In this document: positions 1-64,000 of the stretch, piece by piece
Layout: each line of letters starts with the position of its first letter
Numbering within the stretch: the first letter of the stretch is position 1
Made by a program: the position numbers and the translations under genes
The notes under the pieces: model-generated
What the model was told of the DNA's origin: nothing
Seen by the model: only the letters and a program-made list of their open reading frames with translations
The model's database searches: none
Assembly (NCBI RefSeq): GCF_002157895.1
Contig: NZ_CP021377.1
Span: forward strand, 868,001-932,000
Length of the DNA stretch: 64,000 nt
DNA from: Oceanisphaera profunda
GTDB lineage: Bacteria; Pseudomonadota; Gammaproteobacteria; Enterobacterales; Aeromonadaceae
Direction: 5' to 3'

Positions 1-555
1 ACGCAACTGCCATTGCTGGACGCCAGTACTGGAGTCGAGGGCAATTAAGTTGCCAGCGCTGGTGTGCACTACCACTTTGCCATCGTCCACGGCTGGTGCG
101 GCTAATACTTCACCTGCTACCGTTTGTGTCCAGAGCAAGTCGCCGTCTGCTTGGCTTACGGCATACACCAAGCCATTTTCTGAGCCAAAGTAGAGATTGC
201 CATAGGCGGCTACTAAGCCACCGGCAATGCGCGGGCTACGCTGTTGTTCGTTAACGGCGAGCTTATCGAGTCGCAACTGCCATTGGCGTTTGCCTGTTTC
301 TTTATCATAAGCGGCCAGCATCCCATCACGGGAAGCAGCAAACACACGATCACCTTCAACCACAGGTTTAAGCTGTGAATAATACTCACCCACACCGTTA
401 CCGATAGAGGTAGACCAGCGGGCCTTGGTGTTTAGGGTATTACCCACCTCCGGCAAGGGGCTAGCCGGCGCGAGATCAGGCGTGCTTGAGCAAGCCGCTA
501 TGCTTAAGCCCAACAGGGCTGGCAGCAGCAAGTTTAAGGATTTGCGTACACTCAT
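1..555 (-). CDS. bamB: BamB, outer-membrane assembly lipoprotein (N-terminal 185 codons; 3' end outside window)
   Basis: BamB is the beta-propeller lipoprotein of the BAM complex and helps BamA insert beta-barrel proteins into the outer membrane. The visible part has a lipoprotein signal with lipobox Cys at residue 22 (LSIAAC), then PQQ/propeller-type blades with repeated DGxxxAxDxxTGxxxW segments. The start ATG (555-553) overlaps the yfgM stop in an ATGA arrangement, so it is translationally coupled and last in the visible run hisS-yfgM-bamB. The gene runs off the left edge, so only about half of a usual ~390-residue protein is seen. Confidence 0.93.
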   Translation of the reverse strand, partial: MSVRKSLNLLLPALLGLSIAACSSTPDLAPASPLPEVGNTLNTKARWSTSIGNGVGEYYSQLKPVVEGDRVFAASRDGMLAAYDKETGKRQWQLRLDKLAVNEQQRSPRIAGGLVAAYGNLYFGSENGLVYAVSQADGDLLWTQTVAGEVLAAPAVDDGKVVVHTSAGNLIALDSSTGVQQWQLR

Positions 556-1208
556 ACTTTATCGCTCTCTGCAGGAGTAGCAGCAGGATTGACCGCCAAG
601 TTGTCCAATTTCAGCTTCAGTGCCGGATTATTATTTAAACCGCCCGCTTCTTCCGCGGCTTGGTAAGCCTTATAAGCCTCATCCGTATTGCCTTGGGCTG
701 AGTACAGATCACCTTGAATTTCACTGCGCTGGGCACTGAAGGCGTCTTGCTTAACACCATTAAGCTGGGCTTGTGCTTCGTCAGCCTTGTCTTGGGCTAA
801 TAGCACTCGCGCTAAACGTAGGCGTATGGTCTCGCTAATGGCCGCATCTTTCGTGTTAGCCAAAGCAAATTCCAACTGTTGCTGTGCCAGCGGCAGCTGA
901 TTAGCTTTTACGGCTTCGCCTGCCAGCAATAAAGCGGCCAGCTCACCGTAATTGTTGCCTTGGTTTTGTTCAACAAACGCCGCCACCTCAGTAAAGGCAT
1001 CGGGCCCTTGGGTGGCTAGCTGAGTGCTGACATTGGCAAAGTTATCGGCACCGGCAGCGCGCGTTTCAACTTGATGCTCTTGATAATAACGCCAGCCAAA
1101 TAAACCGCCTAAGCCCACCACGGCACCCAAAATAATGGACTTACCGTATTCTGCCCACCAACGCTTGAGGGTTTCTAGTTGCTGTTCTTCCGTGCTATTA
1201 AAATCCAC
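552..1208 (-). CDS. yfgM: YfgM, membrane-anchored TPR-like periplasmic chaperone partner of SecYEG
   Basis: This 218-residue protein has a short cytosolic N-terminus, one membrane segment at about residues 24-41, and an Ala/Gln/Leu-rich helical periplasmic domain of the TPR_21/YfgM type. The family is known to bind the Sec translocon with PpiD and pass secreted proteins to periplasmic chaperones. It sits directly downstream of hisS with no gap and overlaps bamB by 4 nt, the order seen in Escherichia coli. Length matches the family (about 206 residues in E. coli). Confidence 0.92.
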   Translation of the reverse strand: MDFNSTEEQQLETLKRWWAEYGKSIILGAVVGLGGLFGWRYYQEHQVETRAAGADNFANVSTQLATQGPDAFTEVAAFVEQNQGNNYGELAALLLAGEAVKANQLPLAQQQLEFALANTKDAAISETIRLRLARVLLAQDKADEAQAQLNGVKQDAFSAQRSEIQGDLYSAQGNTDEAYKAYQAAEEAGGLNNNPALKLKLDNLAVNPAATPAESDKV

Positions 1209-2495
1209 TTAGATCACCTTTTTCAGCTGTGCGATAACTTCATCCAGCGCCAAGGTTTGTTGTTCACCTTGACCGCGTAAATATTTAACTGTGACTTCAG
1301 AGCGGGCAATTTCATCTTCACCCAAGATCAAGGCAATACCGGCGCCACTCTTGTCGGCACGTTTTAATTGCTTTTTAAAGTTACCGCCGCCGCAATGGCT
1401 GAGCACTTTAAGTTCGGGTAATTGGTCGCGCAATTGCTCGGCCAGTGCAAAACCCGCCGTTTGAGTGCTGTCACCCATAATGGCGATATAAATATCAGCT
1501 AAGGCAGGCTCGCTCGCAGCTGAATTAAGAGTTTCGAGCAACAAGACTAAACGCTCCATGCCCATGGCAAAGCCTACCGCAGGGGTGGCTTGGCCGCCTA
1601 ACTGCTCGACTAAACCGTCGTAACGGCCGCCACCACATACTGTGCCTTGGGCGCCTAAGCTCGTCGTTACCCACTCAAATACCGTGAGATTGTAATAATC
1701 AAGGCCACGTACCAAGCGCGGATTAATCTCAAACTCAATACCGGCGGCGGTGAGTAACGCCGTTAAGCCAGTAAAGTGGGCTTGAGTTGCTTCGCCAAAG
1801 TAATCGCTAAGTACGGGTGCGTCATGCAACAGCGCTTGTACGTCTGGGTTTTTACTGTCCAGTACGCGCAGCGGATTAGTGTGCAAGCGGCGCTGGCTGT
1901 CTTCATCGAGCTGGTCAAAAAACTGCTCTAGGTAAGCCACCAAGGCTTGGCGATATTCAGCCCGCTCACTCGGTTGGCCAAGGCTATTGAGCTGCAGCAC
2001 TAAATGCTCGCTCACGCCTAATTGCTTCCACAGACGCGCGGTAAGCATGATCAATTCTGCATCTATGTCTGGGCCATGCAGGCCAAACACTTCCACACCA
2101 AATTGATGGAATTGACGATAACGGCCTTTTTGCGGACGCTCATAGCGAAACATAGGACCCATGTACCACATGCGCCGCTCTTGGTTATACAGCAAACCAT
2201 GCTCAATGCCGGCACGCACGCAACCTGCGGTACCTTCCGGACGCAGAGTCATGCTCTCGCCATTGCGATCGTCAAAGGTATACATTTCTTTTTCGACCAC
2301 ATCGGTCACTTCACCGATGGCACGACGAAACAAGCCTGTGGTTTCCATGATCGGCATGCGCACTTCGGCATAACCATAGCTGCTCATTAACTGACGCAAG
2401 GCAGACTCAGCCGCTTGCCAGGTCGGTGTTTGCTCCGGCAGACAATCGTTCATGCCGCGAATTGCTTGAATTTTTTTTGCCACAACTTTTGCCAC
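1209..2495 (-). CDS. hisS: Histidyl-tRNA synthetase
   Basis: Class II aminoacyl-tRNA synthetase that charges tRNA-His. The RGMNDCLP start block, motif 2 ([16 protein letters not shown]), the histidine-specific RGLDYY block near residue 260 and a C-terminal anticodon-binding domain are all visible. An open frame upstream would begin at 2546, but it is not family-like. Two GTG codons lie in a 12-bp tandem duplication (GTTGTGGCAAAA twice). GTG at 2495 has AGAGA 7 nt upstream and is preferred. GTG at 2483 would give exactly the 424 residues of E. coli HisRS but has no ribosome site. It is first of the hisS-yfgM-bamB run. Confidence 0.95.
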
Positions 2496-2603
2496 AACAG
2501 TATCTCTATTAATTAAAACCCAGCCCTGACGGGCGAATGAATGCACTCAGTCACATCAACCTTTGGAACAACCCAAGATTTTAGCTGACGATTATTGGTG
2601 GTT

Positions 2604-3722
2604 TTACTTTTGCTGCTTGATGGTTATGCGCGAGCTCGGATCCATCATGGCCGCTTTGGCGCGAATACGCGCTTCTAGTGTATCTACTAAGCTGCGATTA
2701 TCTAGCCGGCCCACGCGCTCGCCGCCTTCATAGAGGGCGCTCTTACGTTGGGCACCCGCTAAGCCTAAATCGGAAATTAACGCCTCACCCGGACCATTGA
2801 CCACACAGCCAATAATAGACACATCCATTGGCAGTACTAAATCTTCCAGTCGTTGTTCGAGCTCGTTAACTGTGCTTATCACATCAAACTCTTGACGAGA
2901 ACAAGACGGACAAGCAATAAAGTTAATGCCGCGCGAACGAATGCGCAGGGATTTGAGAATATCAAAACCCACTTTAATTTCTTCTACCGGATCTGCGGCC
3001 AAGGACACCCGCAAGGTATCGCCGATGCCATCGGCTAACAACATGCCCAGACCAATAGCAGACTTAACGGCGCCAGCACGAAAGCCGCCGGCTTCGGTTA
3101 TACCTAAATGCAGCGGCTGTTCAATTTGGCGCGCCAGTTCACGATAAGCGCCCACGGCTAAGAACACATCTGAGGCTTTTACGCTGACTTTAAATTGGTC
3201 GAAGTTCAATCGGTCTAAGATGTCTACGTGGCGCATCGCCGACTCAACCAAGGCGGCGGAATTGGGCTCGCCGTATTTCTCTTGGATGTCTTTTTCTAAT
3301 GAACCGCCGTTAACGCCGATACGAATGGGAATACCTTTATCGCGGGCGCAATCGACCACGGCACGGATCCTCTTTTCATTACCAATATTACCAGGGTTAA
3401 TACGCAGGCAATCGGCGCCATATTCGGCCACTTGCAGCGCGATGCGATAATCAAAATGGATATCGGCGATCAGCGGCATTGTGGTACCGGCGCGGATCAA
3501 TTTGAACGCTTCGGCGGCTTCCATGGTCGGCACAGAGATACGCACTATATCGGCGCCGACTTTTTCTACGGCGCGAATTTGGGCAAGCGTTGCCTCAACA
3601 TCCGTGGTCAGGGTATTGGTCATGGTCTGTACGGTAATGGGAGCATCTCCCCCGACCAATACCGAGCCGACGCGAATTTGCTTGGAGAGGCGACGTTTGA
3701 TGGGAGTTTCAGGTAAGGACAT
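2604..3722 (-). CDS. ispG: 4-hydroxy-3-methylbut-2-enyl diphosphate synthase (flavodoxin)
   Basis: IspG (GcpE) converts MEcPP to HMBPP in the non-mevalonate isoprenoid pathway using a [4Fe-4S] cluster. The protein is 372 residues, the same as E. coli. Cluster cysteines are at 271 and 274 (CPSC) and 306 (GCVVNGPGE), with the fourth ligand Glu at 313. It lies between rodZ (14-bp gap) and hisS (108-bp gap), the usual enterobacterial and Aeromonas order. As an Fe-S enzyme it depends on the isc operon found 5 kb away. Confidence 0.97.
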
Positions 3723-3736
3723 GATGTACTCTCAGA

Positions 3737-4741
3737 TCAAGATTGCGGTACTGTCAGTCGGGCAGACCGACCGGCACGAAACGAAGATAAGTCGACGGCT
3801 TTGCCTAAGTACTCGGCACGCACCGCAGTGGGTACGCCCAAAATCAACTTAAAGGGCGGCTCGCCTTCCAGTGCTAATGACTGCTGAGCTTTTTTGACGC
3901 CTTCACTGAGTACTTTACCTTGGCTGTCGGTAATTTTAATCCAGCAATCATCACTGAAGCTCAAGGTCAGTAAGCGGGCATTAGTGCTGACTGCCGGCTC
4001 ATTGCTTGTCGAGTTATCAATAGTGGGGTTCTCAGCATCAGTGCCATCAGTGTCAGTGCTCTCAGCACCAGCAACCGTATTAGCAACAACCGAATCATCG
4101 ACCAAGGCGCTATCAACAGCTGCATCGGTGGCTGTGGCATCAGTCGTAGCCCCCTCAACAGCAGAAGCAGCGGCAGGTTCTACGGCCGTGGCGTCTGTTC
4201 CGACATTTAAAGGTAACAAACCCTCATTTGACGTCGTGACGGGCGCAGCTAAGCCAGTGTCTGTTTGAGCCGCGTTGTTTTCAGACTCAAGATGGCGAGC
4301 GGGTTGACCGGCTCCCTCATGCCACCACCAATACACGAGTGAAGTCAGCAGGCCTAAAAACACCAGCCAGCTAATGCGTTTTAACCATTTATCACTGGCT
4401 TGTTGGCGCGTTTTTTTAGAAAAGCTTTTCATCGGCTCGACAGCTTTAAATTGCTCATGGCTCATGCTGTCAAACGCGGCCAACGCCTGAGCTTCAGGTA
4501 CGCCCACTACTTTAGCGTAAGCTTTAACGTAACCGCGTAAAAACGTCAGTGCCACACCGGCCTTGTAATGATCACTGTCAATTGACTCGATCACGGCCAA
4601 GCGCAGATTTAATCTGCGGGCTACTTCCGCTTGGGTCCAGCCTTTGGCTTCACGGGCTTGTTGAAGTGTTTCACCTGGACCTGGGCCTGCACTTACTTTT
4701 GCTTCAGCTTGTGGCTGAGAGTCTGTTTCATTTATAGTCAT
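3737..4741 (-). CDS. rodZ: RodZ, cytoskeletal cell-shape protein
   Basis: RodZ links MreB filaments to the inner membrane and keeps rod shape. Domain order: cytosolic Xre-type helix-turn-helix at about 25-85, a basic stretch with SKKTRQQ at about 108-115, one membrane helix at about 123-140, a long Ala/Thr/Asp-rich linker of low complexity to about 250, and the C-terminal DUF4115 periplasmic domain. It has 334 residues against 337 in E. coli. The linker explains several spurious open frames on both strands here. It is followed 14 bp later by ispG. Confidence 0.95.
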   Translation of the reverse strand: MTINETDSQPQAEAKVSAGPGPGETLQQAREAKGWTQAEVARRLNLRLAVIESIDSDHYKAGVALTFLRGYVKAYAKVVGVPEAQALAAFDSMSHEQFKAVEPMKSFSKKTRQQASDKWLKRISWLVFLGLLTSLVYWWWHEGAGQPARHLESENNAAQTDTGLAAPVTTSNEGLLPLNVGTDATAVEPAAASAVEGATTDATATDAAVDSALVDDSVVANTVAGAESTDTDGTDAENPTIDNSTSNEPAVSTNARLLTLSFSDDCWIKITDSQGKVLSEGVKKAQQSLALEGEPPFKLILGVPTAVRAEYLGKAVDLSSFRAGRSARLTVPQS

Positions 4742-5125
4742 TTGATAACAATCGCCTAGCCTGTTCTGAGTCTGGAAATAACCACCCTCGGCGGCGCTTT
4801 AGGTTTGCTTAAACCCATTGCGCCACTGAGGCGGACTGCTAACCATAAACTGTGGGCTGGGGGCCTGTTGCTCGAACATGCCAATTCGTGCATGGGAACA
4901 AGCGACCAGCGCAACCAAATTCAATATTATTCTTTACTGTCACTGCGTCACGTTATGCCGATTAAATTGCTCGCCGCCCTACTCATTTCAATAGGGTAAA
5001 ACGGCGTTACTTTAGCATAATAAGACCCGAATGCAGACTTCTGGGCCTTACCGCTTGCTAAGCTTGACCACGGATATGCAAAATCGTTCCTAACATCCGA
5101 CATAATGGCCGCGAAATAATGGCAG
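4742..5125. other. Gene-free stretch between rlmN and rodZ
   Basis: This 384-bp stretch has no open frame with recognisable protein features. In many gammaproteobacteria this slot holds pilF/pilW, the TPR lipoprotein for type IV pilus secretin assembly. Here it is absent, and nothing resembling a decayed TPR lipoprotein could be read. It probably carries the rodZ promoter. Confidence 0.6.
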
Positions 5126-6244
5126 TTAAAGCATTGTGACGGATATAGTTTCTTGCTGCAGCTGTTTTTTCTGGGTACGTTTAGTGCGATCAATCACGTC
5201 ACCCACTAACTGGCCACAAGCCGCATCTATATCGTCGCCGCGGGTTTTACGAATGGTCACTGTATTACCGTATTGCATCAGCACTTTATTGAAGCGATCG
5301 ATACGGCTATTACTTGGCCTTTCATAATCATTGTCTGGGAAGGGATTAAAGGGGATCAGGTTGATCTTGCAAGGTAAGTCTTTTAATAACTCAGCCAGTT
5401 CATGGGCATGTTGCATATCATCATTGACGTGATCCAACAGCACATACTCTATGGTCACCTTGCCTTGGTTAGCCGTAGACTTGCTGATGTAATTACGGAT
5501 ACTGGCAATCAGAGTGGCGATATTGTACTTGTCATTGATCGGCATGATTTGTGAGCGCAATTTATCATTGGGCGCATGCAAAGACACCGCCAAAGCCACA
5601 TCTATCATATCGGCCATTTTATCGAGTGCTGGCACTACGCCTGAAGTCGATAAGGTGACGCGGCGCTTAGACAGACCAAAACCATAGTCCTCTAGCATCA
5701 AGCTCATGGCGGGCACTACGTTATTGAGGTTAAGCAGCGGCTCACCCATGCCCATCATCACCACGTTGGTAATGGGCTTGCGGCCGGTGTCGCGGATAAA
5801 ACCCACGCGACTGGCGGCGCGCCACACTTGGCCGATAATTTCCGACACTTTCAGGTTACGGTTAAAACCTTGTTGCGCGGTGGAGCAAAATTTGCAATCC
5901 AGCGCACAACCCACCTGAGAAGACACACACAAAGTAGCGCGGTCGCCGTCTGGGATATACACGGTTTCGACTTCTTGGTCGCCGACCATCATGGCCCATT
6001 TAATGGTGCCATCTTCAGAGATTTTTTCGACGCTAATTTCAGGAGCGCGGATCTCGGCTTTTTCTTGTAACTTAGCGCGCAACACCTTGTTGATGTTGGT
6101 CATCTGCTCAAAATCGTCACAACCGAAGTGATAGATCCATTTCATCACTTGATCGGCTCGAAATGGCTTCTCGCCTAGTTCTTCAAAGAACGCACGTACG
6201 CCATCACGATCCAGATCCAGCAGGTTTATTTTTTTTGCACTCAT
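5126..6244 (-). CDS. rlmN: Dual-specificity 23S rRNA/tRNA adenine-C2 methyltransferase RlmN
   Basis: Radical-SAM enzyme that methylates A2503 of 23S rRNA and A37 of some tRNAs. The Cx3Cx2C cluster motif is at Cys113, Cys117 and Cys120 (CALDCKFC). The GEPLLN block and the C-terminal methyl-carrier Cys (AACGQLVG) are present. The 372 residues are close to E. coli (384). It is upstream of rodZ on the same strand, the conserved neighbourhood. Confidence 0.97.
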
Positions 6245-6399
6245 TCGGTTGCCTCTTGCTTTTTGAACAGAGCGTTAGGGCGCAAAATTGTACAGAAATT
6301 AACGCCATCTTGCCAGCAGTACCGCACCCCGTGCACTTCCCCTTAAAGCCACGTTTTGTCGATAATTAAGCACAGAAATCGAGCTGAAAGTTAAGCACT

Positions 6400-6425
6400 A
6401 AAAAGCCGACCTCAGCCGGCTTTTT
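6400..6425 (-). terminator. Intrinsic terminator after the nucleobase permease gene
   Basis: Hairpin AAAAAGCCG...CGGCTTTTT with an 8-nt loop. A and T runs flank both sides, so it could act in both directions. It lies 27 bp past the permease stop and upstream of rlmN. Confidence 0.8.
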
Positions 6426-6451
6426 AACCCCACCACTTCCTAAGTTGCTGA

Positions 6452-7978
6452 TTAATGGTCAATGTTAGTTTTAGGGCCTGTGCTCTGTTTTGGCGCCAAT
6501 GGTAGGCTCTCGTCGCATTCCTCTGATACGCAAACTTCATTTCCTTCCAAATCAAACAATTTACCGGTGGTGAAGTAATCCCCTTCCGACAAATGTTTCA
6601 GTGCTTCGGGGCGAATGGTGCGCTCAGTACCGGCGGCAAACACCGACTGCTGATCCGAGTTGCCTAAGGTCATGTGGTTAAATAACAAGTTCAACAAGAT
6701 AGCCATAATCGCGGTAGAGCTAATACCGGAGTGAAAAATAGTGGCAAACCAATCCGGAAAGGCGTGATAAAAGCTGGGGGCGGCTATCGGCAACATGCCA
6801 AAGCCAATGGAGGTGGCCACTATAATGAGGTTCATGTTGTTATGATAATTCACCTTAGCGAGGGTACGAATACCACTGGCCGCAACCGTGCCAAACAATA
6901 CAATACCGGCACCACCTAACACAGCAGTCGGCACCGTCGCCACCACACGGCCCATAATGGGCAACAGCCCTAAGGTCACTAAAATAAGACCGGCAAACGA
7001 CACCACAAATCGGCTCTTAACCCCGGTTACCGCCACCAAGCCGACGTTTTGGGCAAAGGCGCTTTGGGTAAATGAGCCAAATAAGGGCGCTATAGCACTG
7101 GAGATCATGTCGGCACGCAAGCCATCACCTAAGCGACGGGCGTCAACTTTAGTGTCGATAATGTCCCCTACCGCCAGAATATCCGCGGAGGTTTCTACCA
7201 AAATCACCAGCACCACGATAAACATCGACACAATAGCGGCAATCTCAAAGGTAGGCGCACCAAAATAAAAGGGTGCCGGAAAGGCAAAAATGGGGCCTTC
7301 CAAAACCTTGGCAAAGCTCACCAGCCCTAGTCCCCAAGCTGCCGCCGTGCCTAAAACCATAGCCAGCAAGATAGACAAGCGGCTGATGGCTGCATTACCT
7401 AATTTACTTAATAACAACACTAAGCCCAGCGTTAGTGCCGCAAGCCCGATATTGGTCATGCTACCAAAATCGGGGGCCTTGCTATTACCGCCCATGGCCC
7501 AGCGCGCCGCTACCGGCATCAGCGTTAAACCAATGATAGTAATCACAGATCCTGTAACTAAGGGCGGAAAGAATTTGATGATATTAGAGAAAATGGGCGT
7601 GATCACAAAGCCGATAATAGAAGCTGCAATCACGGCCCCAAACACCGAGGGCAACCCGCCACCGGAGGTCACTATGGCCACCACAGTGGCCACACTGGCA
7701 AAAGATACCCCTTGTACCAGCGGTAGCTGACAGCCAAAGAAGGGGATACCTATGGTTTGCAACAAGGTGGCTAAACCGCCAATAAACAGTGAGGCCGCAA
7801 TCAGCATGCCTATTTCTGCGGGGTTTAAGCCGGCGGCTTGGCCAACAATAAGCGGCACTGCAATAATACCGCCATACATAGTAAGTACGTGTTGAAAGCC
7901 GTATGCGATATTAGCCGCTATCCCAAGATTTTCATCTTCAGGGCGAAGCGCTTTTTGCTTAACCGATGATATTGTCAT
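6452..7978 (-). CDS. Nucleobase:cation symporter-2 family permease (uracil/xanthine type)
   Basis: A 508-residue polytopic inner-membrane protein of the NAT/NCS2 family, which imports uracil, xanthine or uric acid with protons. The family QN signature is visible as QNVGLVAVTGVKSR, and the QLPLVQGVSFA block of the first half is clear. The GVKSR form is nearer to xanthine/urate carriers (XanQ/XanP/UacT class) than to UraA, so purine substrates are more likely. The ATG at 7978 has GGGAG 6 nt upstream. It stands alone between two terminators. No purine riboswitch was recognised in its leader. Confidence 0.85.
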   Translation of the reverse strand: MTISSVKQKALRPEDENLGIAANIAYGFQHVLTMYGGIIAVPLIVGQAAGLNPAEIGMLIAASLFIGGLATLLQTIGIPFFGCQLPLVQGVSFASVATVVAIVTSGGGLPSVFGAVIAASIIGFVITPIFSNIIKFFPPLVTGSVITIIGLTLMPVAARWAMGGNSKAPDFGSMTNIGLAALTLGLVLLLSKLGNAAISRLSILLAMVLGTAAAWGLGLVSFAKVLEGPIFAFPAPFYFGAPTFEIAAIVSMFIVVLVILVETSADILAVGDIIDTKVDARRLGDGLRADMISSAIAPLFGSFTQSAFAQNVGLVAVTGVKSRFVVSFAGLILVTLGLLPIMGRVVATVPTAVLGGAGIVLFGTVAASGIRTLAKVNYHNNMNLIIVATSIGFGMLPIAAPSFYHAFPDWFATIFHSGISSTAIMAILLNLLFNHMTLGNSDQQSVFAAGTERTIRPEALKHLSEGDYFTTGKLFDLEGNEVCVSEECDESLPLAPKQSTGPKTNIDH

Positions 7979-8146
7979 TATTTGCTCCCTGCATCTGAGT
8001 CAACGGACACCTTGTCGTGCTGTACGTTATAAGCCTAAAAAATAGCCATCAGTGCCGTTAAGATTAGTTGAGACTCACAAAGAAAAGGGAGTTTTACGCA
8101 GACTTAATTAATAATTTTCACACCCTAGCCGCAAATACTGGGCACA

Positions 8147-8170
8147 AAAAAAGGAGCCGAGGCTCCTTTT
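8147..8170 (-). terminator. ndk terminator
   Basis: Stem AAAAGGAGCC / GGCTCCTTTT with a GA loop (8149-8170), with a T run on the minus strand, 33 bp past the ndk stop. Confidence 0.88.
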
Positions 8171-8202
8171 ATCTATCTGCTTATTTAAAAGCTAAATAGT
8201 GA

Positions 8203-8634
8203 TTAACGCGTGCGTGGGCACAACTCAGCATCGCTGAAGAAGTACGCGATTTCACGGGCAGCAGAAGCAGGAGCATCTGAACCGTGAACGGCGTTTTCGT
8301 CAATGCTGTCTGCGTAGTCGGCGCGTAAAGTACCGGCCAAAGCGTCAGCTGGGTTAGTAGCACCCATGATTTCACGATGACGCAGAACGGCGTTTTCGCC
8401 TTCCAACACTTGAACCATAACAGGACCTGAAGTCATGAAATCAACCAGTGCTTTAAAGAAAGGACGCTCGCTGTGCTCAGCGTAGAAACCTTCTGCTTTA
8501 GCGTTATCCAGGTGAACCATTTTTGCAGCTACGATCTTCAGACCAGCAGCTTCAAAGCGCTGGTAGATAGCGCCAACTAAGTTTTTTGCTACTGCATCAG
8601 GCTTGATGATAGAAAAAGTGCGTTCGATAGCCAT
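8203..8634 (-). CDS. ndk: Nucleoside diphosphate kinase
   Basis: Ndk balances NTP and dNTP pools by phosphate transfer through a phosphohistidine. The 143-residue protein has the catalytic His at 117 in NAVHGSDAP, plus the N-terminal [12 protein letters not shown] block. It lies just upstream of the nucleobase permease and downstream of the isc operon, with its own terminator, so it is a single-gene unit. Confidence 0.98.
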
Positions 8635-8764
8635 GGTAATTCCTTAATAGATTAACCCAAGGGTTTAGGTATGAAAACGGCGCAATTATACGTAAAAGCC
8701 GCCTCAGTTAACACTGCTTAGCGCTAATTTAATTTTTACGCCTGTCGTTTACCTAAATTTTATC

Positions 8765-8797
8765 CTAAAAAAGCCACAGTTATAAAACTATGGCTTT
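8765..8797 (-). terminator. Terminator of the isc operon
   Basis: Stem AAAGCCACAGTT / AACTATGGCTTT (one mismatch) with an ATAA loop at 8770-8797, followed on the minus strand by six T. It lies about 80 bp after the iscX stop, beyond a heptad array. Confidence 0.82.
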
Positions 8798-8835
8798 AGA
8801 TGTTGGTTAAAGAACAAGCTTGAGCGTTTTTCCAC

Positions 8836-8863
8836 CTCACGCTTTACTCTTCACCCCTCACGG
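8836..8863 (-). repeat. Class A heptad array downstream of iscX
   Basis: Four 7-bp units on the plus strand: CTCACGC, TTTACTC, TTCACCC, CTCACGG. On the iscX sense strand these read as degenerate GTRARNN units with TGA or TAA in each. The array starts about 13 bp after the iscX stop. Confidence 0.75.
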
Positions 8864-8876
8864 CTAACAGTAGCCG

Positions 8877-9080
8877 TTAATCAAACTCGTCCATCCAAAT
8901 CATAATGATGGCTTCTAAAATATTTTCATTAGAGCGCTTAGGATCATCATCAAAACCGTCTAATTCACAAATCCACTGATGCAGATCCGTAAAACGCACG
9001 GTTTTAGGATCCGTATCCGGATAAGCTTCCAGCAGGTCTAGCGCTATCTCGCGACTATCAGTCCATTTAAGACTCATCAA
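8877..9080 (-). CDS. iscX: IscX, small acidic Fe-S assembly protein
   Basis: This 67-residue acidic protein has the [18 protein letters not shown] start and [17 protein letters not shown] core of the IscX/YfhJ family. IscX binds IscS and iron and tunes cluster assembly. It is the last gene of the isc operon, 7 bp after fdx, as in E. coli. Confidence 0.96.
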
Positions 9081-9087
9081 TAAGCTC

Positions 9088-9426
9088 CTATTGGCTCTCA
9101 GACACCATGTTGACGGTGTACTTAGGGATTTCTACCACTAAGTCTTCGTCAATCATCCGCGTTTGGCAGCCCAACCGCGACTCCGGCTCTAGCCCCCAAG
9201 CTTTATCTAACATGTCATCTTCTAACTCAGTGCTTTCATCCAGCGAGTCAAAACCTTCGCGCACGATAATATGACAAGTGGTACACGCACAGACTTTTTC
9301 ACAGGCATGCTCAATGCCGATACCATTACGCAGAGCTGCATCTAATACCGACTCACCGGGCAAGGCTTCAACTTCGGCGCCCTCTGGGCACAGCTCCGGA
9401 TGAGGCAGAAATACAATCTTGGCCAT
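9088..9426 (-). CDS. fdx: Adrenodoxin-type [2Fe-2S] ferredoxin of the Isc system
   Basis: Electron donor for Fe-S cluster assembly, 112 residues. Cluster cysteines are at 42, 48, 51 ([11 protein letters not shown]) and about 87 (RLGCQT). The C-terminal DEDLVVEIP block matches Isc ferredoxins rather than plant-type ones. It lies 2 bp from hscA and 7 bp before iscX. Confidence 0.97.
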
Positions 9427-9428
9427 AG

Positions 9429-11270
9429 TTACACCTTATCTACTTGTTGTCCGGCCAAGGCCTGACGAATGGAAGCATCCATGCGTCGGGCGGCAAAGTC
9501 AGCCGTTTGTTGGTCTGTTTTCTCGACGGCTTGCTTAATGGCCGCCAAATCGTCACCGCTGGCGGCTTGCGCAAGCAAGTCAACACTGGCCACAATATTG
9601 GCCAGCTCAGATTCATTCAGTAACGCGGCGTCAACGGCCAGCGCACTATTAATATTTTCAATGACGCGTGCCGCTTCTACTTTTTGCTCGGCCAGCATGC
9701 GCGCATCTATGTCGCTTTGGGCATGCTCAAAAGATGCGGTCAGCATTTGGCTGATTTCGGCTTCATCTAAACCATAAGACGGCTTAACTTCGATAGCCGC
9801 TTGTACGCCTGATGACTTCTCCATGGCACTCACAGACAATAAACCGTCAGCATCCACCTGAAAGGTCACTTTAATATGTGCCGCACCCGCTGCCATCGGC
9901 GGAATATTGGTCAAATTAAAGCGTGCTAAAGAGCGACAATCCGCCACCAGCTCGCGCTCGCCTTGGACCACGTGAATGGCCATCGCCGTTTGGCCGTCTT
10001 TAAAAGTGGTAAATTCCTGCGCACGCGCCACCGGTATGGTGGTGTTACGTGGGATTACCTTTTCGACCAAACCGCCCATGGTTTCAAGACCCAACGACAG
10101 CGGGATCACATCCAGCAACAGCATATCGCTATCGGGCTTATTACCAATTAGCACATCTGCCTGAATGGCAGCACCTATGGCAACAACCTTGTCCGGATCC
10201 AAGCTGGTCAATGGCTCGGTGGCAAAAAACTCACCCACGCGCGTGCGCACAAGCGGCACCCGAGTTGAGCCACCCACCATCACCACTTCTTGAACCTCGG
10301 CGGCGGTGACGCCCGCATCTTTTAAGGCGCGGCGACAAGCCACCAAGGTTTTATTCACCCAAGGTAAAATCAGCGCGTCAAATTCATCGCGACTTAAGCT
10401 GCCCTGCCAACCTTGCCAGCTCACTTGCACGGAGTCTTGATCGGTCAGGCTTTGCTTAGCGGCACAGGCCACATCCAGCAAATTACGCTGCTGACTGGGG
10501 CTAAGCTCAGTAAGCTTGGCTTGCTGTTGGATCCAATCTGCCAGCATATGATCAAAGTCATCGCCGCCCAGAGCGGAATCGCCACCGGTGGCCAACACTT
10601 CAAATACGCCGCGATGCAGGCGTAAAATTGAAATATCGAAGGTGCCGCCGCCTAAATCAAATACCGCAATCACGCCCTCTTGGCCTGAGTCCAGACCATA
10701 AGCAATGGCGGCAGCGGTCGGCTCGTTAAGCAGGCGCAATACATTTAAGCCCGCTAATTGCGCCGCATCTTTGGTGCCTTGGCGCTGAGCATCATCAAAG
10801 TATGCAGGCACGGTAATTACCGCACCTTGCACGGGATTGCCTAAGCTTGCTTCGGCGCGTTCAGCCAGCACTTTAAGGATTTCCGCCGACACTTGTACCG
10901 GATTAACCGGTCCTTGCGGAGTGTTTAGGCTGATTAAGCCGTTATCACTTTCATTAAATGCATAAGGTAGGCGATGGCGTGGAATATCAGCCAAGGCTTT
11001 GCCCAGTAAACGTTTAACGGAGGAGATAGTATATTGAGGGTCTTGGTCGGCTTCGCGTTTGGCATCAAAGCCCACCCGCAAGGCTTGCGGGCCGTAGTGC
11101 ACCACAGAGGGCAGCAAGTCACGGCCTTGCTCATCAATCAGGGTTTCGGGCGCGCCGCTACGTACCACGGCCACTAAGGAATTAGTGGTACCGAGATCGA
11201 TGCCCACGGCCCACTTGTGCTCATGCGGTGCCGCGCTTTGGCCCGGCTCAGAAATTTGTAGTAATGCCAT
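9429..11270 (-). CDS. hscA: HscA, Hsp70-type chaperone for IscU cluster transfer
   Basis: Specialised Hsp70 that releases the nascent cluster from IscU with its co-chaperone HscB. The N-terminal ATPase domain shows [23 protein letters not shown] and VGGSTRVP blocks. The substrate-binding domain begins after the [14 protein letters not shown] block, and a helical lid completes the 613 residues. The gene lies 5 bp after hscB in the same operon and is translationally close to fdx. Confidence 0.97.
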
Positions 11271-11275
11271 TAGGG

Positions 11276-11839
11276 TTAGAAGTCCTGCTGCGCATCTTCC
11301 AAACGTTCGAGTTCGGCATGCAGCTTAGTCATGAATTTAAGTTTACGTACCGTATCGGCAGCGGCGTGCCAGTCGGCAGCCGCCAGTTGCTGAGTAAGCT
11401 CGGCATAATACTCGTTCGTCGCCTGCTGCAACTCTTGTTCAAAGGCCATAATGGCGGCAAATATGTCGGCGGCTTCACCCAGCTCTTCGAGCTGCTCACG
11501 CCATTCCATCTGCTGCATTAAAAACAGCGGATCTTTGAGCGTTTGCTGCTCGGCATTAAGCTCGACACCCTGCAAAGACAATAAATATTCGGCGCGGTTC
11601 AGCGGCTGTTTAAGCGTTGTGTAAGCGTCGTTAATATAGGCGGCACGTTGTACCGCCTGCAGACGCTCTCGCTCAGGGTGTGCGGCAAATTTATCGGGGT
11701 GAAACTGCATTTGCAGCCCACGATAAGTCTCGGCTAGGGCTTGGGCGTCTTGCTCAAACTGTGCAGTTAACCCAAACAGCTCAAAGTAATTCATAGTTTG
11801 TGCCGTTTTACCCTGACCTATTGTACCGAGTGCTGTCAT
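11276..11839 (-). CDS. hscB: HscB, J-domain co-chaperone of HscA
   Basis: J-protein that delivers IscU to HscA. The J-domain HPD motif is in QMQFHPDKF, and the C-terminal helical bundle binds IscU. Two starts are possible. ATG at 11794 gives the family-like MNYFELFGL start (172 residues) but has little ribosome-site signal. ATG at 11839 has AGGA 6 nt upstream and adds 15 residues. The longer form is listed because of its ribosome site, while homology favours the shorter one. Confidence 0.9.
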
Positions 11840-11863
11840 GCCAAATCCTATTATGCCAAGCGC

Positions 11864-12187
11864 TTAAACGTTAAAGCTTTCACCGCAACCGCATTCGCCA
11901 TCGGTATTGGGGTTATTGAACTTAAAGCCTTCGTTCAAGCCTTCTTTGGCGAAGTCGAGTTCGGTACCGTTCAGATACACCAAGCTTTTGCTATCGACGA
12001 TCACTTTAACATCGCCATGCTCGAACACTTGATCGCCTTCAGACAGTTCATCGACGAATTCCAGCACATAGGCCAGGCCCGAGCAGCCAGAGGTTTTCAC
12101 CCCTAAGCGTAAGCCTAAGCCTTTGCCTCTGTTGTTCAAGAAAGTCTGCACGCGGTGTGCCGCTGCATCGGTAATGGTGATCGCCAT
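11864..12187 (-). CDS. iscA: IscA, A-type Fe-S carrier protein
   Basis: A 107-residue A-type carrier that moves iron or clusters to target proteins. The three conserved cysteines are visible at 35 (SGCSG) and near the C-terminus in GECGCGESF (about 99 and 101). The length equals that of E. coli IscA. It lies 11 bp after iscU. Confidence 0.96.
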
Positions 12188-12198
12188 GGTGTCTCCGT

Positions 12199-12585
12199 TT
12201 ACGCTAAGTTTTTCTTCTTCTTATAATCGTCGATGGCTGCCTTAATGGCATCCTCTGCCAAAATAGAGCAGTGGATCTTCACCGGCGGCAAAGCCAACTC
12301 TTCGGCAATATCGGTATTTTTGATGCTGCCTGCTTCTTCTAAGCTCTTACCTTTCACCCATTCGGTGATAAGGGAGCTTGAGGCAATCGCCGAGCCACAA
12401 CCGTAGGTTTTGAACTTGGCGTCTTCAATAATACCTGCATCGTTAATTTTAAGCTGCAGCTTCATTACGTCGCCACAGGCCGGTGCACCTACCATGCCAG
12501 TGGCAATGGTGGGGTCGTTTTTGTCAAAACCGCCGACGTTACGGGGGTTTTCATAGTGATCTATTACTTTTTCGCTGTAAGCCAT
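12199..12585 (-). CDS. iscU: IscU, Fe-S cluster scaffold
   Basis: Scaffold on which IscS-derived sulfur and iron form clusters. The protein is 128 residues with cluster cysteines at 37 (GAPACGD), 63 (TYGCGSA) and 106 (LPPVKIHC), the last within the HscA-binding LPPVK motif. The ATG at 12585 ([14 protein letters not shown]) is chosen over an upstream in-frame codon because AGGA lies 7 nt before it and it matches the family start. Confidence 0.97.
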
Positions 12586-12651
12586 GATTTTATCCTCACA
12601 CAATGCTTGATGGTTTAGACGCCATTAGTTTAGGCACCCAGGGGGTACACC

Positions 12652-13866
12652 TTAATGGTGTGCCCATTCCACTTGATCCAAATCTATTCCGTCTTTAAAC
12701 ATTTCCCACAATGGAGACATGTCACGCAGACGGCCAATGGCTTCATTCACCAGTGTAATGGCGTAGTCAATCTGTGCTTCAGTAGTGAAGCGACCGATGC
12801 TAAAGCGAATTGAGCTGTGCGCTAATTCGTCGTTTAAACCTAAAGCACGCAATACATACGAAGGCTCAAGACTGGCTGAAGTACAAGCCGAACCAGACGA
12901 TACGGCTAAGTCTTTCAACGCCATGATCAGTGATTCACCTTCAACATAGGCGAAGCTGATATTCAGGATGCCTGGCACTTTTTGCTCAAGGTGGCCGTTA
13001 ACATACACTTCTTCGATGTCTTTCAGACCGTTATATAAGCGCTGGCGTAAAGCTAAGATACGCTCGCCTTCACTGTGCATTTCTTCTTTAGCAATACGCA
13101 GTGCTTCGCCCATGCCCACAATTTGGTGAGTGGCTAAGGTGCCTGAGCGCATGCCACGTTCGTGACCGCCACCGTGCATCTGTGCTTCTAAGCGCACGCG
13201 GGGCTTGCGCGATACATACAGCGCGCCTATGCCTTTAGGACCGTAAATTTTATGAGCTGAAATCGATAACAAGTCGATATTCATATCATTCACGTCGACG
13301 TCAATCTTACCGACGCTTTGTGCGGCATCAACGTGGAACATGATTTTACGGCTGCGGCATAATTCACCGATCGCTTTCACGTCTTGGATCACACCAGTTT
13401 CGTTATTCACGTGCATGATGCTCACCAAGATGGTGTCGTCACGCATGGCGTTTTCGATTTGTTCAAGGGTAAACAGACCGCTGGACTGAGGCTCTAAATA
13501 GGTAACCTCATAGCCTTCACGCTCTAACTGACGGCAAGGGTCTAATACTGCTTTATGCTCGGTTTTAGAGGTAATAATGTGCTTACCTTTTTTACCGTAG
13601 AAGTTAGCAATGCCTTTGATGGCCAAGTTATCAGACTCGGTGGCGCCAGAGGTAAAGACAATTTCGCGCGGATCCGCATTGATCAAGTCGGCGATTTGAT
13701 TACGGGCGATATCAACCCGCTCTTCTGCCTGCCAACCGAAACGGTGCGAGCGAGAAGCGGGGTTACCAAAAATGCCATCAGGGGTGAGGCATTCCATCAT
13801 CTGTTCGGCAACGCGTGGGTCTACCGGACAGGTAGCCGCATAGTCGAGGTAAATGGGCAGTTTCAT
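12652..13866 (-). CDS. iscS: IscS, cysteine desulfurase
   Basis: PLP enzyme that takes sulfur from cysteine for Fe-S clusters and tRNA thiolation. Its 404 residues equal E. coli IscS. The PLP lysine is at 206 ([10 protein letters not shown]) and the mobile active-site Cys at 328 ([15 protein letters not shown]). It sits between iscR (86-bp gap) and iscU (66-bp gap). Confidence 0.98.
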
Positions 13867-13952
13867 TATATTCTCCGTTACAGCGCTGCTTGTTCGGCAG
13901 TCTTGGCATCGACATTTAACACTAAAGTTAAGCTCAATTGCTGTGGTTCTGG

Positions 13953-14411
13953 TTAATCCAGAGTCAACAGACTTAAGGTATTATCTTGCTGTTCGGGCAC
14001 GCGCCTTTTGGCTTGCTGGCTTACCAGCTCGGCCAAGCTAATGCCTTCTAAAAAATCGCTAATGCGGTCACTTAAAGCGCACCATAAGGTGTGCGTCAGA
14101 CACTGACTGCCGTTATGACAATCGCCCTTACCTTGGCATTTAGTGGCGTCTACGGATTCGTCGACCGCCACTATAATCGCGCCCACCGAAATAGACGCCT
14201 TAGCCATGCCCAGCAAATAACCGCCACCGGGGCCGCGCACACTGCTCACTAAGCCATGTTTGCGCAACCGGGCAAATAATTGCTCAAGGTAAGACAGAGA
14301 AATGCCCTGACGCTCAGAGATATGAGCCAGTGATACAGGTCCTGCATCACCGTGCAAGGCTACATCCAACATGGCTGTTACAGCATAACGCCCTTTTGAT
14401 GTGAGTCTCAT
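13953..14411 (-). CDS. iscR: IscR, Fe-S-sensing Rrf2-family regulator
   Basis: Transcription factor whose [2Fe-2S] form represses its own operon. It has an N-terminal winged helix ([20 protein letters not shown]) and cluster ligands Cys92, Cys98, Cys104 and His107, at the same numbering as E. coli. The 152 residues are slightly shorter than E. coli (162). It heads the isc operon, with two IscR sites just upstream. Confidence 0.97.
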
Positions 14412-14448
14412 CTCGTTCCACCCTTTCTAAATATAGCGTCAGGTTGCC

Positions 14449-14473
14449 ATACCCGAGTAAATCAGTCAAGTAT
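14449..14473 (-). promoter_or_regulatory. Type-1 IscR binding site, proximal to iscR
   Basis: The 25-bp dyad (minus strand ATACTTGACTGATTTAC then TCGGGTAT) matches the type-1 consensus ATASYYGACTRWWWYAGTCRRSTAT closely. Its centre is about 50 bp before the iscR ATG, suited to autorepression by cluster-loaded IscR. Confidence 0.82.
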
Positions 14474-14474
14474 T

Positions 14475-14499
14475 AAACCTGACTGAAATAGTCGGTTAT
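14475..14499 (-). promoter_or_regulatory. Type-1 IscR binding site, distal to iscR
   Basis: A second 25-bp dyad (minus strand ATAACCGACTATTTC then AGTCAGGTTT) matches the same consensus except in the last bases. A single base separates it from the proximal site. It ends 7 bp from the trmJ 3' end. Confidence 0.78.
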
Positions 14500-14506
14500 T
14501 ACCCGC

Positions 14507-15226
14507 TTATTGGCGACCGCTTTTTTGGATAGAGGTTAAGATACCACGCAAAATATTCAGCTCTTGCTCTTCGGGGCGAGCCCGATTAAATAGGCGGCGT
14601 AACTTAGTCATCACCTGGCCTGGATGCGCTTTAATGATGAAGCCGGTTTCCAGCAAGCTTGCTTCTAAATGCTGATAAAAACGCTCTAAGTCAGCGGACA
14701 ACGGATAGCCCGCTTCAGGCTCGGCGTTGGCCTGCTCTGCAGCCAACCACGCCATGCGCACTTCATAACTGAGTGTTTGTACGGCCATAGCTAAGTTCAA
14801 TGAGCTGTAATCCGGGTTAGCCGGAATGGCCACGTGAAACTGACATAAGTGCAGTTCATCATTGCTTAAGCCGGTACGCTCGCGGCCAAAAACCAGCGCC
14901 ACCTTATGCTGTGGTGCTTCGCGCAGCACTTTTTCGCCCGCTTCACGCGCATCCAGCATTGGCCAAGATAAGGTGCGCGAGCGCGCACTGGTACCAATCA
15001 CCAGCCCGCAGTCGGCGACTGCTTCCGCTAAGGTGCTTACCACGCGCGCATTTTCTAACACGTCGTGGGCACCGGCCGACAGCGCTATGGCTTGATCGTC
15101 GATAGGATTGACCGGATCCACCAGCCAAAGCTCAGTGAGTCCCATGGTTTTCATGGCGCGGGCGGCAGAGCCGATATTTCCTGTGTGTGAGGTGTTAACC
15201 AACACGATGCGTATTTGCTCAAGCAT
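14507..15226 (-). CDS. trmJ: tRNA (cytidine/uridine-32-2'-O)-methyltransferase TrmJ
   Basis: SPOUT-class enzyme that methylates the ribose at position 32 of tRNA. The [30 protein letters not shown] start and the SAM-binding knot blocks [13 protein letters not shown] and [17 protein letters not shown] are clear. ATG at 15226 is chosen because it matches the family start. An in-frame TTG at 15241 would add five residues. It is upstream of iscR, the conserved gammaproteobacterial neighbour, with the IscR sites between them. Confidence 0.94.
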
Positions 15227-15289
15227 AGCTAGCAAGTCCAAGGGTGCTTAAGGCAAAAGATTCTAGCACAGTCATGGCCCGCTGTAAGC

Positions 15290-15317
15290 GGGATTAGGGA
15301 TTAGGGATTAGGGATTA
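15290..15317. repeat. Perfect heptad array (GGGATTA x4)
   Basis: Four exact copies of GGGATTA. On the nlpI sense strand this reads TAATCCC, with TAA in each unit. The plus strand also carries TAG across each unit junction. It lies past the nlpI terminator, in the 261-bp nlpI-trmJ gap. Confidence 0.95.
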
Positions 15318-15338
15318 GTCTTTGCGCTCTTATCTGTT

Positions 15339-15361
15339 CATTGCGAGGCACGAAGCAATCC
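15339..15361. repeat. CATTGCGAGG-type dispersed repeat, single arm
   Basis: CATTGCGAGGCACGAAGCAATCC resembles both arms of the inverted repeat at 59382-59466. It looks like a short or partial member of the same family. Confidence 0.6.
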
Positions 15362-15385
15362 AGCTCTTCGTCTTAAGCTTTACTT

Positions 15386-15413
15386 GGCGCTGGGCGCTTG
15401 GAGCCGGGCGCTA
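15386..15413 (-). repeat. Class B heptad array downstream of nlpI
   Basis: Four 7-bp units on the plus strand: GGCGCTG, GGCGCTT, GGAGCCG, GGCGCTA. Read on the nlpI sense strand it starts TAGCGCC, the class B signature, and runs on to AAGTAAA. Confidence 0.75.
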
Positions 15414-15431
15414 TGTTTTGACCTTACCAAT

Positions 15432-15463
15432 AAAAAAGCCAAGTGCGGTGACACACTTGGCTT
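15432..15463 (-). terminator. nlpI terminator
   Basis: Stem AAGCCAAGTG / CACTTGGCTT (15436-15463) with an 8-nt loop, then a T run on the minus strand, 24 bp past the nlpI stop. Confidence 0.88.
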
Positions 15464-15487
15464 AAGAGTTCAGTAATATGCGATGGC

Positions 15488-16363
15488 TTAGCGAGTTGGA
15501 TTAGCAGCTTCTGCGGCTAAGTCTAACTCCAGTAACGAATATCTGTGTTCAACAAAATCATATACGTTAGTGGCAATGGCCAACTTGAAATAGACTTCGG
15601 CTTGTTGCGGCTCACCGTTGTGCTGGGCTCGCTTGGCTAAGTAAAAGTAGGCTTCGCATAAGCGCTCGGCTAACTCTTGATTATCCACGCTTTCCTCACT
15701 GATGCGGTTCAGTAACTGCTCTTCATCGGCAGTGCCTAAATAGACATTCACTATGTCCCACGCCCATTCATCACTCCCATATTGCACTTGATGATTTTTG
15801 AGTGATTGGAGCGCTGACTTAGGGTCTATCTTTTCCAGTGCTAAATACCATAACAATAGACGGTACGGATCTGTGGGCTCTTCATCGAGAAACACCTTCA
15901 GATCCCGTGCCGCTAATGCTGGGCGTCCGCCGTAATACAGCGCTATGCCGCGGTTTAAGTTGGCATAGGTATAGTCGGGTGCCAGCTCCAGCGCCGAGTC
16001 AAAAGACTCATACGCTTCGTCAAAGTCCTGATTCTGTGTTAAATACACGCCGTTAAGATTATAGGCATCAGCAAAGTCCGGTCGCTCGCGAAGAGCGCGA
16101 TTGAAATCGAGCCGCGCCATGGCGCGTAAGCCTACGCGATCGAAAATGACGCCGCGCTGAAAAAATAATTCAGCGCGCTGCTGTGGCGTTAAGCCAGGTG
16201 AGTTTAGCATTTGCCCCAAACGGGCAATTCCCAGCTCACTCTCGTATGAAACCTGCATTGGAATAGGCAGCACCAAGGTTGATTTAACTGCTTGTGGTGC
16301 ACTGCAACCTAGCAATAAGCAAGTTACCAATACTAAAGGGCCGAGCAATAATCTATGGTTCAA
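15488..16363 (-). CDS. nlpI: NlpI, TPR lipoprotein adaptor for peptidoglycan hydrolases
   Basis: This 291-residue lipoprotein has lipobox Cys at about 20 (LLLGCSAP) and tandem TPRs. Blocks such as GVIFDRVGLRAMARLDF, NLNGVYLTQNQDFDEAYESFDSALELAP and YANLNRGIALYYGGR match E. coli NlpI (294 residues). NlpI sits at the outer membrane and controls MepS turnover and hydrolase complexes. It is not pilF despite being a TPR lipoprotein. It forms a single-gene unit with its own terminator. Confidence 0.94.
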   Translation of the reverse strand: MNHRLLLGPLVLVTCLLLGCSAPQAVKSTLVLPIPMQVSYESELGIARLGQMLNSPGLTPQQRAELFFQRGVIFDRVGLRAMARLDFNRALRERPDFADAYNLNGVYLTQNQDFDEAYESFDSALELAPDYTYANLNRGIALYYGGRPALAARDLKVFLDEEPTDPYRLLLWYLALEKIDPKSALQSLKNHQVQYGSDEWAWDIVNVYLGTADEEQLLNRISEESVDNQELAERLCEAYFYLAKRAQHNGEPQQAEVYFKLAIATNVYDFVEHRYSLLELDLAAEAANPTR

Positions 16364-16444
16364 GACGGCTCCGAACTTGTCTCATTATGAACTCATGTTA
16401 TGCAGCTAAACGACATTTGTCATGTAGCAAATGCATTTCACAAT

Positions 16445-16467
16445 AAAAAGGGCCCTTATGGGCCCTT
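16445..16467 (-). terminator. secF terminator
   Basis: Stem AAGGGCCC / GGGCCCTT with a TTAT loop (16448-16467), followed by a T run on the minus strand, 11 bp past the secF stop. Confidence 0.88.
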
Positions 16468-16477
16468 AGTAAAAACG

Positions 16478-17422
16478 CTATACCAATGGGTCCTGATCAG
16501 CCCCTTCCTTTTCAATCTGGGGTGGGAGCATGTGCTCACGCTTCACACCCAACATCATAGCCCAAGCGCTGGCTATATAGATAGAAGAGTAAGTACCAAA
16601 ACCAATACCCAACAGCAATGCAGTCGCAAAACCGTGGATAAGTACCCCGCCTTTCAAGAACAAGGCCACCACCACCACTAATGTGGTGAACGAGGTAATT
16701 AAGGTCCGGCTCAAGGTATCGGTAATAGCTTCGTTAAATACCTGTACCGTGCTGACCGTGCGCACGCGACGAAAGCTTTCGCGCACTCGATCAAACACCA
16801 CAATAGTATCGTTTAACGAATAACCGATTACGGTGAGCAAGGCCGCCACTATGGTCAAATCGACTTCAATTTGGATCCACGAGAATACGCCGAGCGTAAT
16901 GATGACATCGTGCGCCAGTGACATCACAGCACCCGAGGCTAAGCGCCATTCAAAGCGTAGCCCCACGTAGGCCATAATACACAGTAAAGCGGCCAAAATG
17001 GCTAAGCCGCCCTGCTCCGCCAACTCTTTACCAATGGCGGGGCCCACAAACTCCAGGCGCTTCATTTCTGCTGGGTTATTGGCTTGTTGTACCGCCACTA
17101 ATACGCCATCGCCTTGCTGCTGCACATCACCGTCGGCGTGGGGTGCTAAGCGTATTAACACATCACGACTGGTACCAAAGTTTTGCACTGTGGCGCCCGC
17201 CAATCCGGCTGTATCTAATTGCTGGCGTACTTCATCCAAGTCTACCGATTGACTAAACTCCACTTCAACTACAGTGCCGCCAGTGAAGTCTAAGCCCCAG
17301 TTCAAGCCTTTGGTAAACAAAGAATAGAAACACAGCGCTATCAATACCAAGGAAAAAACAGACGCCGCCTTGGCATGGCGCATAAAGCGAATGGGCTCTC
17401 GGGTTTTGAGGATCTCAAACAT
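16478..17422 (-). CDS. secF: SecF, Sec translocon accessory subunit
   Basis: RND-like subunit that works with SecD to pull proteins across the inner membrane using the proton gradient. The 314 residues show a first membrane helix at about 20-38, a periplasmic loop, and the SecF-type second-half blocks DVIITLGVFSW, GYSLNDTIVVFDRVRE and five further helices. It follows secD by 12 bp in the order yajC-secD-secF. Confidence 0.96.
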   Translation of the reverse strand: MFEILKTREPIRFMRHAKAASVFSLVLIALCFYSLFTKGLNWGLDFTGGTVVEVEFSQSVDLDEVRQQLDTAGLAGATVQNFGTSRDVLIRLAPHADGDVQQQGDGVLVAVQQANNPAEMKRLEFVGPAIGKELAEQGGLAILAALLCIMAYVGLRFEWRLASGAVMSLAHDVIITLGVFSWIQIEVDLTIVAALLTVIGYSLNDTIVVFDRVRESFRRVRTVSTVQVFNEAITDTLSRTLITSFTTLVVVVALFLKGGVLIHGFATALLLGIGFGTYSSIYIASAWAMMLGVKREHMLPPQIEKEGADQDPLV

Positions 17423-17434
17423 GCTGTAACTTCC

Positions 17435-19288
17435 TCATATCGACAATTTGCTGAGACGTTTGCCGCCCCAGAGCAAGTTCACTATGGCCCGTGTTCCCAC
17501 AATCGCGGTAAACATCGAAGCCAAAATACCTATGATCAAGGTGATGGCAAAGCCTTTGATGGGGCCCGTGCCTATCGCAAACAAGATAATTGCGGTGATC
17601 AAGGTGGTAATGTTGGAGTCGGCAATGGTACCCAGTGCCTTGTCGTAGCCCACGTGTATGGCTTGCTGTACACCGCGACCGTCTCTGAGCTCTTCACGAA
17701 TTCGCTCAAAGATAAGCACGTTGGCATCCACCGACATCCCTATGGTCAGCACGATACCGGCAATACCAGGCAGCGTCATGGTGGCACCGGGCACCATAGA
17801 CATCACGCCTATGATGATCACCAAGTTGGCAAATAAAGCCACGTTCGCCACCAAACCAAACTTACGATAATAAATCGCCATGAAGATCACCACGGCCAAC
17901 ATGCCGTACAACATAGCCATAATACCGTTTTCGATATTTTGCTTGCCCAGGCTTGGGCCTATGGTGCGCTCTTCCACAATTTGAATAGGCGCGATTAAGG
18001 CACCGGCGCGCAGCAATAAGGATAAATTTTGCGCTTCCGCCATCGAGTCTATGCCGGTAATGCGAAAACTACGGCCTAAACGTGATTGTATGGTGGCAAT
18101 GTTAATCACTTCTTGCTGTTTGTAGAGCTGGCTTGAGCCATCCTCATTTTTTTCATCACCGGTTTTATACTCGGTAAACACAGTCGCCATGGAGCGGCCT
18201 ACGTTATCCTTGGTAAAATCGGCCATGCGGCTACCACCGGGCGCATCCAAGCTGATGTTCACTTGCGGACGACTAAACTCATCCATGCTGGCACTGGAAT
18301 CAACGATGTGCTCACCAGTCAAGATCACTCGCTTTTGCAGCACCACGGGGCGATTATTACGATCGCGCATCAACTCACTGTTGGCGGGTACACGACCTGC
18401 ATCGGCCGCGGCTAGGTCGGCTTTCTCATCGATTAAACGAAACTCAAGAGTCGCGGTAGCACCCAAAATCTCTTTGGCGCGCGCCGTATCTTGAATACCG
18501 GGCAGTTGCACTACGATACGATCCGCACCTTGGCGTTGTACCAAGGGTTCGGCCACACCCAATTCGTTAACGCGGTTACGAATAATGGTGATGTTTTGCT
18601 GCAGTGCGTATTCTTTTACTTCTTTTAAGCGCTGCTCGCTCATAGTGGCAAACAAGCCGAAGTTATCGCCGCTGTCGCGCTCAGAAAACACCAAGCCCGG
18701 GTAACGATCCCGTAAATAACTTAAACTCTGATTGCGGGTATCGGCGTCACGAAACACCACTAAAGTGCCGTCGTCTTTGCTCAATACACCCGAATAACGC
18801 AGGCGTTTTTCCCGTAAATCGGTACGGAAGTCTTGAATTCGTTGTTCTTGGACACGGTTAAGTGCTTCGTCCATGTCCACTTCCATCAGAAAGTGCACAC
18901 CACCGCGCAAGTCCAAGCCTAATTTAAGCGGGCCAGCACCTATGGTTTGTAACCAATGGGGGGTGGCGGGCGCCAAGTTAAGGGCCGTAATGTAGTTATC
19001 ACCCAACAGCTCGGCGATTAATTCTTTGCCTTTCAGCTGGTCGTCGGTGTCGCGAAAACGCACCAACAATTGATTGTCTTCCAGTGCGGCACTTTTAATT
19101 TCTATGTCCGCAGCTGCTAAACGCTGCTGCGTTTTAACCAGTATTTCGCTCGTTACTTGGGTACCGCGAGTGCCGGATACCTGTAATGCGGGGTCTTCAC
19201 CAAATAAATTGGGTGCTGCATATAGAAAACTGATGGCGACCACGAAGATCACCATCAAGTATTTCCACAGCGGATATCGGTTTAACAC
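17435..19288 (-). CDS. secD: SecD, Sec translocon accessory subunit
   Basis: A 617-residue partner of SecF with a large periplasmic P1 head. The [16 protein letters not shown] and [16 protein letters not shown] blocks of the periplasmic part and the [19 protein letters not shown] block of membrane helices 4-5 are visible. Length matches E. coli (615). It lies 19 bp after yajC and 12 bp before secF. Confidence 0.97.
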
Positions 19289-19307
19289 GCTGTGCTCCTT
19301 AAGAGGC

Positions 19308-19634
19308 TTAAAGGGACTGAATAGAACCCTTAGGCAGGACGGCAGTAATGAAGTCCTTCTTAATGGTCACTTGGCTTTGCTCGCTCAAGCTCAGCAGCAC
19401 ATAATCGCTGTCGGCTGTAATTTTTGCGATCTTGCCTACCAAGCCACCGTTGGTCAGCACTTCGTCGCCTTTGCCCAGAGCAGACATCAGGTTCTTGTGC
19501 TCTTTAACGCGCTTAGACTGAGGACGGAAAATCATAAAGTAAAAAATCAAACCAAATACGGCCAGCATGATGATCATTTCCATGCCACCACCAGCAGCGC
19601 CACCTTGAGCATGAGCGTTAGAGATAAAGTTCAT
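19308..19634 (-). CDS. yajC: YajC, small Sec-associated membrane protein
   Basis: A 108-residue single-span protein with an N-terminal membrane helix (about 18-36), the [15 protein letters not shown] block and the conserved [14 protein letters not shown] core. It associates with SecDF and AcrB in E. coli. It is the first of yajC-secD-secF and lies 113 bp after tgt. Confidence 0.96.
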
Positions 19635-19747
19635 TAGTTTTCCTTCCTCATTGATAATTAAACGATAAAATAATTAAGCGTTAAATCCCTAAGAGCCATC
19701 TAAAAAACAGGACGCAATGCCCTGCTCTTTACTGACAAATAAAGCGG

Positions 19748-20911
<1,164 letters not shown>

Positions 20912-20942
20912 TCAGAGAAACAGTCTGATCTTGCTTTTTAAT

Positions 20943-21006
20943 GGTGAGGAGTGAGGTGTAACACAACGCCACGCCTCACACTTTACTATTTACGCCTCAC
21001 GCTTCG
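20943..21006 (-). repeat. Class A heptad arrays at the queA 3' end
   Basis: Plus-strand units CGCCTCA, CACTTTA, CTATTTA, CGCCTCA, CGCTTCG at 20972-21006 keep exact 7-bp spacing and run into queA. The QueA end KREA-stop is encoded by the same heptads. A second, oppositely written set (GGTGAGG, AGTGAGG, TGTAACA) lies at 20943-20963. Confidence 0.78.
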
Positions 21007-22036
21007 TCAGCAACATGGCATCGCCATAACTGAAAAACCGATAACGCTGCTCAATCGCTTGGCGATAGGCTTCTTTAATATGGTCATAACCGGCAAAGGC
21101 GCTGACTAACATCATCAAGGTGGACTCGGGTAAATGAAAGTTGGTAACCATAAGGTCCACCAGCTGAAACTCATATCCCGGATAGATAAAAATATCCGTG
21201 TCCCCATAAAAAGGTGCCAGCGGCTGCCCTTGTGCAAGACTGGCTTGGGCGGCACTTTCCAAGGAGCGCACCGAGGTGGTGCCTACGGCAATAATACGTC
21301 CGCCACGTGCGCGCGCGGCATTGATCTTATCTACCACTTCAGCGGGGACTTCTATGTATTCGGCGTGCATTTTATGATCCAGCACTTGCTCCACTCGCAC
21401 CGGCTGAAAGGTGCCTGCCCCTACGTGCAGTGTCACAAAGGCTAACTCGGCGCCCTTTGCTACCAATGCGTCTAACAGCGCTTGGTCAAAGTGCAAACCC
21501 GCCGTGGGAGCGGCAACGGCACCGGGCTTTTCGTTATACACGGTTTGATAGCGCTCTTTATCCGCGTCTGTATCCGGTCTGTCGATATAAGGCGGCAGCG
21601 GCATATGGCCCACGGCTTCGAGAATTTCCAGCACAGAGCGCGGGTCATTAAACTCAATTTCAAATAAGGCGTCGTGGCGCGCCAGCATAGTGGCCTGCAC
21701 ATTCGGCTCTAAAATCAGCGCAGTACCCGGTTTGGGCGACTTAGAGGAGCGCACATGCGCCAGCACTCGCTTGTCATCCAATACCCGCTCCACCAAGACT
21801 TCAAGCTTGCCACCGCTGGCCTTATGGCCATAGAGGCGCGCTGGGATCACGCGGGTATTGTTGAATACTAATAAATCACCGGCATTTATCTGCGTCAATA
21901 ACTGCTGAAAATGACCATGGCTAATGGCACCGCTGTTGCCATCTACTTGCAGCAGACGACTCGCAGTGCGCTCTGCCATAGGGTGGCGGGCTATCAGTTC
22001 ATCGGGGAGTTCAAAGGAAAAATCGCGGACCAGCAT
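20990..22036 (-). CDS. queA: S-adenosylmethionine:tRNA ribosyltransferase-isomerase
   Basis: QueA adds the epoxycyclopentanediol ring to preQ1-tRNA using the ribosyl part of SAM. The 348 residues show [39 protein letters not shown] and TTSVRSLES blocks typical of the family (356 residues in E. coli). It is upstream of tgt. Its last four residues and stop codon lie inside a heptad repeat, so the extreme C-terminus is probably not functionally constrained. Confidence 0.97.
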
Positions 22037-22285
22037 ACAACACCTCTTGTCTTAACGGGCGCTAGTCTAGTAAGGCGACCCTTTTGGATCAAGGCAATTC
22101 GATATAGATGGCGCATAATGAATAATATGAAGAGATAGCGTAAGGTCAGTAGTGAAGACAGACCTGAGAAATTAGATAACGCCTTGTAAGCGATAAGACT
22201 ATTTTGTGGAAGACAGCTTTATAAAAGGCCGCTTTGCGACACCGCTAGGCCTTAGACTATCTTGATATAAAAAAGGGGAAGACTT

Positions 22286-22777
22286 ATGTCAGCTATCGTC
22301 TCTGAAATTATGACCCGCGAAATTATCGGCCTGCCGCCCTCTGCCACACTCAATGAAGCGCGCACCTTAATGCAGCGCCATCATATTCGCCACTTACCCG
22401 TGTTGGAAGACGATCAACTGATCGGCTTGGTCAGCCAGCGCGATATCTTAGCGGCTCAAGAGTCTAGCCTAGAAAAAGGCCAAAACGGCCACTTTCTCGA
22501 ACAGCATCCCCTGTCAAAAATCATGATTAAAGAGGTGGTGACCGTTAGCCCTAAGGCCGGCATTCGTGAAGCGGCGCTGCATTTACAACAACACAAATAC
22601 GGCTGCTTACCTGTGGTCGATAAAGGCAAAGTCGTGGGCATAGTCACCGACAGTGATTTTGTAACGGTAGCAATCCATTTACTCGAGGTATTGGATGCAC
22701 AGCTTGCCGAGCAACCCTTTGATGATTTGGACTCTGATGAGCTGGACTTAGCCATACCGCACCCAGCAGAAGAATAA
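22286..22777 (+). CDS. CBS-pair protein of unknown role
   Basis: This 163-residue soluble protein is essentially two CBS domains: about 5-58 (IMTREIIGLPPSATLNEAR...HLPVLEDDQLIGLVSQRDIL) and about 75-130 (IMIKEVVTVSPKAG...GCLPVVDKGKVVGIVTDSDF). An acidic tail follows. CBS pairs bind adenosine nucleotides and act as sensors. No effector domain is attached, so its partner is unknown. GGGGAAG lies 6 nt before the ATG. It is divergent from queA and 42 bp before acpH. Confidence 0.85.
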   Translation: MSAIVSEIMTREIIGLPPSATLNEARTLMQRHHIRHLPVLEDDQLIGLVSQRDILAAQESSLEKGQNGHFLEQHPLSKIMIKEVVTVSPKAGIREAALHLQQHKYGCLPVVDKGKVVGIVTDSDFVTVAIHLLEVLDAQLAEQPFDDLDSDELDLAIPHPAEE

Positions 22778-22816
22778 TCCATAATCCGTGACTAGAACCA
22801 GTAACCAGAGCCATAA
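22775..22816 (+). repeat. Heptad array at the CBS gene stop
   Basis: Six 7-bp steps begin with the gene's own stop codon: TAATCCA, TAATCCG, TGACTAG, AACCAGT, AACCAGA, GCCATAA. It resembles the TAATCCC array near nlpI in its first two units and then diverges. Confidence 0.6.
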
Positions 22817-22819
22817 CAC

Positions 22820-23401
22820 ATGAACTATTTGGCGCACTTGCATCTGGCGCATATTAGCCACACCAGCTTAGCCGGCGCTCTATTAGGGGAATACGCCAAA
22901 GGCCAAATAGACACCCAGTTAGCACCCGAACTGCAACTGGGTATTCGACTGCATCGCCAGATTGACAGTTTTACCGATGCCCATCCGCTGCATCTTGGGG
23001 CAGTGCAAGCCATGCCTAGCCCCTTTCGCCGCTATGGCGGCATTATCATGGACATGATGTTTGATCACTTTCTGGCGCGTTTTTGGCATCGTTATCATGA
23101 GCAAACGCTACAAGATTTTATTGATGGGGCTCACCGGCAATTAATACCCGATGCCCAGTGGCCTGGCGCAATGGTGACGCTGGTGGCGCGCATGCAGCAA
23201 TATCAACTGCTCGCCAGCTATCAAACTCTAGACGGTATTAGTCTGGCTCTTTCTCGCATCGACCAGCGCTTTCGCCGCCCTACGCCCCTGCCCCAATGCG
23301 CGCCGTTATTACACGACCATTATCATGATATGGAACAGGCCTTTCTCGGCTTCTACCCCGAGCTGATGGAGTTTGTGATCGCGAAAGCGCGTGAGGCGTG
23401 A
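22820..23401 (+). CDS. acpH: ACP phosphodiesterase AcpH
   Basis: AcpH removes the 4'-phosphopantetheine arm from acyl carrier protein. The 193 residues equal E. coli AcpH in length. The MNYLAHLHLAH start, the RLHRQIDSFTDAHP block and the MMFDHFLARFW block carry the His/Asp metal residues. It follows the CBS gene closely on the plus strand. The C-terminal AREA and the TGA stop come from the first units of a nine-copy GTGAGGC array, so copy-number change would leave the protein intact. Confidence 0.92.
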   Translation: MNYLAHLHLAHISHTSLAGALLGEYAKGQIDTQLAPELQLGIRLHRQIDSFTDAHPLHLGAVQAMPSPFRRYGGIIMDMMFDHFLARFWHRYHEQTLQDFIDGAHRQLIPDAQWPGAMVTLVARMQQYQLLASYQTLDGISLALSRIDQRFRRPTPLPQCAPLLHDHYHDMEQAFLGFYPELMEFVIAKAREA

Positions 23402-23460
23402 GGCGTGAGGCGTGAGGCGTGAGGCGTGAGGCGTGAGGCGTGAGGCGTGAGGCGTGAAAA
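23391..23460 (+). repeat. Class A heptad array, nine perfect GTGAGGC copies
   Basis: Nine exact GTGAGGC units at 23391-23453 and a final GTGAAAA. The first unit encodes the end of AcpH and the second supplies its stop. Every unit contains TGA. Because of the 7-bp period, three successive units put TGA in all three frames. This is the longest perfect array in the window and a likely site of slippage between strains. Confidence 0.97.
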
Positions 23461-23696
23461 AATAACCACTAGATATTTTTTCGCCACGGAATACACGGAA
23501 GAACACGGAAAAATAGTGATCAGATTTGAAAGTGAAAGGCAGCTCCGAGCATCAAGCGTTAAGCACCAAGCTGAACAAAGGGCGGTGTTTATATGTTAGC
23601 TCGGTGCTGGGCGCTTAGCGCTAGTTACTACTACTGCGTCCGTGCGCTCCGTGTTCTTCCATGGCAAAAATAGCTTTATGTTTGTACTTGCCATCC
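23461..23696. other. Mosaic repeat island between acpH and the kinase gene
   Basis: No gene is present. It holds, in order: a GCCACGGAATACACGGAAG block (23481-23507), a class B heptad array on the plus strand (AGCTCCG, AGCATCA, AGCGTTA, AGCACCA, AGCTGAA; 23541-23575), a second class B array on the minus strand (TAGCGCT, AAGCGCC, CAGCACC, GAGCTAA; 23596-23623), and an inverted copy of the CCACGGAA block (about 23637-23675). The outer blocks form an inverted pair. Confidence 0.7.
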
Positions 23697-23724
23697 TCTT
23701 CACGCTTTACCCCTCACTCTTCAC
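23697..23724 (-). repeat. Class A heptad array at the kinase gene 3' end
   Basis: Plus-strand units TCTTCAC, GCTTTAC, CCCTCAC, TCTTCAC in exact 7-bp register. On the kinase sense strand they read GTGAAGA, GTGAGGG, GTAAAGC, GTGAAGA and encode the protein end KSEG plus its TAA stop. Confidence 0.85.
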
Positions 23725-25554
23725 AGCTACCTTAGGATTGGCCGGATAGAAGTAATCGGGCTGTACTGCTTGGCTGTTAAAGAAACGGGTATTTTTATGG
23801 GGCAATTTCATAAAGCCGGCCACGCCTTGATCTGTGATTTCAGGGATCAGCGCCACCACTTGTGCCAGCAAGGCGGCAAAGTCTGTTTCTGCGCGAACGT
23901 CGAGCAGCCGATAATAACTGTGCAACTTCAGATGCAGATCCGTGACTTCAAAAATAATGCAGCCACTGTGATGAATATCATTGAGCCTAGCGAGCACCGC
24001 CATCATAGGCGCGGGCAAAGTAAGCTGTTCATCAGGGTCTCGGCCATCTTCAAAATAGGAATGCTGGCGACTGGCATCCGCAGGGCTGGCATGGGTCGCT
24101 AAGCGATAAGCGAGTTGCATATCAGCGCTAGGCTGAAAAGGCTGACTGGCGTCAGCGCGGCTTAAGTGCAGCGTATTGCGCGCATTAAACAAGCAGGCTT
24201 TAAACAAGCCCACTTTGGTGATGCCTTGCGCCAACTTCACCACATTATTGACCGCTTGGGTAAAGGCCAGCTCCAGCTCGGCATCATATAAATTCAAGCT
24301 AGAGTCGATATACAGACCATCCTCTTGCCACTGCACCACCAGCCCGCCCATTACCGGATAACGGCCTAGACGACTGACGGCGGCCAAAAAGGCTTTTTCA
24401 CCGTCACCCATGCCCGCCAAGTAATTTTTATAATAACGCGCTAACTGAGCATCATTAATATCGAGCAGCAAGCTGGGCTGGTCTTGCTCGGCTAAGGATT
24501 CCCGTAAAAAAGAAGTGCGTGACGAATAGACCACTGTGTCCATGGCAGAAGCATTTGAGCTCACCCACACTGGCAGCTCGGCCTGAAGCTTGGGCTGTGC
24601 TAATTCTGGCAACACTAAGTGCTGTAACCGCGCCATGGACTGCATAAAATAATCCCCGGCTTGGCGGCGCAGCTTAGGATCTGGCGCTAATAAGCCATCT
24701 AGCATCAGCGCCAGCTCTTTGGGCAGGCCTAAGCTGCGCGCGGGCAACACGGCTTGGCCAAAGCGACACCCCTGGCCCGAGGCCAAGGCATACAAGGTGG
24801 CCGCCACCCCTTGTTCATCAAAGCGCGGGTTAGATAAAGCGCCGGATCTTTGCTCTGCACCAATAAAGTAAATATCTCCTAAGCGAGCATTAGTGTGTTG
24901 CAAGTCCGCCGACATTAGTTGCATCACATTGCTTGAAACACACTGCCCCTGACTGTCGGTTTGGGCAAACACCGACGAGCCCCAATCCACTAGGCAGATG
25001 CGATTAGTGTTGGCATCAAACACAATATTTGAGGGCTTAATATCACCGTGTACTATGGGCCGCTGTTGGCCATCTTGTTGTTGGTCGCGTAGCATCTGCA
25101 AAATATCGACCAGCTGCACGCCAATATCCACAACTTGTCGGGCCGATAATCGACCGACGCGTAAGCTGTATTGCTCCAAGTCTAAGCCCTGTGCCCGGCT
25201 CATCATTAAAATGCCTTGTTTCTTAATGCGTTTATAAGTGATGAAACGCGGCACCCTAGGGTGATGCACTTGCGACAACATATAGGCTTCATCGGCGAGG
25301 CGTTCCCGCACCGCAAGCGCCAAGGTAATGCGAGAAAACTTAAAGGCATACTCTTGGCCCGATTCAGCCCAGCCAGCAAAGGTAAAGCCGTAGGCCCCTT
25401 GGCCCACAAGCTGAATATGCTGATAGCCTAAGCCCTCTAACTTGGCGATACAGAGTGCTATCCAGTCTTTGAGCTTTTTGGCATCACCCGCATTGAGCAA
25501 ATACATCGACTGCTCTTCTGGAATATAAAAATTGTCTAGCCGATGCGCATCCAT
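23707..25554 (-). CDS. Eukaryotic-like protein kinase with an unassigned C-terminal half
   Basis: A 615-residue protein. The N-terminal kinase domain spans about 45-310, with the glycine loop GQGAYG (51-56), Lys72 (AFKFSR), Glu89, catalytic HGDIKPSN (169-176) and metal motif DWG (190-192) in place of DFG. The Arg before the catalytic Asp is replaced by Gly, so it is a non-RD kinase. No membrane helix is seen. Residues 330-615 match nothing I recognise and may be a sensory or substrate domain. It is 120 bp downstream of the bkd E2 gene on the same strand and could be co-expressed. Its substrate is unknown. Confidence 0.8.
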   Translation of the reverse strand: MDAHRLDNFYIPEEQSMYLLNAGDAKKLKDWIALCIAKLEGLGYQHIQLVGQGAYGFTFAGWAESGQEYAFKFSRITLALAVRERLADEAYMLSQVHHPRVPRFITYKRIKKQGILMMSRAQGLDLEQYSLRVGRLSARQVVDIGVQLVDILQMLRDQQQDGQQRPIVHGDIKPSNIVFDANTNRICLVDWGSSVFAQTDSQGQCVSSNVMQLMSADLQHTNARLGDIYFIGAEQRSGALSNPRFDEQGVAATLYALASGQGCRFGQAVLPARSLGLPKELALMLDGLLAPDPKLRRQAGDYFMQSMARLQHLVLPELAQPKLQAELPVWVSSNASAMDTVVYSSRTSFLRESLAEQDQPSLLLDINDAQLARYYKNYLAGMGDGEKAFLAAVSRLGRYPVMGGLVVQWQEDGLYIDSSLNLYDAELELAFTQAVNNVVKLAQGITKVGLFKACLFNARNTLHLSRADASQPFQPSADMQLAYRLATHASPADASRQHSYFEDGRDPDEQLTLPAPMMAVLARLNDIHHSGCIIFEVTDLHLKLHSYYRLLDVRAETDFAALLAQVVALIPEITDQGVAGFMKLPHKNTRFFNSQAVQPDYFYPANPKVAVKSEG

Positions 25555-25562
25555 ATCACCTG

Positions 25563-25637
25563 CCTCTCACTGCATAGCTCTCAACTGAATGTCTCTCTGC
25601 TGAATGTCTTTCTGCTGAATGCCTTGGCACTTAATGC
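25563..25637 (-). repeat. 15-bp tandem repeat, five imperfect units
   Basis: Units on the plus strand: CCTCTCACTGCATAG, CTCTCAACTGAATGT, CTCTCTGCTGAATGT, CTTTCTGCTGAATGC, CTTGGCACTTAATGC. It fills the gap between the E2 stop and the kinase start. Unlike the heptads, its period is a multiple of three. Confidence 0.8.
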
Positions 25638-25651
25638 CGTTTAACCTCTAG

Positions 25652-25687
25652 GCAGTTAACTTAAGGTCCTTACTTTAAGTTAACTGC
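25652..25687 (-). terminator. Inverted repeat spanning the E2 stop codon
   Basis: Exact 13-bp arms GCAGTTAACTTAA and TTAAGTTAACTGC enclose a 10-nt loop. One arm holds the last E2 codons and TAA stop. There is no T run, so it may be an mRNA-stabilising hairpin rather than a terminator. Confidence 0.55.
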
Positions 25688-26970
25688 GCCCACATGCGTT
25701 CGGGCTGCATTAAGTACTGACACCAACGGCGATTAAATCGGGCTAAGGTAGCGCCATCAATCACGCGATGATCCGCAGACCAACACACCATCATAATGGC
25801 CTGTGATTCACATTCGCCTTGCTCATTAAAGCGCGGCACAAAGCGCCATTTGCCTAAGGCGGCTATCGCGACCTGAGGTGCGGTGACGATGGGCGTGGAC
25901 ACCAATCCACCTAAGGCACCCACGTTAGATAAGCTAATAGTGGCCCCTTGCAGCTCATGAGGCGTAAGTTTCCCCGCCCGCGCCGCCGTGCTTAAACGCT
26001 CAAGCTCGGCCGCTATCTCTAATAACGATAATTGCTGGCAATTACGCAATACCGGCACCAGCAAACCGCTTAAGGTGTCGACGGCCACGCCAATATGATG
26101 CGGCTCTTGATAGTGAAGATGACGAGCCTCTTCATCTAAACGCGCATTTAATAATGGAAAATCTGCCAGCGTGAGCGACAGCGCTTTAATAAAAAAAGGC
26201 AATAAGGTGAGCTTACGTTGCTGCTCGTCAAACACCGGCGTTAAGCGCGCTTTTAGCTGCAGTAATTCATCCAGACGCAGTTCATCGCATAAGGTGAATT
26301 GCGGTATGCTGAGACTGGCGGTCATCTGTTTGGCCATGGTCGCCCTGATGCCGGTCAACGGCTCGCCAGCCTCAGTAGTTGGCAGGCTGTTTAGCTGCTC
26401 TTGCTTAGTCGAAGAAGGTGCTGCTGTGGTAATCGGATGCGTGGTGGCTGCGTGTCTGGTAGACGGGAGCGTTGCTAAAAAGACAGTCAAGTCCTCTTTA
26501 CAGACTCGGCCGTTGTCGCCGGAGCCTTGCACCTCGCTTAATGCAATGTTTTGCTCGCGCGCCAAGCGGCGCACCGCAGGGCTGGCCACCACCTTACCTG
26601 TTCTTTGATTCGCGCTATCTTTGGATAGGCGGCTTTCAGCCTGATTAGCCTGAATACTGGTCACTGCATCATCACTAGACTCAGGCTCGGCAGGATCCGT
26701 AGTTGCGATGGTGGCGGCTATCTCCATGGCAAACAGTGGCGCATGCACCTTTGCTAACTCACCTTTAGCCACATACAGCTTAGTGATCACGCCATTATGC
26801 ATGGCCGGAATTTGCACCAAGGCCTTATCGGTCATCACATCACAAATGGCTTGATCTTCAGTGACCTGCTCGCCTTCAGCTACCAGCCACTCCACCAGTT
26901 CACACTCCACTATGCCCTCACCTATGTCGGGCAAATAAAAGTCCTGTTGCTCTTGCTTCTCTTGACTCAT
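25675..26970 (-). CDS. bkdB: Branched-chain 2-oxoacid dehydrogenase E2 (dihydrolipoyl acyltransferase)
   Basis: Core acyltransferase of the branched-chain 2-oxoacid dehydrogenase complex, which makes acyl-CoA from Val/Leu/Ile keto acids. Domains: lipoyl domain at 10-85 with lipoyl Lys at 49 (VMTDKALVQIPA), an E1/E3-binding domain at about 130-168 (ASPAVRRLAREQ), and the catalytic domain with His401 and Asp405 in DHRVIDG. One lipoyl domain and the DKA motif favour the Bkd class over pyruvate E2. The gene follows E1beta by 8 bp. No lipoamide dehydrogenase gene follows. Confidence 0.88.
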   Translation of the reverse strand: MSQEKQEQQDFYLPDIGEGIVECELVEWLVAEGEQVTEDQAICDVMTDKALVQIPAMHNGVITKLYVAKGELAKVHAPLFAMEIAATIATTDPAEPESSDDAVTSIQANQAESRLSKDSANQRTGKVVASPAVRRLAREQNIALSEVQGSGDNGRVCKEDLTVFLATLPSTRHAATTHPITTAAPSSTKQEQLNSLPTTEAGEPLTGIRATMAKQMTASLSIPQFTLCDELRLDELLQLKARLTPVFDEQQRKLTLLPFFIKALSLTLADFPLLNARLDEEARHLHYQEPHHIGVAVDTLSGLLVPVLRNCQQLSLLEIAAELERLSTAARAGKLTPHELQGATISLSNVGALGGLVSTPIVTAPQVAIAALGKWRFVPRFNEQGECESQAIMMVCWSADHRVIDGATLARFNRRWCQYLMQPERMWAQLT

Positions 26971-26978
26971 GGTTTCCC

Positions 26979-27956
26979 CTAAAAGTTAACCGTGTCCATG
27001 ATGGCGCTAAACACTTTGAGCTGATCTGCCTGATATTCTTTTTCAAGCGCCAATGGATATGGCGTATCTAAGCCACAGACCCGAGCAATGGGGCTTTCTA
27101 AATATAAAAAGCAACGCTGTTGAATAGTGGCGGCAATTTCACCGGCAAAGCCACCGGTCAGCGGCGCTTCGTGGCTGATCACGAGTCGACCGGTTTTCAG
27201 TACCGAGTCCACAATGCAGTCTTGATCCCAAGGTAAAATAGTGCGCAAATCAATCAGCTCACAAGACACGCCCTCCAGCTCCGCCAACACCACCGCCTTG
27301 GCGGCCACTTCCATTTGCGCGCCCCAGGCTAATACAGTGACATCGCAGCCGCTCTGCACCACTTCGGCTTTATCGAGTGGCGTTTCATAATAAGCGATAT
27401 CCACCTCACCCACCGCAGCACGGTACAAGCGTTTGGGCTCCATAAAAAGCACCGGATCTGGGCAGGCAATAGCGGCCAACAATAAACCTTTGGCTTGGAC
27501 AGGGTTACGCGGTATCACCACCCGAATACCTGCCGTATGGGCAAAATAAGCTTCCGGTGATTGACTGTGATAATGGCCGCCAGCAATGCCGCCCCCGTAA
27601 GGGGTGCGGATCACTAAGCCGCCTACATTAAATTCATTGCCCGAGCGATAACGAAACTTAGCGGTTTCATTCACTATTTGATCAAAGGCGGGATAGATGT
27701 AATCGGCAAACTGAATTTCAGCTACCGGCTTTAACCCTCTCGCCGCCATGCCATTGGCAAAACCGATAATGCCCTGTTCGGTAAGTGGCGTATTAAAGCA
27801 GCGCGCGGAGCCGTATTTTTCCTGTAACTGACTGGTGGCACGAAACACGCCGCCAAAGTGCCCTACGTCTTCACCGAAGCACACCACGTCTTTATCTCGG
27901 GCCATCGCCAGATCGAGGGCCTGATTAATGGCCTGCAACAAGTTCATTTCTGCCAT
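26979..27956 (-). CDS. bkdA2: Branched-chain 2-oxoacid dehydrogenase E1 beta subunit
   Basis: The 325-residue beta subunit pairs with E1alpha to decarboxylate branched-chain keto acids with thiamine diphosphate. The [32 protein letters not shown] start and [15 protein letters not shown] and [20 protein letters not shown] blocks are typical. ATG at 27956 overlaps the E1alpha stop (TAATG) and has GAGGT 7 nt upstream. An in-frame GTG at 27965 is not needed. Operon order is E1alpha-E1beta-E2. Confidence 0.9.
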
Positions 27957-29140
27957 TATTTGCACCTCGCGGCACTCAGCGGATAGGCCTCGGGAAAGCG
28001 ACGAATATGGGCTTTAAGTTGAGCCAGCTGGCTGTGCAATAAGTCGGTGGGCTGCGCATACACATCCGTGATCAGGGTATCTATATGAGGTTTAGCTATC
28101 TTTTCGGCGATTTTGAGTGCTTCCAGCACTTCTTGGCGCAACACATCCGAGGCCAACTGGTCTGCTGCTTCGTCAAGCCAATCTTGCTGTAACAGCCAGC
28201 GACGATAGCGGGCGATGGGATCTTGACTGCGCCACCGCGTTTCTTCGTCTCGCGAGCGATAACCACTGGGATCATCCGACGAAGAATGGGCACCCAATCG
28301 ATAAGCCATGGCCTCAATTAACACAGGTTGCTGGCCAGACAACGCCAGCTCGCGCGCTAGGCGCGTGGCTTCATACACGGCTAACGCATCGGCACCGTCC
28401 ACCCGAATGGCGGGTATGCCATAACCGACCCCACGGCTGGCAATACCATCGCTGATATACTGCTCATGAGCCGGTGTTGAAATGGCATAACCATTATTAC
28501 GACAGAAAAAAATCACCGGCGCTTTCAATACTGCAGCCATATTTAAGCCCGCATGAAAATCCCCAACCGAGGCCGCCCCCTCACCAAAGTAGCACAACGT
28601 AATATTGGGCTCGCCGCGTAGTTTTTGGCCATAAGCGTAACCGCTGGCCTGAGGGATTTGAGTGCCCAGCGGTGACGAGATAGTCATATAGTGCAGCGCC
28701 TTACTGCCATAATGCACCGGCATTTGCCGACCTTTGCCTAAGTCGTGTTCATTCGATAACAGCTGATCCATAAACTGGGTCAAACTGAAGCCTCGATAAT
28801 GCAAAGCACCCTGCTCGCGATATTGCGCCATGATCATATCTTTATCATCCAGCGCCGCCGCACTGGCCACTGTGGTGGCCTCTTCCCCTAAACATTGCAG
28901 ATAAAAACTGATGCGCCCTTGGCGCTGTGCCGCCAACATTCGTTCGTCTAAAATGCGAATAAACACCATGCTATGGTAGATTTTTAAAGCCTGTTCGCGG
29001 TTCAAATTAGGGGCTCTGGCGCGAGGAAATAAGCAGCCGTCTGCTTGTAATAAGGTAAAGGTAGGAATAGACAAGGCATGGCCGTCAATAAACTGAGGCT
29101 GATACACGCAATCTGGCGTGCTATTGCGGAGGTTATTCAT
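27956..29140 (-). CDS. bkdA1: Branched-chain 2-oxoacid dehydrogenase E1 alpha subunit
   Basis: The 394-residue thiamine-diphosphate subunit. The [37 protein letters not shown] block is the cofactor site, with GEG where GDG is usual. The [16 protein letters not shown] block is the loop phosphorylated in mitochondrial homologues. ATG at 29140 has GGGAG 7 nt upstream and is preferred to the in-frame TTG at 29215. It heads the operon, after the aceA terminator. Confidence 0.9.
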
Positions 29141-29262
29141 GGCATCACTCCCATTACTGGCCGAGCGAGTATGAAGGTGGGCCAAAAGTTCAACGGCCAC
29201 TGACTGTGAGGCCAATTATAACACTTGATTAATAATACGAGCTCCAGTCAGCAAGACCGGCC

Positions 29263-29288
29263 AAAAAAAAGGCAGCCAATTGGCTGCC
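29263..29288 (-). terminator. aceA terminator
   Basis: Perfect palindrome GGCAGCCAATTGGCTGCC (29271-29288) followed on the minus strand by eight T (29263-29270). It separates aceA from the bkd operon. Confidence 0.9.
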
Positions 29289-29343
29289 ATAAAGTAAGGG
29301 AACACTACTCTGAGCACACCTCAGAGGTCACACTTTTTTTATT

Positions 29344-30942
29344 TTAAACGTTTTCAAACTGCCCCATGGTGTTGTCTTTACCGCCCGCCTTCAGGGCAGC
29401 TTCACCGGCAAAGAACTCTTTATGATCATCACCAATATTAGAGCCTGCCATATCTTGGTGCTTCACCGTGGCAATGCCCTCGCGAATTTCTTTACGCTGC
29501 ACATCGGCTACATAAGCCAGCATACCGCGTTCACCAAAGTAACCCTTGGCCAAGTTGTCGGTCGACAGCGCCGCCGTGTGATAAGTAGGCAGTGTGATCA
29601 AATGATGGAAGATACCGGCTTCGCGCGCCGAGTCGCGCTGGAAGTTAGCTGTCCATTCATCCGCCAATTGACCCAGTGCGGAGTCGTCATAATCCACACT
29701 CATTAGCTTTTCTCTGTCGTAACCGCTCAGATCCTTACCTTCTTCTGCCCAAGCGTCGTATACCTGCTGGCGGAAGTTCAGGGTCCAGTTAAATGACGGG
29801 CTGTTGTTATAAACCAGCTTCGCATTAGGCACAGTTTCGCGAATACGATTCACCATGGCGGCAATTTGGCCGACGTGAGGCTTCTCAGTTTCAATCCACA
29901 ACAAGTCAGCACCGTGCTGCAAGCTGGCGATACAATCCATCACCACTCGGTCTTCGCCTGAGCCTTCTTTGAACTGAAACAAGCCAGAGGCTAAGCGCTT
30001 AGGCTTCACTAACTGACCGTTTTGTTTGATCACCACATCGCCATTGTTAATGTCTGCGGCGCTGTTAATGATGTCGCCATCGATATAGCTATTGTATTGG
30101 TCACCTAAATCGCCAGGCTCGTTGGTAACGGCAATTTGCTTGGTTAAGCCCGCGCCCAAGGAGTCGGTACGCGCCACTATCACGCCATCGTCAACGCCGA
30201 GTTCTAAAAAGGCCAAGCGCACCGCATTAATCTTTGATAAGAAGTCTGCATGGGGCACAGTTACTTTGCCGTCTTGGTGGCCACACTGCTTTTCATCAGA
30301 CACTTGGTTTTCAATCTGAATACAGCAAGCGCCGGCTTCAATCATTTTCTTGGCCAGCAAGTAAGTGGCCTCATCGTTACCAAAACCCGCATCGATATCG
30401 GCAATAATCGGCACTACGTGGGTTTGATGATTATCAATTTGCGTCTGAATATCGCGCATCTTAGTCGCATCATCCGCCGCTTCTGCCGCTTCAAGATCAC
30501 GGAATAGATGATTAAGCTCCCAGGCATCTGCTTGACGTAAGAAGGTATACAGTTCTTCAATCAAGTCCGGCACTGCGGTTTTTTCATGCATGGATTGATC
30601 CGGCAGCGGACCAAACTGTGAGCGTAACGCCGCCACCATCCAACCAGACAGATACAAGTAACGGCGCTCTGTGCTGGCAAAGTGTTTCTTGATGGAAATC
30701 ATCTTCTGCTGGCCGATAAATCCGTGCCAGCAACCGAGTGACTGAGTGTATTTAGCGCTGTCTTGGTCATAGTTCGCCATGTCTTCACGCATAATTTTTG
30801 CGGTGTATTTGGCAATGTCTAACCCAGTTTTAAATTTATTCTGGATACGCATACGCGCAGCATGCGCAGGCTTAATGGCGCCCCAGCTCGGGTTTTGTTT
30901 GAGTAAAGTGGTAAGTGCATCAAGTTCGCTTGCGTATGGCAT
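29344..30942 (-). CDS. aceA: Isocitrate lyase, long Pseudomonas-type form
   Basis: First enzyme of the glyoxylate shunt; it splits isocitrate to glyoxylate and succinate. The 532 residues match the long (about 531) isoform of Pseudomonas, not the 434-residue E. coli form. The catalytic cysteine loop is KQCGHQDGKV (KKCGH in many homologues), with IDADAGFGN-like IIADIDAGFGNDEAT for metal binding. AAGGA lies 8 nt before the ATG. No malate synthase or isocitrate dehydrogenase kinase gene is adjacent. Confidence 0.93.
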   Translation of the reverse strand: MPYASELDALTTLLKQNPSWGAIKPAHAARMRIQNKFKTGLDIAKYTAKIMREDMANYDQDSAKYTQSLGCWHGFIGQQKMISIKKHFASTERRYLYLSGWMVAALRSQFGPLPDQSMHEKTAVPDLIEELYTFLRQADAWELNHLFRDLEAAEAADDATKMRDIQTQIDNHQTHVVPIIADIDAGFGNDEATYLLAKKMIEAGACCIQIENQVSDEKQCGHQDGKVTVPHADFLSKINAVRLAFLELGVDDGVIVARTDSLGAGLTKQIAVTNEPGDLGDQYNSYIDGDIINSAADINNGDVVIKQNGQLVKPKRLASGLFQFKEGSGEDRVVMDCIASLQHGADLLWIETEKPHVGQIAAMVNRIRETVPNAKLVYNNSPSFNWTLNFRQQVYDAWAEEGKDLSGYDREKLMSVDYDDSALGQLADEWTANFQRDSAREAGIFHHLITLPTYHTAALSTDNLAKGYFGERGMLAYVADVQRKEIREGIATVKHQDMAGSNIGDDHKEFFAGEAALKAGGKDNTMGQFENV

Positions 30943-31647
30943 AGTGTCTGTCCTTTATGAGGCTATCAATTAATATGCGTACTTTACTTGTAAACTAAAT
31001 ACTTCTAGAACCTAGCTACTCTTAAATCCGTACTGGCTCTGTTATGAGGGCCGCAGGTTATTTTTATTAGATGTCGGTTAAGTAGCGTTTTACCGCATCT
31101 TTTCATTGTCATCGCTTCCGTTTATTTTGCGCCGCGTTACAACCCTAATCTGACCAAAAAACAAAAGTAAAGCAAGCCACGCAGCAACAAATTTATAACG
31201 CAGGTCACATAACCGCCTGTTTCCACCCCTAAAATATGATCTTAAAATCAAAATTTAGACGCTTAGACTGGCTAATTAACAGCTAAATCATGTCATAAAC
31301 GCTTCGATCAGCTTAAATACACGCTAACACTCCAATTAACGAGATAGAACATGCCGCTTTATGAAACAGGATTGCTTGCCGCTCATTTCTTAACATAAAT
31401 ATCTCGCGAAGCAAACATCTCTCTCGACGCTCAGCTAGCCCTCATTACGACTTAGACTCTCACTCCCGCCTAATGCTGCACAGCAAAAATATTTACCATT
31501 TAACTCGACTCAGCTCACATAAGTACATGAAAAAATGCAATTCATGTCTGTGTTATCACGTTATTTAAGCGCCATTTCTTAATTTTCTGCAGCTATCTTT
31601 CCCTCGTACTCCCCCTGAATACCTCTTATCTCACTTACTATCGGCTC
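30943..31647. other. AT-rich gene-free stretch upstream of aceA, left of the IS
   Basis: About 705 bp with no supported gene. It must hold the aceA promoter; a weak match TTAGTT-16-TATTAA lies about 25 bp before the ATG. The last 40 bp before the IS (CTCCCCC, TGAATAC, CTCTTAT, CTCACTT) suggest a worn heptad tract. Confidence 0.5.
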
Positions 31648-31694
31648 TGGAATGGCCCCGAATAAGTAGACACTTCTTCAGAGTGAGGAAGTGT

Positions 31695-32018
31695 ATGCAA
31701 TACCGAACCAAACGTAAATTTAGTAATGAATTTAAGCGGGAAGCCGTTAAACTCTCTGTTTCATCACCTAAAACATTAGCTGAAATCTCCAGTGAGCTGG
31801 GGGTGCATCCGAACGTATTAAGCCGTTGGCGTCGAGAGTGGATAATGGACAAACCAGATTCGAAACAGGATAAGCCCGTTAAAAATGAAGGGCCAGATAA
31901 AAGCCTGCGTCAGTTAGAGCAAGAGAATAAGCGTCTTAAGAAAAAGCTAGAGCGCGCTGAACTGGAGCTCGATATCTTAAAAAAGCTGGAAGAGTACGCT
32001 ACCAAGACACGGCGATAA
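31695..32018 (+). CDS. IS3-family transposase OrfA
   Basis: The 107-residue DNA-binding protein has a helix-turn-helix (FSNEFKREAVKLSVS...LAEISSELGVHPNVLSRWRREW) and a leucine-zipper-like coiled coil at about 70-100 (LRQLEQENKRLKKKLERAELELDILKKLEE). ATG at 31695 has GAGG 6 nt upstream. It inhibits or modulates transposition alone, and forms OrfAB when ribosomes slip at 31979-31985. Confidence 0.93.
   Translation: MQYRTKRKFSNEFKREAVKLSVSSPKTLAEISSELGVHPNVLSRWRREWIMDKPDSKQDKPVKNEGPDKSLRQLEQENKRLKKKLERAELELDILKKLEEYATKTRR
31979..31985 (+). promoter_or_regulatory. Programmed -1 frameshift site of the IS
   Basis: A AAA AAG lies in the orfA frame as TTA AAA AAG. Slipping back one base leads without a stop into the orfB frame, giving the OrfAB transposase. 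Confidence 0.85.
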
Positions 32019-32047
32019 AATTTGCCTTCATCGACCGGTATCGCAGC

Positions 32048-32887
32048 ATGAGCTGGACGGTACTGGTGATGTGTCGCGTACTCCAGGTATCTCGTGCGGG
32101 TTATTATTGTTGGAAGCAGCGCCAACGAGAGCCTTCGGTTCAGGCGGAGCGTCATCGCAGTCTGCTCGCCTTTTTATTGGCTGAAGCTGAACAGCAACAT
32201 GGTATTGCGGGTTATCGGAAATTGTGGCGCGAAGCGGTTGACCAAGGCTTTGCTTGTGGTAAGAATCAAGTGCAACGCCTATTACAGAGTGTGGGCTATC
32301 GTTCTTGTGTCGCGCCAAAGCCCGGGCATCGTAAACATAAGCCAGGCATCGCTGCGACGCCGAATCTGTTAAACCGACAGTTTACGGTTGCAGAAGAGAA
32401 CCGTGTTTGGGTGTCAGATATAACTCAAATACGCTGTGAAGAAGGCTGGCTCTATCTGGCGGTAATAATCGATCTTGCTACCAGACAGATAGTGGGCAAG
32501 GCTCAAGGGCCGGTTAATAGTGCTGAATTAGTGATTAAGGCCTTAAAGCAGGCTTGGAAGAAGCAGAAGCCTGATGGCCGTGAGCTGATGTTCCACTCAG
32601 ACCAGGGCAGCCAATATCATTGTATGGCGACCATGACGTGGTTGAATAAACGTAAAGTGACTATCAGCATGTCTCGCCGGGGAAACTGCTGGGATAATGC
32701 GTGTTCAGAAAGCTTTTTTGCTTTACTGAAAAAGGAATGGACCCGCCGTTTAGGGCTGTTAACTCGTAAAGAGATGGCGGAAGAAATACACTTCTACATC
32801 ACGCAGTATTACCACAAAGTAAGACAACACACTGCGCTGGGAGGATTAACCCCCAACGCATATGCGCAGCAACTTAATGCGGCTTAA
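32048..32887 (+). CDS. IS3-family transposase OrfB (DDE integrase domain)
   Basis: The 279-residue catalytic part has HTH_21-like VLQVSRAGYYCW and an rve integrase core. The DDE residues are in VWVSDITQIRC, FHSDQGSQY and NACSESFFALLKKEW. The open frame continues upstream of 32048 to the slip site, so the functional product is the OrfAB fusion. No internal stop is seen. Confidence 0.93.
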   Translation: MSWTVLVMCRVLQVSRAGYYCWKQRQREPSVQAERHRSLLAFLLAEAEQQHGIAGYRKLWREAVDQGFACGKNQVQRLLQSVGYRSCVAPKPGHRKHKPGIAATPNLLNRQFTVAEENRVWVSDITQIRCEEGWLYLAVIIDLATRQIVGKAQGPVNSAELVIKALKQAWKKQKPDGRELMFHSDQGSQYHCMATMTWLNKRKVTISMSRRGNCWDNACSESFFALLKKEWTRRLGLLTRKEMAEEIHFYITQYYHKVRQHTALGGLTPNAYAQQLNAA

Positions 32888-32925
32888 ACTGGTGTCTACT
32901 TTAGTCGGGCCATTCCACTCTCCAA

Positions 32926-32957
32926 CCTACTACCTACTACCTACTACCTACTACCTA
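32926..32957. repeat. Heptad array CCTACTA x4.5 beside the IS right end
   Basis: Four exact CCTACTA units and a partial fifth, starting 9 bp beyond the IS. The minus strand carries TAG in each unit. The adjacent ahpC promoter region starts after it. Confidence 0.92.
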
Positions 32958-33006
32958 TCCTCTCTCACCTGTCATTTAGCACACCTAATAACTATCGAAA
33001 CCATTG

Positions 33007-33043
33007 ATAGCTAAAAGCTATCAATACAATAGAAACTAGCAGT
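33007..33043 (+). promoter_or_regulatory. OxyR binding site upstream of ahpC
   Basis: ATAG-7-CTAT-7-ATAG-7-CAGT matches the tetrameric OxyR pattern ATAGn7CTATn7ATAGn7CTAT except in the last quarter. It ends 85 bp before the ahpC ATG, with a TAATAT -10 candidate at about 33068, so peroxide induction is expected. Confidence 0.78.
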
Positions 33044-33128
33044 TTAACTTTAACGATACTAAACCCTAATATTGACAGCGTTACCAAGGCAATCGCCTAC
33101 TTTTATATCAATATTAAGGAATTAACTT

Positions 33129-33695
33129 ATGTCTGTAGCTATCAATACTGAAATCAAGCCTTTCGTCGCTCAAGCCTTTCACCAAGGTAAATTTGTAGAA
33201 GTAAGTGATACAGATCTCAAAGGTAAATGGTCTGTGGTGTTCTTCTACCCAGCAGATTTCACCTTCGTGTGCCCTACCGAGCTGGGTGACATTGCCGACC
33301 ATTACGCCGAGCTGCAAAAGATGGGCGTAGAAGTGTTCTCGGTATCGACCGACACCCATTTCACCCACAAGGCATGGCACGACAGCTCCGACACTATCGG
33401 TAAGATCCAGTACTACATGGTGGGCGACCAAAGCGGCACCATCACCAACAACTTTGGTGTGATGCGTGAAGGCCAAGGCTTGGCAGATCGCGCCACCTTT
33501 ATTATCGACCCGCAGGGCATTATTCAAGCCATTGAAGTGACCGCCGAAGGCATTGGTCGTAACGCAGAAGATCTATTGCGCAAGCTTAAAGCCGCTCAGT
33601 ATGTGGCCGCGCATCCTGGTGAAGTGTGCCCCGCTAAATGGCAAGAAGGTGAAGCAACCTTGGCACCGTCATTGGACTTAGTCGGCAAAATCTAA
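33129..33695 (+). CDS. ahpC: Alkyl hydroperoxide reductase AhpC
   Basis: Typical 2-Cys peroxiredoxin of 188 residues that reduces peroxides. Peroxidatic Cys48 is in FTFVCPTE and resolving Cys167 in [14 protein letters not shown] lies a few bases before the ATG. It precedes its reductase ahpF by 121 bp, with an intervening hairpin that would favour higher AhpC output. Confidence 0.98.
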
Positions 33696-33750
33696 GCCGT
33701 ACTGAAGTCTCACCTCAGCCGCACTTAGGCCGTACTTAAGCCGAACTCAA
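33696..33750 (+). repeat. 11-bp tandem repeat directly after the ahpC stop
   Basis: Five 11-bp units: GCCGTACTGAA, GTCTCACCTCA, GCCGCACTTAG, GCCGTACTTAA, GCCGAACTCAA. Three of them contain a stop triplet. The first base follows the TAA stop. Confidence 0.8.
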
Positions 33751-33763
33751 GATGCTAACGCCT

Positions 33764-33790
33764 GCTCGGCGGCACAGCCCGCCGAGCCTT
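33764..33790 (+). terminator. Hairpin between ahpC and ahpF
   Basis: Stem GCTCGGCGG / CCGCCGAGC with a 6-nt loop, followed by CTTTTCTTC. It is probably a partial terminator that lowers ahpF relative to ahpC. Confidence 0.75.
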
Positions 33791-33816
33791 TTCTTCATTA
33801 CGCACAGGACACGACT

Positions 33817-35379
33817 ATGTTAGATGCCAATTTAAAAACTCAACTGGACGCGTATTTAAAAAATATCGTCTCGCCTATCGAAATCAGCGTGTCCAGTGAC
33901 AACGGCCCTAAGGGCCAAGAATTAATGACGCTGGCCCACGAAATCAGCCAGCTCTCAGCACAGATTAGTTTGCAAGAAGTGCAGGCTAAGCGCTCACCCA
34001 GCATGGGCATCGCCGCCGCTAATCAAGTACCACGCATTCATTTTGCCGGCATTCCTATGGGCCATGAATTTACCTCACTGGTATTAGCCCTGCTGCAAAC
34101 CGGCGGCCACCCGTCAAAAGTATCGCCAGAGCTAAAACAGCAAGTACGCGAGCTATCAGGCGAATATCACTTTGAGACTTATATTTCGTTATCTTGCCAG
34201 AACTGCCCCGACGTGGTGCAGGCGCTGAATCTGATGGCCACCCTGAATCCCAATATCACCCATGTCATGATTGACGGCGCCCTGTTTCAAGAGGAAGTCG
34301 AGCAACGCCAAGTGATGGCGGTGCCCGCCGTCTATCTAAATGGTGAGCATTTTGGTCAAGGCCGTATCAGCCTAGAAGAAATCATCAATAAGTTGGATAC
34401 GGGTGCGACGGATCGCCAAGCTGCCAGCTTAAATGAGCAAGCGCCCTTCGATGTATTAGTGGTGGGTGGTGGACCAGCAGGTGCCGCAGCCGCTATTTAT
34501 GCGGCGCGTAAAGGTATTCGTACAGGATTGGTAGCCGAACGCTTCGGCGGTCAGGTTCAGGAGACCATGGGCATAGAGAACTTTATTTCCGTGCCCTACA
34601 CCGAAGGCCCAAAACTGGTGGCAAGCCTTGAGCAACACGTAAAAGAATACGGTGTAGAGATGATTACCAATCAGCGCGTGGCAGACATTACAGCATTTTC
34701 TTCCACTAACTCGGACCAAGCAGGCTTACAAGTTTCATTGGTCAGTGGCGCCACGCTTAAGAGCCGTTCGGTAATTTTGGCGACCGGTGCCCGCTGGCGA
34801 GAACTGAACGTGCCGGGTGAACAGGAATATCGCAATAAAGGCGTGGCCTATTGCCCACACTGTGACGGCCCTTTCTATAAAGGCAAACGCGTGGCGGTGG
34901 TCGGTGGCGGTAACTCTGGTATAGAAGCGGCCATCGACTTGGCGGGTATAGTGGAACATGTCACCGTATTGGAGTTTGGCGACTCGTTACGTGCAGATGA
35001 GGTGCTGCAGCGCAAAGCTAGGTCTTTGGCCAATATCGACATTATTACCAATGCCCAGACTACAGAAGTGCTGGGTGATGGCCAGAAAGTCAGTGGCATA
35101 CATTATATCGACAGAGTCAGTGGCGAGCTGCAACATTTAAGTTTGGCGGGAATCTTTGTACAAATCGGCTTAGTGCCCAATACCGAGTTCTTGCAGGGCT
35201 CAGCGGTAGAGCTGACCCGCTTTGGTGAAGTGATCATAGACGCCAAAGGTGCCACCTCCACCCCCGGTGTGTTTGCCGCCGGTGATGCAACTACCGTGCC
35301 TTATAAGCAAATCGTGATTGCCATGGGTGCCGGCGCCACCGCCGCCTTGAGTGCCTTTGATCATTTGATTAGAAACTAG
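33817..35379 (+). CDS. ahpF: Alkyl hydroperoxide reductase subunit F
   Basis: Flavoprotein that passes electrons from NADH to AhpC. The 520 residues hold an N-terminal double thioredoxin-fold domain with CQNC (about residue 129), then FAD and NAD domains ([31 protein letters not shown]) and the redox pair CPHC at about 345-348. Its stop codon TAG is the start of a class B heptad array. Confidence 0.97.
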
Positions 35380-35417
35380 CAGCGCCGAGCGCCCGGCACC
35401 AAGCGCCTAGCTTAAAG
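35376..35417 (+). repeat. Class B heptad array at the ahpF stop
   Basis: Units CTAGCAG, CGCCGAG, CGCCCGG, CACCAAG, CGCCTAG, CTTAAAG in exact 7-bp register. The first contains the ahpF stop codon. Confidence 0.82.
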
Positions 35418-35422
35418 AAACA

Positions 35423-35450
35423 GACACCGAATCTCACCGTTCGGTGTCTT
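35423..35450. terminator. ahpF terminator (convergent with yejK)
   Basis: Stem GACACCGAA / TTCGGTGTC with an 8-nt loop. The T run is short on both strands. Confidence 0.65.
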
Positions 35451-35554
35451 ACTAGTAGCTGAAATCTAACAATTATCTTCTCACAGGCTTTAAAGCCCAC
35501 AGGCAAGTCCCAAACTTCACTCATAAAAAAGCACCAATCCCGCAGGTTCGATGC

Positions 35555-35594
35555 TTCAGCTTGGTGCTAGGCGCTGGGCGTTGCGGTTAAGCTA
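35555..35594 (-). repeat. Class B heptad array at the yejK stop
   Basis: Plus-strand units TTCAGCT, TGGTGCT, AGGCGCT, GGGCGTT, GCGGTTA, ending at the CTA that is the yejK stop (TAG). On the yejK sense strand it reads TAGCTTA...CGCCCAG, CGCCTAG, CACCAAG, CTGAA. Confidence 0.72.
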
Positions 35595-36587
35595 TCCTTT
35601 AACCAACTGCGACTTCAAATTGGGTGGCAGGCCTTGAATAACCAAAGTATCGGTATTGGCGTCGTATTGAATGCGATCCCCTAGCAGCTTTTGATCGAAG
35701 CTAATGGTTAAGCCGCCGCCGGATCCTACGTATTTGGTGAGACCTTTGAGGGCCGAGCGGTCCACCGGAAACTTATCTTCCAGCTGATATTCTTCGCTGA
35801 CAAACTGATAAAAGTCCAAGTCATTATCGGTGCCCATTTCGGCCGATAATTCGCGTAGCTCCAGCTCTTCGCCTTCTTTTAACTGCTCGCGGCAGTACTT
35901 ATTAACCAGTGCCTTACTTTCGAGCTTTTCTTCGGGGCTTAATTGGCGCGCTTCACAAAATTCATCCACGGCTTTTAGCAGGCCTTGGCTTTGCGCCTTA
36001 GGATCCATGCCTTCCACGCAAGATAAGAAGTTTAAGAAAAAGTCAGACACCTTGCGCCCAGCACGGCCCTTAATAAAGGAGAAATAGCGGCGCGAGTCAG
36101 GACGAATACGCAGCTCAGTTAAGTCTAAGCGCGCGGCCAACTGCATCTTGCCCAAATCCAAGTAGCTGGCATGACTCACTTCTAATTTTTCGGTGACGGT
36201 GACGCTGTCTTTATTATCTAATAGGGCAATTAATAAGTAATGGGCGCCCAACCATTGGTAGCGTACAAATAACAATACGCCCTGCTCGCTCATGTCCAAG
36301 CGCTTGAGCTCGGCGAGCAAGCGCTCACCGGCCTGATGGCTAAAGGCGGCAAAGGTTAAGCTTTGATCTTCGACCCGGCGTACAAGATCGCGAAAGCTGT
36401 CGTCTTCGTCGTTAAAGTAACCAAAAATCTTACCGGCCTTGGTGTTGTAGATATGATGCAGCTCGGCCATTAACTGATTCACCGCGGGCCCTGTAGTGAG
36501 CTCTTCTTCACGCGTAGCAAGTTGGGTTTGGCCCTGCTCATCCAAAAATAGGGAATGTACTATGATGTGTTCTATGTCCAAGCTCAT
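35592..36587 (-). CDS. yejK: Nucleoid-associated protein YejK (NdpA)
   Basis: A 331-residue protein of the NdpA/37-kD nucleoid-associated family, known to bind DNA and topoisomerases. The SLDIEHIIVHSLFLDEQGQ start, FSFIKGRAGRKVSDFFLNFLSC block and C-terminal RIQYDANTDTLVIQGLPPNLKSQL block match E. coli YejK (335). It is divergent from yejL-yejM, the conserved arrangement. Confidence 0.94.
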   Translation of the reverse strand: MSLDIEHIIVHSLFLDEQGQTQLATREEELTTGPAVNQLMAELHHIYNTKAGKIFGYFNDEDDSFRDLVRRVEDQSLTFAAFSHQAGERLLAELKRLDMSEQGVLLFVRYQWLGAHYLLIALLDNKDSVTVTEKLEVSHASYLDLGKMQLAARLDLTELRIRPDSRRYFSFIKGRAGRKVSDFFLNFLSCVEGMDPKAQSQGLLKAVDEFCEARQLSPEEKLESKALVNKYCREQLKEGEELELRELSAEMGTDNDLDFYQFVSEEYQLEDKFPVDRSALKGLTKYVGSGGGLTISFDQKLLGDRIQYDANTDTLVIQGLPPNLKSQLVKG

Positions 36588-36664
36588 AACAGATTGCCGT
36601 AGAGTTGCCTGATGGGGTGGGGTATTATAGCCGTCCTGTTATCAAGATACATGATTGAACGCCC

Positions 36665-36892
36665 ATGCCTATTATTTCCAAGTACGAAAAAGAATTTGAC
36701 CAATTATTAAGCGAGCTTGAAGCCGTGATGGACCAGCATTTGGCACCTGCCGATTTACGCTTGATGGTGTTAGGTAATTTGGCGACCCATATTATTAATC
36801 ACCAAATTGCCCCCGGACAACGCAAAGCCATAGCGGATAAGTTTGCTAAGGTACTCACTGCCTCGGTAGACACGCAGAAAGGGGCTCACTAA
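36665..36892 (+). CDS. yejL: YejL, small conserved protein
   Basis: This 75-residue protein of the UPF0352 family has the MPIISKYEKEFDQLLSELEAVMDQH and LMVLGNLATHII blocks. Its function is unknown. It lies between divergent yejK and downstream yejM, as in enterobacteria. Confidence 0.93.
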   Translation: MPIISKYEKEFDQLLSELEAVMDQHLAPADLRLMVLGNLATHIINHQIAPGQRKAIADKFAKVLTASVDTQKGAH

Positions 36893-36903
36893 GAGCCTTT
36901 TTT
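36883..36903 (+). terminator. Possible weak terminator at the yejL stop
   Basis: GGCTC-ACTAA-GAGCC followed by six T overlaps the stop codon. The stem is short, so readthrough into yejM is likely. Confidence 0.45.
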
Positions 36904-36978
36904 ATTACTGATGTTTGACTTTTACTCACGGCTGGCAGCGCACTGCTGGCTGATAGGTGTTAACGAAACTGCTTAATT

Positions 36979-38847
36979 ATGCTCAAAACCGGTAATCTCT
37001 ATCGCGACAATGTTTCTCACCTGATTGGCTGGGGACACTGGTTAGTCTTTTTTAACGTGCTGCTCGCCATGTTGGTGTCTAGCCGGTTTTTATTGATCGC
37101 CGGCTGGCCAGACACCTTGCTCGGCAGCTTTTATTTGCTGATCAGCTGGGCGGGGCATTTCGCTTTTCTGACTTTTTTTACCTATCTGCTGACGCTGTTT
37201 CCACTGACCTTTCTGTTTCCTAATCTGCGCACCTTACAATGGCTGGCAGCCGCTATTGGCACCGCTGCCCTCACGTTGTTACTGGTCGACTCGCAAGTAT
37301 TTAGCCTATTTAAGTTTCACCTTAACCCCACTGTGTGGCGGCTATTATTAGAACAAGCGCAAACTGAGCAAGCCTCGGGTTGGGGCTGGCTGTTTGTCTG
37401 GGTGCCTGTGGTCTTCTTATTTGAGCTGTGGCTGGCTGGCTGGTTATGGCGTTGGAGTCAACGCCGCCGTCGCTCCCTTACGTGGCCATTAGCCGTGCCA
37501 CTGTTGGCCTGCTTTTTTCTGACCCACAGCCTGCATATTTGGGCGGATGCCTATGTGTATACGCCGATCACCGAGCAAAAAGCGAACTTTCCGCTGTCAT
37601 ATCCCATGACCGCTAAGAGCTTTTTGATCAAGCAAGGCTGGCTAGACGAAGACCAATACAAGCAACTGTCTCAACAAGTGCCCGAGCACGCTAAGCGCAA
37701 GCTCAACTATCCGCTGCGGCCACTGTCGGTCACCGCCCCTGAGTTGGCACCCAATATTTTATTGGTCGTAGCCGATGGCCTACGTGGCGATCAACTTGAT
37801 GCCATTACCATGCCTAACCTGCATCGTTTTTCCGAGCGGCACTTGCGCTTTAACAATCACTTAAGTGCCGGTAACAACACCCAAGCGTCCTTGTTTAGCT
37901 TGTTTTATAGCTTGCCCAGTCGCTACCTGCGTGATGCGGAGCAAGAAGGTGTGGCGCCATTATTGATCAGTGAATTGCAGCGCCAAGATTATCGCTTTGG
38001 TTTATTTGCCAGCGGCGGATTAGAAGAAACTGTGTATCAGAAAGCTATTTTCTCCTCTTTACGCCACAGCGCTTTTAGCCACGCCACCGGTGGCGCTAAA
38101 GGCGACAGTCACATGGTGTCTGAGTTTAATAGTTGGTTGGCACAGCAAGATGAACAACGCCCCTGGTTTTCATTTATCTATTTAGATGCCATTAACGATT
38201 TCGACTTGCCGGAGGGGGCCACAGGTCCCTTCCAACCGTCATTGTCTAAGATTAATCCGGCCCAGCCCTATCAAAACTCCGAGCGGGAAGCACTGTTTAA
38301 TCGCTATCGTAACTCGGTGTTTTATACGGACCGCCTGTTAGGACAGTTATTATCCTTACCTCAGTACCGTAATGAACAAGACCCTGAGCGCGACACTATT
38401 ATTATCGTGACCTCCAGTCATGGTATGGAGTTTAACGATTACGATAATAATACCTGGGGCTCAGGCAATGCCTACTCTTTGGCTCAACTGCAGGTGCCAT
38501 TAGTCATCGCTTGGCCGGGCCGTGATCAACCCATGAGTTTTGATTACCCAACCAGCCAACTGGATTTAGCCCCGAGCCTGATGCGCCAAGCGTTAGGTGT
38601 GCAAAGCCCCACGCGCAGTTACAGTACTGGCCAGTCGCTGTTTAAAGCCAGCGCAGACAGGTGGCGCTTAGCCTCTGACGAAGATGAATATGCCATTTAT
38701 CAGCATAACGACATCACGCTGTTTAATCGCCGCGGCGACATGCAATTGTTGCGTGCCAAAGACTACCAACTTGAGTCTAATGACAGCCCAGAATTATCGT
38801 TATTACTGCAAGTGATGAGCGATTTAAATCGCTTTCAGGGTAAGTAA
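36979..38847 (+). CDS. yejM: YejM/LapC (PbgA), inner-membrane regulator of LPS synthesis
   Basis: The 622-residue protein has five N-terminal membrane helices (DUF3413; to about residue 190) and a periplasmic sulfatase-like domain starting at ILLVVADGLRGDQL. In E. coli it senses LPS and restrains LapB-FtsH degradation of LpxC. The sulfatase nucleophile position reads NNTQASLF, so the domain is probably not a sulfatase. It is about 35 residues longer than the E. coli protein. It follows yejL. Confidence 0.93.
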   Translation: MLKTGNLYRDNVSHLIGWGHWLVFFNVLLAMLVSSRFLLIAGWPDTLLGSFYLLISWAGHFAFLTFFTYLLTLFPLTFLFPNLRTLQWLAAAIGTAALTLLLVDSQVFSLFKFHLNPTVWRLLLEQAQTEQASGWGWLFVWVPVVFLFELWLAGWLWRWSQRRRRSLTWPLAVPLLACFFLTHSLHIWADAYVYTPITEQKANFPLSYPMTAKSFLIKQGWLDEDQYKQLSQQVPEHAKRKLNYPLRPLSVTAPELAPNILLVVADGLRGDQLDAITMPNLHRFSERHLRFNNHLSAGNNTQASLFSLFYSLPSRYLRDAEQEGVAPLLISELQRQDYRFGLFASGGLEETVYQKAIFSSLRHSAFSHATGGAKGDSHMVSEFNSWLAQQDEQRPWFSFIYLDAINDFDLPEGATGPFQPSLSKINPAQPYQNSEREALFNRYRNSVFYTDRLLGQLLSLPQYRNEQDPERDTIIIVTSSHGMEFNDYDNNTWGSGNAYSLAQLQVPLVIAWPGRDQPMSFDYPTSQLDLAPSLMRQALGVQSPTRSYSTGQSLFKASADRWRLASDEDEYAIYQHNDITLFNRRGDMQLLRAKDYQLESNDSPELSLLLQVMSDLNRFQGK

Positions 38848-38879
38848 GCCCAGAGCTAGAAGCCAAGTAACAGTTCATA
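38845..38879 (+). repeat. Heptad-like array at the yejM stop
   Basis: Units TAAGCCC, AGAGCTA, GAAGCCA, AGTAACA, GTTCATA start with the yejM stop codon. The similarity between units is low but the period and stop triplets hold. Confidence 0.5.
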
Positions 38880-39087
38880 ACTCGTGTGGATTGAGTAGCA
38901 AACTTGCCCTTAGAGACTCAAGATTTTTTGCCACGGAAGAGTTCACAAGCGACCAGTAATAGAGCTTCCTGATTACCCACAAAGATCAGCCATGTTTCAG
39001 TGAATTCAGCATCAATTAATTCAATAGGTTACAGTGAAGTGCCCGCCTATTCGGTAAAGAATATGAGGCTCAGTTTGGTATTTTGAC

Positions 39088-39193
39088 CTTGTAGGGGCCA
39101 ATTTATTCGGCCCGGTTTGGTGTTTTGGTTTACATCTAAACCTCAGTAACAGCCAGCAGAGCTGGCCTGCCGAATAAATTTGGCAGCTACAAA
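39088..39193 (-). repeat. REP-like 106-bp inverted-repeat element, copy A
   Basis: The ends CTTGTAGGGGCCAATTTATTCGGC and (inverted) CTTTGTAGCTGCCAAATTTATTCGGC pair with each other. The inner GGCCAGCTCTGCTGGC hairpin and AAACC tract match copy B (48102-48207) in the opposite orientation. It resembles REP sequences of the TGTAGGAGC type in pseudomonads. Confidence 0.75.
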
Positions 39194-39415
39194 GAACAAA
39201 CCGAAACAGGGTGCATTAGGCTGAGGCTCATACGTAATCAGGTAGAGCTTTGAGGGTTAAGATCTTACCCCTTAATAACTTGGCATTTTTCGCGCTTATA
39301 TCTATTTTCCGTGGCTTCCGTGGCAGAGAAGATCTTTAACCTTAATCTTTAACGGGCTGCTTAGCAGAAGATATTAGGGTTTAAAACAAGTAGGTGGTCC
39401 TTAGCCTGCGCCCAT

Positions 39416-39452
39416 AAAAAAACACCGAACTGATGAGGTTCGGTGTTTTTTT
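39416..39452 (-). terminator. Terminator of the NlpC-like gene
   Basis: Strong stem AAAAAAACACCGAAC / GTTCGGTGTTTTTTT with a 7-nt loop, 42 bp past the stop. It could work in both directions. Confidence 0.9.
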
Positions 39453-39493
39453 ACTAACTACTGATAACTTACGGCTGAAAGCGGCGCGTTAAA

Positions 39494-40021
39494 TTATTCA
39501 CTGCCTAATAAGCGGCGCGCTTGCCAGTAGCGGCTGCGCCAATACACGTTGTCTAACCGCGAAATGGTCACACCGACACTGGAAGAGGCATGAGCAAATT
39601 TACCATCACCAACATAAACGCCATTATGTTGAGTGCGGCCGGTACGAAAGAACACTATGTCGCCGGGCTCTAACTCTTGCTTGCTAATTTCGTAACCCAG
39701 CTCCACTTGTTCATAGGTGCTTCTGGGCAGCTCCATGCCATAGGCTTCTTGATACATATTGCGCGTAAAGGCCGAACAATCGATACCTTGATCATCTACA
39801 CCACCAAAACGGTAAGGCGTGCCTCGCCATCTTTGATACGCTTGAGTTAAGTTACGCATGGAGCTCAGAGTCTGCTTTCGCTTCATCGGCACCGTACTGA
39901 TACTGTAAGTTAGGGAAGAAGTAGGCTTTTTTGCAACCAACTTTTTTCCTGACTCTTGCTTGGGGCTGCTACTGCAACCGGCAATCAGCAATAAGCCGCA
40001 AAGAATAATTACCTTTTTCAT
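39494..40021 (-). CDS. NlpC/P60-family lipoprotein endopeptidase
   Basis: A 175-residue lipoprotein (lipobox Cys16, LIAGCSSS) with an NlpC/P60 domain at about 62-170. The catalytic set is Cys82 (GIDCSAFTRNMY), His132 (HNGVYVG) and His144 (FAHASS). Such enzymes cut D,D- or L,D-type peptide bonds in peptidoglycan. The C-terminal LDNVYWRSRYWQARRLL is closest to E. coli NlpC, while the size is near MepS (Spr), so no symbol is given. NlpI, the adaptor for MepS, is elsewhere in the window. Confidence 0.88.
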   Translation of the reverse strand: MKKVIILCGLLLIAGCSSSPKQESGKKLVAKKPTSSLTYSISTVPMKRKQTLSSMRNLTQAYQRWRGTPYRFGGVDDQGIDCSAFTRNMYQEAYGMELPRSTYEQVELGYEISKQELEPGDIVFFRTGRTQHNGVYVGDGKFAHASSSVGVTISRLDNVYWRSRYWQARRLLGSE

Positions 40022-40138
40022 AAGAATATGGCAACCAGTTGTTAATAGGGAGTAGTGTTAACAATAATGGATATTGATGATAATAAATATTAATCGCACT
40101 GATAGTAGTGCAGAAGGTAGGGGCTTTGCAAAAATATT

Positions 40139-40936
40139 ATGAGTAGAAACAAGGTTATTTTTACCCAGCTGCTGATCTGTGACGCAGATCACCTCATTTT
40201 ACCCGCCAATGCCCAATGTTCACTGTCAGCGCCGGAGCGGCTTCGTCTGGCACAGATAGCGAATCCAGTGCCGGCTAAGCTGTTTCTGCTGGGTCGTTAT
40301 CTGCTGCGCCAACTGTTGGCGCCCAGACTCCTACTTAGTCCGTCCCAGATCCCAATTTCGATAAATAATAAAGGCAAGCCAGCCTTAGTTATACCTGATA
40401 AATGCCCGCCTAGCAGCCTGCAGCCCGCCAGCTTACTGCCCGACGAATCAAACCCTAACTGGCACTTTAATATCAGCCACACCGGCAGCCTATTGGCGCT
40501 AGCTATCAGCAATCAGGCGCCCTTGGGCGTGGATCTGGAATCGCGCCAGCTATCAAGCACTCAAATACAGCGCTTAGCACGCCGTTACTTTAGTGAAGAC
40601 GAGCAAGCTTGGCTGGCTCAGTATCCGGAGTCTGAACATTTTTTGCGGTTATGGACCATCAAAGAAGCCGTACTTAAAGCACACGGTGGGGGCATTGCCA
40701 ATAACTTAAGCGCCGTGCACTGGCAGCCCTACCAAGATTATGCCCAGTTTGACGAGCAGCACTATCAGTTGCAGCATTTTTTATTGCAGGAGGATAAAGA
40801 TACCAGTAGCCGTCTGACTCTTGCCATACAAGGCGCTCAGGCTGCGCCATTGGAGCTATTGAGCGTGGCTGATTTAGGGCTAACGCTTGAAATTAGCGGT
40901 GATCAGCCCAACATATGTGTAAGCCAAGGCATATAA
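40139..40936 (+). CDS. Sfp/EntD-type 4'-phosphopantetheinyl transferase
   Basis: A 265-residue protein with the PPTase signatures GVDLES (Asp132 and Glu134, metal) and WTIKEAVLKAHG (Lys175, Glu176). It transfers the phosphopantetheine arm from CoA to carrier proteins. No NRPS or PKS gene is nearby, so it is an orphan that may serve a distant cluster or the ACP of another system. It is followed 38 bp later by the CnoX gene. The ribosome site before the ATG is poor. Confidence 0.87.
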   Translation: MSRNKVIFTQLLICDADHLILPANAQCSLSAPERLRLAQIANPVPAKLFLLGRYLLRQLLAPRLLLSPSQIPISINNKGKPALVIPDKCPPSSLQPASLLPDESNPNWHFNISHTGSLLALAISNQAPLGVDLESRQLSSTQIQRLARRYFSEDEQAWLAQYPESEHFLRLWTIKEAVLKAHGGGIANNLSAVHWQPYQDYAQFDEQHYQLQHFLLQEDKDTSSRLTLAIQGAQAAPLELLSVADLGLTLEISGDQPNICVSQGI

Positions 40937-40974
40937 GCCCTTAAATTTTTTCTTATCCAGCGAGATGCGTATCT

Positions 40975-41811
40975 ATGATAGTTGACATCAATGTACAGAA
41001 TTTTCAGCAAGCGTTAATTGACGCCTCCATGGCTAAAACCGTGGTGATTTTCTTTCATGCAGAGGCAGTGCCCGAATGCCTAGCCATGAGCCCAGTGCTG
41101 GAAAGACTGATTGGCGACCATCACGCCCAACTGGATTTAGCCCGTGTCGACGTAGCAGACCCCCAACTGCAAAGCTTGGCCTCGCAATTAGGCCTGCGCG
41201 CGTTGCCGGCTATGGTGGCCTTTAAAGACGGTCAACCGGTAGATGTGTTAGAAGGCCCCCAAGACGAAGCGGCCATTACCAACTTCTTAGCGCCCTACCA
41301 GCCCAACGAGGCGGAGTTATTGCTGGATGAAGCCAAGCAGACCCTAGGCACTGACCCACAAGCGGCCTATGGCCTGTTACAGCAAGCTCGCGCCCTAGAA
41401 GACAGCCCAGCTATTCGCCTTTACTTGGCGGAAGCGGCGCTGGCCTTAAATAAGCTGGAAGAAACCAAGCAATTACTCGCCAGCATCGGCATGGCGGATC
41501 AAGATAGCCAATATCAGCATATTTTGGCGCGTTTAGAGCTGGCAGAAGAAGCTGCCGATAGCCCAGAGATCCGTGAATTAGAAGAAAAGCTGGCCGCAGA
41601 GCCTGAGTCCTTGAGCTTAAAAGAAGAATTGGCAGTGCAGTTATTTCAAGCGGGTCGCCAAGAAGAAGCGTTGCAATTACTGGTCAGCGTATTGCAAAAA
41701 GATCTGGCCTTTGGTGATGCCAGAAAACACTTCTTAGATATGTTGATCACCTTAGGCGCAGACCCTATTGCCTCAACTTATCGCCGCAAGCTATACAGTA
41801 TGCTTTATTGA
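40975..41811 (+). CDS. cnoX: CnoX/YbbN-type thioredoxin-TPR chaperone
   Basis: The 278-residue protein has a thioredoxin fold at 1-108 without a redox CxxC (the site reads AVPEC) and TPR-like helices from about 112 to the end. CnoX in E. coli holds unfolded proteins under hypochlorous stress and cooperates with GroEL. The cis-Pro loop LRALPAMVAF is kept. The TGA stop is followed by a class B heptad array. Confidence 0.88.
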   Translation: MIVDINVQNFQQALIDASMAKTVVIFFHAEAVPECLAMSPVLERLIGDHHAQLDLARVDVADPQLQSLASQLGLRALPAMVAFKDGQPVDVLEGPQDEAAITNFLAPYQPNEAELLLDEAKQTLGTDPQAAYGLLQQARALEDSPAIRLYLAEAALALNKLEETKQLLASIGMADQDSQYQHILARLELAEEAADSPEIRELEEKLAAEPESLSLKEELAVQLFQAGRQEEALQLLVSVLQKDLAFGDARKHFLDMLITLGADPIASTYRRKLYSMLY

Positions 41812-41815
41812 GTAA

Positions 41816-41857
41816 TAGCGCCCGACGCCCAGCACCAAGCGCCGAGCTAAAATAGAG
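41816..41857 (+). repeat. Class B heptad array after cnoX
   Basis: Units TAGCGCC, CGACGCC, CAGCACC, AAGCGCC, GAGCTAA, AATAGAG in exact register, 5 bp after the stop. This is the clearest example of the TAGCGCC...AGCTAA layout. Confidence 0.85.
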
Positions 41858-41868
41858 CAAAACCGGAT

Positions 41869-41892
41869 CCTGACTTTCGTCAGGAAGACGGC
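41869..41892. repeat. 24-bp palindromic repeat, copy 1
   Basis: CCTGACTTTCGTCAGG followed by AAGACGGC. It fits the consensus CCTGAYKTYCRTCAGG-AAGRCGGC shared with copies at 43401 and 46481. Confidence 0.8.
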
Positions 41893-41896
41893 AGAA

Positions 41897-41929
41897 AAAA
41901 GCCCCGCACCTTCTAGGTGTGGGGCTTTT
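41897..41929. terminator. Bidirectional terminator between cnoX and the NSS transporter gene
   Basis: Stem AAAAGCCCCGCACCT / AGGTGTGGGGCTTTT with a TCT loop, between convergent genes. Confidence 0.9.
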
Positions 41930-41931
41930 GT

Positions 41932-41968
41932 TTAGCTGGGCGCCGGGCGCTCGGCCCTCGGCGCTAGT
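41932..41968 (-). repeat. Class B heptad array at the NSS transporter stop
   Basis: Plus-strand units TTAGCTG, GGCGCCG, GGCGCTC, GGCCCTC, GGCGCTA. On the gene's sense strand it reads TAGCGCC...CAGCTAA, starting 2 bp after the TAA stop. Confidence 0.82.
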
Positions 41969-43306
41969 TTACCAATTACTGGCGATGACCAAGATAACCA
42001 ATAACGGGCAAACCACACGCACGTAAGTGGGCCAGATCCGCCAGAATAAGCTGTTGGCCAGCTCAGGTGTGCCTTGTACCAACTCTTCAAATAACTTAGC
42101 CCGCCCCCACATCCAACCGCCTAACAGCACGAAGCCCAAGCCGACTAAAGGTTGAATTTGCTGGGTAGACAAGCGAATAACGAAGCCAAACAAGCTGCCA
42201 AAATTAAAGCAGATAATCACGCTCAGCACCGCCAATCCTGTGCCCAATACCCAAGTCATGAACGGCCGCGAGGCTTTAAAGCGCTCGGTGGTATAAGACA
42301 CCGGCACTTCTAACATAGAAATCGACGACGTCAGGGCCGCTATGGCCATTAACACAAAAAACACCAGCGACATCACCAGCCCAGACGGCCCCATGGTCTC
42401 GAATAAGGCAGGCAGCACGGTAAAGACTAAGGTGTCAGAGTCCAGCAGACTGCCGTCATCGGCAAAAATAGTCACGCCGTTATTCATGGCCACAAACATG
42501 GCCGGTAAAATTACTAAGCCCGCTAAAAAAGCCACACCGGTATCGAGTAAGGTAATTTGCAGCGCAGTGCGCGGAATGTTTTCTTGCTTACTCAGGTAAG
42601 AGCCATACATCAACATGGAGCAGCCACCTATGGTCAGCGAGAAAAACGCCTGCCCCATGGCACTCACCAATAATTTAGGCTCTAAGACTTTGCTAAAATC
42701 CGGTACTAAATAATGCTTGAGGCCAGCCATGGCGCCTTCTTGGGTGAGGATATAAAAAAACAGCACCAAAAATAGCACAAATAAGGCCGGCATTAGCCGA
42801 GCAGACCAACGCTCGATGCCGTTGCGCACACCCGCTTGCACCACCAGAATTGTTAGCAAATAAAAGATCAGGGTGCCCACAATATTGCGGCCCAAGCCAA
42901 AGGCTTGCAGCCACTCGGTGGCACTGTCCCAGCCCATTAGCCGCGTCATGGCCGCAGCCAAGAAGGCCAGCAGCCAACCGGCAACGATGGCATAAAAGGT
43001 TAACACTAGGCTTGGCACCAACATGCCCAAATACCCCACGGCCGCGGCGAGCCGCTTTTGTATGCCACTGCGGCCCAGCTTTCGCACTGAGTCCACGGGG
43101 TTAGCTTGGCCGTAGCGCCCGATGGCCACTTCCATCACCAACATGGGAAAGCCCAGCAGCATCACCAAGAATAGGTACGCCATTAAGAAGGCGCCGCCAC
43201 CATTGCTGGCCGCTTGTGTGGGAAAACCCCAAATGTTACCTAGCCCTACCGCGGCACCTGCCGCCGCCATGATAAAGCCAAAGCGTGAGCCAAAATGTTC
43301 TCTCAC
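41969..43306 (-). CDS. Neurotransmitter:sodium symporter (NSS, LeuT-like) family transporter
   Basis: Polytopic inner-membrane carrier (445 residues, about 11 helices) of the SNF family, which imports amino acids or amines with sodium. The first helix has GAAVGLGNIWGFPTQAASNGGGAFL, the sodium and substrate site of LeuT relatives. GTG at 43306 is chosen because AGGA lies 7 nt upstream and the product begins REHFGSRFGFIMAA. The in-frame extension to 43372 is not family-like. The substrate cannot be read from sequence. Confidence 0.9.
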   Translation of the reverse strand: MREHFGSRFGFIMAAAGAAVGLGNIWGFPTQAASNGGGAFLMAYLFLVMLLGFPMLVMEVAIGRYGQANPVDSVRKLGRSGIQKRLAAAVGYLGMLVPSLVLTFYAIVAGWLLAFLAAAMTRLMGWDSATEWLQAFGLGRNIVGTLIFYLLTILVVQAGVRNGIERWSARLMPALFVLFLVLFFYILTQEGAMAGLKHYLVPDFSKVLEPKLLVSAMGQAFFSLTIGGCSMLMYGSYLSKQENIPRTALQITLLDTGVAFLAGLVILPAMFVAMNNGVTIFADDGSLLDSDTLVFTVLPALFETMGPSGLVMSLVFFVLMAIAALTSSISMLEVPVSYTTERFKASRPFMTWVLGTGLAVLSVIICFNFGSLFGFVIRLSTQQIQPLVGLGFVLLGGWMWGRAKLFEELVQGTPELANSLFWRIWPTYVRVVCPLLVILVIASNW

Positions 43307-43400
43307 TTTTCTATCCTTTATTGCGTTAAACCGTGAATTTAAAACCAATATGCAAACATAGAGCCCGACCAAGGAAAAACCTTCGTCGTCATACCGCGAC

Positions 43401-43424
43401 CCTGATGTTCATCAGGAAGACGGC
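43401..43424. repeat. 24-bp palindromic repeat, copy 2
   Basis: CCTGATGTTCATCAGG followed by AAGACGGC, preceded by GTCGTCATACCG, which also precedes copy 3. Confidence 0.8.
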
Positions 43425-43445
43425 ATAAGTACAACACACCGTCTT

Positions 43446-43466
43446 TTAGCTGGGCGCTGGGCACCC
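43446..43466 (-). repeat. Short class B heptad array after perM
   Basis: Three plus-strand units TTAGCTG, GGCGCTG, GGCACCC. The sense-strand reading ends in CAGCTAA, 18-38 bp past the perM stop. Confidence 0.6.
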
Positions 43467-43484
43467 TGTTTTAGTTCTGTAGCC

Positions 43485-44564
43485 TTAAGCCTCTTTGTGT
43501 TCTATGGCTGGCACTGGGTCATCGCCCGGCCAAGCGTTAAACACGGCTTTCACTAGTGTTGCTAGCGGAATGGCAAAAAACACCCCCCAAAAGCCCCATA
43601 GTCCGCCAAAGATCAGAACCGCCATAATAATGGCTATCGGATGCAGGTTTACCGCTTCTGAAAACAAAATCGGCACTAATACGTTGCCATCCAGCGCTTG
43701 AATAATGCCGTAAGCGACGATTAAGTAAAAGAACGGTGGGGTAAAGCCCCACTGAAACAAACCCACCATGGCTACGGGTACGGTAGCCGCCGCCGCACCT
43801 ATATAAGGGATCAGTACCGAGAAGCCCACCAACACCGACAGCAACAAGGGATAGCGCAAGTCGAGCAGCATAAAGGTGATATAACTAACGCCACCAACAA
43901 TACAGATTTCTATCACCTTACCGCGCACATAGTTGGCAATTTGTACGTTCATTTCTCGCCATACTCGCGATACCAACTCGCGATTTCTTGGTAGAAAACG
44001 CCGGCTGCTGTTCATTAATTGACGCTTATCTTTGAGCATAAAGAACACCAGCACCGACACCAAAATCAGATACACCATCAGCACAGCCGCATTGGTCAGA
44101 GAGCTGAATGACACACTGACAATGGCATTAGCCGAGCCCAGCAAGCGGCTGCGCCCATCGTCAAGTATGCTTTGCATCAAGGTCACATCCACAATCTCTG
44201 GGTAGCGCTCGGGCAGTGTGAGCAATGCGTCTTGGGTGCTGGTGATCATGGTGGGTATTTCACGAGCCAAGTTGGCCATTTGCGATAAAAAGGTCGGCAC
44301 TATACTGATCAACGAGACCACCACCACTATGGCGAATAGTAGTTGTACGACTGCCGTCGCCAATACCCGTCTAAGCCCCCAACGTTCGAGGCGACTGACC
44401 GGCCAATCCAATAAATATGCGATCACCACAGCGGCAAAAAATGGCGCCAAAATATGGCCGAGAAAATACACCACCACAAAGCCAAATAGCAGGCTTAAAA
44501 ATAGCGCCACCGCACCGGGATCCGTAAAACGAGTCCGATACCAATGCTTAATAACGTCTAGCAT
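43485..44564 (-). CDS. perM: AI-2E/PerM-family permease
   Basis: A 359-residue protein with about eight membrane helices. The PFFAAVVIAYLLDWPVSRLERWGLRR and PYIGAAAATVPVAMVGLFQWG blocks and the LVPILFSEAVNLHPIAIIMAVLIFGGLWGFWGVFFAIPLAT end are typical of the UPF0118/PerM family. Members include sodium/proton antiporters and autoinducer exporters; PerM's substrate is unknown. It lies 12 bp after a TusA-like gene and near bepA, as in many gammaproteobacteria. Confidence 0.88.
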   Translation of the reverse strand: MLDVIKHWYRTRFTDPGAVALFLSLLFGFVVVYFLGHILAPFFAAVVIAYLLDWPVSRLERWGLRRVLATAVVQLLFAIVVVVSLISIVPTFLSQMANLAREIPTMITSTQDALLTLPERYPEIVDVTLMQSILDDGRSRLLGSANAIVSVSFSSLTNAAVLMVYLILVSVLVFFMLKDKRQLMNSSRRFLPRNRELVSRVWREMNVQIANYVRGKVIEICIVGGVSYITFMLLDLRYPLLLSVLVGFSVLIPYIGAAAATVPVAMVGLFQWGFTPPFFYLIVAYGIIQALDGNVLVPILFSEAVNLHPIAIIMAVLIFGGLWGFWGVFFAIPLATLVKAVFNAWPGDDPVPAIEHKEA

Positions 44565-44576
44565 GCAATTCGTTCC

Positions 44577-44822
44577 TTATGGTGCTTTGGTAATGAGTAA
44601 GATCAGCAGATGGCCATCGTCACTTTCTTCGGTGAGTCCGTGCCCCATGCGTAATAAATAGGAAGGAATATCTTGGCGGGATCCCGCATCTGAGATACAT
44701 AAACGCAATTGTTGTCCTACAGAGGCGGTTTTAAGCCACACTTTCATGCGCAGTAATGGCAGCGGGCAGCGCCACGCACTTGCATCCAGTGTTTCCACCT
44801 TATCTTCGGTAAAAAATGACAC
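44577..44822 (-). CDS. TusA/SirA-like sulfurtransferase protein
   Basis: An 81-residue protein with the TusA-family motif WRCPLPLLRMK (Cys19), the sulfur-carrying cysteine position, and a two-layer alpha/beta fold. It is not the canonical tusA by context, but one of the paralogues that often precede perM. Start GTG at 44822 gives the best fit; an overlapping ATG at 44826 is out of frame. Confidence 0.85.
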   Translation of the reverse strand: MSFFTEDKVETLDASAWRCPLPLLRMKVWLKTASVGQQLRLCISDAGSRQDIPSYLLRMGHGLTEESDDGHLLILLITKAP

Positions 44823-44918
44823 TCATTATCCCTTGGCTGGCAACCACAAACAATGCTTGTTACGCCTTATGGGGGCAGGTATTCTGCTACAAGCACACTA
44901 TAAAACAAGGTAATTAAA

Positions 44919-46364
44919 ATGGGTTTTCATGCGACCAGGTTGGCACTGGCGTTTTCTCTGCTGTTCATGGCTCCAACGCAAGCTGCGAATGGCTTGCCCG
45001 ATATCGGTACCGCCGGCGTCAGCGCTATGTCCATTGAGCGAGAAGCCCGTTTTGGTCAGGCCTTTACCCGTTTTGCGCGCGCCAACCAGCCGGTGATCGA
45101 CGATCCAGTACTCAATGAATACGTGACCGACTTAGGCCTGCAGCTATTATCTCAAGCGGATGCGGTGCGGTTTCCGTTTCGGTTTTTACTGATCAACGAC
45201 GACACCATTAACGCCAGTGCCTTTCTCGGGGGCGTGGTGCAGCTGCACACCGGCTTATTCTTGTATGCAGAAAACGAAAGCGAGCTGGCGTCTGTTATCG
45301 CTCACGAAATCACCCACGTGACTCAGCGCCATATTGCTCGCTACCTAGAAGCCCAGTCCCGCAGTACCCCACTCACCGTAGCCGGCTTAGTGGGCTCAGT
45401 GGCTTTAGCCTTGGTTAGCCCACAAGCGGGCATGGCCGCCTTGCAAACCACCCTCGGCTTAAAGATGCAATCGGCCATCAACTATACCCGAGATAATGAG
45501 CTGGAAGCGGACCGCATTGGCTTGCGTTTACTGAGTAATGCCGGCTTTAATCCGGATAGCATGGCCAGCTTCTTTCAAAAACTGGCCGATAAATATCAGT
45601 TTGCCAGCACACCGCCGCCTATGCTGCTCACCCACCCTTTACCCACCAGCCGTATTGCGGAGGCGCGCAGCCGAGCGCAAGATTACCCTAAGAGCCAGCA
45701 CCCGGCCAGCTTAGACTTTCAGTTAGCAAAAGCGCGGGTCATGGTGCGTTTTCAGCGTAACAGTGGCAATGAGTTGCATCTCTTTTTTGAGCAAAAGGCT
45801 AAACAAACCAACGGAGCTTGGCAAACTGACGCCGCCCGCTATGGCCAAGCGCTGGCCTTGCTAAAAATTAATAAAGAAGACTTGGCTCGCCCTCTGCTTA
45901 ATGAATTAGCGAGTCGTCATCGAAATAACATTTTTATTCTAGATGCACTTACCGACTTGGATAACGCCCAAGATAAGCACCAAGCCGCGATTACCCGTTT
46001 ACAACAGGCTCAGCAGCACTTACCTAATAATCAGGTGGTAATGATCAACCTCGCCGATAGCATGCTGCAAGCCGGCCGTTATGCAGAGGCCGTCACTTTG
46101 CTGGATAACTATTTGCGCCGTAATCCAGAAAATCCCTTAGCCTGGGAGTTGATTGCCCAAGCCTATCGCCCCCTCAGTGATGAGTCGGCGTTTCGCCAAG
46201 CCCAAGCAGAAGTGGCCGCACTTAAAGGTCGCTACGACCTGGCCGTCGACCAAATGGAAATTGCCGCTAATCTGTCTAAAGACAGCATGCAGCGCGCCCG
46301 CCTCGGCGCCCGCTTAGTACAACTGCGCCAGCAACAGCAAGAATGGGAAGAGCTGCGCAAGTAA
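44919..46364 (+). CDS. bepA: BepA, periplasmic metalloprotease and chaperone for outer-membrane assembly
   Basis: The 481-residue protein has a signal peptide (to about 22), an M48 protease domain with HEITH (His129, Glu130, His133) and Glu in DNELEADRIG, and a C-terminal TPR domain (about 310-480). It degrades stalled LptD and helps BAM function. Start ATG at 44919. The pairing with the yfgD-like gene downstream is as in E. coli, though a thioredoxin lipoprotein gene lies between them here. Confidence 0.95.
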   Translation: MGFHATRLALAFSLLFMAPTQAANGLPDIGTAGVSAMSIEREARFGQAFTRFARANQPVIDDPVLNEYVTDLGLQLLSQADAVRFPFRFLLINDDTINASAFLGGVVQLHTGLFLYAENESELASVIAHEITHVTQRHIARYLEAQSRSTPLTVAGLVGSVALALVSPQAGMAALQTTLGLKMQSAINYTRDNELEADRIGLRLLSNAGFNPDSMASFFQKLADKYQFASTPPPMLLTHPLPTSRIAEARSRAQDYPKSQHPASLDFQLAKARVMVRFQRNSGNELHLFFEQKAKQTNGAWQTDAARYGQALALLKINKEDLARPLLNELASRHRNNIFILDALTDLDNAQDKHQAAITRLQQAQQHLPNNQVVMINLADSMLQAGRYAEAVTLLDNYLRRNPENPLAWELIAQAYRPLSDESAFRQAQAEVAALKGRYDLAVDQMEIAANLSKDSMQRARLGARLVQLRQQQQEWEELRK

Positions 46365-46480
46365 CCAGCGCTATGCCAAACTAACCCGAAATACCGCCGC
46401 TTGTGGGCCTTATGTTCTTTGTCGTCATACCGAGCTTGCCTCGGTATCTCACTCTTATATTTTAAGATCTCAACCCAAAT

Positions 46481-46504
46481 CCTGACGTCCGTCAGGAAGG
46501 CGGC
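46481..46504. repeat. 24-bp palindromic repeat, copy 3
   Basis: CCTGACGTCCGTCAGG followed by AAGGCGGC. GTCGTCATACCGAGCTTGCCTCGGTATC lies about 30 bp upstream and is itself a palindrome. Confidence 0.8.
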
Positions 46505-46511
46505 TTAAGGA

Positions 46512-46539
46512 CAGCGCCCAGTACTGAGCTAAAAATAGC
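46512..46539 (+). repeat. Class B heptad array downstream of bepA
   Basis: Units CAGCGCC, CAGTACT, GAGCTAA, AAATAGC, sense to bepA but about 145 bp after its stop. Confidence 0.6.
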
Positions 46540-46559
46540 CTATCTTGATTGCTTTCCTT

Positions 46560-46587
46560 GGCGCTAGGCGCTTGGTGCTCGGCGCTA
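46560..46587 (-). repeat. Class B heptad array at the TlpA-like gene stop
   Basis: Plus-strand units GGCGCTA, GGCGCTT, GGTGCTC, GGCGCTA. The last CTA is the gene's TAG stop codon, so on the sense strand the stop opens the TAGCGCC unit. Confidence 0.85.
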
Positions 46588-47058
46588 TTTTTTAGCCCAA
46601 TACTTATCTTGCCAGTCGGCAATATCTTCAGGCTTTAATTCCCCTTGATGGGTGGCCACCAGCTTGCCTTTAGGATCGAGGATCAAGGTGGTTGGTAATA
46701 CTCGCGGTGACTCAAAGGGCCAGTCGCCTTCGAGCTTGGCCGCCACCGGCATGGTCATCTGATAACGCGCGCTTAAGTCTTGTAAGGCTTGGCTTGATAA
46801 GGCATCAAAGCTCACCGCTAATACTGCCGGCCCCGGAGCCGAACCCTTAGCCGCGGCCAACTCATTGAGCAAGGGCATTTCCCGCAGGCAAGGCGCACAC
46901 CATTCAGCAAAGTAATTCACTACCAGCCACTGGCCCTTATAGTCACTTAAGCTTTGTTGCTCACCGCTCGCCAGCGTTAAATTTGGCTGTTCCTTACAGC
47001 CGGTCATTAATGCTATCAGGGTGAGTATTACTACATATCCTGCATTACGTTTTTTCAT
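46585..47058 (-). CDS. TlpA-like thioredoxin lipoprotein
   Basis: The 157-residue protein starts at ATG 47058 (an upstream in-frame TTG at 47061 is not needed). Lipobox Cys21 (LMTGCKE) and a thioredoxin domain with WCAPC (Cys54, Cys57) are visible, and the cis-Pro loop is RVLPTTLILD. It is likely a periplasmic thiol reductant for cytochrome c or oxidised proteins. It is divergent from the arsC-like gene. Confidence 0.88.
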   Translation of the reverse strand: MKKRNAGYVVILTLIALMTGCKEQPNLTLASGEQQSLSDYKGQWLVVNYFAEWCAPCLREMPLLNELAAAKGSAPGPAVLAVSFDALSSQALQDLSARYQMTMPVAAKLEGDWPFESPRVLPTTLILDPKGKLVATHQGELKPEDIADWQDKYWAKK

Positions 47059-47242
47059 CAATCTCGCCCTCTATGACTACTTTTATACCATGCTCAGCAT
47101 TATCACAGTACAATCCCCTCATTCGCACCCAAGTTACATCCTAACCGCACCTAAGGTCACAAACAGGTCTCGCCAAATTAAGGTGTGTAACTTAGGGCCA
47201 TATTGCACCCTCATGGTGCCTCTTATTAATGAGGAGTCTGTA

Positions 47243-47590
47243 ATGAGTCTGTCTATTTATCATAACCCGCGCTGCTCCAAAAGCCGCGAGACATTAGCGC
47301 TGCTCGAAGCACAAGGGCTGAACCCTGAGATTATCAAATATCTCGACACGCCACCTGATGCAGATCAGATCCGCACCCTGCTCGCCCAGCTTAGCATGAG
47401 CTCCGCGCGCCAGTTAATGCGCACCAAAGAAGCCATTTACGCAGAATTAAACTTGGCCGATGAGCAAGATGAAGCAGCATTAATCGAAGCTATGGTGGCA
47501 AACCCTAAGCTGATAGAGCGCCCAATCGTGGTTAACGGCAATCAAGCCGCCTTGGGCCGCCCGCCCGAGCAAGTGTTGGATATTTTATAA
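47243..47590 (+). CDS. yfgD: ArsC-family protein (YfgD-like arsenate reductase)
   Basis: The 115-residue protein has the ArsC/Spx fold motif YHNPRCSKSRETLALLEAQG (Cys11) and RPIVVNGNQAALGRPPEQVLDIL. ATG at 47243 has GAGGAG 6 nt upstream; the longer frame back to 47021 is not supported. The family uses glutaredoxin for arsenate reduction, but YfgD's role is not established. The stop overlaps the next gene by 1 nt (TAATG), and bepA lies nearby, as in E. coli. Confidence 0.88.
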   Translation: MSLSIYHNPRCSKSRETLALLEAQGLNPEIIKYLDTPPDADQIRTLLAQLSMSSARQLMRTKEAIYAELNLADEQDEAALIEAMVANPKLIERPIVVNGNQAALGRPPEQVLDIL

Positions 47591-47979
47591 TGACCACTCA
47601 ATTAGCACGCGCATTGGCGCTGATTGGCTACTTCGGCCTAATGTTATGGGTGGTGCTGTGGCATGGCGTTATCTCGCCCTCGCCGCACCTTAGCCTGACC
47701 TTCATGCTGATCATTTGGCTGCCTTGGTTGCTGATCCCCATTAAAGGCATGCTCCAAGGTAATCCTTATACTCATGCTTGGAGCGTGTACTTACTGCTGC
47801 CCTACTTCTTACACTCAGGCGTGCTGTTGTGGGCCGATGAAGGCGAACGTTGGTTGGCGATAGTAGAGTTGCTGCTGGCCGGCACCATGTTTATTGGCAA
47901 TATGTATTACGCCAAATTACGCGGCCGCGAGTTAGGCTTAAGTATTCGCCGCAAGAAAGCAGAAAAATCTGAAAGCTAG
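47590..47979 (+). CDS. DUF2069 membrane protein
   Basis: A 129-residue protein with about four membrane helices (10-28, 34-52, 67-84, 91-108) and a basic tail. It matches the DUF2069 family, which has no known function. It is translationally coupled to the arsC-like gene, an arrangement common in gammaproteobacteria. Confidence 0.85.
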   Translation: MTTQLARALALIGYFGLMLWVVLWHGVISPSPHLSLTFMLIIWLPWLLIPIKGMLQGNPYTHAWSVYLLLPYFLHSGVLLWADEGERWLAIVELLLAGTMFIGNMYYAKLRGRELGLSIRRKKAEKSES

Positions 47980-48101
47980 AAGCCTGTCTCGTAGTCACAC
48001 GTTTCTGTTGATTTTAATGATGTACTCTGAATAAACGGATTGCTCGACCAACACGTTGTAGGATACGCCGAAACAGAAATTTGTAGTTGCCATGTTTGTC
48101 G

Positions 48102-48207
48102 TTTGTAGCTGCCCGTCTCTTCAGCGAAGAGGACTTCGGCAGGCCAGCTTTACTGGCTTTTTAAGACCTAAACACAAAACCGAGCCGAATAAATTGGCTC
48201 CTACAAG
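48102..48207 (+). repeat. REP-like 106-bp inverted-repeat element, copy B
   Basis: Begins TTTGTAGCTGCC and ends GCCGAATAAATTGGCTCCTACAAG. The inner GGCAGGCCAGCTTTACTGGC and AAACCGAGCCGAATAAATTGGC tracts match the reverse complement of copy A over the same 106-bp length. Confidence 0.75.
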
Positions 48208-48217
48208 AGCAAAACAT

Positions 48218-48250
48218 AAAAACCAAGCCTACAGCAGGCTCGGTTTTTTT
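48218..48250. terminator. Bidirectional terminator between the DUF2069 and ABC permease genes
   Basis: Stem AAAAACCAAGCCT / AGGCTCGGTTTTT (one mismatch) with a 5-nt loop and T runs on both strands. Confidence 0.85.
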
Positions 48251-48280
48251 ACGCCTCACTATTTACACCCCACTCCTTAC
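48246..48280 (-). repeat. Class A heptad array at the ABC permease (HisM-like) stop
   Basis: Plus-strand units TTTTTAC, GCCTCAC, TATTTAC, ACCCCAC, TCCTTAC, each ending in TAC or CAC. The sense-strand reading starts GTAAGGA, which includes the gene's TAA stop, and carries TAA or TGA in most units. Confidence 0.78.
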
Positions 48281-48969
48281 GATCTGGGCTGTAAATGCTT
48301 GGACCAGCGATTTTCTAGGCGACGAAAGCCCCACACTAGAACAAAGGTTAAGCACATGTATAACAAGCCAGCGGCCAAGAAGGCTTCAAAGGGCGAGTAA
48401 TAACGGGAGTTAACAATGCGGGCCGCGCCCGTTAAATCGCCAATGGTGATGATCCCCGCCACGGCTGAGCCGTGCAGCATAAAAATCACCTCATTACTGT
48501 ACGCCGGTAAGGCACGACGAAACGAGTTAGGTAATATAATGCGGCGCAAGGTGGTGAATTTACTCATGCCATAGGCATAGGCCGCCTCCACTTGGCCCCT
48601 AGGCATACCATTAATGGCGCCGCGAATAATCTCCGCCGTATAGGCGCTGGTGTTTAAGGTAAAAGCTAAAATGGCACAAAACCATGCCTGACTAAATAAC
48701 TCCCAAGCGATGGACTCCCGTAGCCACTGCCATTGACCAGCGCCGTAATAAATAAGAAACAGCTGCACCAATAACGGCGTGCCACGGAAGAAATAAATAT
48801 AGGCCCACGCTGGCGCCTTAAGCAGCCAATGGTGACTATTACGCAAGATGGCCAGCGGCACGGCAATCACTAAGCCAATCACCAAAGACACGGCCACTAG
48901 CCACACAGTGGTGTAAAAACCCTGCCAATAGGTGGGCCACTCGTTAGCGATAATCGTTAAATCCATCAT
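48277..48969 (-). CDS. Basic amino acid ABC transporter permease, HisM-like
   Basis: A 230-residue inner-membrane permease of the HisM/GlnP family with about five helices and the EAA-loop (EAAYAYGMSKFTTLRRIILPNSFRRALPAYSNEVI) that docks to the ATPase. It pairs with the upstream HisQ-like subunit (19-bp gap). The set ATPase-binding protein-HisQ-HisM resembles aot/his/art systems for arginine, ornithine, lysine or histidine. Confidence 0.9.
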   Translation of the reverse strand: MMDLTIIANEWPTYWQGFYTTVWLVAVSLVIGLVIAVPLAILRNSHHWLLKAPAWAYIYFFRGTPLLVQLFLIYYGAGQWQWLRESIAWELFSQAWFCAILAFTLNTSAYTAEIIRGAINGMPRGQVEAAYAYGMSKFTTLRRIILPNSFRRALPAYSNEVIFMLHGSAVAGIITIGDLTGAARIVNSRYYSPFEAFLAAGLLYMCLTFVLVWGFRRLENRWSKHLQPRS

Positions 48970-48988
48970 CTACCTCGTATGAATCGCG

Positions 48989-49729
48989 CTATCGGGTGTG
49001 CAGCGCATAGCGGCGCTCGGCCCATTTCAAAAAGGAGGTCGAAATGGCGGTGAACAAGAGAAACGTGATGGCGACTGCCATATAAAAAGTAAAAGGTAAC
49101 TGAGTGGCACCCGCGGCCAGCGAGGCTTTTCGGACCATATCATCGAGACCAATAATGGATACCAAAGCCGTGGTTTTCAGCAACACCAACCAATTGTTGC
49201 CCAGCCCAGGCAGCGCATGGCGCATCATTTGCGGGAATAAAATACGTCGCAGCACTTGGCCCTTGGTCATGCCATAAGCCCGCGCCGCTTCTAGCTCCCC
49301 TTGATCCACCGCTAAAATAGCACCGCGAAAGGTTTCCGTCATATAGGCGCCAAAGATAAAACCTATGGTTAGCACGCCGGCAATAAAAGGGCTGAGCTCA
49401 ATATAATCGGGCACATAAGCCGTCCATTCATGAGCGGGATTATCGGCCCCCAGCCAGCTGTTTAGCTTTTCATTTAAGGCGGTGAGTGAGTTATTGAGTA
49501 ATACTTGGCCGCCAAAAAATAGCAGCATCATTAACACTAAATCGGGAATGCCGCGAATCACTGTGGTGTAGAGAGTGGCCAGCCAGCGGGCGGGTTTAAA
49601 GGTCGAGAGTTTGGCCAGCGCCCCCAACAAACCTAGGGTCACGGCTAATAACAGGGAGAGTAAAGCCACTTGTATGGTGAGCTCGGCGCCTTGCAGCAAG
49701 GAGCTTTCGTATCCTTTTAAGTCCAGCAT
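48989..49729 (-). CDS. Basic amino acid ABC transporter permease, HisQ-like
   Basis: The 246-residue permease starts at ATG 49729 (MLDLKGYESSLLQGAELTIQVALL), with AGGAG 6 nt upstream. A longer frame to 49804 is not family-like. The EAA-loop is ELEAARAYGMTKGQVLRRILFPQMMRHALPG. It forms the membrane pore with the HisM-like protein. A hairpin separates it from the binding-protein gene. Confidence 0.9.
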   Translation of the reverse strand: MLDLKGYESSLLQGAELTIQVALLSLLLAVTLGLLGALAKLSTFKPARWLATLYTTVIRGIPDLVLMMLLFFGGQVLLNNSLTALNEKLNSWLGADNPAHEWTAYVPDYIELSPFIAGVLTIGFIFGAYMTETFRGAILAVDQGELEAARAYGMTKGQVLRRILFPQMMRHALPGLGNNWLVLLKTTALVSIIGLDDMVRKASLAAGATQLPFTFYMAVAITFLLFTAISTSFLKWAERRYALHTR

Positions 49730-49794
49730 CACCCACTCCTGTGGTATTGGTCTCCTAATTGCCTGTCCTACAGCGCTAAAGAAGCAGTCCAAAC

Positions 49795-49822
49795 AAAAGG
49801 CCACTTAACCTTAGTGGCCTTT
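49795..49822 (-). terminator. Hairpin between the binding-protein and permease genes
   Basis: Stem AAAGGCCACT / AGTGGCCTTT with a 7-nt loop and four T on the minus strand. It fits partial termination that keeps the binding protein in excess. Confidence 0.75.
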
Positions 49823-49831
49823 ACTTACTTA

Positions 49832-50608
49832 TTATTCACCGTAAACGTCGTATTCAAAATATTTGTTATTTACGGCTTCGTATTTACCATTTGCTCTGAG
49901 ATCCACAATGGCCTTATTGAGCTGGTCTTTTAAGTCTGAGTCTTGCTTGCGCACGGCAATACCAAAGCCCTCACCAAACCATTTTTCATCGGTAACAGAA
50001 GGGCCCACAAATTCATACTCATTACCGCCGTCTTTATTCAGCAGCCCTTCTTCAATGGCAGTGGCATCTAAGAATACATAATCGACACGACCCGCTTTTA
50101 AGTCCAGATAGGCTTCATCGGCGGTGCCATAACGCACTAAACTCACTTCTTTACCGAAGTTCTCAGTAAGATATTTATCGTGCGTGGTAGCAATTTGTAC
50201 GCCTACTTTTTTACCTTTTAATCCATCTTTACTGAGTTCAAGCTCGGTGCCTTTTTTGGCCACAAACTTATTGGGCACTAAAGCATAGCGGTCAGTAAAA
50301 TCGACGGTGCGTTGGCGCTCTTCGGTGATCGACATGGCGGCAATAATGGCGTCGTATTTACGAGCCAGTAGCGCCGGTATAATGCCGTCCCAATCTTGGG
50401 CAATCAGCTCACATTTCACCTGCATCTGTTCGCACAGCGCATTGGCCATATCCACATCAAAACCTTGCAGTTGGCCCTGCTCATCGGTCCAAGAGAACGG
50501 CGGGTAGGCCCCTTCAATACCAAAACGTACGGTTTTCCATTCCTTGGCTTGCACAGCACCGGCAGCCAGCGATGCCATAATGGCACCGGCGATTAACAGT
50601 TTATTCAT
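49832..50608 (-). CDS. Basic amino acid ABC transporter periplasmic binding protein
   Basis: A 258-residue type-2 periplasmic binding protein (family 3) with a signal peptide ending at about residue 21 (AVQA-KEW). The VRFGIEGAYPPFSW and GFDVDMANALCEQM blocks and the two cysteines of the CEQMQVKCEL loop match ArgT/HisJ/AotJ, so lysine, arginine, ornithine or histidine is the likely ligand. It is followed by the two permease genes. Confidence 0.92.
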   Translation of the reverse strand: MNKLLIAGAIMASLAAGAVQAKEWKTVRFGIEGAYPPFSWTDEQGQLQGFDVDMANALCEQMQVKCELIAQDWDGIIPALLARKYDAIIAAMSITEERQRTVDFTDRYALVPNKFVAKKGTELELSKDGLKGKKVGVQIATTHDKYLTENFGKEVSLVRYGTADEAYLDLKAGRVDYVFLDATAIEEGLLNKDGGNEYEFVGPSVTDEKWFGEGFGIAVRKQDSDLKDQLNKAIVDLRANGKYEAVNNKYFEYDVYGE

Positions 50609-50639
50609 GGTGTAACTCCTTGTATACGCATAGGTTTAT

Positions 50640-50700
50640 CTGATTCAACTATCCCGTTATTTAACTGTTCACTATTCAACTATTCACTTATTCAATACGG
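50640..50700 (-). repeat. 7-8-bp repeat tract after the ABC ATPase gene
   Basis: On the minus strand after the TAG stop it reads TTGAATA, AGTGAATA, GTTGAATA, GTGAACA, GTTAAATA, ACGGGATA, GTTGAATC. Most units hold TGA or TAA. Spacing alternates between 7 and 8 bp. Confidence 0.6.
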
Positions 50701-50712
50701 CTCAACTAGCGC

Positions 50713-51480
50713 CTAATACACGGTAGAAATAAACTGTTTAAAGCGCTCAGACTTAGGGTTAGCAAACACCGTTTTAGGATCGCCTTGCTCTTCCACCACG
50801 CCTTGATGTAAAAACAATAATTTATTCGCTACTTCTCGGGCAAAGCTCATTTCGTGGGTCACCACCAACATGGTACGGCCTTCTTCGGCCAAGCTCTGCA
50901 TTACCGCCAACACTTCGCCCACAAGTTCCGGATCCAGCGCCGAGGTCGGCTCATCGAAGAGCATTACTTCTGGCTCCACCGCCAAAGCCCGAGCAATAGC
51001 CGCTCTTTGTTGTTGACCGCCCGACAAGTGATTCGGGTAATCATCACGTTTATCAAACAGTCCAACTTTGTGTAATAACCCTTCAGCCTGCTCGACGGCT
51101 TGTTTTTTGGGCACCTTTAACACTTGGATCGGCACTTCGATAATGTTTTCTAAAATGGTCATATGGGACCATAAATTAAACCCTTGAAATACCATGGCCA
51201 AACGGGAGCGAATACGCTCCACTTGGCGCATATTTGCGGGCTGGCGCAGGCCATCTTTGCTGGTGTGCATCTCAATCAGCTCACCGTGTAAGCGCACCTC
51301 GCCGGCATTAGGGATTTCCAGCAGATTGATACAGCGCAACAGCGTCGACTTGCCGGATCCCGACGAGCCAATAATAGAAATCACGTCGCCCTGCTGTGCC
51401 GTTAAATCAATGCCTTTTAGCACTTCAATCGAACCAAAGTTTTTATATAAGCCTGACACCTCAAGGGCGGGTTTATTCAT
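50713..51480 (-). CDS. Basic amino acid ABC transporter ATP-binding protein, HisP-like
   Basis: The 255-residue ATPase has Walker [10 protein letters not shown], signature LSGGQQQR, Walker [13 protein letters not shown] and the H-loop VVTHEMSF. The [25 protein letters not shown] insertion is typical of HisP/AotP. ATG at 51480 has AGGA 7 nt upstream. It is first in the operon ATPase-binding protein-permease-permease and divergent from lysO. Confidence 0.94.
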
Positions 51481-51816
51481 CAAAGAATCCTTGCAACAGG
51501 GCAGCTATTTCTACCTTAGCCGCTACTCAGCTCGCCAACAGCAATGCTAAAGTAACAATTAATTAACCTGCATTAAAAACTAACAGCTGTTTAGGGGAAT
51601 AACAACCGAATGTCTTGGTCCTTGTTGCTATCCGTGCTCAAGCGCATAAAAACACGCAAAAACAACTCGTTAACGAGTAAGTTACTGGTAGCAATGAAAC
51701 GCTACGCTTAGGCTTTCGTTGCCGTTCGTGCTCACGTATGCTGCGAGTCTCGAGATAAACTTTTATTTTGCTCGCCGCCTTGTTCGCCCATTCACCGCAT
51801 TAAGGGATCTCACTTT
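51481..51816. other. Divergent promoter region between the ABC operon and lysO
   Basis: A 336-bp stretch without a gene. No clear lysine riboswitch (L box) or ARG box could be read. Some inverted sequence (CAACTCGTTAACGAGTAAG at about 51661) is present but cannot be assigned. Confidence 0.45.
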
Positions 51817-52722
51817 ATGTATTCCGGCTTATTACTGGTGTTATTACCCCTTATGCTTGGCTATTGCGTGCCTTGTCGTTCGACGACAATTTTGCGACTG
51901 TTGAATCTAGCGGTGGCACGCATGGTGTATTTGATTTTATTTTTGATGGGCATCAGCCTGGCCTTCGTCGATAACTTAGTCAGCCATTTGGGCACCATCT
52001 TCAGCGTCAGCTTGGTGTTTTTAGCGTGTATCAGTGCGGCCAACTTAGTTGGATTATGGTGCTTAGATAGGCGCCATAACCGACTCACAGGCGAGCCCGG
52101 TGCGCCCTTACAAAGCAAGTGGCGCTTATTGTTGGATTCGGTTTGGCTATGCTTGGTGATTTTGGGCGGTGTGGCTATTGGCCAAGTATTGGATCCCAGT
52201 TGGTTTGCAGTAGACACCTTAAGTGAGTGGGCACTGATGTTATTATTGCTGTTGATTGGCGTGCAACTGAGAAACTCCGGTATGCCATTACGGCAAATTT
52301 TACTTAATCCTTGGGGCTTGAGTATTGCCGCCGTGGTATTAGTCAGCTCTTGGGTCGGCGGTATTGCAGGCGCGGTGATTTTAGATATGCCACTGCAGCA
52401 CGGCTTGGCCTTCTCCGCAGGCTATGGCTGGTATTCACTATCAGGCATTTTAATCAGCGACCAATTAGGTCCGGTGCTGGGCAGTGCGGCCTTTATTAAC
52501 GACTTAGCGCGTGAGCTATTCGCTATTATGTTGATCCCCACTTTAATGCGCCGCTTCCCCTCTGTGGCCATCGGCTATGGTGCTGCCACCGCCATGGACT
52601 TTACCTTGCCGGTATTACAACGCTCAGGCGGTGTGGCCGTGGTGCCAGTGGCCATTGTTTCGGGCTTTATCTTGAGCCTAGCCGCACCGGTCTTTATGTT
52701 AGGTTTTTTATCGTTAGGCTAA
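51817..52722 (+). CDS. lysO: Lysine exporter LysO family protein
   Basis: A 301-residue inner-membrane protein of the LysO (DUF340, YbjE) family with about eight helices. The GYGWYSLSGILI, GSAAFINDLAREL and GAATAMDFTLPVLQRSGG blocks are hallmarks of the family. LysO exports lysine and thialysine in E. coli. The neighbouring basic amino acid importer and downstream asd fit a lysine-related locus. Confidence 0.92.
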   Translation: MYSGLLLVLLPLMLGYCVPCRSTTILRLLNLAVARMVYLILFLMGISLAFVDNLVSHLGTIFSVSLVFLACISAANLVGLWCLDRRHNRLTGEPGAPLQSKWRLLLDSVWLCLVILGGVAIGQVLDPSWFAVDTLSEWALMLLLLLIGVQLRNSGMPLRQILLNPWGLSIAAVVLVSSWVGGIAGAVILDMPLQHGLAFSAGYGWYSLSGILISDQLGPVLGSAAFINDLARELFAIMLIPTLMRRFPSVAIGYGAATAMDFTLPVLQRSGGVAVVPVAIVSGFILSLAAPVFMLGFLSLG

Positions 52723-52901
52723 AATCACCGCCGTGCGCCGCGTACGAAGCGCTTAACGATTGTCGTGTGTCTGAGCGCTAATTGAAGCTAAATTAGCCGG
52801 TTATCGAGGGAATTTGCCTTTATTTCTTGCACCTTGGCGCTCAATCCGTATTGTGAATAGAGAATTTGATTTATTTACTTCCAAAGGAAGGACACTTGAA
52901 T

Positions 52902-54005
52902 ATGAAAACTGTAGGTCTGGTCGGTTGGCGCGGTATGGTGGGCTCGGTATTAATGAGCCGCATGGTAGAAGAAGGCGATTTCTCCCGCATTAAACCGGTC
53001 TTTTTTACTACCTCGCAAGCGGGTCAGCCCGCCCCTGATTTTGGCACCGACGCCGGTACGCTGCAGAATGCCTACGACATAGAGGCGCTCAAGGCGCTGG
53101 ACGTAGTCCTCACCTGCCAAGGCGGCGACTACACCAACGAGGTGTATCCAAAACTTCGAGCCGCAGGCTGGAACGGTTACTGGATTGATGCGGCGTCTGC
53201 ACTGCGTATGGACGACGATGCCATCATAGTGCTGGATCCGGTAAACGGTAAAAACATCACAGACGCATTGGCTAAGGGCACTAAAACCTTCGTTGGCGGC
53301 AACTGTACCGTTAGCTTAATGATGATGGCGCTGGGCGGCTTGTTTGAAAAAGACTTAGTCGAATGGATAGCCGTGTCTACCTATCAAGCTGCTTCCGGTG
53401 GCGGTGCCCGTCATATGCGCGAGCTGATTAATCAGATGGGTATGTTGCGCGATGAAGTGGCCGATGAACTGGCAGATCCCGCTTCTGCTATTTTGGAGCT
53501 AGAGCGCAAAGTTACCGAGAAAACTCGCAGTGGCGACTTACCAGTCGATAACTTCGGCGTACCTTTGGCCGGCAGCTTGATCCCATGGATTGATACTCAG
53601 CTCGATAATGGCCAAAGCCGTGAAGAGTGGAAAGGCCAAGCCGAGACCAATAAAATCTTAGGTAACAGCCAGCCTATCCCTATCGATGGTCTCTGTGTGC
53701 GCATCGGTGCGCTACGTTGCCACAGCCAGTCGTTTACCATTAAGCTGAAAAAAGATCTGCCGATTAGTGAAATTGAACAGATTTTGGCGGCTAACAACGA
53801 TTGGGTAAAGGTTATCCCCAACGATCGTCAAGCGTCCATGGAGCAGCTCACGCCCGCCGCCGTCACCGGTACCTTGAATGTACCTGTGGGTCGCTTGCGC
53901 AAGTTGAACATGGGCCCAGAATATCTGTCAGCCTTCTCAGTAGGTGACCAGCTGTTATGGGGTGCCGCCGAGCCGCTGCGCCGCATGTTGCACTTGCTGC
54001 CGTAA
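52902..54005 (+). CDS. asd: Aspartate-semialdehyde dehydrogenase
   Basis: Asd reduces aspartyl phosphate to the semialdehyde in the lysine, DAP, threonine and methionine pathways. The 367 residues equal E. coli Asd. The NADP motif is GWRGMVGS and the nucleophile Cys135 is in [12 protein letters not shown] at 52902 is chosen; the frame from 52866 is not family-like. AAGGA lies upstream. A strong terminator follows. Confidence 0.97.
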
Positions 54006-54035
54006 GCACACACTAAGCACAAATTTTGTGCAGTT

Positions 54036-54066
54036 AAAAAGCCCGCCATATTCGGCGGGCTTTTTT
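54036..54066 (+). terminator. asd terminator
   Basis: Stem AAAAAGCCCGCC / GGCGGGCTTTTT with a 6-nt loop and a T run, 31 bp after the asd stop. Confidence 0.92.
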
Positions 54067-54154
54067 GTCGGCATTAGCATCAGAAGTCGACTATTCGAAA
54101 AACAAGATTCGGGGTAGAGAATAAAACTAACCGCGAGCCCAGCTTTATAAAGCG

Positions 54155-55216
54155 CTACACCTGCGCTTCTTGCATAATCACCAATTGCAGCTCGTCGGCC
54201 ACCACTTGGTTGCGGCCCATCGCCTTAGCTTGATAGAGCCTTTCATCGGCCAGTTTTACGACAGGTTCAAATGCGGAGATTTCATTGAAGATGGCCACTC
54301 CCGCACTAAAGGTCACGGAAATGGCCGCATCATTATGGTGAAAAATGATATTGGCAAACTCATCTTTTATTTTTCTGATCAGTGATTCAGTGGCACTGAT
54401 TGAAATATCGTAAAAGACCAGTAAGAACTCTTCTCCGCCCCAGCGCGCCGTTAAGTCCCCGCCTTTAACATTATCTTTAAGCAACTTGGCGAGCCGCATC
54501 AGCACCATATCGCCAAAATCGTGGCCGTAGTTATCATTAACAGATTTAAAACAATCTATATCCAGCATCACCATGATGGCCGATTGCTGAATACCTTTTT
54601 CCTTGAGGGCGACCATAATACCATTGCGATTCAGCAAGCCGGTTAACGGGTCGGTATTGGCGAGGTATCGGTGGTTTTCTGAGGTTTCGGAGATCACGGC
54701 ATAAGAACCAATACGAATCCACTCACTGGTCAAGATCAACACATAAAGGGCAAAAGAGGAGGTGATGATCCTAATGGCTTCCGGATGGGAATAATTATAG
54801 ACAAACGTGAAGGGCCCTAAAATAAGTACCGAGCTTATCACCAAATAAAGCCCCATATAAATGCTGCCGACTTTGGGCCCTGCCAGCAATACCATCAACA
54901 TGGAGATGGAGTAGGTCCAATATACCCCAGAACCTTCAGCGCCCCCACTCAACAACAAATACCAGGTTAAAAAGAGCAAAGTAGACGCCAGAAAAAGGCT
55001 CATGGGCTGAGTATTAATGGCTTTTCTGACGATAAAGGCCACGGTTAAGACTATACCGATAAAGAGAAACAGCACACAAAACAGTACGAATCGCCCCTGC
55101 ATAAGAGAAACAGTCCCAAAAATGCAGAGAAAAAGTGTACCAATCGCCGAGAAAGCGAGCACTAATGTCCGTTTGCGCTCATTCTCAATTTCGCCTGGGG
55201 TTTTTCCAAAGTTCAA
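54155..55216 (-). CDS. Membrane diguanylate cyclase (GGDEF domain)
   Basis: A 353-residue protein with about six N-terminal membrane helices (about 20-175) and a C-terminal GGDEF domain (LTGLLNRNGIM ... RWGGEEFLLVF). The GGEEF active site is intact, so it should make cyclic di-GMP. No inhibitory RxxD was noted before it. TTG at 55216 is preferred because GGAGG lies 8 nt upstream; a GTG at 55267 would add 17 residues. The signal sensed by the membrane part is unknown. Confidence 0.85.
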   Translation of the reverse strand: MNFGKTPGEIENERKRTLVLAFSAIGTLFLCIFGTVSLMQGRFVLFCVLFLFIGIVLTVAFIVRKAINTQPMSLFLASTLLFLTWYLLLSGGAEGSGVYWTYSISMLMVLLAGPKVGSIYMGLYLVISSVLILGPFTFVYNYSHPEAIRIITSSFALYVLILTSEWIRIGSYAVISETSENHRYLANTDPLTGLLNRNGIMVALKEKGIQQSAIMVMLDIDCFKSVNDNYGHDFGDMVLMRLAKLLKDNVKGGDLTARWGGEEFLLVFYDISISATESLIRKIKDEFANIIFHHNDAAISVTFSAGVAIFNEISAFEPVVKLADERLYQAKAMGRNQVVADELQLVIMQEAQV

Positions 55217-55869
55217 TATGTATCCCTCCGCCCTTACGTAACACCATTTCCAGTAGGCTGGGCGCACTTAAGATGTACGCTTACTACTTAACTCGAATAA
55301 CGATGCCGTTAGCATCCTGCTAGGGCATGTCGCATTAGCGTATACCTGCGTATTAGCTACTTATTTATGAGCCGTGCTTTTTGTGAACCGTATTTTTGGT
55401 ACGTAACACTTAATGCTCACGGTACGTTACACATAAAAATAATTTCCCATTATAGGTTGCACTTGTTGCAAAAAGATAGAGGCACTCGAGTTGTCACTCT
55501 AAGTTCAGAGGGTCACAGCCACTTTCGCTCACTTTATCGATACATTTAATGGTTCATGCAAGTTGCTAGTTACCAACACATAGCGTGTTAATGGTGAGCG
55601 CCCCCTGTAGGAAAAGATAACGCCGTAGCCGAGAGTCGTATGTATCTTCACAACAAAATATAGTCGCTATCTGGATAAGCTGTCATAAAAATCGCAGACA
55701 ATTCATCACTTGCCGTCTCAAACGCAGTACTTGCTCCTATTCAGTCACCATGAACACTGCCTGCTATTTAAGCTTGATAGTCGAAGTGGCTCTTAAACGT
55801 ACTTGTTCATTTTCTGTTCGCGGGTTAGGATCTGCCTCCTTTTTTGCCGATCACCACCCCGAGGCTCTC
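55217..55869. other. Gene-free divergent region between the cyclase and ycaO
   Basis: About 650 bp with no supported gene. An in-frame extension of ycaO to 55750 exists but is not family-like. It should hold both promoters. No clear repeat array is present. Confidence 0.5.
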
Positions 55870-57627
55870 ATGAAAACATTCATTCCTAGCAAAGATGCTG
55901 CGCTGGAAGACTCTATTAGCTACTTTCAGCAACAGCTCATCAACCTGGGGTTTGATATCGAAGAAGCCTCTTGGCTCAACCCGGTACCCAATGTGTGGTC
56001 GGTGCATATTCGCGATAAAAGCTGTGGCTTATGCTTTACCAATGGTAAAGGCGCCAGCAAAAAAGCCGCTTTGGCTTCGGCACTGGGTGAGTACTTCGAG
56101 CGTTTAGCCACCAATTATTTTTTTGCCGATTTTTACTTAGGCAAAAATATCGCCGAAGGCGACTTCGTACATTACCCGAACGAAAAGTGGTTTACCTTGC
56201 CCGCCGATAACAGCCTGCCAAACGGCATGTTAGATGACTATACCCGTGGCTATTATGATCCCGAGGGTGAGCTGACCGCCGACATGCTGATCGACCTACA
56301 GTCCGGCAATGAAGCACGCGGTATTTGCGCGCTGCCCTTTGAGCGTCAAGGCGATTTAGAAACCGTGTATTTGCCGATGAATATCGTCGGTAACTTATAT
56401 GTATCTAATGGTATGAGTGCCGGTAACACCCGCACCGAAGCCCGCACTCAAGGCTTGTCGGAAGTCTTTGAGCGCAGTATTAAGAATCGCATTATTAGCG
56501 ATCGCATCAGCCTGCCAAGAATTCCCGCTGCAGTACTGGCGCGCTATCCGCACATTGAAGCGCCGATTGCGGCATTGGAAGCCGAAGGCTTTCCGATTCA
56601 CGCCTTTGATGCATCATTAGGCGGCGAGTATCCGGTGATTTGTGTGGTGTTATTTAACCCGCAGAACAGCACCTGCTTCGCTTCTTTCGGCGCTCATCCA
56701 CGTTTTGAAGTGGCGTTAGAGCGCACCGTGACCGAGCTGTTGCAAGGTCGCAGCTTAAAAGAGCTGGATGTGTTTGTGCCACCGTCTTTTGCAGACGACG
56801 AAGTGGCAGATCATCATAATCTGGAAACCCATTTTATTGACTCGTCAGGCTTGATCAGTTGGGATTTGTTTCAAGACCAAGCGGACTATGAATTTGCCGA
56901 CTGGGATTTCAGTGGCAGCTCAGAGCAAGAATTTACCCACTTATTGGCCATTTTTGACCGCATAAATCAGCCCGTCTATATCGCCGATTATGAGCATTTA
57001 GGCGTGTACGCTTGCCGTATTTTGGCTCCGGGTATGTCGGATATTTACCCAGCTGACGACTTAACCATGGCCAATAACAACATGGGCGCGCATTTACGCG
57101 CCACTTTGTTAAGCCTGCCAGGATCAGACGCGGACGCAGAGCAGCTGATGGGCTTATATGAGTTATTAGAAGAAGAAGGCTTCGATGACTTTACCCGTAT
57201 TCGTGAGCTGCTCGGTATTGCCTCTACCAAGGGCAGCGCTTGGCACACCTTAAGAATTGGTGAGCTAAAATGCATGCTGGCCTTGGCGGCAAACGAATTG
57301 GAGTTAGCACTGGAATACGCAGACTGGACCTTGAGCTTTAATGCCTCAGTATTTAGCGATGAGCGCCATCGTTACTATCGCTGTTTGAAGGCGGCACTAG
57401 AGCTGCACTTAAGCGAAGACCGTGATCCTGCTCAGTATGTCTCAGCTTTTAACAGTATGTTTACTGAAGCAACCGTGACTCAAGTTTGGGCACAAATTGC
57501 CGGCCAAGCGCGTTTTCATGGGCTAACCCTCGCCGATGAAAGCTTAGCGGATTTTCCTGCGCACCAAGGCTTATTGGCGGTGTATGAAAAGTTACAGCAA
57601 GCAAAGCGTAATCACGCTGCCAGCTAG
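55870..57627 (+). CDS. ycaO: YcaO, partner of RimO in ribosomal S12 methylthiolation
   Basis: The 585-residue protein starts MKTFIPSKDAALEDSI and matches E. coli YcaO (586) throughout. The ATP-binding YcaO residues lie in NGKGASKKAALASALGEYFERL, SNGMSAGNTRTEARTQGLSEVFER and RTVTELLQGR. The C-terminal TPR-like region is kept. It is linked to beta-methylthiolation of S12 Asp88. It is not a peptide-cyclodehydratase gene of an RiPP cluster; no precursor peptide is nearby. ATG at 55870 is chosen, with GAGG upstream. Confidence 0.95.
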   Translation: MKTFIPSKDAALEDSISYFQQQLINLGFDIEEASWLNPVPNVWSVHIRDKSCGLCFTNGKGASKKAALASALGEYFERLATNYFFADFYLGKNIAEGDFVHYPNEKWFTLPADNSLPNGMLDDYTRGYYDPEGELTADMLIDLQSGNEARGICALPFERQGDLETVYLPMNIVGNLYVSNGMSAGNTRTEARTQGLSEVFERSIKNRIISDRISLPRIPAAVLARYPHIEAPIAALEAEGFPIHAFDASLGGEYPVICVVLFNPQNSTCFASFGAHPRFEVALERTVTELLQGRSLKELDVFVPPSFADDEVADHHNLETHFIDSSGLISWDLFQDQADYEFADWDFSGSSEQEFTHLLAIFDRINQPVYIADYEHLGVYACRILAPGMSDIYPADDLTMANNNMGAHLRATLLSLPGSDADAEQLMGLYELLEEEGFDDFTRIRELLGIASTKGSAWHTLRIGELKCMLALAANELELALEYADWTLSFNASVFSDERHRYYRCLKAALELHLSEDRDPAQYVSAFNSMFTEATVTQVWAQIAGQARFHGLTLADESLADFPAHQGLLAVYEKLQQAKRNHAAS

Positions 57628-57642
57628 CAGCGTTTAGAATAC

Positions 57643-57669
57643 AAAAAACCGGCCGCGGCCGGTTTTTTT
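57643..57669. terminator. Bidirectional terminator between ycaO and the DsbA-like gene
   Basis: Perfect palindrome AAAAAACCGGCCGCGGCCGGTTTTTT between convergent genes. Confidence 0.92.
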
Positions 57670-57707
57670 ATGTCTAACCCATAAGCTTAAATTAGGCAGC
57701 GTACCTT

Positions 57708-58442
57708 TTAAGATTTTTTATCTTTCAAGATGTCTTTCAAACCCGCCACGTCCACAGCACCAGGGATCAAGGTGCCATCAGGGAACACCAAGGCTGGAGT
57801 GCCATTTAGGCCGAGGCTTCTGAACAAGCTTAGGTTTTGATTAAGCTTATCTGAGATTTTTTTATCGTCAGCCGCCGCCAATAAAGTCTTGCTGTCTAAG
57901 CCGGCTTTATCGGTAATGCTGGCCAAGGCGGCCGTAGACACTTTCTTTTGGCTCATCAGCGCTTGATGCAGCTCAGCATACTGGCGAGGTGCCTCCATGG
58001 CCGTGGCCAACGCTAAGCGCGCCGCTTGTACTGAGTCTGGGCCTAAAATGCCTAAGTCTTTAACGATAATTTTTAGCTCTGGCTCGTCTTTGATAAGCGT
58101 CAGCAGCGTTTGGTTCATACGATGGCAATAAGGGCAGTTATAGTCGGTGAAATACACCACAGCTAGCTTGCCGTTAGGGTTACCTAAAACACCATCGGTT
58201 TTACTGGAAAACAGCTGCTTGGACTGCTGCTTAAGCTGCTTAGAAAATTCAGCTTGGCTCGCCAGCTGATCTTTTTCTTCGAGCTTGATAATGGCTTCGC
58301 GCAAAATTTCTGGCTGCTCAAGCAAGGTTTCACGCACCAGCTTTTGAAACTCAGCTTTGCTCATCTCAGCCTGAGCGGGGGCTGCAGATAATAGGCCTAG
58401 GGCTAAAATAGGCGCCAAGGCAGGTAAGAACTTAACGGTCAT
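57708..58442 (-). CDS. Periplasmic DsbA/ScsC-like thiol-disulfide oxidoreductase
   Basis: A 244-residue exported protein (signal peptide to about 25, PAQA) with an N-terminal helical segment (about 27-75) like the oligomerisation stalk of ScsC/Com1, then a DsbA-type thioredoxin fold. The active site is CPYC (Cys103, Cys106) and the cis-Pro loop is NGTPALVFPDG. The stalk suggests a disulfide isomerase-like role over a pure oxidase. It stands near an orphan CbiM-like gene and no DsbD is adjacent. Confidence 0.85.
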   Translation of the reverse strand: MTVKFLPALAPILALGLLSAAPAQAEMSKAEFQKLVRETLLEQPEILREAIIKLEEKDQLASQAEFSKQLKQQSKQLFSSKTDGVLGNPNGKLAVVYFTDYNCPYCHRMNQTLLTLIKDEPELKIIVKDLGILGPDSVQAARLALATAMEAPRQYAELHQALMSQKKVSTAALASITDKAGLDSKTLLAAADDKKISDKLNQNLSLFRSLGLNGTPALVFPDGTLIPGAVDVAGLKDILKDKKS

Positions 58443-58509
58443 CAGCGTCTCACATAAAAAGGATGAAAAGGCAGCCTACCAGAGATACAGGTAGCGCTGG
58501 AAGCTTATA

Positions 58510-59133
58510 TTACTTATTAATAATATAATCGCGATCCCGATAGGTGCACACCCAGTCAGGCTTAAACAGCACCAGCACGGTAATCGCCATGCCGTTGAGT
58601 AAGGCTTCTGGGAACAATAATAAAGGCAGCACGCTCAGGTAGTTATCAACCACTACTTGCCAGCTATGTTGGTCAGTCCACACCATAAATCCCGAAAACA
58701 GCAAGGTTTTAAGGGTAATGGTCAAAGCGGCATTAAAAAAGCCAGCCACGAAGATATAGACAAATAAATGGCGGTATAAGTAGCTGTAAGTTAACAAAAA
58801 CAATAGATAGCTAGCACTGAGCGGTATTATCACACCCAACAATAGATTCGGCCCGAACATCGGCCAAGATTCAAAGCCAAAAGCGGTGACCAGCAACAGG
58901 CTTAAGCTGCTCATCATCAATCCCATGCGCCAACCTAGCAGCAGCGCCAGGGTCGTTAATCCCAAAAAATGCACCTCTAAGCCTGGTTTTACGCCCGCTT
59001 GCAGCATCCATAATGGCACTAGGGCAATGGCGGCACCAAAACATAGGTGATGCCGAGTCTTATCACCCAACCAAGTTCGCCAATCAAAGCTCCAAGCCGC
59101 GCCGAGCAGCACTAAAATGCCTATGATAATCAC
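58510..59133 (-). CDS. Orphan CbiM-like energy-coupling-factor permease protein
   Basis: A 207-residue polytopic membrane protein. The block GVKPGLEVHFLGLTTLALLLGWRMGLMM resembles the N-terminal VHFLG region of CbiM/NikM, the substrate-specific subunit of cobalt/nickel ECF importers. The GPNLLLGVIIPLSASYLL and PEALLNGMAITVLVLFKPDWV blocks fit the same family. The usual CbiM N-terminal metal-binding start (MHI...) is missing, and no CbiQ or CbiO gene is adjacent. Metal transport is therefore doubtful. Confidence 0.72.
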   Translation of the reverse strand: MIIIGILVLLGAAWSFDWRTWLGDKTRHHLCFGAAIALVPLWMLQAGVKPGLEVHFLGLTTLALLLGWRMGLMMSSLSLLLVTAFGFESWPMFGPNLLLGVIIPLSASYLLFLLTYSYLYRHLFVYIFVAGFFNAALTITLKTLLFSGFMVWTDQHSWQVVVDNYLSVLPLLLFPEALLNGMAITVLVLFKPDWVCTYRDRDYIINK

Positions 59134-59568
59134 TGTCTGCTCCTATCTTGCTCGACTATTTACCACTATTTATCCATAACGAATACCATAAATAGTACCT
59201 CAGCTTGCCGAATATTTGTATGTGCATAACGGTATCAAAGCGCGAACTATCACTCTTAAGTCAGGCACTCACTAGACAAAAATCCCCACTCAATAACAGG
59301 ACTCTTGAGTAGATACTCTGTTGGGCGTCAAGAGTTAGCTTTAGGCCGCTCTGTGCTCTGTTGCTATGCACTTTATTCAGTCGTTGCGAGCGTAGTGCGG
59401 CAATCCATACTACAGCGGCGCGGTGCATAGCCATAGATTGCCGCGTCGTTGCACTCCTCGCAATGAACCAAGGTGAGGGTTTAGCTCTCGCCTTGGGTAG
59501 TTGAGTCTGTTCGGTAAAATAAGGCTGGGCTAACTTAGATGGCTACTTAACCAAGCTAAGGATGCGGA
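59134..59568. other. Gene-free stretch with an inverted repeat
   Basis: A 435-bp gap between the CbiM-like and DUF3108 genes. Its middle holds the inverted repeat at 59382-59466. Nothing else is recognised. Confidence 0.6.
59382..59466. repeat. CATTGCGAGG-type inverted repeat
   Basis: Left arm CGTTGCGAGCGTAGTGCGGCAATCC and right arm (inverted) CATTGCGAGGAGTGCAACGACGCGGCAATC are related and face each other across about 27 bp. A partial arm occurs at 15339-15361. Confidence 0.8.
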
Positions 59569-60264
59569 TCATTTTACTAACGTATAGTTGAGCTTACTTA
59601 AGGTTACGGTCACCGAAAGCTGACGGTTTTCATCATGGCTAATTTGCACCAGTTGATAATCCAGTTTTGGTGCCACCCAAAAGCGGGTTTTACGCTTACT
59701 GTTACCGCGATCGCGCTCTACGATCAGGCTTTCATAAGGGCCAATGCCAGTGTTGACGATTTCTTTGCCTACCACCTTAAAGGTGGTCATTTTAATTTCG
59801 CCGTCGCGCGCCACCGGATAAGTAAGCGTGGTTTTACCGGCCATTAAATCGCAACGCGCCTCAAAGAAAAAGCTGACCGGATCAAAAGCCCCCTCTTTGA
59901 TGGGCACTAACTTATCGCCATCTTTATCCTGAAACAGCACCATCTTAGTCTTTTGATCAAAGACCAAACGATCTTCATTACGGGTGCCTAAGTATTTGGT
60001 TTTATAGCTAAAGGTTTGCGGAGTGGCGTTACAGTTTTTCCAAGTAAAACTGGCTTTTTGATCCACATCTAACAACCAGTGGGCCAGAGAAAAATGCACG
60101 TTATAGCGATCGTTATTACGATCGATTTTTAAGGTGTTCACGCCACGAGTCTTATCACCGTTGAGTATCACGCTGTATTCAGCGCTTAAATGATCAATAT
60201 CTTGTGCGAAGGCAGAGGCACTGGCGAACACTGCAGCCAGTAACCATAAAAGGTGTTTGGTCAT
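59569..60264 (-). CDS. DUF3108 periplasmic protein
   Basis: The protein is 231 residues from ATG 60264, with AGGAA 6 nt upstream; the in-frame ATG at 60270 is too close to that site. A signal peptide ends at about residue 21 (SAFAQ). The rest is beta-rich, with DPVSFFFEARCDLMAGKTTLTYPVARDGE and RKTRFWVAPKLDYQLVQIS blocks of DUF3108. Its function is unknown. Confidence 0.82.
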   Translation of the reverse strand: MTKHLLWLLAAVFASASAFAQDIDHLSAEYSVILNGDKTRGVNTLKIDRNNDRYNVHFSLAHWLLDVDQKASFTWKNCNATPQTFSYKTKYLGTRNEDRLVFDQKTKMVLFQDKDGDKLVPIKEGAFDPVSFFFEARCDLMAGKTTLTYPVARDGEIKMTTFKVVGKEIVNTGIGPYESLIVERDRGNSKRKTRFWVAPKLDYQLVQISHDENRQLSVTVTLSKLNYTLVK

Positions 60265-60694
60265 GGTCATTTCCTTATCAGTGATGCCTATCTAGGCAAC
60301 AGCCGGTATAGTGAAGGTGTAAATGTATTGAAGATCGAAAGTTCTTAATAAGATGAGCTTATTGAATTTACTCTTTTTATACCTTAATTTTTTACGCTCA
60401 GCATTTTCTAGCTTAAGCACTTCTGCATAGAGCAAGCTTTGTACCCACCATACACCAACTCAGCCCCCCAAAGAAAACGCCATCATGGTCACCACCAAAT
60501 CAGTGCGTCTATTGCTGGCCATTGGGCATTATTTTGCAGCGTACTGCGCTTGCGGCTGTAAATATCCTAGCATTACCTGACTGGATCACGAAAATCGTGC
60601 CCGCGGGTTCTCAGTTTGGGTGTAAGGTCTTATGATAACACCACATTATACTTATTTTGCTCAACCGCAGACCGCCCCAAGGACGCAACTACTT
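60265..60694. other. Gene-free divergent region upstream of the response-regulator gene
   Basis: About 430 bp with no supported gene other than a possible 21-codon upstream extension of the regulator (ATG at 60632). No repeat array was seen. Confidence 0.5.
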
Positions 60695-61327
60695 ATGGAT
60701 ACAGGCTATCGCATTATCATTGCCGATGATCACCCCTTGTTTCGTAATGCGCTGCACTTAGCGGTTACCCAAGCCGTCCCCGATGTTCAATTGCAAGAAG
60801 TGGACTGCATCGAACAGTTAATGCAGTTATTAGCTGAGCAAGGTGAAGTGGATTTATTATTGCTGGACTTAAAAATGCCAGGCGCCAGCGGATTTTCTGC
60901 ATTGGCAAGCTTGCGCCATCTTTACCCTGATCTGCCGGTGGTCATGGTCTCGGCTACAGAAGAACACGCCGTGGTTCAGCAAGCCATGCATTTTGGCGCC
61001 ATGGGTTTTATTCCTAAATCGACGCCGCTGCCGGCTTTGGTGGCCGCCTTGCATGCTATTTTAGCGGGAGATACGTGGTTTCCTGCCGGCGTGAGTCTGT
61101 CGGCCGCGCCCGCCGATAATATTGCTGAACGCTTAGCCAGCCTTACGCCCCAGCAATTTAAGGTGCTTACTATGTTGTCTGAGGGCAAGTTAAACAAGCA
61201 AATAGCCTTTGAGCTCAGCGTCTCCGAAGCCACCGTTAAAGCCCACGTCACCGCCATTTTTCGCAAACTCAACGTCCAAAATCGTACCCAAGCGGTGATC
61301 GCCATGTCACAAATTGGTGAAGGGTGA
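60695..61327 (+). CDS. LuxR/NarL-family response regulator, CrbR-like
   Basis: A 210-residue regulator. The receiver domain (5-120) has Asp11/Asp12, phospho-acceptor Asp58 (LLLLDLKMPG) and the VVMVSATEE switch. The LuxR-type helix-turn-helix (about 145-205) has LTPQQFKVLTMLSEGKLNKQIAFELSVSEATVKAH. ATG at 60695 fits the domain start, though AGGA is 11 nt away; ATG at 60632 would add 21 residues. It faces a hybrid kinase with a transporter-like N-terminus, the CrbS/CrbR pairing. Its last residues GEG and stop are encoded by heptads. Confidence 0.85.
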   Translation: MDTGYRIIIADDHPLFRNALHLAVTQAVPDVQLQEVDCIEQLMQLLAEQGEVDLLLLDLKMPGASGFSALASLRHLYPDLPVVMVSATEEHAVVQQAMHFGAMGFIPKSTPLPALVAALHAILAGDTWFPAGVSLSAAPADNIAERLASLTPQQFKVLTMLSEGKLNKQIAFELSVSEATVKAHVTAIFRKLNVQNRTQAVIAMSQIGEG

Positions 61328-61343
61328 GGGGTAAAGCGGAAGA
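61316..61343 (+). repeat. Class A heptad array at the response-regulator stop
   Basis: Units GGTGAAG, GGTGAGG, GGTAAAG, CGGAAGA in exact 7-bp register. The TGA of the second unit is the gene's stop codon. Confidence 0.8.
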
Positions 61344-61547
61344 GATTAAAGATTTTTTTGCCACAAAATACACGGACGAAAAAATATTATGAGTAAGCGC
61401 AAAAGCGGCGGCTAGATTTTTGTAGGCGAACTCTTGTTCTCGCATTTCGCCGAAGGCGGAACGGGTTAAGGCTATCAGGGCTAAGGCGAAAAGAGCGCGC
61501 TCAGCGCCAAACGCCCACAAAGAGAAGATAAAAACACCGCTCCTAAA

Positions 61548-61596
61548 AACTGGTGTTTACTTCAGTCTGGAATGCCTCCAGTCGGGCCATTTCCAT
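61548..61596. mobile_element. Decayed IS3-family right end
   Basis: AACTGGTGTTTACTTCAGTC...GGGCCATTTCCA matches the right end of the IS at 32887-32917 with a few changes, interrupted by a 16-bp insertion TGGAATGCCTCCAGTC. The insertion itself begins like the IS tip TGGAATG and duplicates AGTC. No transposase remains. Confidence 0.72.
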
Positions 61597-61623
61597 CTTT
61601 ACTATTCCCTATTCACACCTCAC
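61596..61623 (-). repeat. Class A heptad array after the hybrid kinase gene
   Basis: Plus-strand units TCTTTAC, TATTCCC, TATTCAC, ACCTCAC. The sense-strand reading (GTGAGGT, GTGAATA, GGGAATA, GTAAAGA) starts 4 bp after the TAA stop. Confidence 0.75.
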
Positions 61624-61627
61624 CGTC

Positions 61628-64000
61628 TTAGACCAAATGCTGCAATAGCGCCCTTAGTTTCATGGGCTTTACCGGTTTGCTTAAGTAACTTAACTGCAAT
61701 TGCTGCAAACGTGCTTGCAGCTCGGGCTGGCGGTCGGCGCTGATCACCACAGTGGGCACAGTCCCGTATTTCAGGTGTAATTGGCTGACCACATCAATGC
61801 CGGTTTCACCCTCATCTAAGTGATAATCCGATAAGATAATCTGGGGCATAAAGCCATCTTGATAATGCTGTTCTGCGGCGTGGCTAGTCAGTGCAACGCG
61901 CACCTCACACCCCCAATGGCCAAGCAGACTCGCCATGGCGGTTAAAATATCCCCATCGTTATCGATACAAAGTACCTTTAAGCCCTGCAATTGGCTGTTA
62001 TTCACATTAGGAGCATTACTTATTACGGCATTGTCCGCCAAAGAGGCTGACTTACCGCGCCCGGCAATCGCTCTGGGCACGGTGACGCTAAATACCGAAC
62101 CTTTACCCTCGGTGGAGCGCACCGCCAAACGGTGATCAAGCATGCGTGCCAAGCCTTGAGCAATGGCCAAACCTAAGCCCATACCTTGTTGATGTTGACG
62201 TTGGCCGTGCTCTAAGCGCATAAACTCATCGAAAATTAAACGCTGTTTATCCTCGGCTATGCCCGGTCCATTATCCCAAACTTCTAAGCATAAGTTGTCG
62301 CCCTGATGGCGCGCCCCCAGCAATACCCGACCGCCCGAGTTATAGCGCAGCGCATTGGTGAGAAAATTCTGCAAGATGCGGCGCAGTAACCGCGGATCAC
62401 TGTGTACGCCGAGCCGACTGTTTACCACCGAAAAGCGCCCACCATCTTGTTCAACCAACACATCAAACTCGGCTTTAAGTGTGTTAAACAGCTCATCTAA
62501 GGCAAAGTCCACGGGCTTAGCGGTGAGCTTGCCGGACTCTAAGCGTGACATATCTAATAAATCGGCAATTAAGTCTTCTGCCGCCACCAAAGATCGGTCG
62601 ATATGCCCAGCTAAGCGCCGACTTTCATCATCAGGAGAAGTCTCTAACCAAGAAGAGGCAAACAACTTGGCCGCATTCAGTGGCTGCATTAAGTCATGAC
62701 TCACGGCGGCTAAAAATCGGCTTTTAGATGCACTGAGTTTTTCCGCCTCAATCGTGGCGACCACTAACTGCTGATTCACGGTCGAGAGCTCTTGAGTGCG
62801 CTCCGCCACCCGCGCTTCCAGCAGCACATTGGTATCTTTTAGTAATTGCTCGGCTTGGCGAAAGGTGGTGATGTCATTAAAAGTCATCACGAAACCGCCG
62901 CCCGGCATGGGATTACCTTGCATCTCAATCACTCGGCCATCGGGGCGAGTGCGTGATGACACATGGGGTGTACCGGCCTGCATATGCCGCAGGCGGCGCG
63001 CCACATGATCAGCAACGGATCCAACACCACACAGGCCCCGCTCGGCGTTAAAGCGAATAATATCGCTAATGGGTCGTCCCACTTGGATCAAATCCATCGG
63101 GTAGCCAAACAACTCAATGTAGCGCCGGTTCCAGGCCACTAAATTCAGCCCTTTATCGACCACGGAAATACCTTGCCCTATATGCTCGATGGCGCCTTGC
63201 AATAACCCGCGGTTAAAGCGAAACACATCCCCCGCTTCATCGACTATGGTGGCCAGCTCATCCAACTCCATGGAGCGACCTTGCAAGGCAGAAGCCAGCA
63301 CTAAACGTGCCGATGAGGCACCAAACACGCCGGCCAATACTCGCTCGGTGTGGCGAATTAAGCTGGGAGGGGCTTGCATGCTGCCATCGAGCGTTCCTTG
63401 CTCGCCAGCATAGCGAGAAAACGCACGACTCACCCGCGCAGCACCCACAAAGCGCGAGGCCAACTGCTCCAGCTCTTGTACCGAGACTTTGGCCCGATAC
63501 ACGCCACCGTCATCTTTTTGTTGGCGGCTCACAAACGCCGCCGCTTGCAAGCGCTCGCTCACCGTAGACACCGACCACCAAGAGCCCAGCACATAGGCAA
63601 TTAAGTTAAACAATAAGCTTAAGAAGATGCCCCAAGTAACCGGGCTCATGTCTGCCACCGCGCCCCAGTTTGGCGGCGTTAATAGCCATAATAAAACGTT
63701 GCTGCTGGCATCACCGGCAAACAGCCCAGTTTCGGCCATTAAATTTAATAGCCACATCAACATGCCTAAACTTAAGCCCCAATAGGCGCCGCGCCGGTTA
63801 CCGCCGCGCCAAAATAAGCCCAGCACCAAAGCCGGAATAAACTGGGCAATGGCGGCAAAACTCAGATAACCAATGCGCGATAAACTGTCGATATCTCCTA
63901 GCCACAAAAATACCAGCCAAGCTGTAGCCATAATGGCGACAATGGCGGCGCGTCGCACCTTGAGTAATAACTGGGCTACATCATTAAAGTCTGCGCCCTG
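61628..64000 (-). CDS. Hybrid sensor histidine kinase with sodium:solute symporter-like N-terminus (5' end outside window)
   Basis: The visible 790 codons run from inside a polytopic SSS-like domain (helices including IVAIMATAWLVFLWLG and LIAYVLGSWW) through a linker, a PAS domain (IGQGISVVDKGLNLVAWNRRYIELFGYP), a coiled coil, HisKA (AVSHDLMQPLNAAKLFASSW), HATPase (NALRYNSGG, DNGPGI, GLGLAIA) and a C-terminal receiver (IDNDGDIL, LSDYHLDEGETGID). The frame stays open to the right edge, so the GTG at 63958 is not a start. This order is that of CrbS and related CbrA-type sensors, which control acetyl-CoA synthetase and carbon use. Confidence 0.88.
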   Translation of the reverse strand, partial: QGADFNDVAQLLLKVRRAAIVAIMATAWLVFLWLGDIDSLSRIGYLSFAAIAQFIPALVLGLFWRGGNRRGAYWGLSLGMLMWLLNLMAETGLFAGDASSNVLLWLLTPPNWGAVADMSPVTWGIFLSLLFNLIAYVLGSWWSVSTVSERLQAAAFVSRQQKDDGGVYRAKVSVQELEQLASRFVGAARVSRAFSRYAGEQGTLDGSMQAPPSLIRHTERVLAGVFGASSARLVLASALQGRSMELDELATIVDEAGDVFRFNRGLLQGAIEHIGQGISVVDKGLNLVAWNRRYIELFGYPMDLIQVGRPISDIIRFNAERGLCGVGSVADHVARRLRHMQAGTPHVSSRTRPDGRVIEMQGNPMPGGGFVMTFNDITTFRQAEQLLKDTNVLLEARVAERTQELSTVNQQLVVATIEAEKLSASKSRFLAAVSHDLMQPLNAAKLFASSWLETSPDDESRRLAGHIDRSLVAAEDLIADLLDMSRLESGKLTAKPVDFALDELFNTLKAEFDVLVEQDGGRFSVVNSRLGVHSDPRLLRRILQNFLTNALRYNSGGRVLLGARHQGDNLCLEVWDNGPGIAEDKQRLIFDEFMRLEHGQRQHQQGMGLGLAIAQGLARMLDHRLAVRSTEGKGSVFSVTVPRAIAGRGKSASLADNAVISNAPNVNNSQLQGLKVLCIDNDGDILTAMASLLGHWGCEVRVALTSHAAEQHYQDGFMPQIILSDYHLDEGETGIDVVSQLHLKYGTVPTVVISADRQPELQARLQQLQLSYLSKPVKPMKLRALLQHLV

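Follow-up and report, generated by a model that had tools for sequence, protein, structure and literature searches.

The period-7 arrays of Oceanisphaera profunda are best read, with a probability that we put at roughly 40%, as heptamer repeats of gene 3' ends, which often form facing arms of the same family, turn over fast and owe part of their strand bias to this paired arrangement. The sample comprised the window (the whole stretch of 64,000 nucleotides under analysis) and 60 stretches of 20 kb, together 1.264 of the 3.509 Mb of the genome (36%), in which a home-made gene caller recovered 1017 genes. Arrays were assigned to family A (unit AGCRCCN) or family B (unit GTRARKN), and families C and D were scored as well. 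The family scan required at least three units, and the families were both defined and counted on the same sample.

Within this sample, period-7 arrays occurred at 68 of 690 3' ends as against 12 of 704 5' ends, which bears out the arrays behind stop codons of the preliminary description. The enrichment scan suggested there, run on 36-40% of the genome, was likewise positive: at lag 7 and a score of at least 12, 39 intergenic arrays and no coding array were recovered, as compared with 0-0.3 arrays in shuffled intergenic DNA and with 0-8 intergenic and 0-10 coding arrays at lags 4-6 and 8-13. The same intergenic over-representation characterizes the GGGNATC heptamers of Xanthomonas and Nostoc. 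Over the 20 nt that follow the stop, lag-7 identity reached 0.349 in convergent and 0.315 in codirectional regions, and was 0.257 and 0.251 ahead of starts. In regions with a stop, 48 of 108 arrays (44%) lay within 8 nt of it (6% by random placement) and 60 within 16 nt (12%), a position near stops on the coding strand that again corresponds to the GGGNATC class; in a set limited beforehand to 30 nt, the 16-nt distance held for 60 of 64 arrays (94%). Proximity to start codons, the placement of the TAACTGA class, was not observed, since only 2 of 72 arrays lay within 8 nt of a start (4% at random). Array-bearing regions numbered 53 among the 138 convergent ones, 61 among the 348 codirectional ones and 12 among the 149 divergent ones. 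The idea that they are tolerated only behind stops agrees with the difference between convergent and divergent regions, but is too strict, as not all of the 108 arrays were within 16 nt of a stop. Family A arrays displayed mostly four (23/42) or three (17/42) units and family B arrays four (22/56), three (18/56) or five (12/56), three being the minimum of the scan. Terminators were found at 24 of 64 array ends and at 190 of 593 other ends. No regional clustering of families was apparent, neighbouring arrays belonging to the same family in 30 cases and to different ones in 25.

Strand bias was pronounced. Eighty of the 128 A and B arrays stood no more than 20 nt from a stop, and of these 78 were in sense and 2 in antisense orientation, as the strand comparison suggested in the preliminary description had anticipated. 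Ahead of starts (712 5' ends), antisense forms dominated, with 12 antisense B and 8 antisense A arrays versus 3 B and no A. Exact GCGTGAG arrays tracked the replichore (12/12, p=0.0005), five being on the plus strand below 1.18 Mb and seven on the minus strand above 1.757 Mb. Several of the 21 long arrays, all families taken together, ran against replichore orientation. An orientation set by replication was rejected for the imperfect A and B arrays, which follow gene sense instead. These imperfect arrays are composed of recurring unit variants, whose fixed positions are partly set by the search pattern.

In the window, 13 of the 18 gene ends listed in the preliminary description have an array at the end itself or close by (at least three units of one family, two sufficing for GGGATTA), namely those of iscX, nlpI, queA, acpH, the kinase gene, ahpF, yejK, cnoX, the NSS transporter, the TlpA-like gene, the hisM-like gene, the response regulator and the hybrid kinase. 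Two units each were present at the CBS and perM ends, and the ends taken as those of yejM, bepA and the hisP-like gene were without a period-7 array in the window; yejM, perM, bepA and the his-like genes were assigned to open reading frames through size and order. A period-8/16 array (50643-50695) was noticed at one of the latter three ends. The exact spacing that had been announced applies to three window arrays (15290-15318, 23389-23457 and 32925-32957), the others being imperfect.

The names iscX, acpH, cnoX and hybrid kinase are those of the preliminary description; NlpI and QueA were identified in the present analysis. The iscX array (family B, four units, 8834..8861, minus strand) lies 15 nt past the stop of gene 8877-9080. 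An exact GGGATTA array of about four units (15290..15318, plus strand), between two minus-strand genes, is located 170 nt from the nlpI stop, and a family A array of four units (15385..15412, minus strand) 75 nt past this stop, after a terminator-like hairpin. The queA stop is overlapped over 11 nt by a four-unit family B array (20973..21000, minus strand), with a facing B arm 15 nt further on. At the acpH end, a nearly exact GCGTGAG array of ten family B units (23391..23460, plus strand) covers the stop at 23401. It forms a B pair with a four-unit array (23697..23724, minus strand) that overlaps by 18 nt the stop of the kinase gene 23707-25554; nested within this pair are two facing family A arms with a short core (23541..23622), in place of which congener G014 has other sequence. 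The exact ACCTACT array (32925..32957, plus strand) follows an IS3-family transposase gene with its stop at 32887. Four family A units (35381..35408, plus strand) begin 1 nt past the ahpF stop and are faced by three (35562..35582, minus strand) 9 nt past the yejK stop. Likewise, four A units 5 nt past the stop of the thioredoxin-like gene cnoX (41817..41844, plus strand) face four others 3 nt past the stop of the sodium-dependent transporter (41938..41965, minus strand). The family A array of the TlpA-like gene (four units, 46559..46586, minus strand) overlaps the stop by 2 nt and is 21 nt shorter in G014. A family B array of five units with two mismatches (48246..48280, minus strand) overlaps the stop of gene 48277-48969. 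Finally, three B units overlapping the response regulator stop by 11 nt (61317..61337, plus strand) face four with one mismatch (61596..61623, minus strand), 4 nt past the stop of the hybrid kinase gene at 61628.

Facing arrays were closely matched in family. Both ends carried a labelled array in 17 convergent regions, of which nine were B/B, seven A/A and one combined B with antisense B, A/B being absent; the sense/sense pairs were of the same family in 16 of 16 cases (p=2e-5). Facing pairs of codirectional regions were of a single family in 12 cases and mixed in 2, and facing intergenic pairs are thus present as in the GGGNATC class. Two sense arrays in a convergent region face each other anyway, so that facing alone is no evidence there. 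Mixed-family regions were also recorded (B>A<B<, A<B<, B>A< and A>D<). Complementarity of arrays to their own downstream DNA exceeded that to the DNA of array-less genes (A, n=42, p=3e-4; B, n=54, p=2e-5). A hidden complement was not detected for partnerless A arrays (n=15, p=0.29; n=13, p=0.36) and was weak for partnerless B arrays (n=20, p=0.007; n=16, p=0.04). Unit likeness was 14.2 within versus 15.3 across pairs in family A (13 pairs) and 12.2 versus 12.2 in family B (22 pairs). As the units of a pair were no more alike than those across pairs, selection for exact pairing is argued against; copying from arm to arm was rejected on the same comparison, the power of which is limited. Among regions with arrays, a single array was present in 29 of the 53 convergent, 41 of the 61 codirectional and 10 of the 12 divergent ones. 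Pairing accounts for only part of the pattern, single arms being equally common. These single arms, the A arrays lacking a complement and the mixed sides of congener G010 (see below) count against an explanation by pairing.

Across sister species, array position seems steadier than array sequence. The comparison with related genomes, also suggested in the preliminary description, revealed arrays in both species at 23 of 138 gene ends (congener 92-95% identical). Different families were called at 12 of these 23 ends; a subsequent check by eye set aside three calls (835195, 854003 and 1069483), leaving nine as against 2.4 expected (p=3e-5). At ahpF-yejK and queA-tgt, the family differs between species on both sides. 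In G010, the two sides carry different families at both loci read. Two arrays were seen to differ in length between close species, by 42 and 21 nt. One set of stretches was picked mostly near family B matches. The reversed-unit control of the family A search gave four matches in one genome and none in the other 60; it matched frequently in the family B search, because a rotated B unit can fit the reversed pattern. The group labelled 'no B hit' comprised 18 genomes, 12 searched for B and 6 for A only.

Stop triplets read in every frame had been put forward as a possible backup of translation termination, falling on the sense strand of the upstream gene. The rotation of stops holds for family B, where 54 of 56 arrays display a sense-strand stop in each frame, with antisense stops nearly absent (0.02 per 28 nt); in family C, 4 of 6 arrays have a stop in each frame. 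Nineteen of the 56 B arrays begin within the coding end, the array therefore spanning the gene's own stop. A stop in every frame was reached within 25 nt at 31% of the 64 ends with arrays versus 12% of 551 others, and at 46% of 28 ends with non-A arrays versus 19% of 36 with A-type arrays. Yet the ACCTACT array carries its stop triplet antisense to the preceding gene. Family A, in the same place and on the same strand, has three-frame stops in 0 of 42 arrays, and backup was rejected as a general rule. TGA was the primary stop at 9 of 64 ends with arrays and 89 of 593 without, which indicates no link with leaky stops, and, according to one survey, additional stops are not selected in eubacteria (PMC6764699). 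Backup of termination is accordingly quite improbable. An even poorer candidate is the G-quadruplex, as proposed for the Xanthomonas and Nostoc heptamers: these share the placement observed here, and the usual three to five units compare with the four preferred in PMC4692102, but a four-tract G3 motif occurred on the sense strand of 0/42 A, 0/56 B, 0/6 C and 1/2 D arrays and on the antisense strand of 1/42 A arrays. A G3 quadruplex was rejected for families A and B and, as an overall account, is highly improbable.

Rather unlikely, in our view, is that the arrays are functionless repeats, with polymerase slippage favouring period 7 and selection clearing them except behind stops. This would fit the absence of coding arrays at lag 7, their scarcity in divergent regions, the changes in array length (42 and 21 nt) and the single orientation of exact GCGTGAG arrays per replichore, and slippage has likewise been proposed as the reason in a study that PMC4679880 cites. 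By itself, it predicts neither the placement within 8 nt of stops nor the sense orientation of 78 of 80 arrays, the family matching of converging ends or the imperfect arrays of recurring unit variants. Non-autonomous mobile elements with heptamer arrays as terminal inverted repeats, inserting behind stops, are unlikely. Facing arms of one family, A units recurrent at many loci, nesting within other repeats at 23401-23706 and the occurrence in the sample of eight compact A-core-A units (61-114 nt), some of which resemble one another in their core, speak in their favour. However, a comparison of 136 orthologous regions of one species pair yielded 20 clean gaps, none of which corresponded to an inserted two-armed array, and insertion in this form was rejected for want of a clean case; two long insertions had conventional MITE-like ends in common instead, congener G017 displays a similar terminator without A arrays at 41811-41968, and unit order differs within pairs. 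Improbable, too, is a process that writes heptamer arrays at gene ends, on both flanks per event, from a family-specific template. It would explain why pairs match in family and not in units, why both sides differ between species at ahpF-yejK and queA-tgt, and why the same ends are re-occupied by different families above expectation. Its enzyme and template are purely hypothetical, and the differing sides of G010 and the frequency of single arms argue against it. That certain 3' ends are inherited sites where such a process writes arrays, often on both sides of a terminator simultaneously and with units taken freely from a single family each time, and overwrites them with a different family in sister lineages, is distinctly unlikely.

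In the preferred reading, the arrays would be short heptamer repeats resident at the 3' ends of genes, with two facing arms of one family often flanking the region between two genes. They would change fast, length differences in multiples of seven having been seen at the two arrays mentioned, and dispersed arrays of the same family may exchange units, as suggested by unit variants recurring at many loci. In pairs, the arms past a stop and ahead of the following start would have opposite orientations relative to gene sense, a geometry that would produce part of the strand bias. Single arms may be pairs whose partner was lost or never gained, and the places where arrays are missing suggest selection against them in coding and promoter DNA. 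Stop triplets would ride on the family B unit, and any importance of theirs would be confined to arrays that overran the coding end. At the RNA or DNA level, a matched pair could form a long imperfect hairpin, by analogy with REP-type 3' hairpins. The tight placement behind stops is left outside this explanation.

In a survey that PMC4679880 cites, heptanucleotides ranked first in abundance among the classes of 5-11 nt repeats in most genomes. The earlier reports (PMC4692102, PMC4679880), as far as their accounts of these repeats go, dealt with one unit each, and the ideas that they offered were tied to this unit (a quadruplex, a regulator site). In the present genome, place, strand and approximate length are common to unrelated units, and the placing agent should therefore not depend on the unit. 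The presence of other families at the same ends within one genus makes array origin testable through close strains. If a writing process were true, the site would be inherited and the sequence disposable.

Among known systems, the STRR of filamentous cyanobacteria are tandem heptanucleotides, a unit type shared with the present arrays. REP elements combine a tagged palindrome with an associated transposase; REP/BIME palindromes and bacterial MITEs are short, dispersed, intergenic inverted repeats, sometimes nested. Short, dispersed inverted repeats between genes, with some nesting, are a feature of the present arrays too, but here each arm consists of tandem heptamers whose order is free, and two-armed empty sites were not seen in the species pair compared. 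REP/BIME and MITEs are also named in PMC4692102, which describes the closest relatives, the GGGNATC heptamers (Rehm et al. 2015). These are mostly intergenic; downstream ones are mostly found on the coding strand at no more than 50 bp from the stop, which some of them overlap, and those before starts are on the noncoding strand. Few occur between divergent genes, four units are preferred, and facing pairs numbered 70 and 75 in Xanthomonas, just a few being reported for Nostoc. Heptamers, placement, strand, facing pairs and rarity in divergent regions are thus common to both, and the supposed lack of any earlier account of such 3'-end arrays does not stand. Unlike that class, several unit families exist here, with A and B devoid of the G3 motif, and families differ at the same end between congeners, while 83% of the Xcc repeats were recovered in the same context in Xac (PMC4692102). 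Stops in three frames at gene ends also have a precedent in the TAACTGA heptamers of Beggiatoaceae, 13 of which overlap the stop of the upstream gene (MacGregor 2015; PMC4679880). Intergenic heptamer arrays and stop overlap are shared with them, and three-frame stops within families B and C; they differ in lying mostly just upstream of start codons, with one unit dominating, whereas the arrays described here lie behind stops and include a family A without stops. What is new here is the existence of several interchangeable families, of pairs matched in family and unmatched in units, and of re-occupied gene ends.

The preliminary description had proposed that period-7 arrays occur at gene 3' ends and move a stop triplet through all frames. 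Their placement was borne out in the window and in a 36% sample of the O. profunda genome (60 stretches of 20 kb plus the window, genes called with a home-made caller). In this sample, lag 7 was prominent in intergenic DNA and its signal peaked after stops, being maximal within the first 20 nt behind them and absent before starts. Coding DNA of the sample contained no lag-7 array at score 12, while at score 8 arrays were borne by 68 of 690 3' ends versus 12 of 704 5' ends. When arrays were counted wherever they stood, 48 of the 108 lay within 8 nt of a stop and 60 within 16 nt, against 6% and 12% at random placement; 2 of 72 lay within 8 nt of a start, against 4%. Three arrays of the window were exact heptamer repeats. 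Imperfect ones were found at 13 of the 18 gene ends named earlier. Imperfect arrays of period 8/16 (50643-50695) and period 11 (33717-33751) were also present; seven is therefore the dominant yet not the sole period.

Unit families were defined on the same sample and include A (AGCRCCN), B (GTRARKN), C (TGTTGAA/TTTTTAA) and D (GGGATTA). Mixed arrays were strings of differing variants of one unit, and the constancy of some unit positions is partly built in since the search patterns had fixed them beforehand. Among 699 scanned 3' ends, labels on the sense strand of the adjoining gene comprised 56 B, 42 A, 6 C and 2 D, and antisense labels 4 B, 1 A and 1 C (backwards-read control on the same ends: 5 B, 2 antisense B, 2 D and 1 antisense C). 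Other dispersed repeats were frequent in the sampled intergenic DNA, e.g. CGAGATCCTGACGTGCGTCAGGATGACGGC, GCCACGGAATACACGGAAGAACACGG and CCAATTTATTCGGC.

A sense stop in each frame was present in 54 of 56 B arrays and 4 of 6 C arrays, and in none of the 42 A arrays. The frame-rotating stop thus holds for B and C and fails for A: it is a property of these units, not the rule that places arrays. Primary stop use did not differ between genes with and without arrays. Of the 56 B arrays, 19 began inside the coding end. A terminator was found at 24 of 64 array ends, and the array preceded it in all 24.

Within 20 nt of a stop, A and B arrays were in sense orientation in 78 of 80 cases, and single arms kept this strand. 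Antisense forms dominated before starts (12 B and 8 A antisense versus 3 B and 0 A sense at 712 5' ends). Among 138 convergent regions, 85 had no array, 29 had one and 22 had two, namely 11 B>B<, 9 A>A<, 1 A<B< and 1 B<A< (signs giving arm direction); one region carried three (B>A<B<) and one four (B>B<A<B<). Because sense arrays behind converging stops necessarily face each other, family match and not facing is informative here. The match seen in 16 sense/sense convergent regions has a chance probability of 2e-5, and none of the 17 convergent regions with a label at each end combined A with B. Facing itself is informative too in the 348 codirectional regions, where 41 had one array, facing pairs comprised 8 B>B<, 3 A>A<, 1 D>D<, 1 B>A< and 1 A>D<, and 6 displayed other combinations. 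The 149 divergent regions included 10 with one array and 2 facing pairs. Unit likeness within pairs was not above that across pairs (13 A and 22 B pairs). Taken together, arrays showed raised complementarity to downstream DNA; A arrays lacking a called partner did not.

Region 23401-23706 appeared nested by reading, with outer B arms, then CACGGA-type arms and, in the centre, A arms that face each other across a short core. The adjacent kinase gene (23707-25554) gave hits to MAD6 and PglW defence kinases that scored far below curated cut-offs.

Comparison with the congener G014 (92-95% identity to the window over matched DNA) revealed changes. Among 138 orthologous 3' ends, arrays occurred in neither species at 98, only in O. 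profunda at 11, only in G014 at 6 and in both at 23. Families differed at 12 of these 23 as called and at 9 after reading by eye, versus 2.4 expected by chance (p=3e-5). For seven convergent regions with A-G arrays in both species, B-/B-, A-/A-, BB/BB and -E/FE were vertical or nearly so, AA/-A represented a loss, and AA/EE and -B/EE were also recorded; with B-/A- and -C/BB in addition, the comparison comprised nine rows. Alignment of 136 orthologous regions gave 20 clean gaps of at least 18 nt. Gaps at arrays measured 42 and 21 nt, both multiples of seven, and, as aligned, 20 nt; none of the 20 contained a two-armed array. G014 also carried insertions of 298 and 475 nt opposite O. profunda positions 935693 and 981714, both with a MITE-like unit whose inverted ends are of type CCTGATTAC ... 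GTAATCAGG.

By reading, congeners also displayed TACGCNN, TCAGCTR, GGAAGCT and GGGANTR units. Between ahpF and yejK, A arrays flanked a terminator-like hairpin in O. profunda; TACGCNN stood on both sides in G014 and, degenerate, in G017, while G010 had GGAAGCT on one side and TCAGCTR on the other. Between queA and tgt, B on both sides in O. profunda corresponded to GGGANTR on both sides in G015, G003 and G009, and to a TACG-type unit on one side with GGGANTR on the other in G010.

The A pattern occurred in 10 of 61 genomes (O. profunda, eight congeners and one from another family), and the B pattern in 26 of 369 gammaproteobacteria and 24 of 272 genera. Array-bearing 3' and 5' ends numbered 14/140 and 7/136 in G014, 9/84 and 1/94 in other congeners, 2/51 and 0/73 in named Oceanisphaera loci, 0/42 and 0/59 in Zobellella, 1/170 and 0/189 in 18 other gammaproteobacteria, 2/166 and 4/177 in Bacteroidota and others, and 21/202 and 15/209 in seven distant B-bearing genomes. 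Part of the genus thus shows a clear preference for stops, which is weak in the distant genomes that carry B. For the protein at 22820-23401 (acpH in the preliminary description), identity was 72-83% to Oceanisphaera loci and 68-71% to Zobellella.

On the 3.51-Mb contig, of which the window covers bases 868001-932000, dnaA lies at 1.655 Mb, and a switch of GC skew from mostly negative values to positive ones falls between 1.714 and 1.752 Mb. Of the exact GCGTGAG arrays (23389-23457 and 11 more in this genome), all 5 below 1.18 Mb were on the plus strand and all 7 above 1.757 Mb on the minus strand; their expansion may depend on fork direction.

The leading account, to which we assign a probability of about 0.4, is that the arrays are heptamer arms of 3'-end inverted repeats with fast turnover. 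Dispersed arrays would exchange units, selection would remove arrays elsewhere and the arms could form hairpins. Interchangeable heptamer families at gene ends were not described among the matches listed in the literature searched. Satellites derived from heptamers are mentioned for bacteria (PMC6749651) and three-frame stops are noted for TAACTGA arrays (PMC4679880). A further article (PMC4692102) proposes quadruplexes for the G-rich heptamers of Xanthomonas and Nostoc, whose placement is the same as that of the O. profunda arrays; it also describes facing pairs in Xanthomonas.
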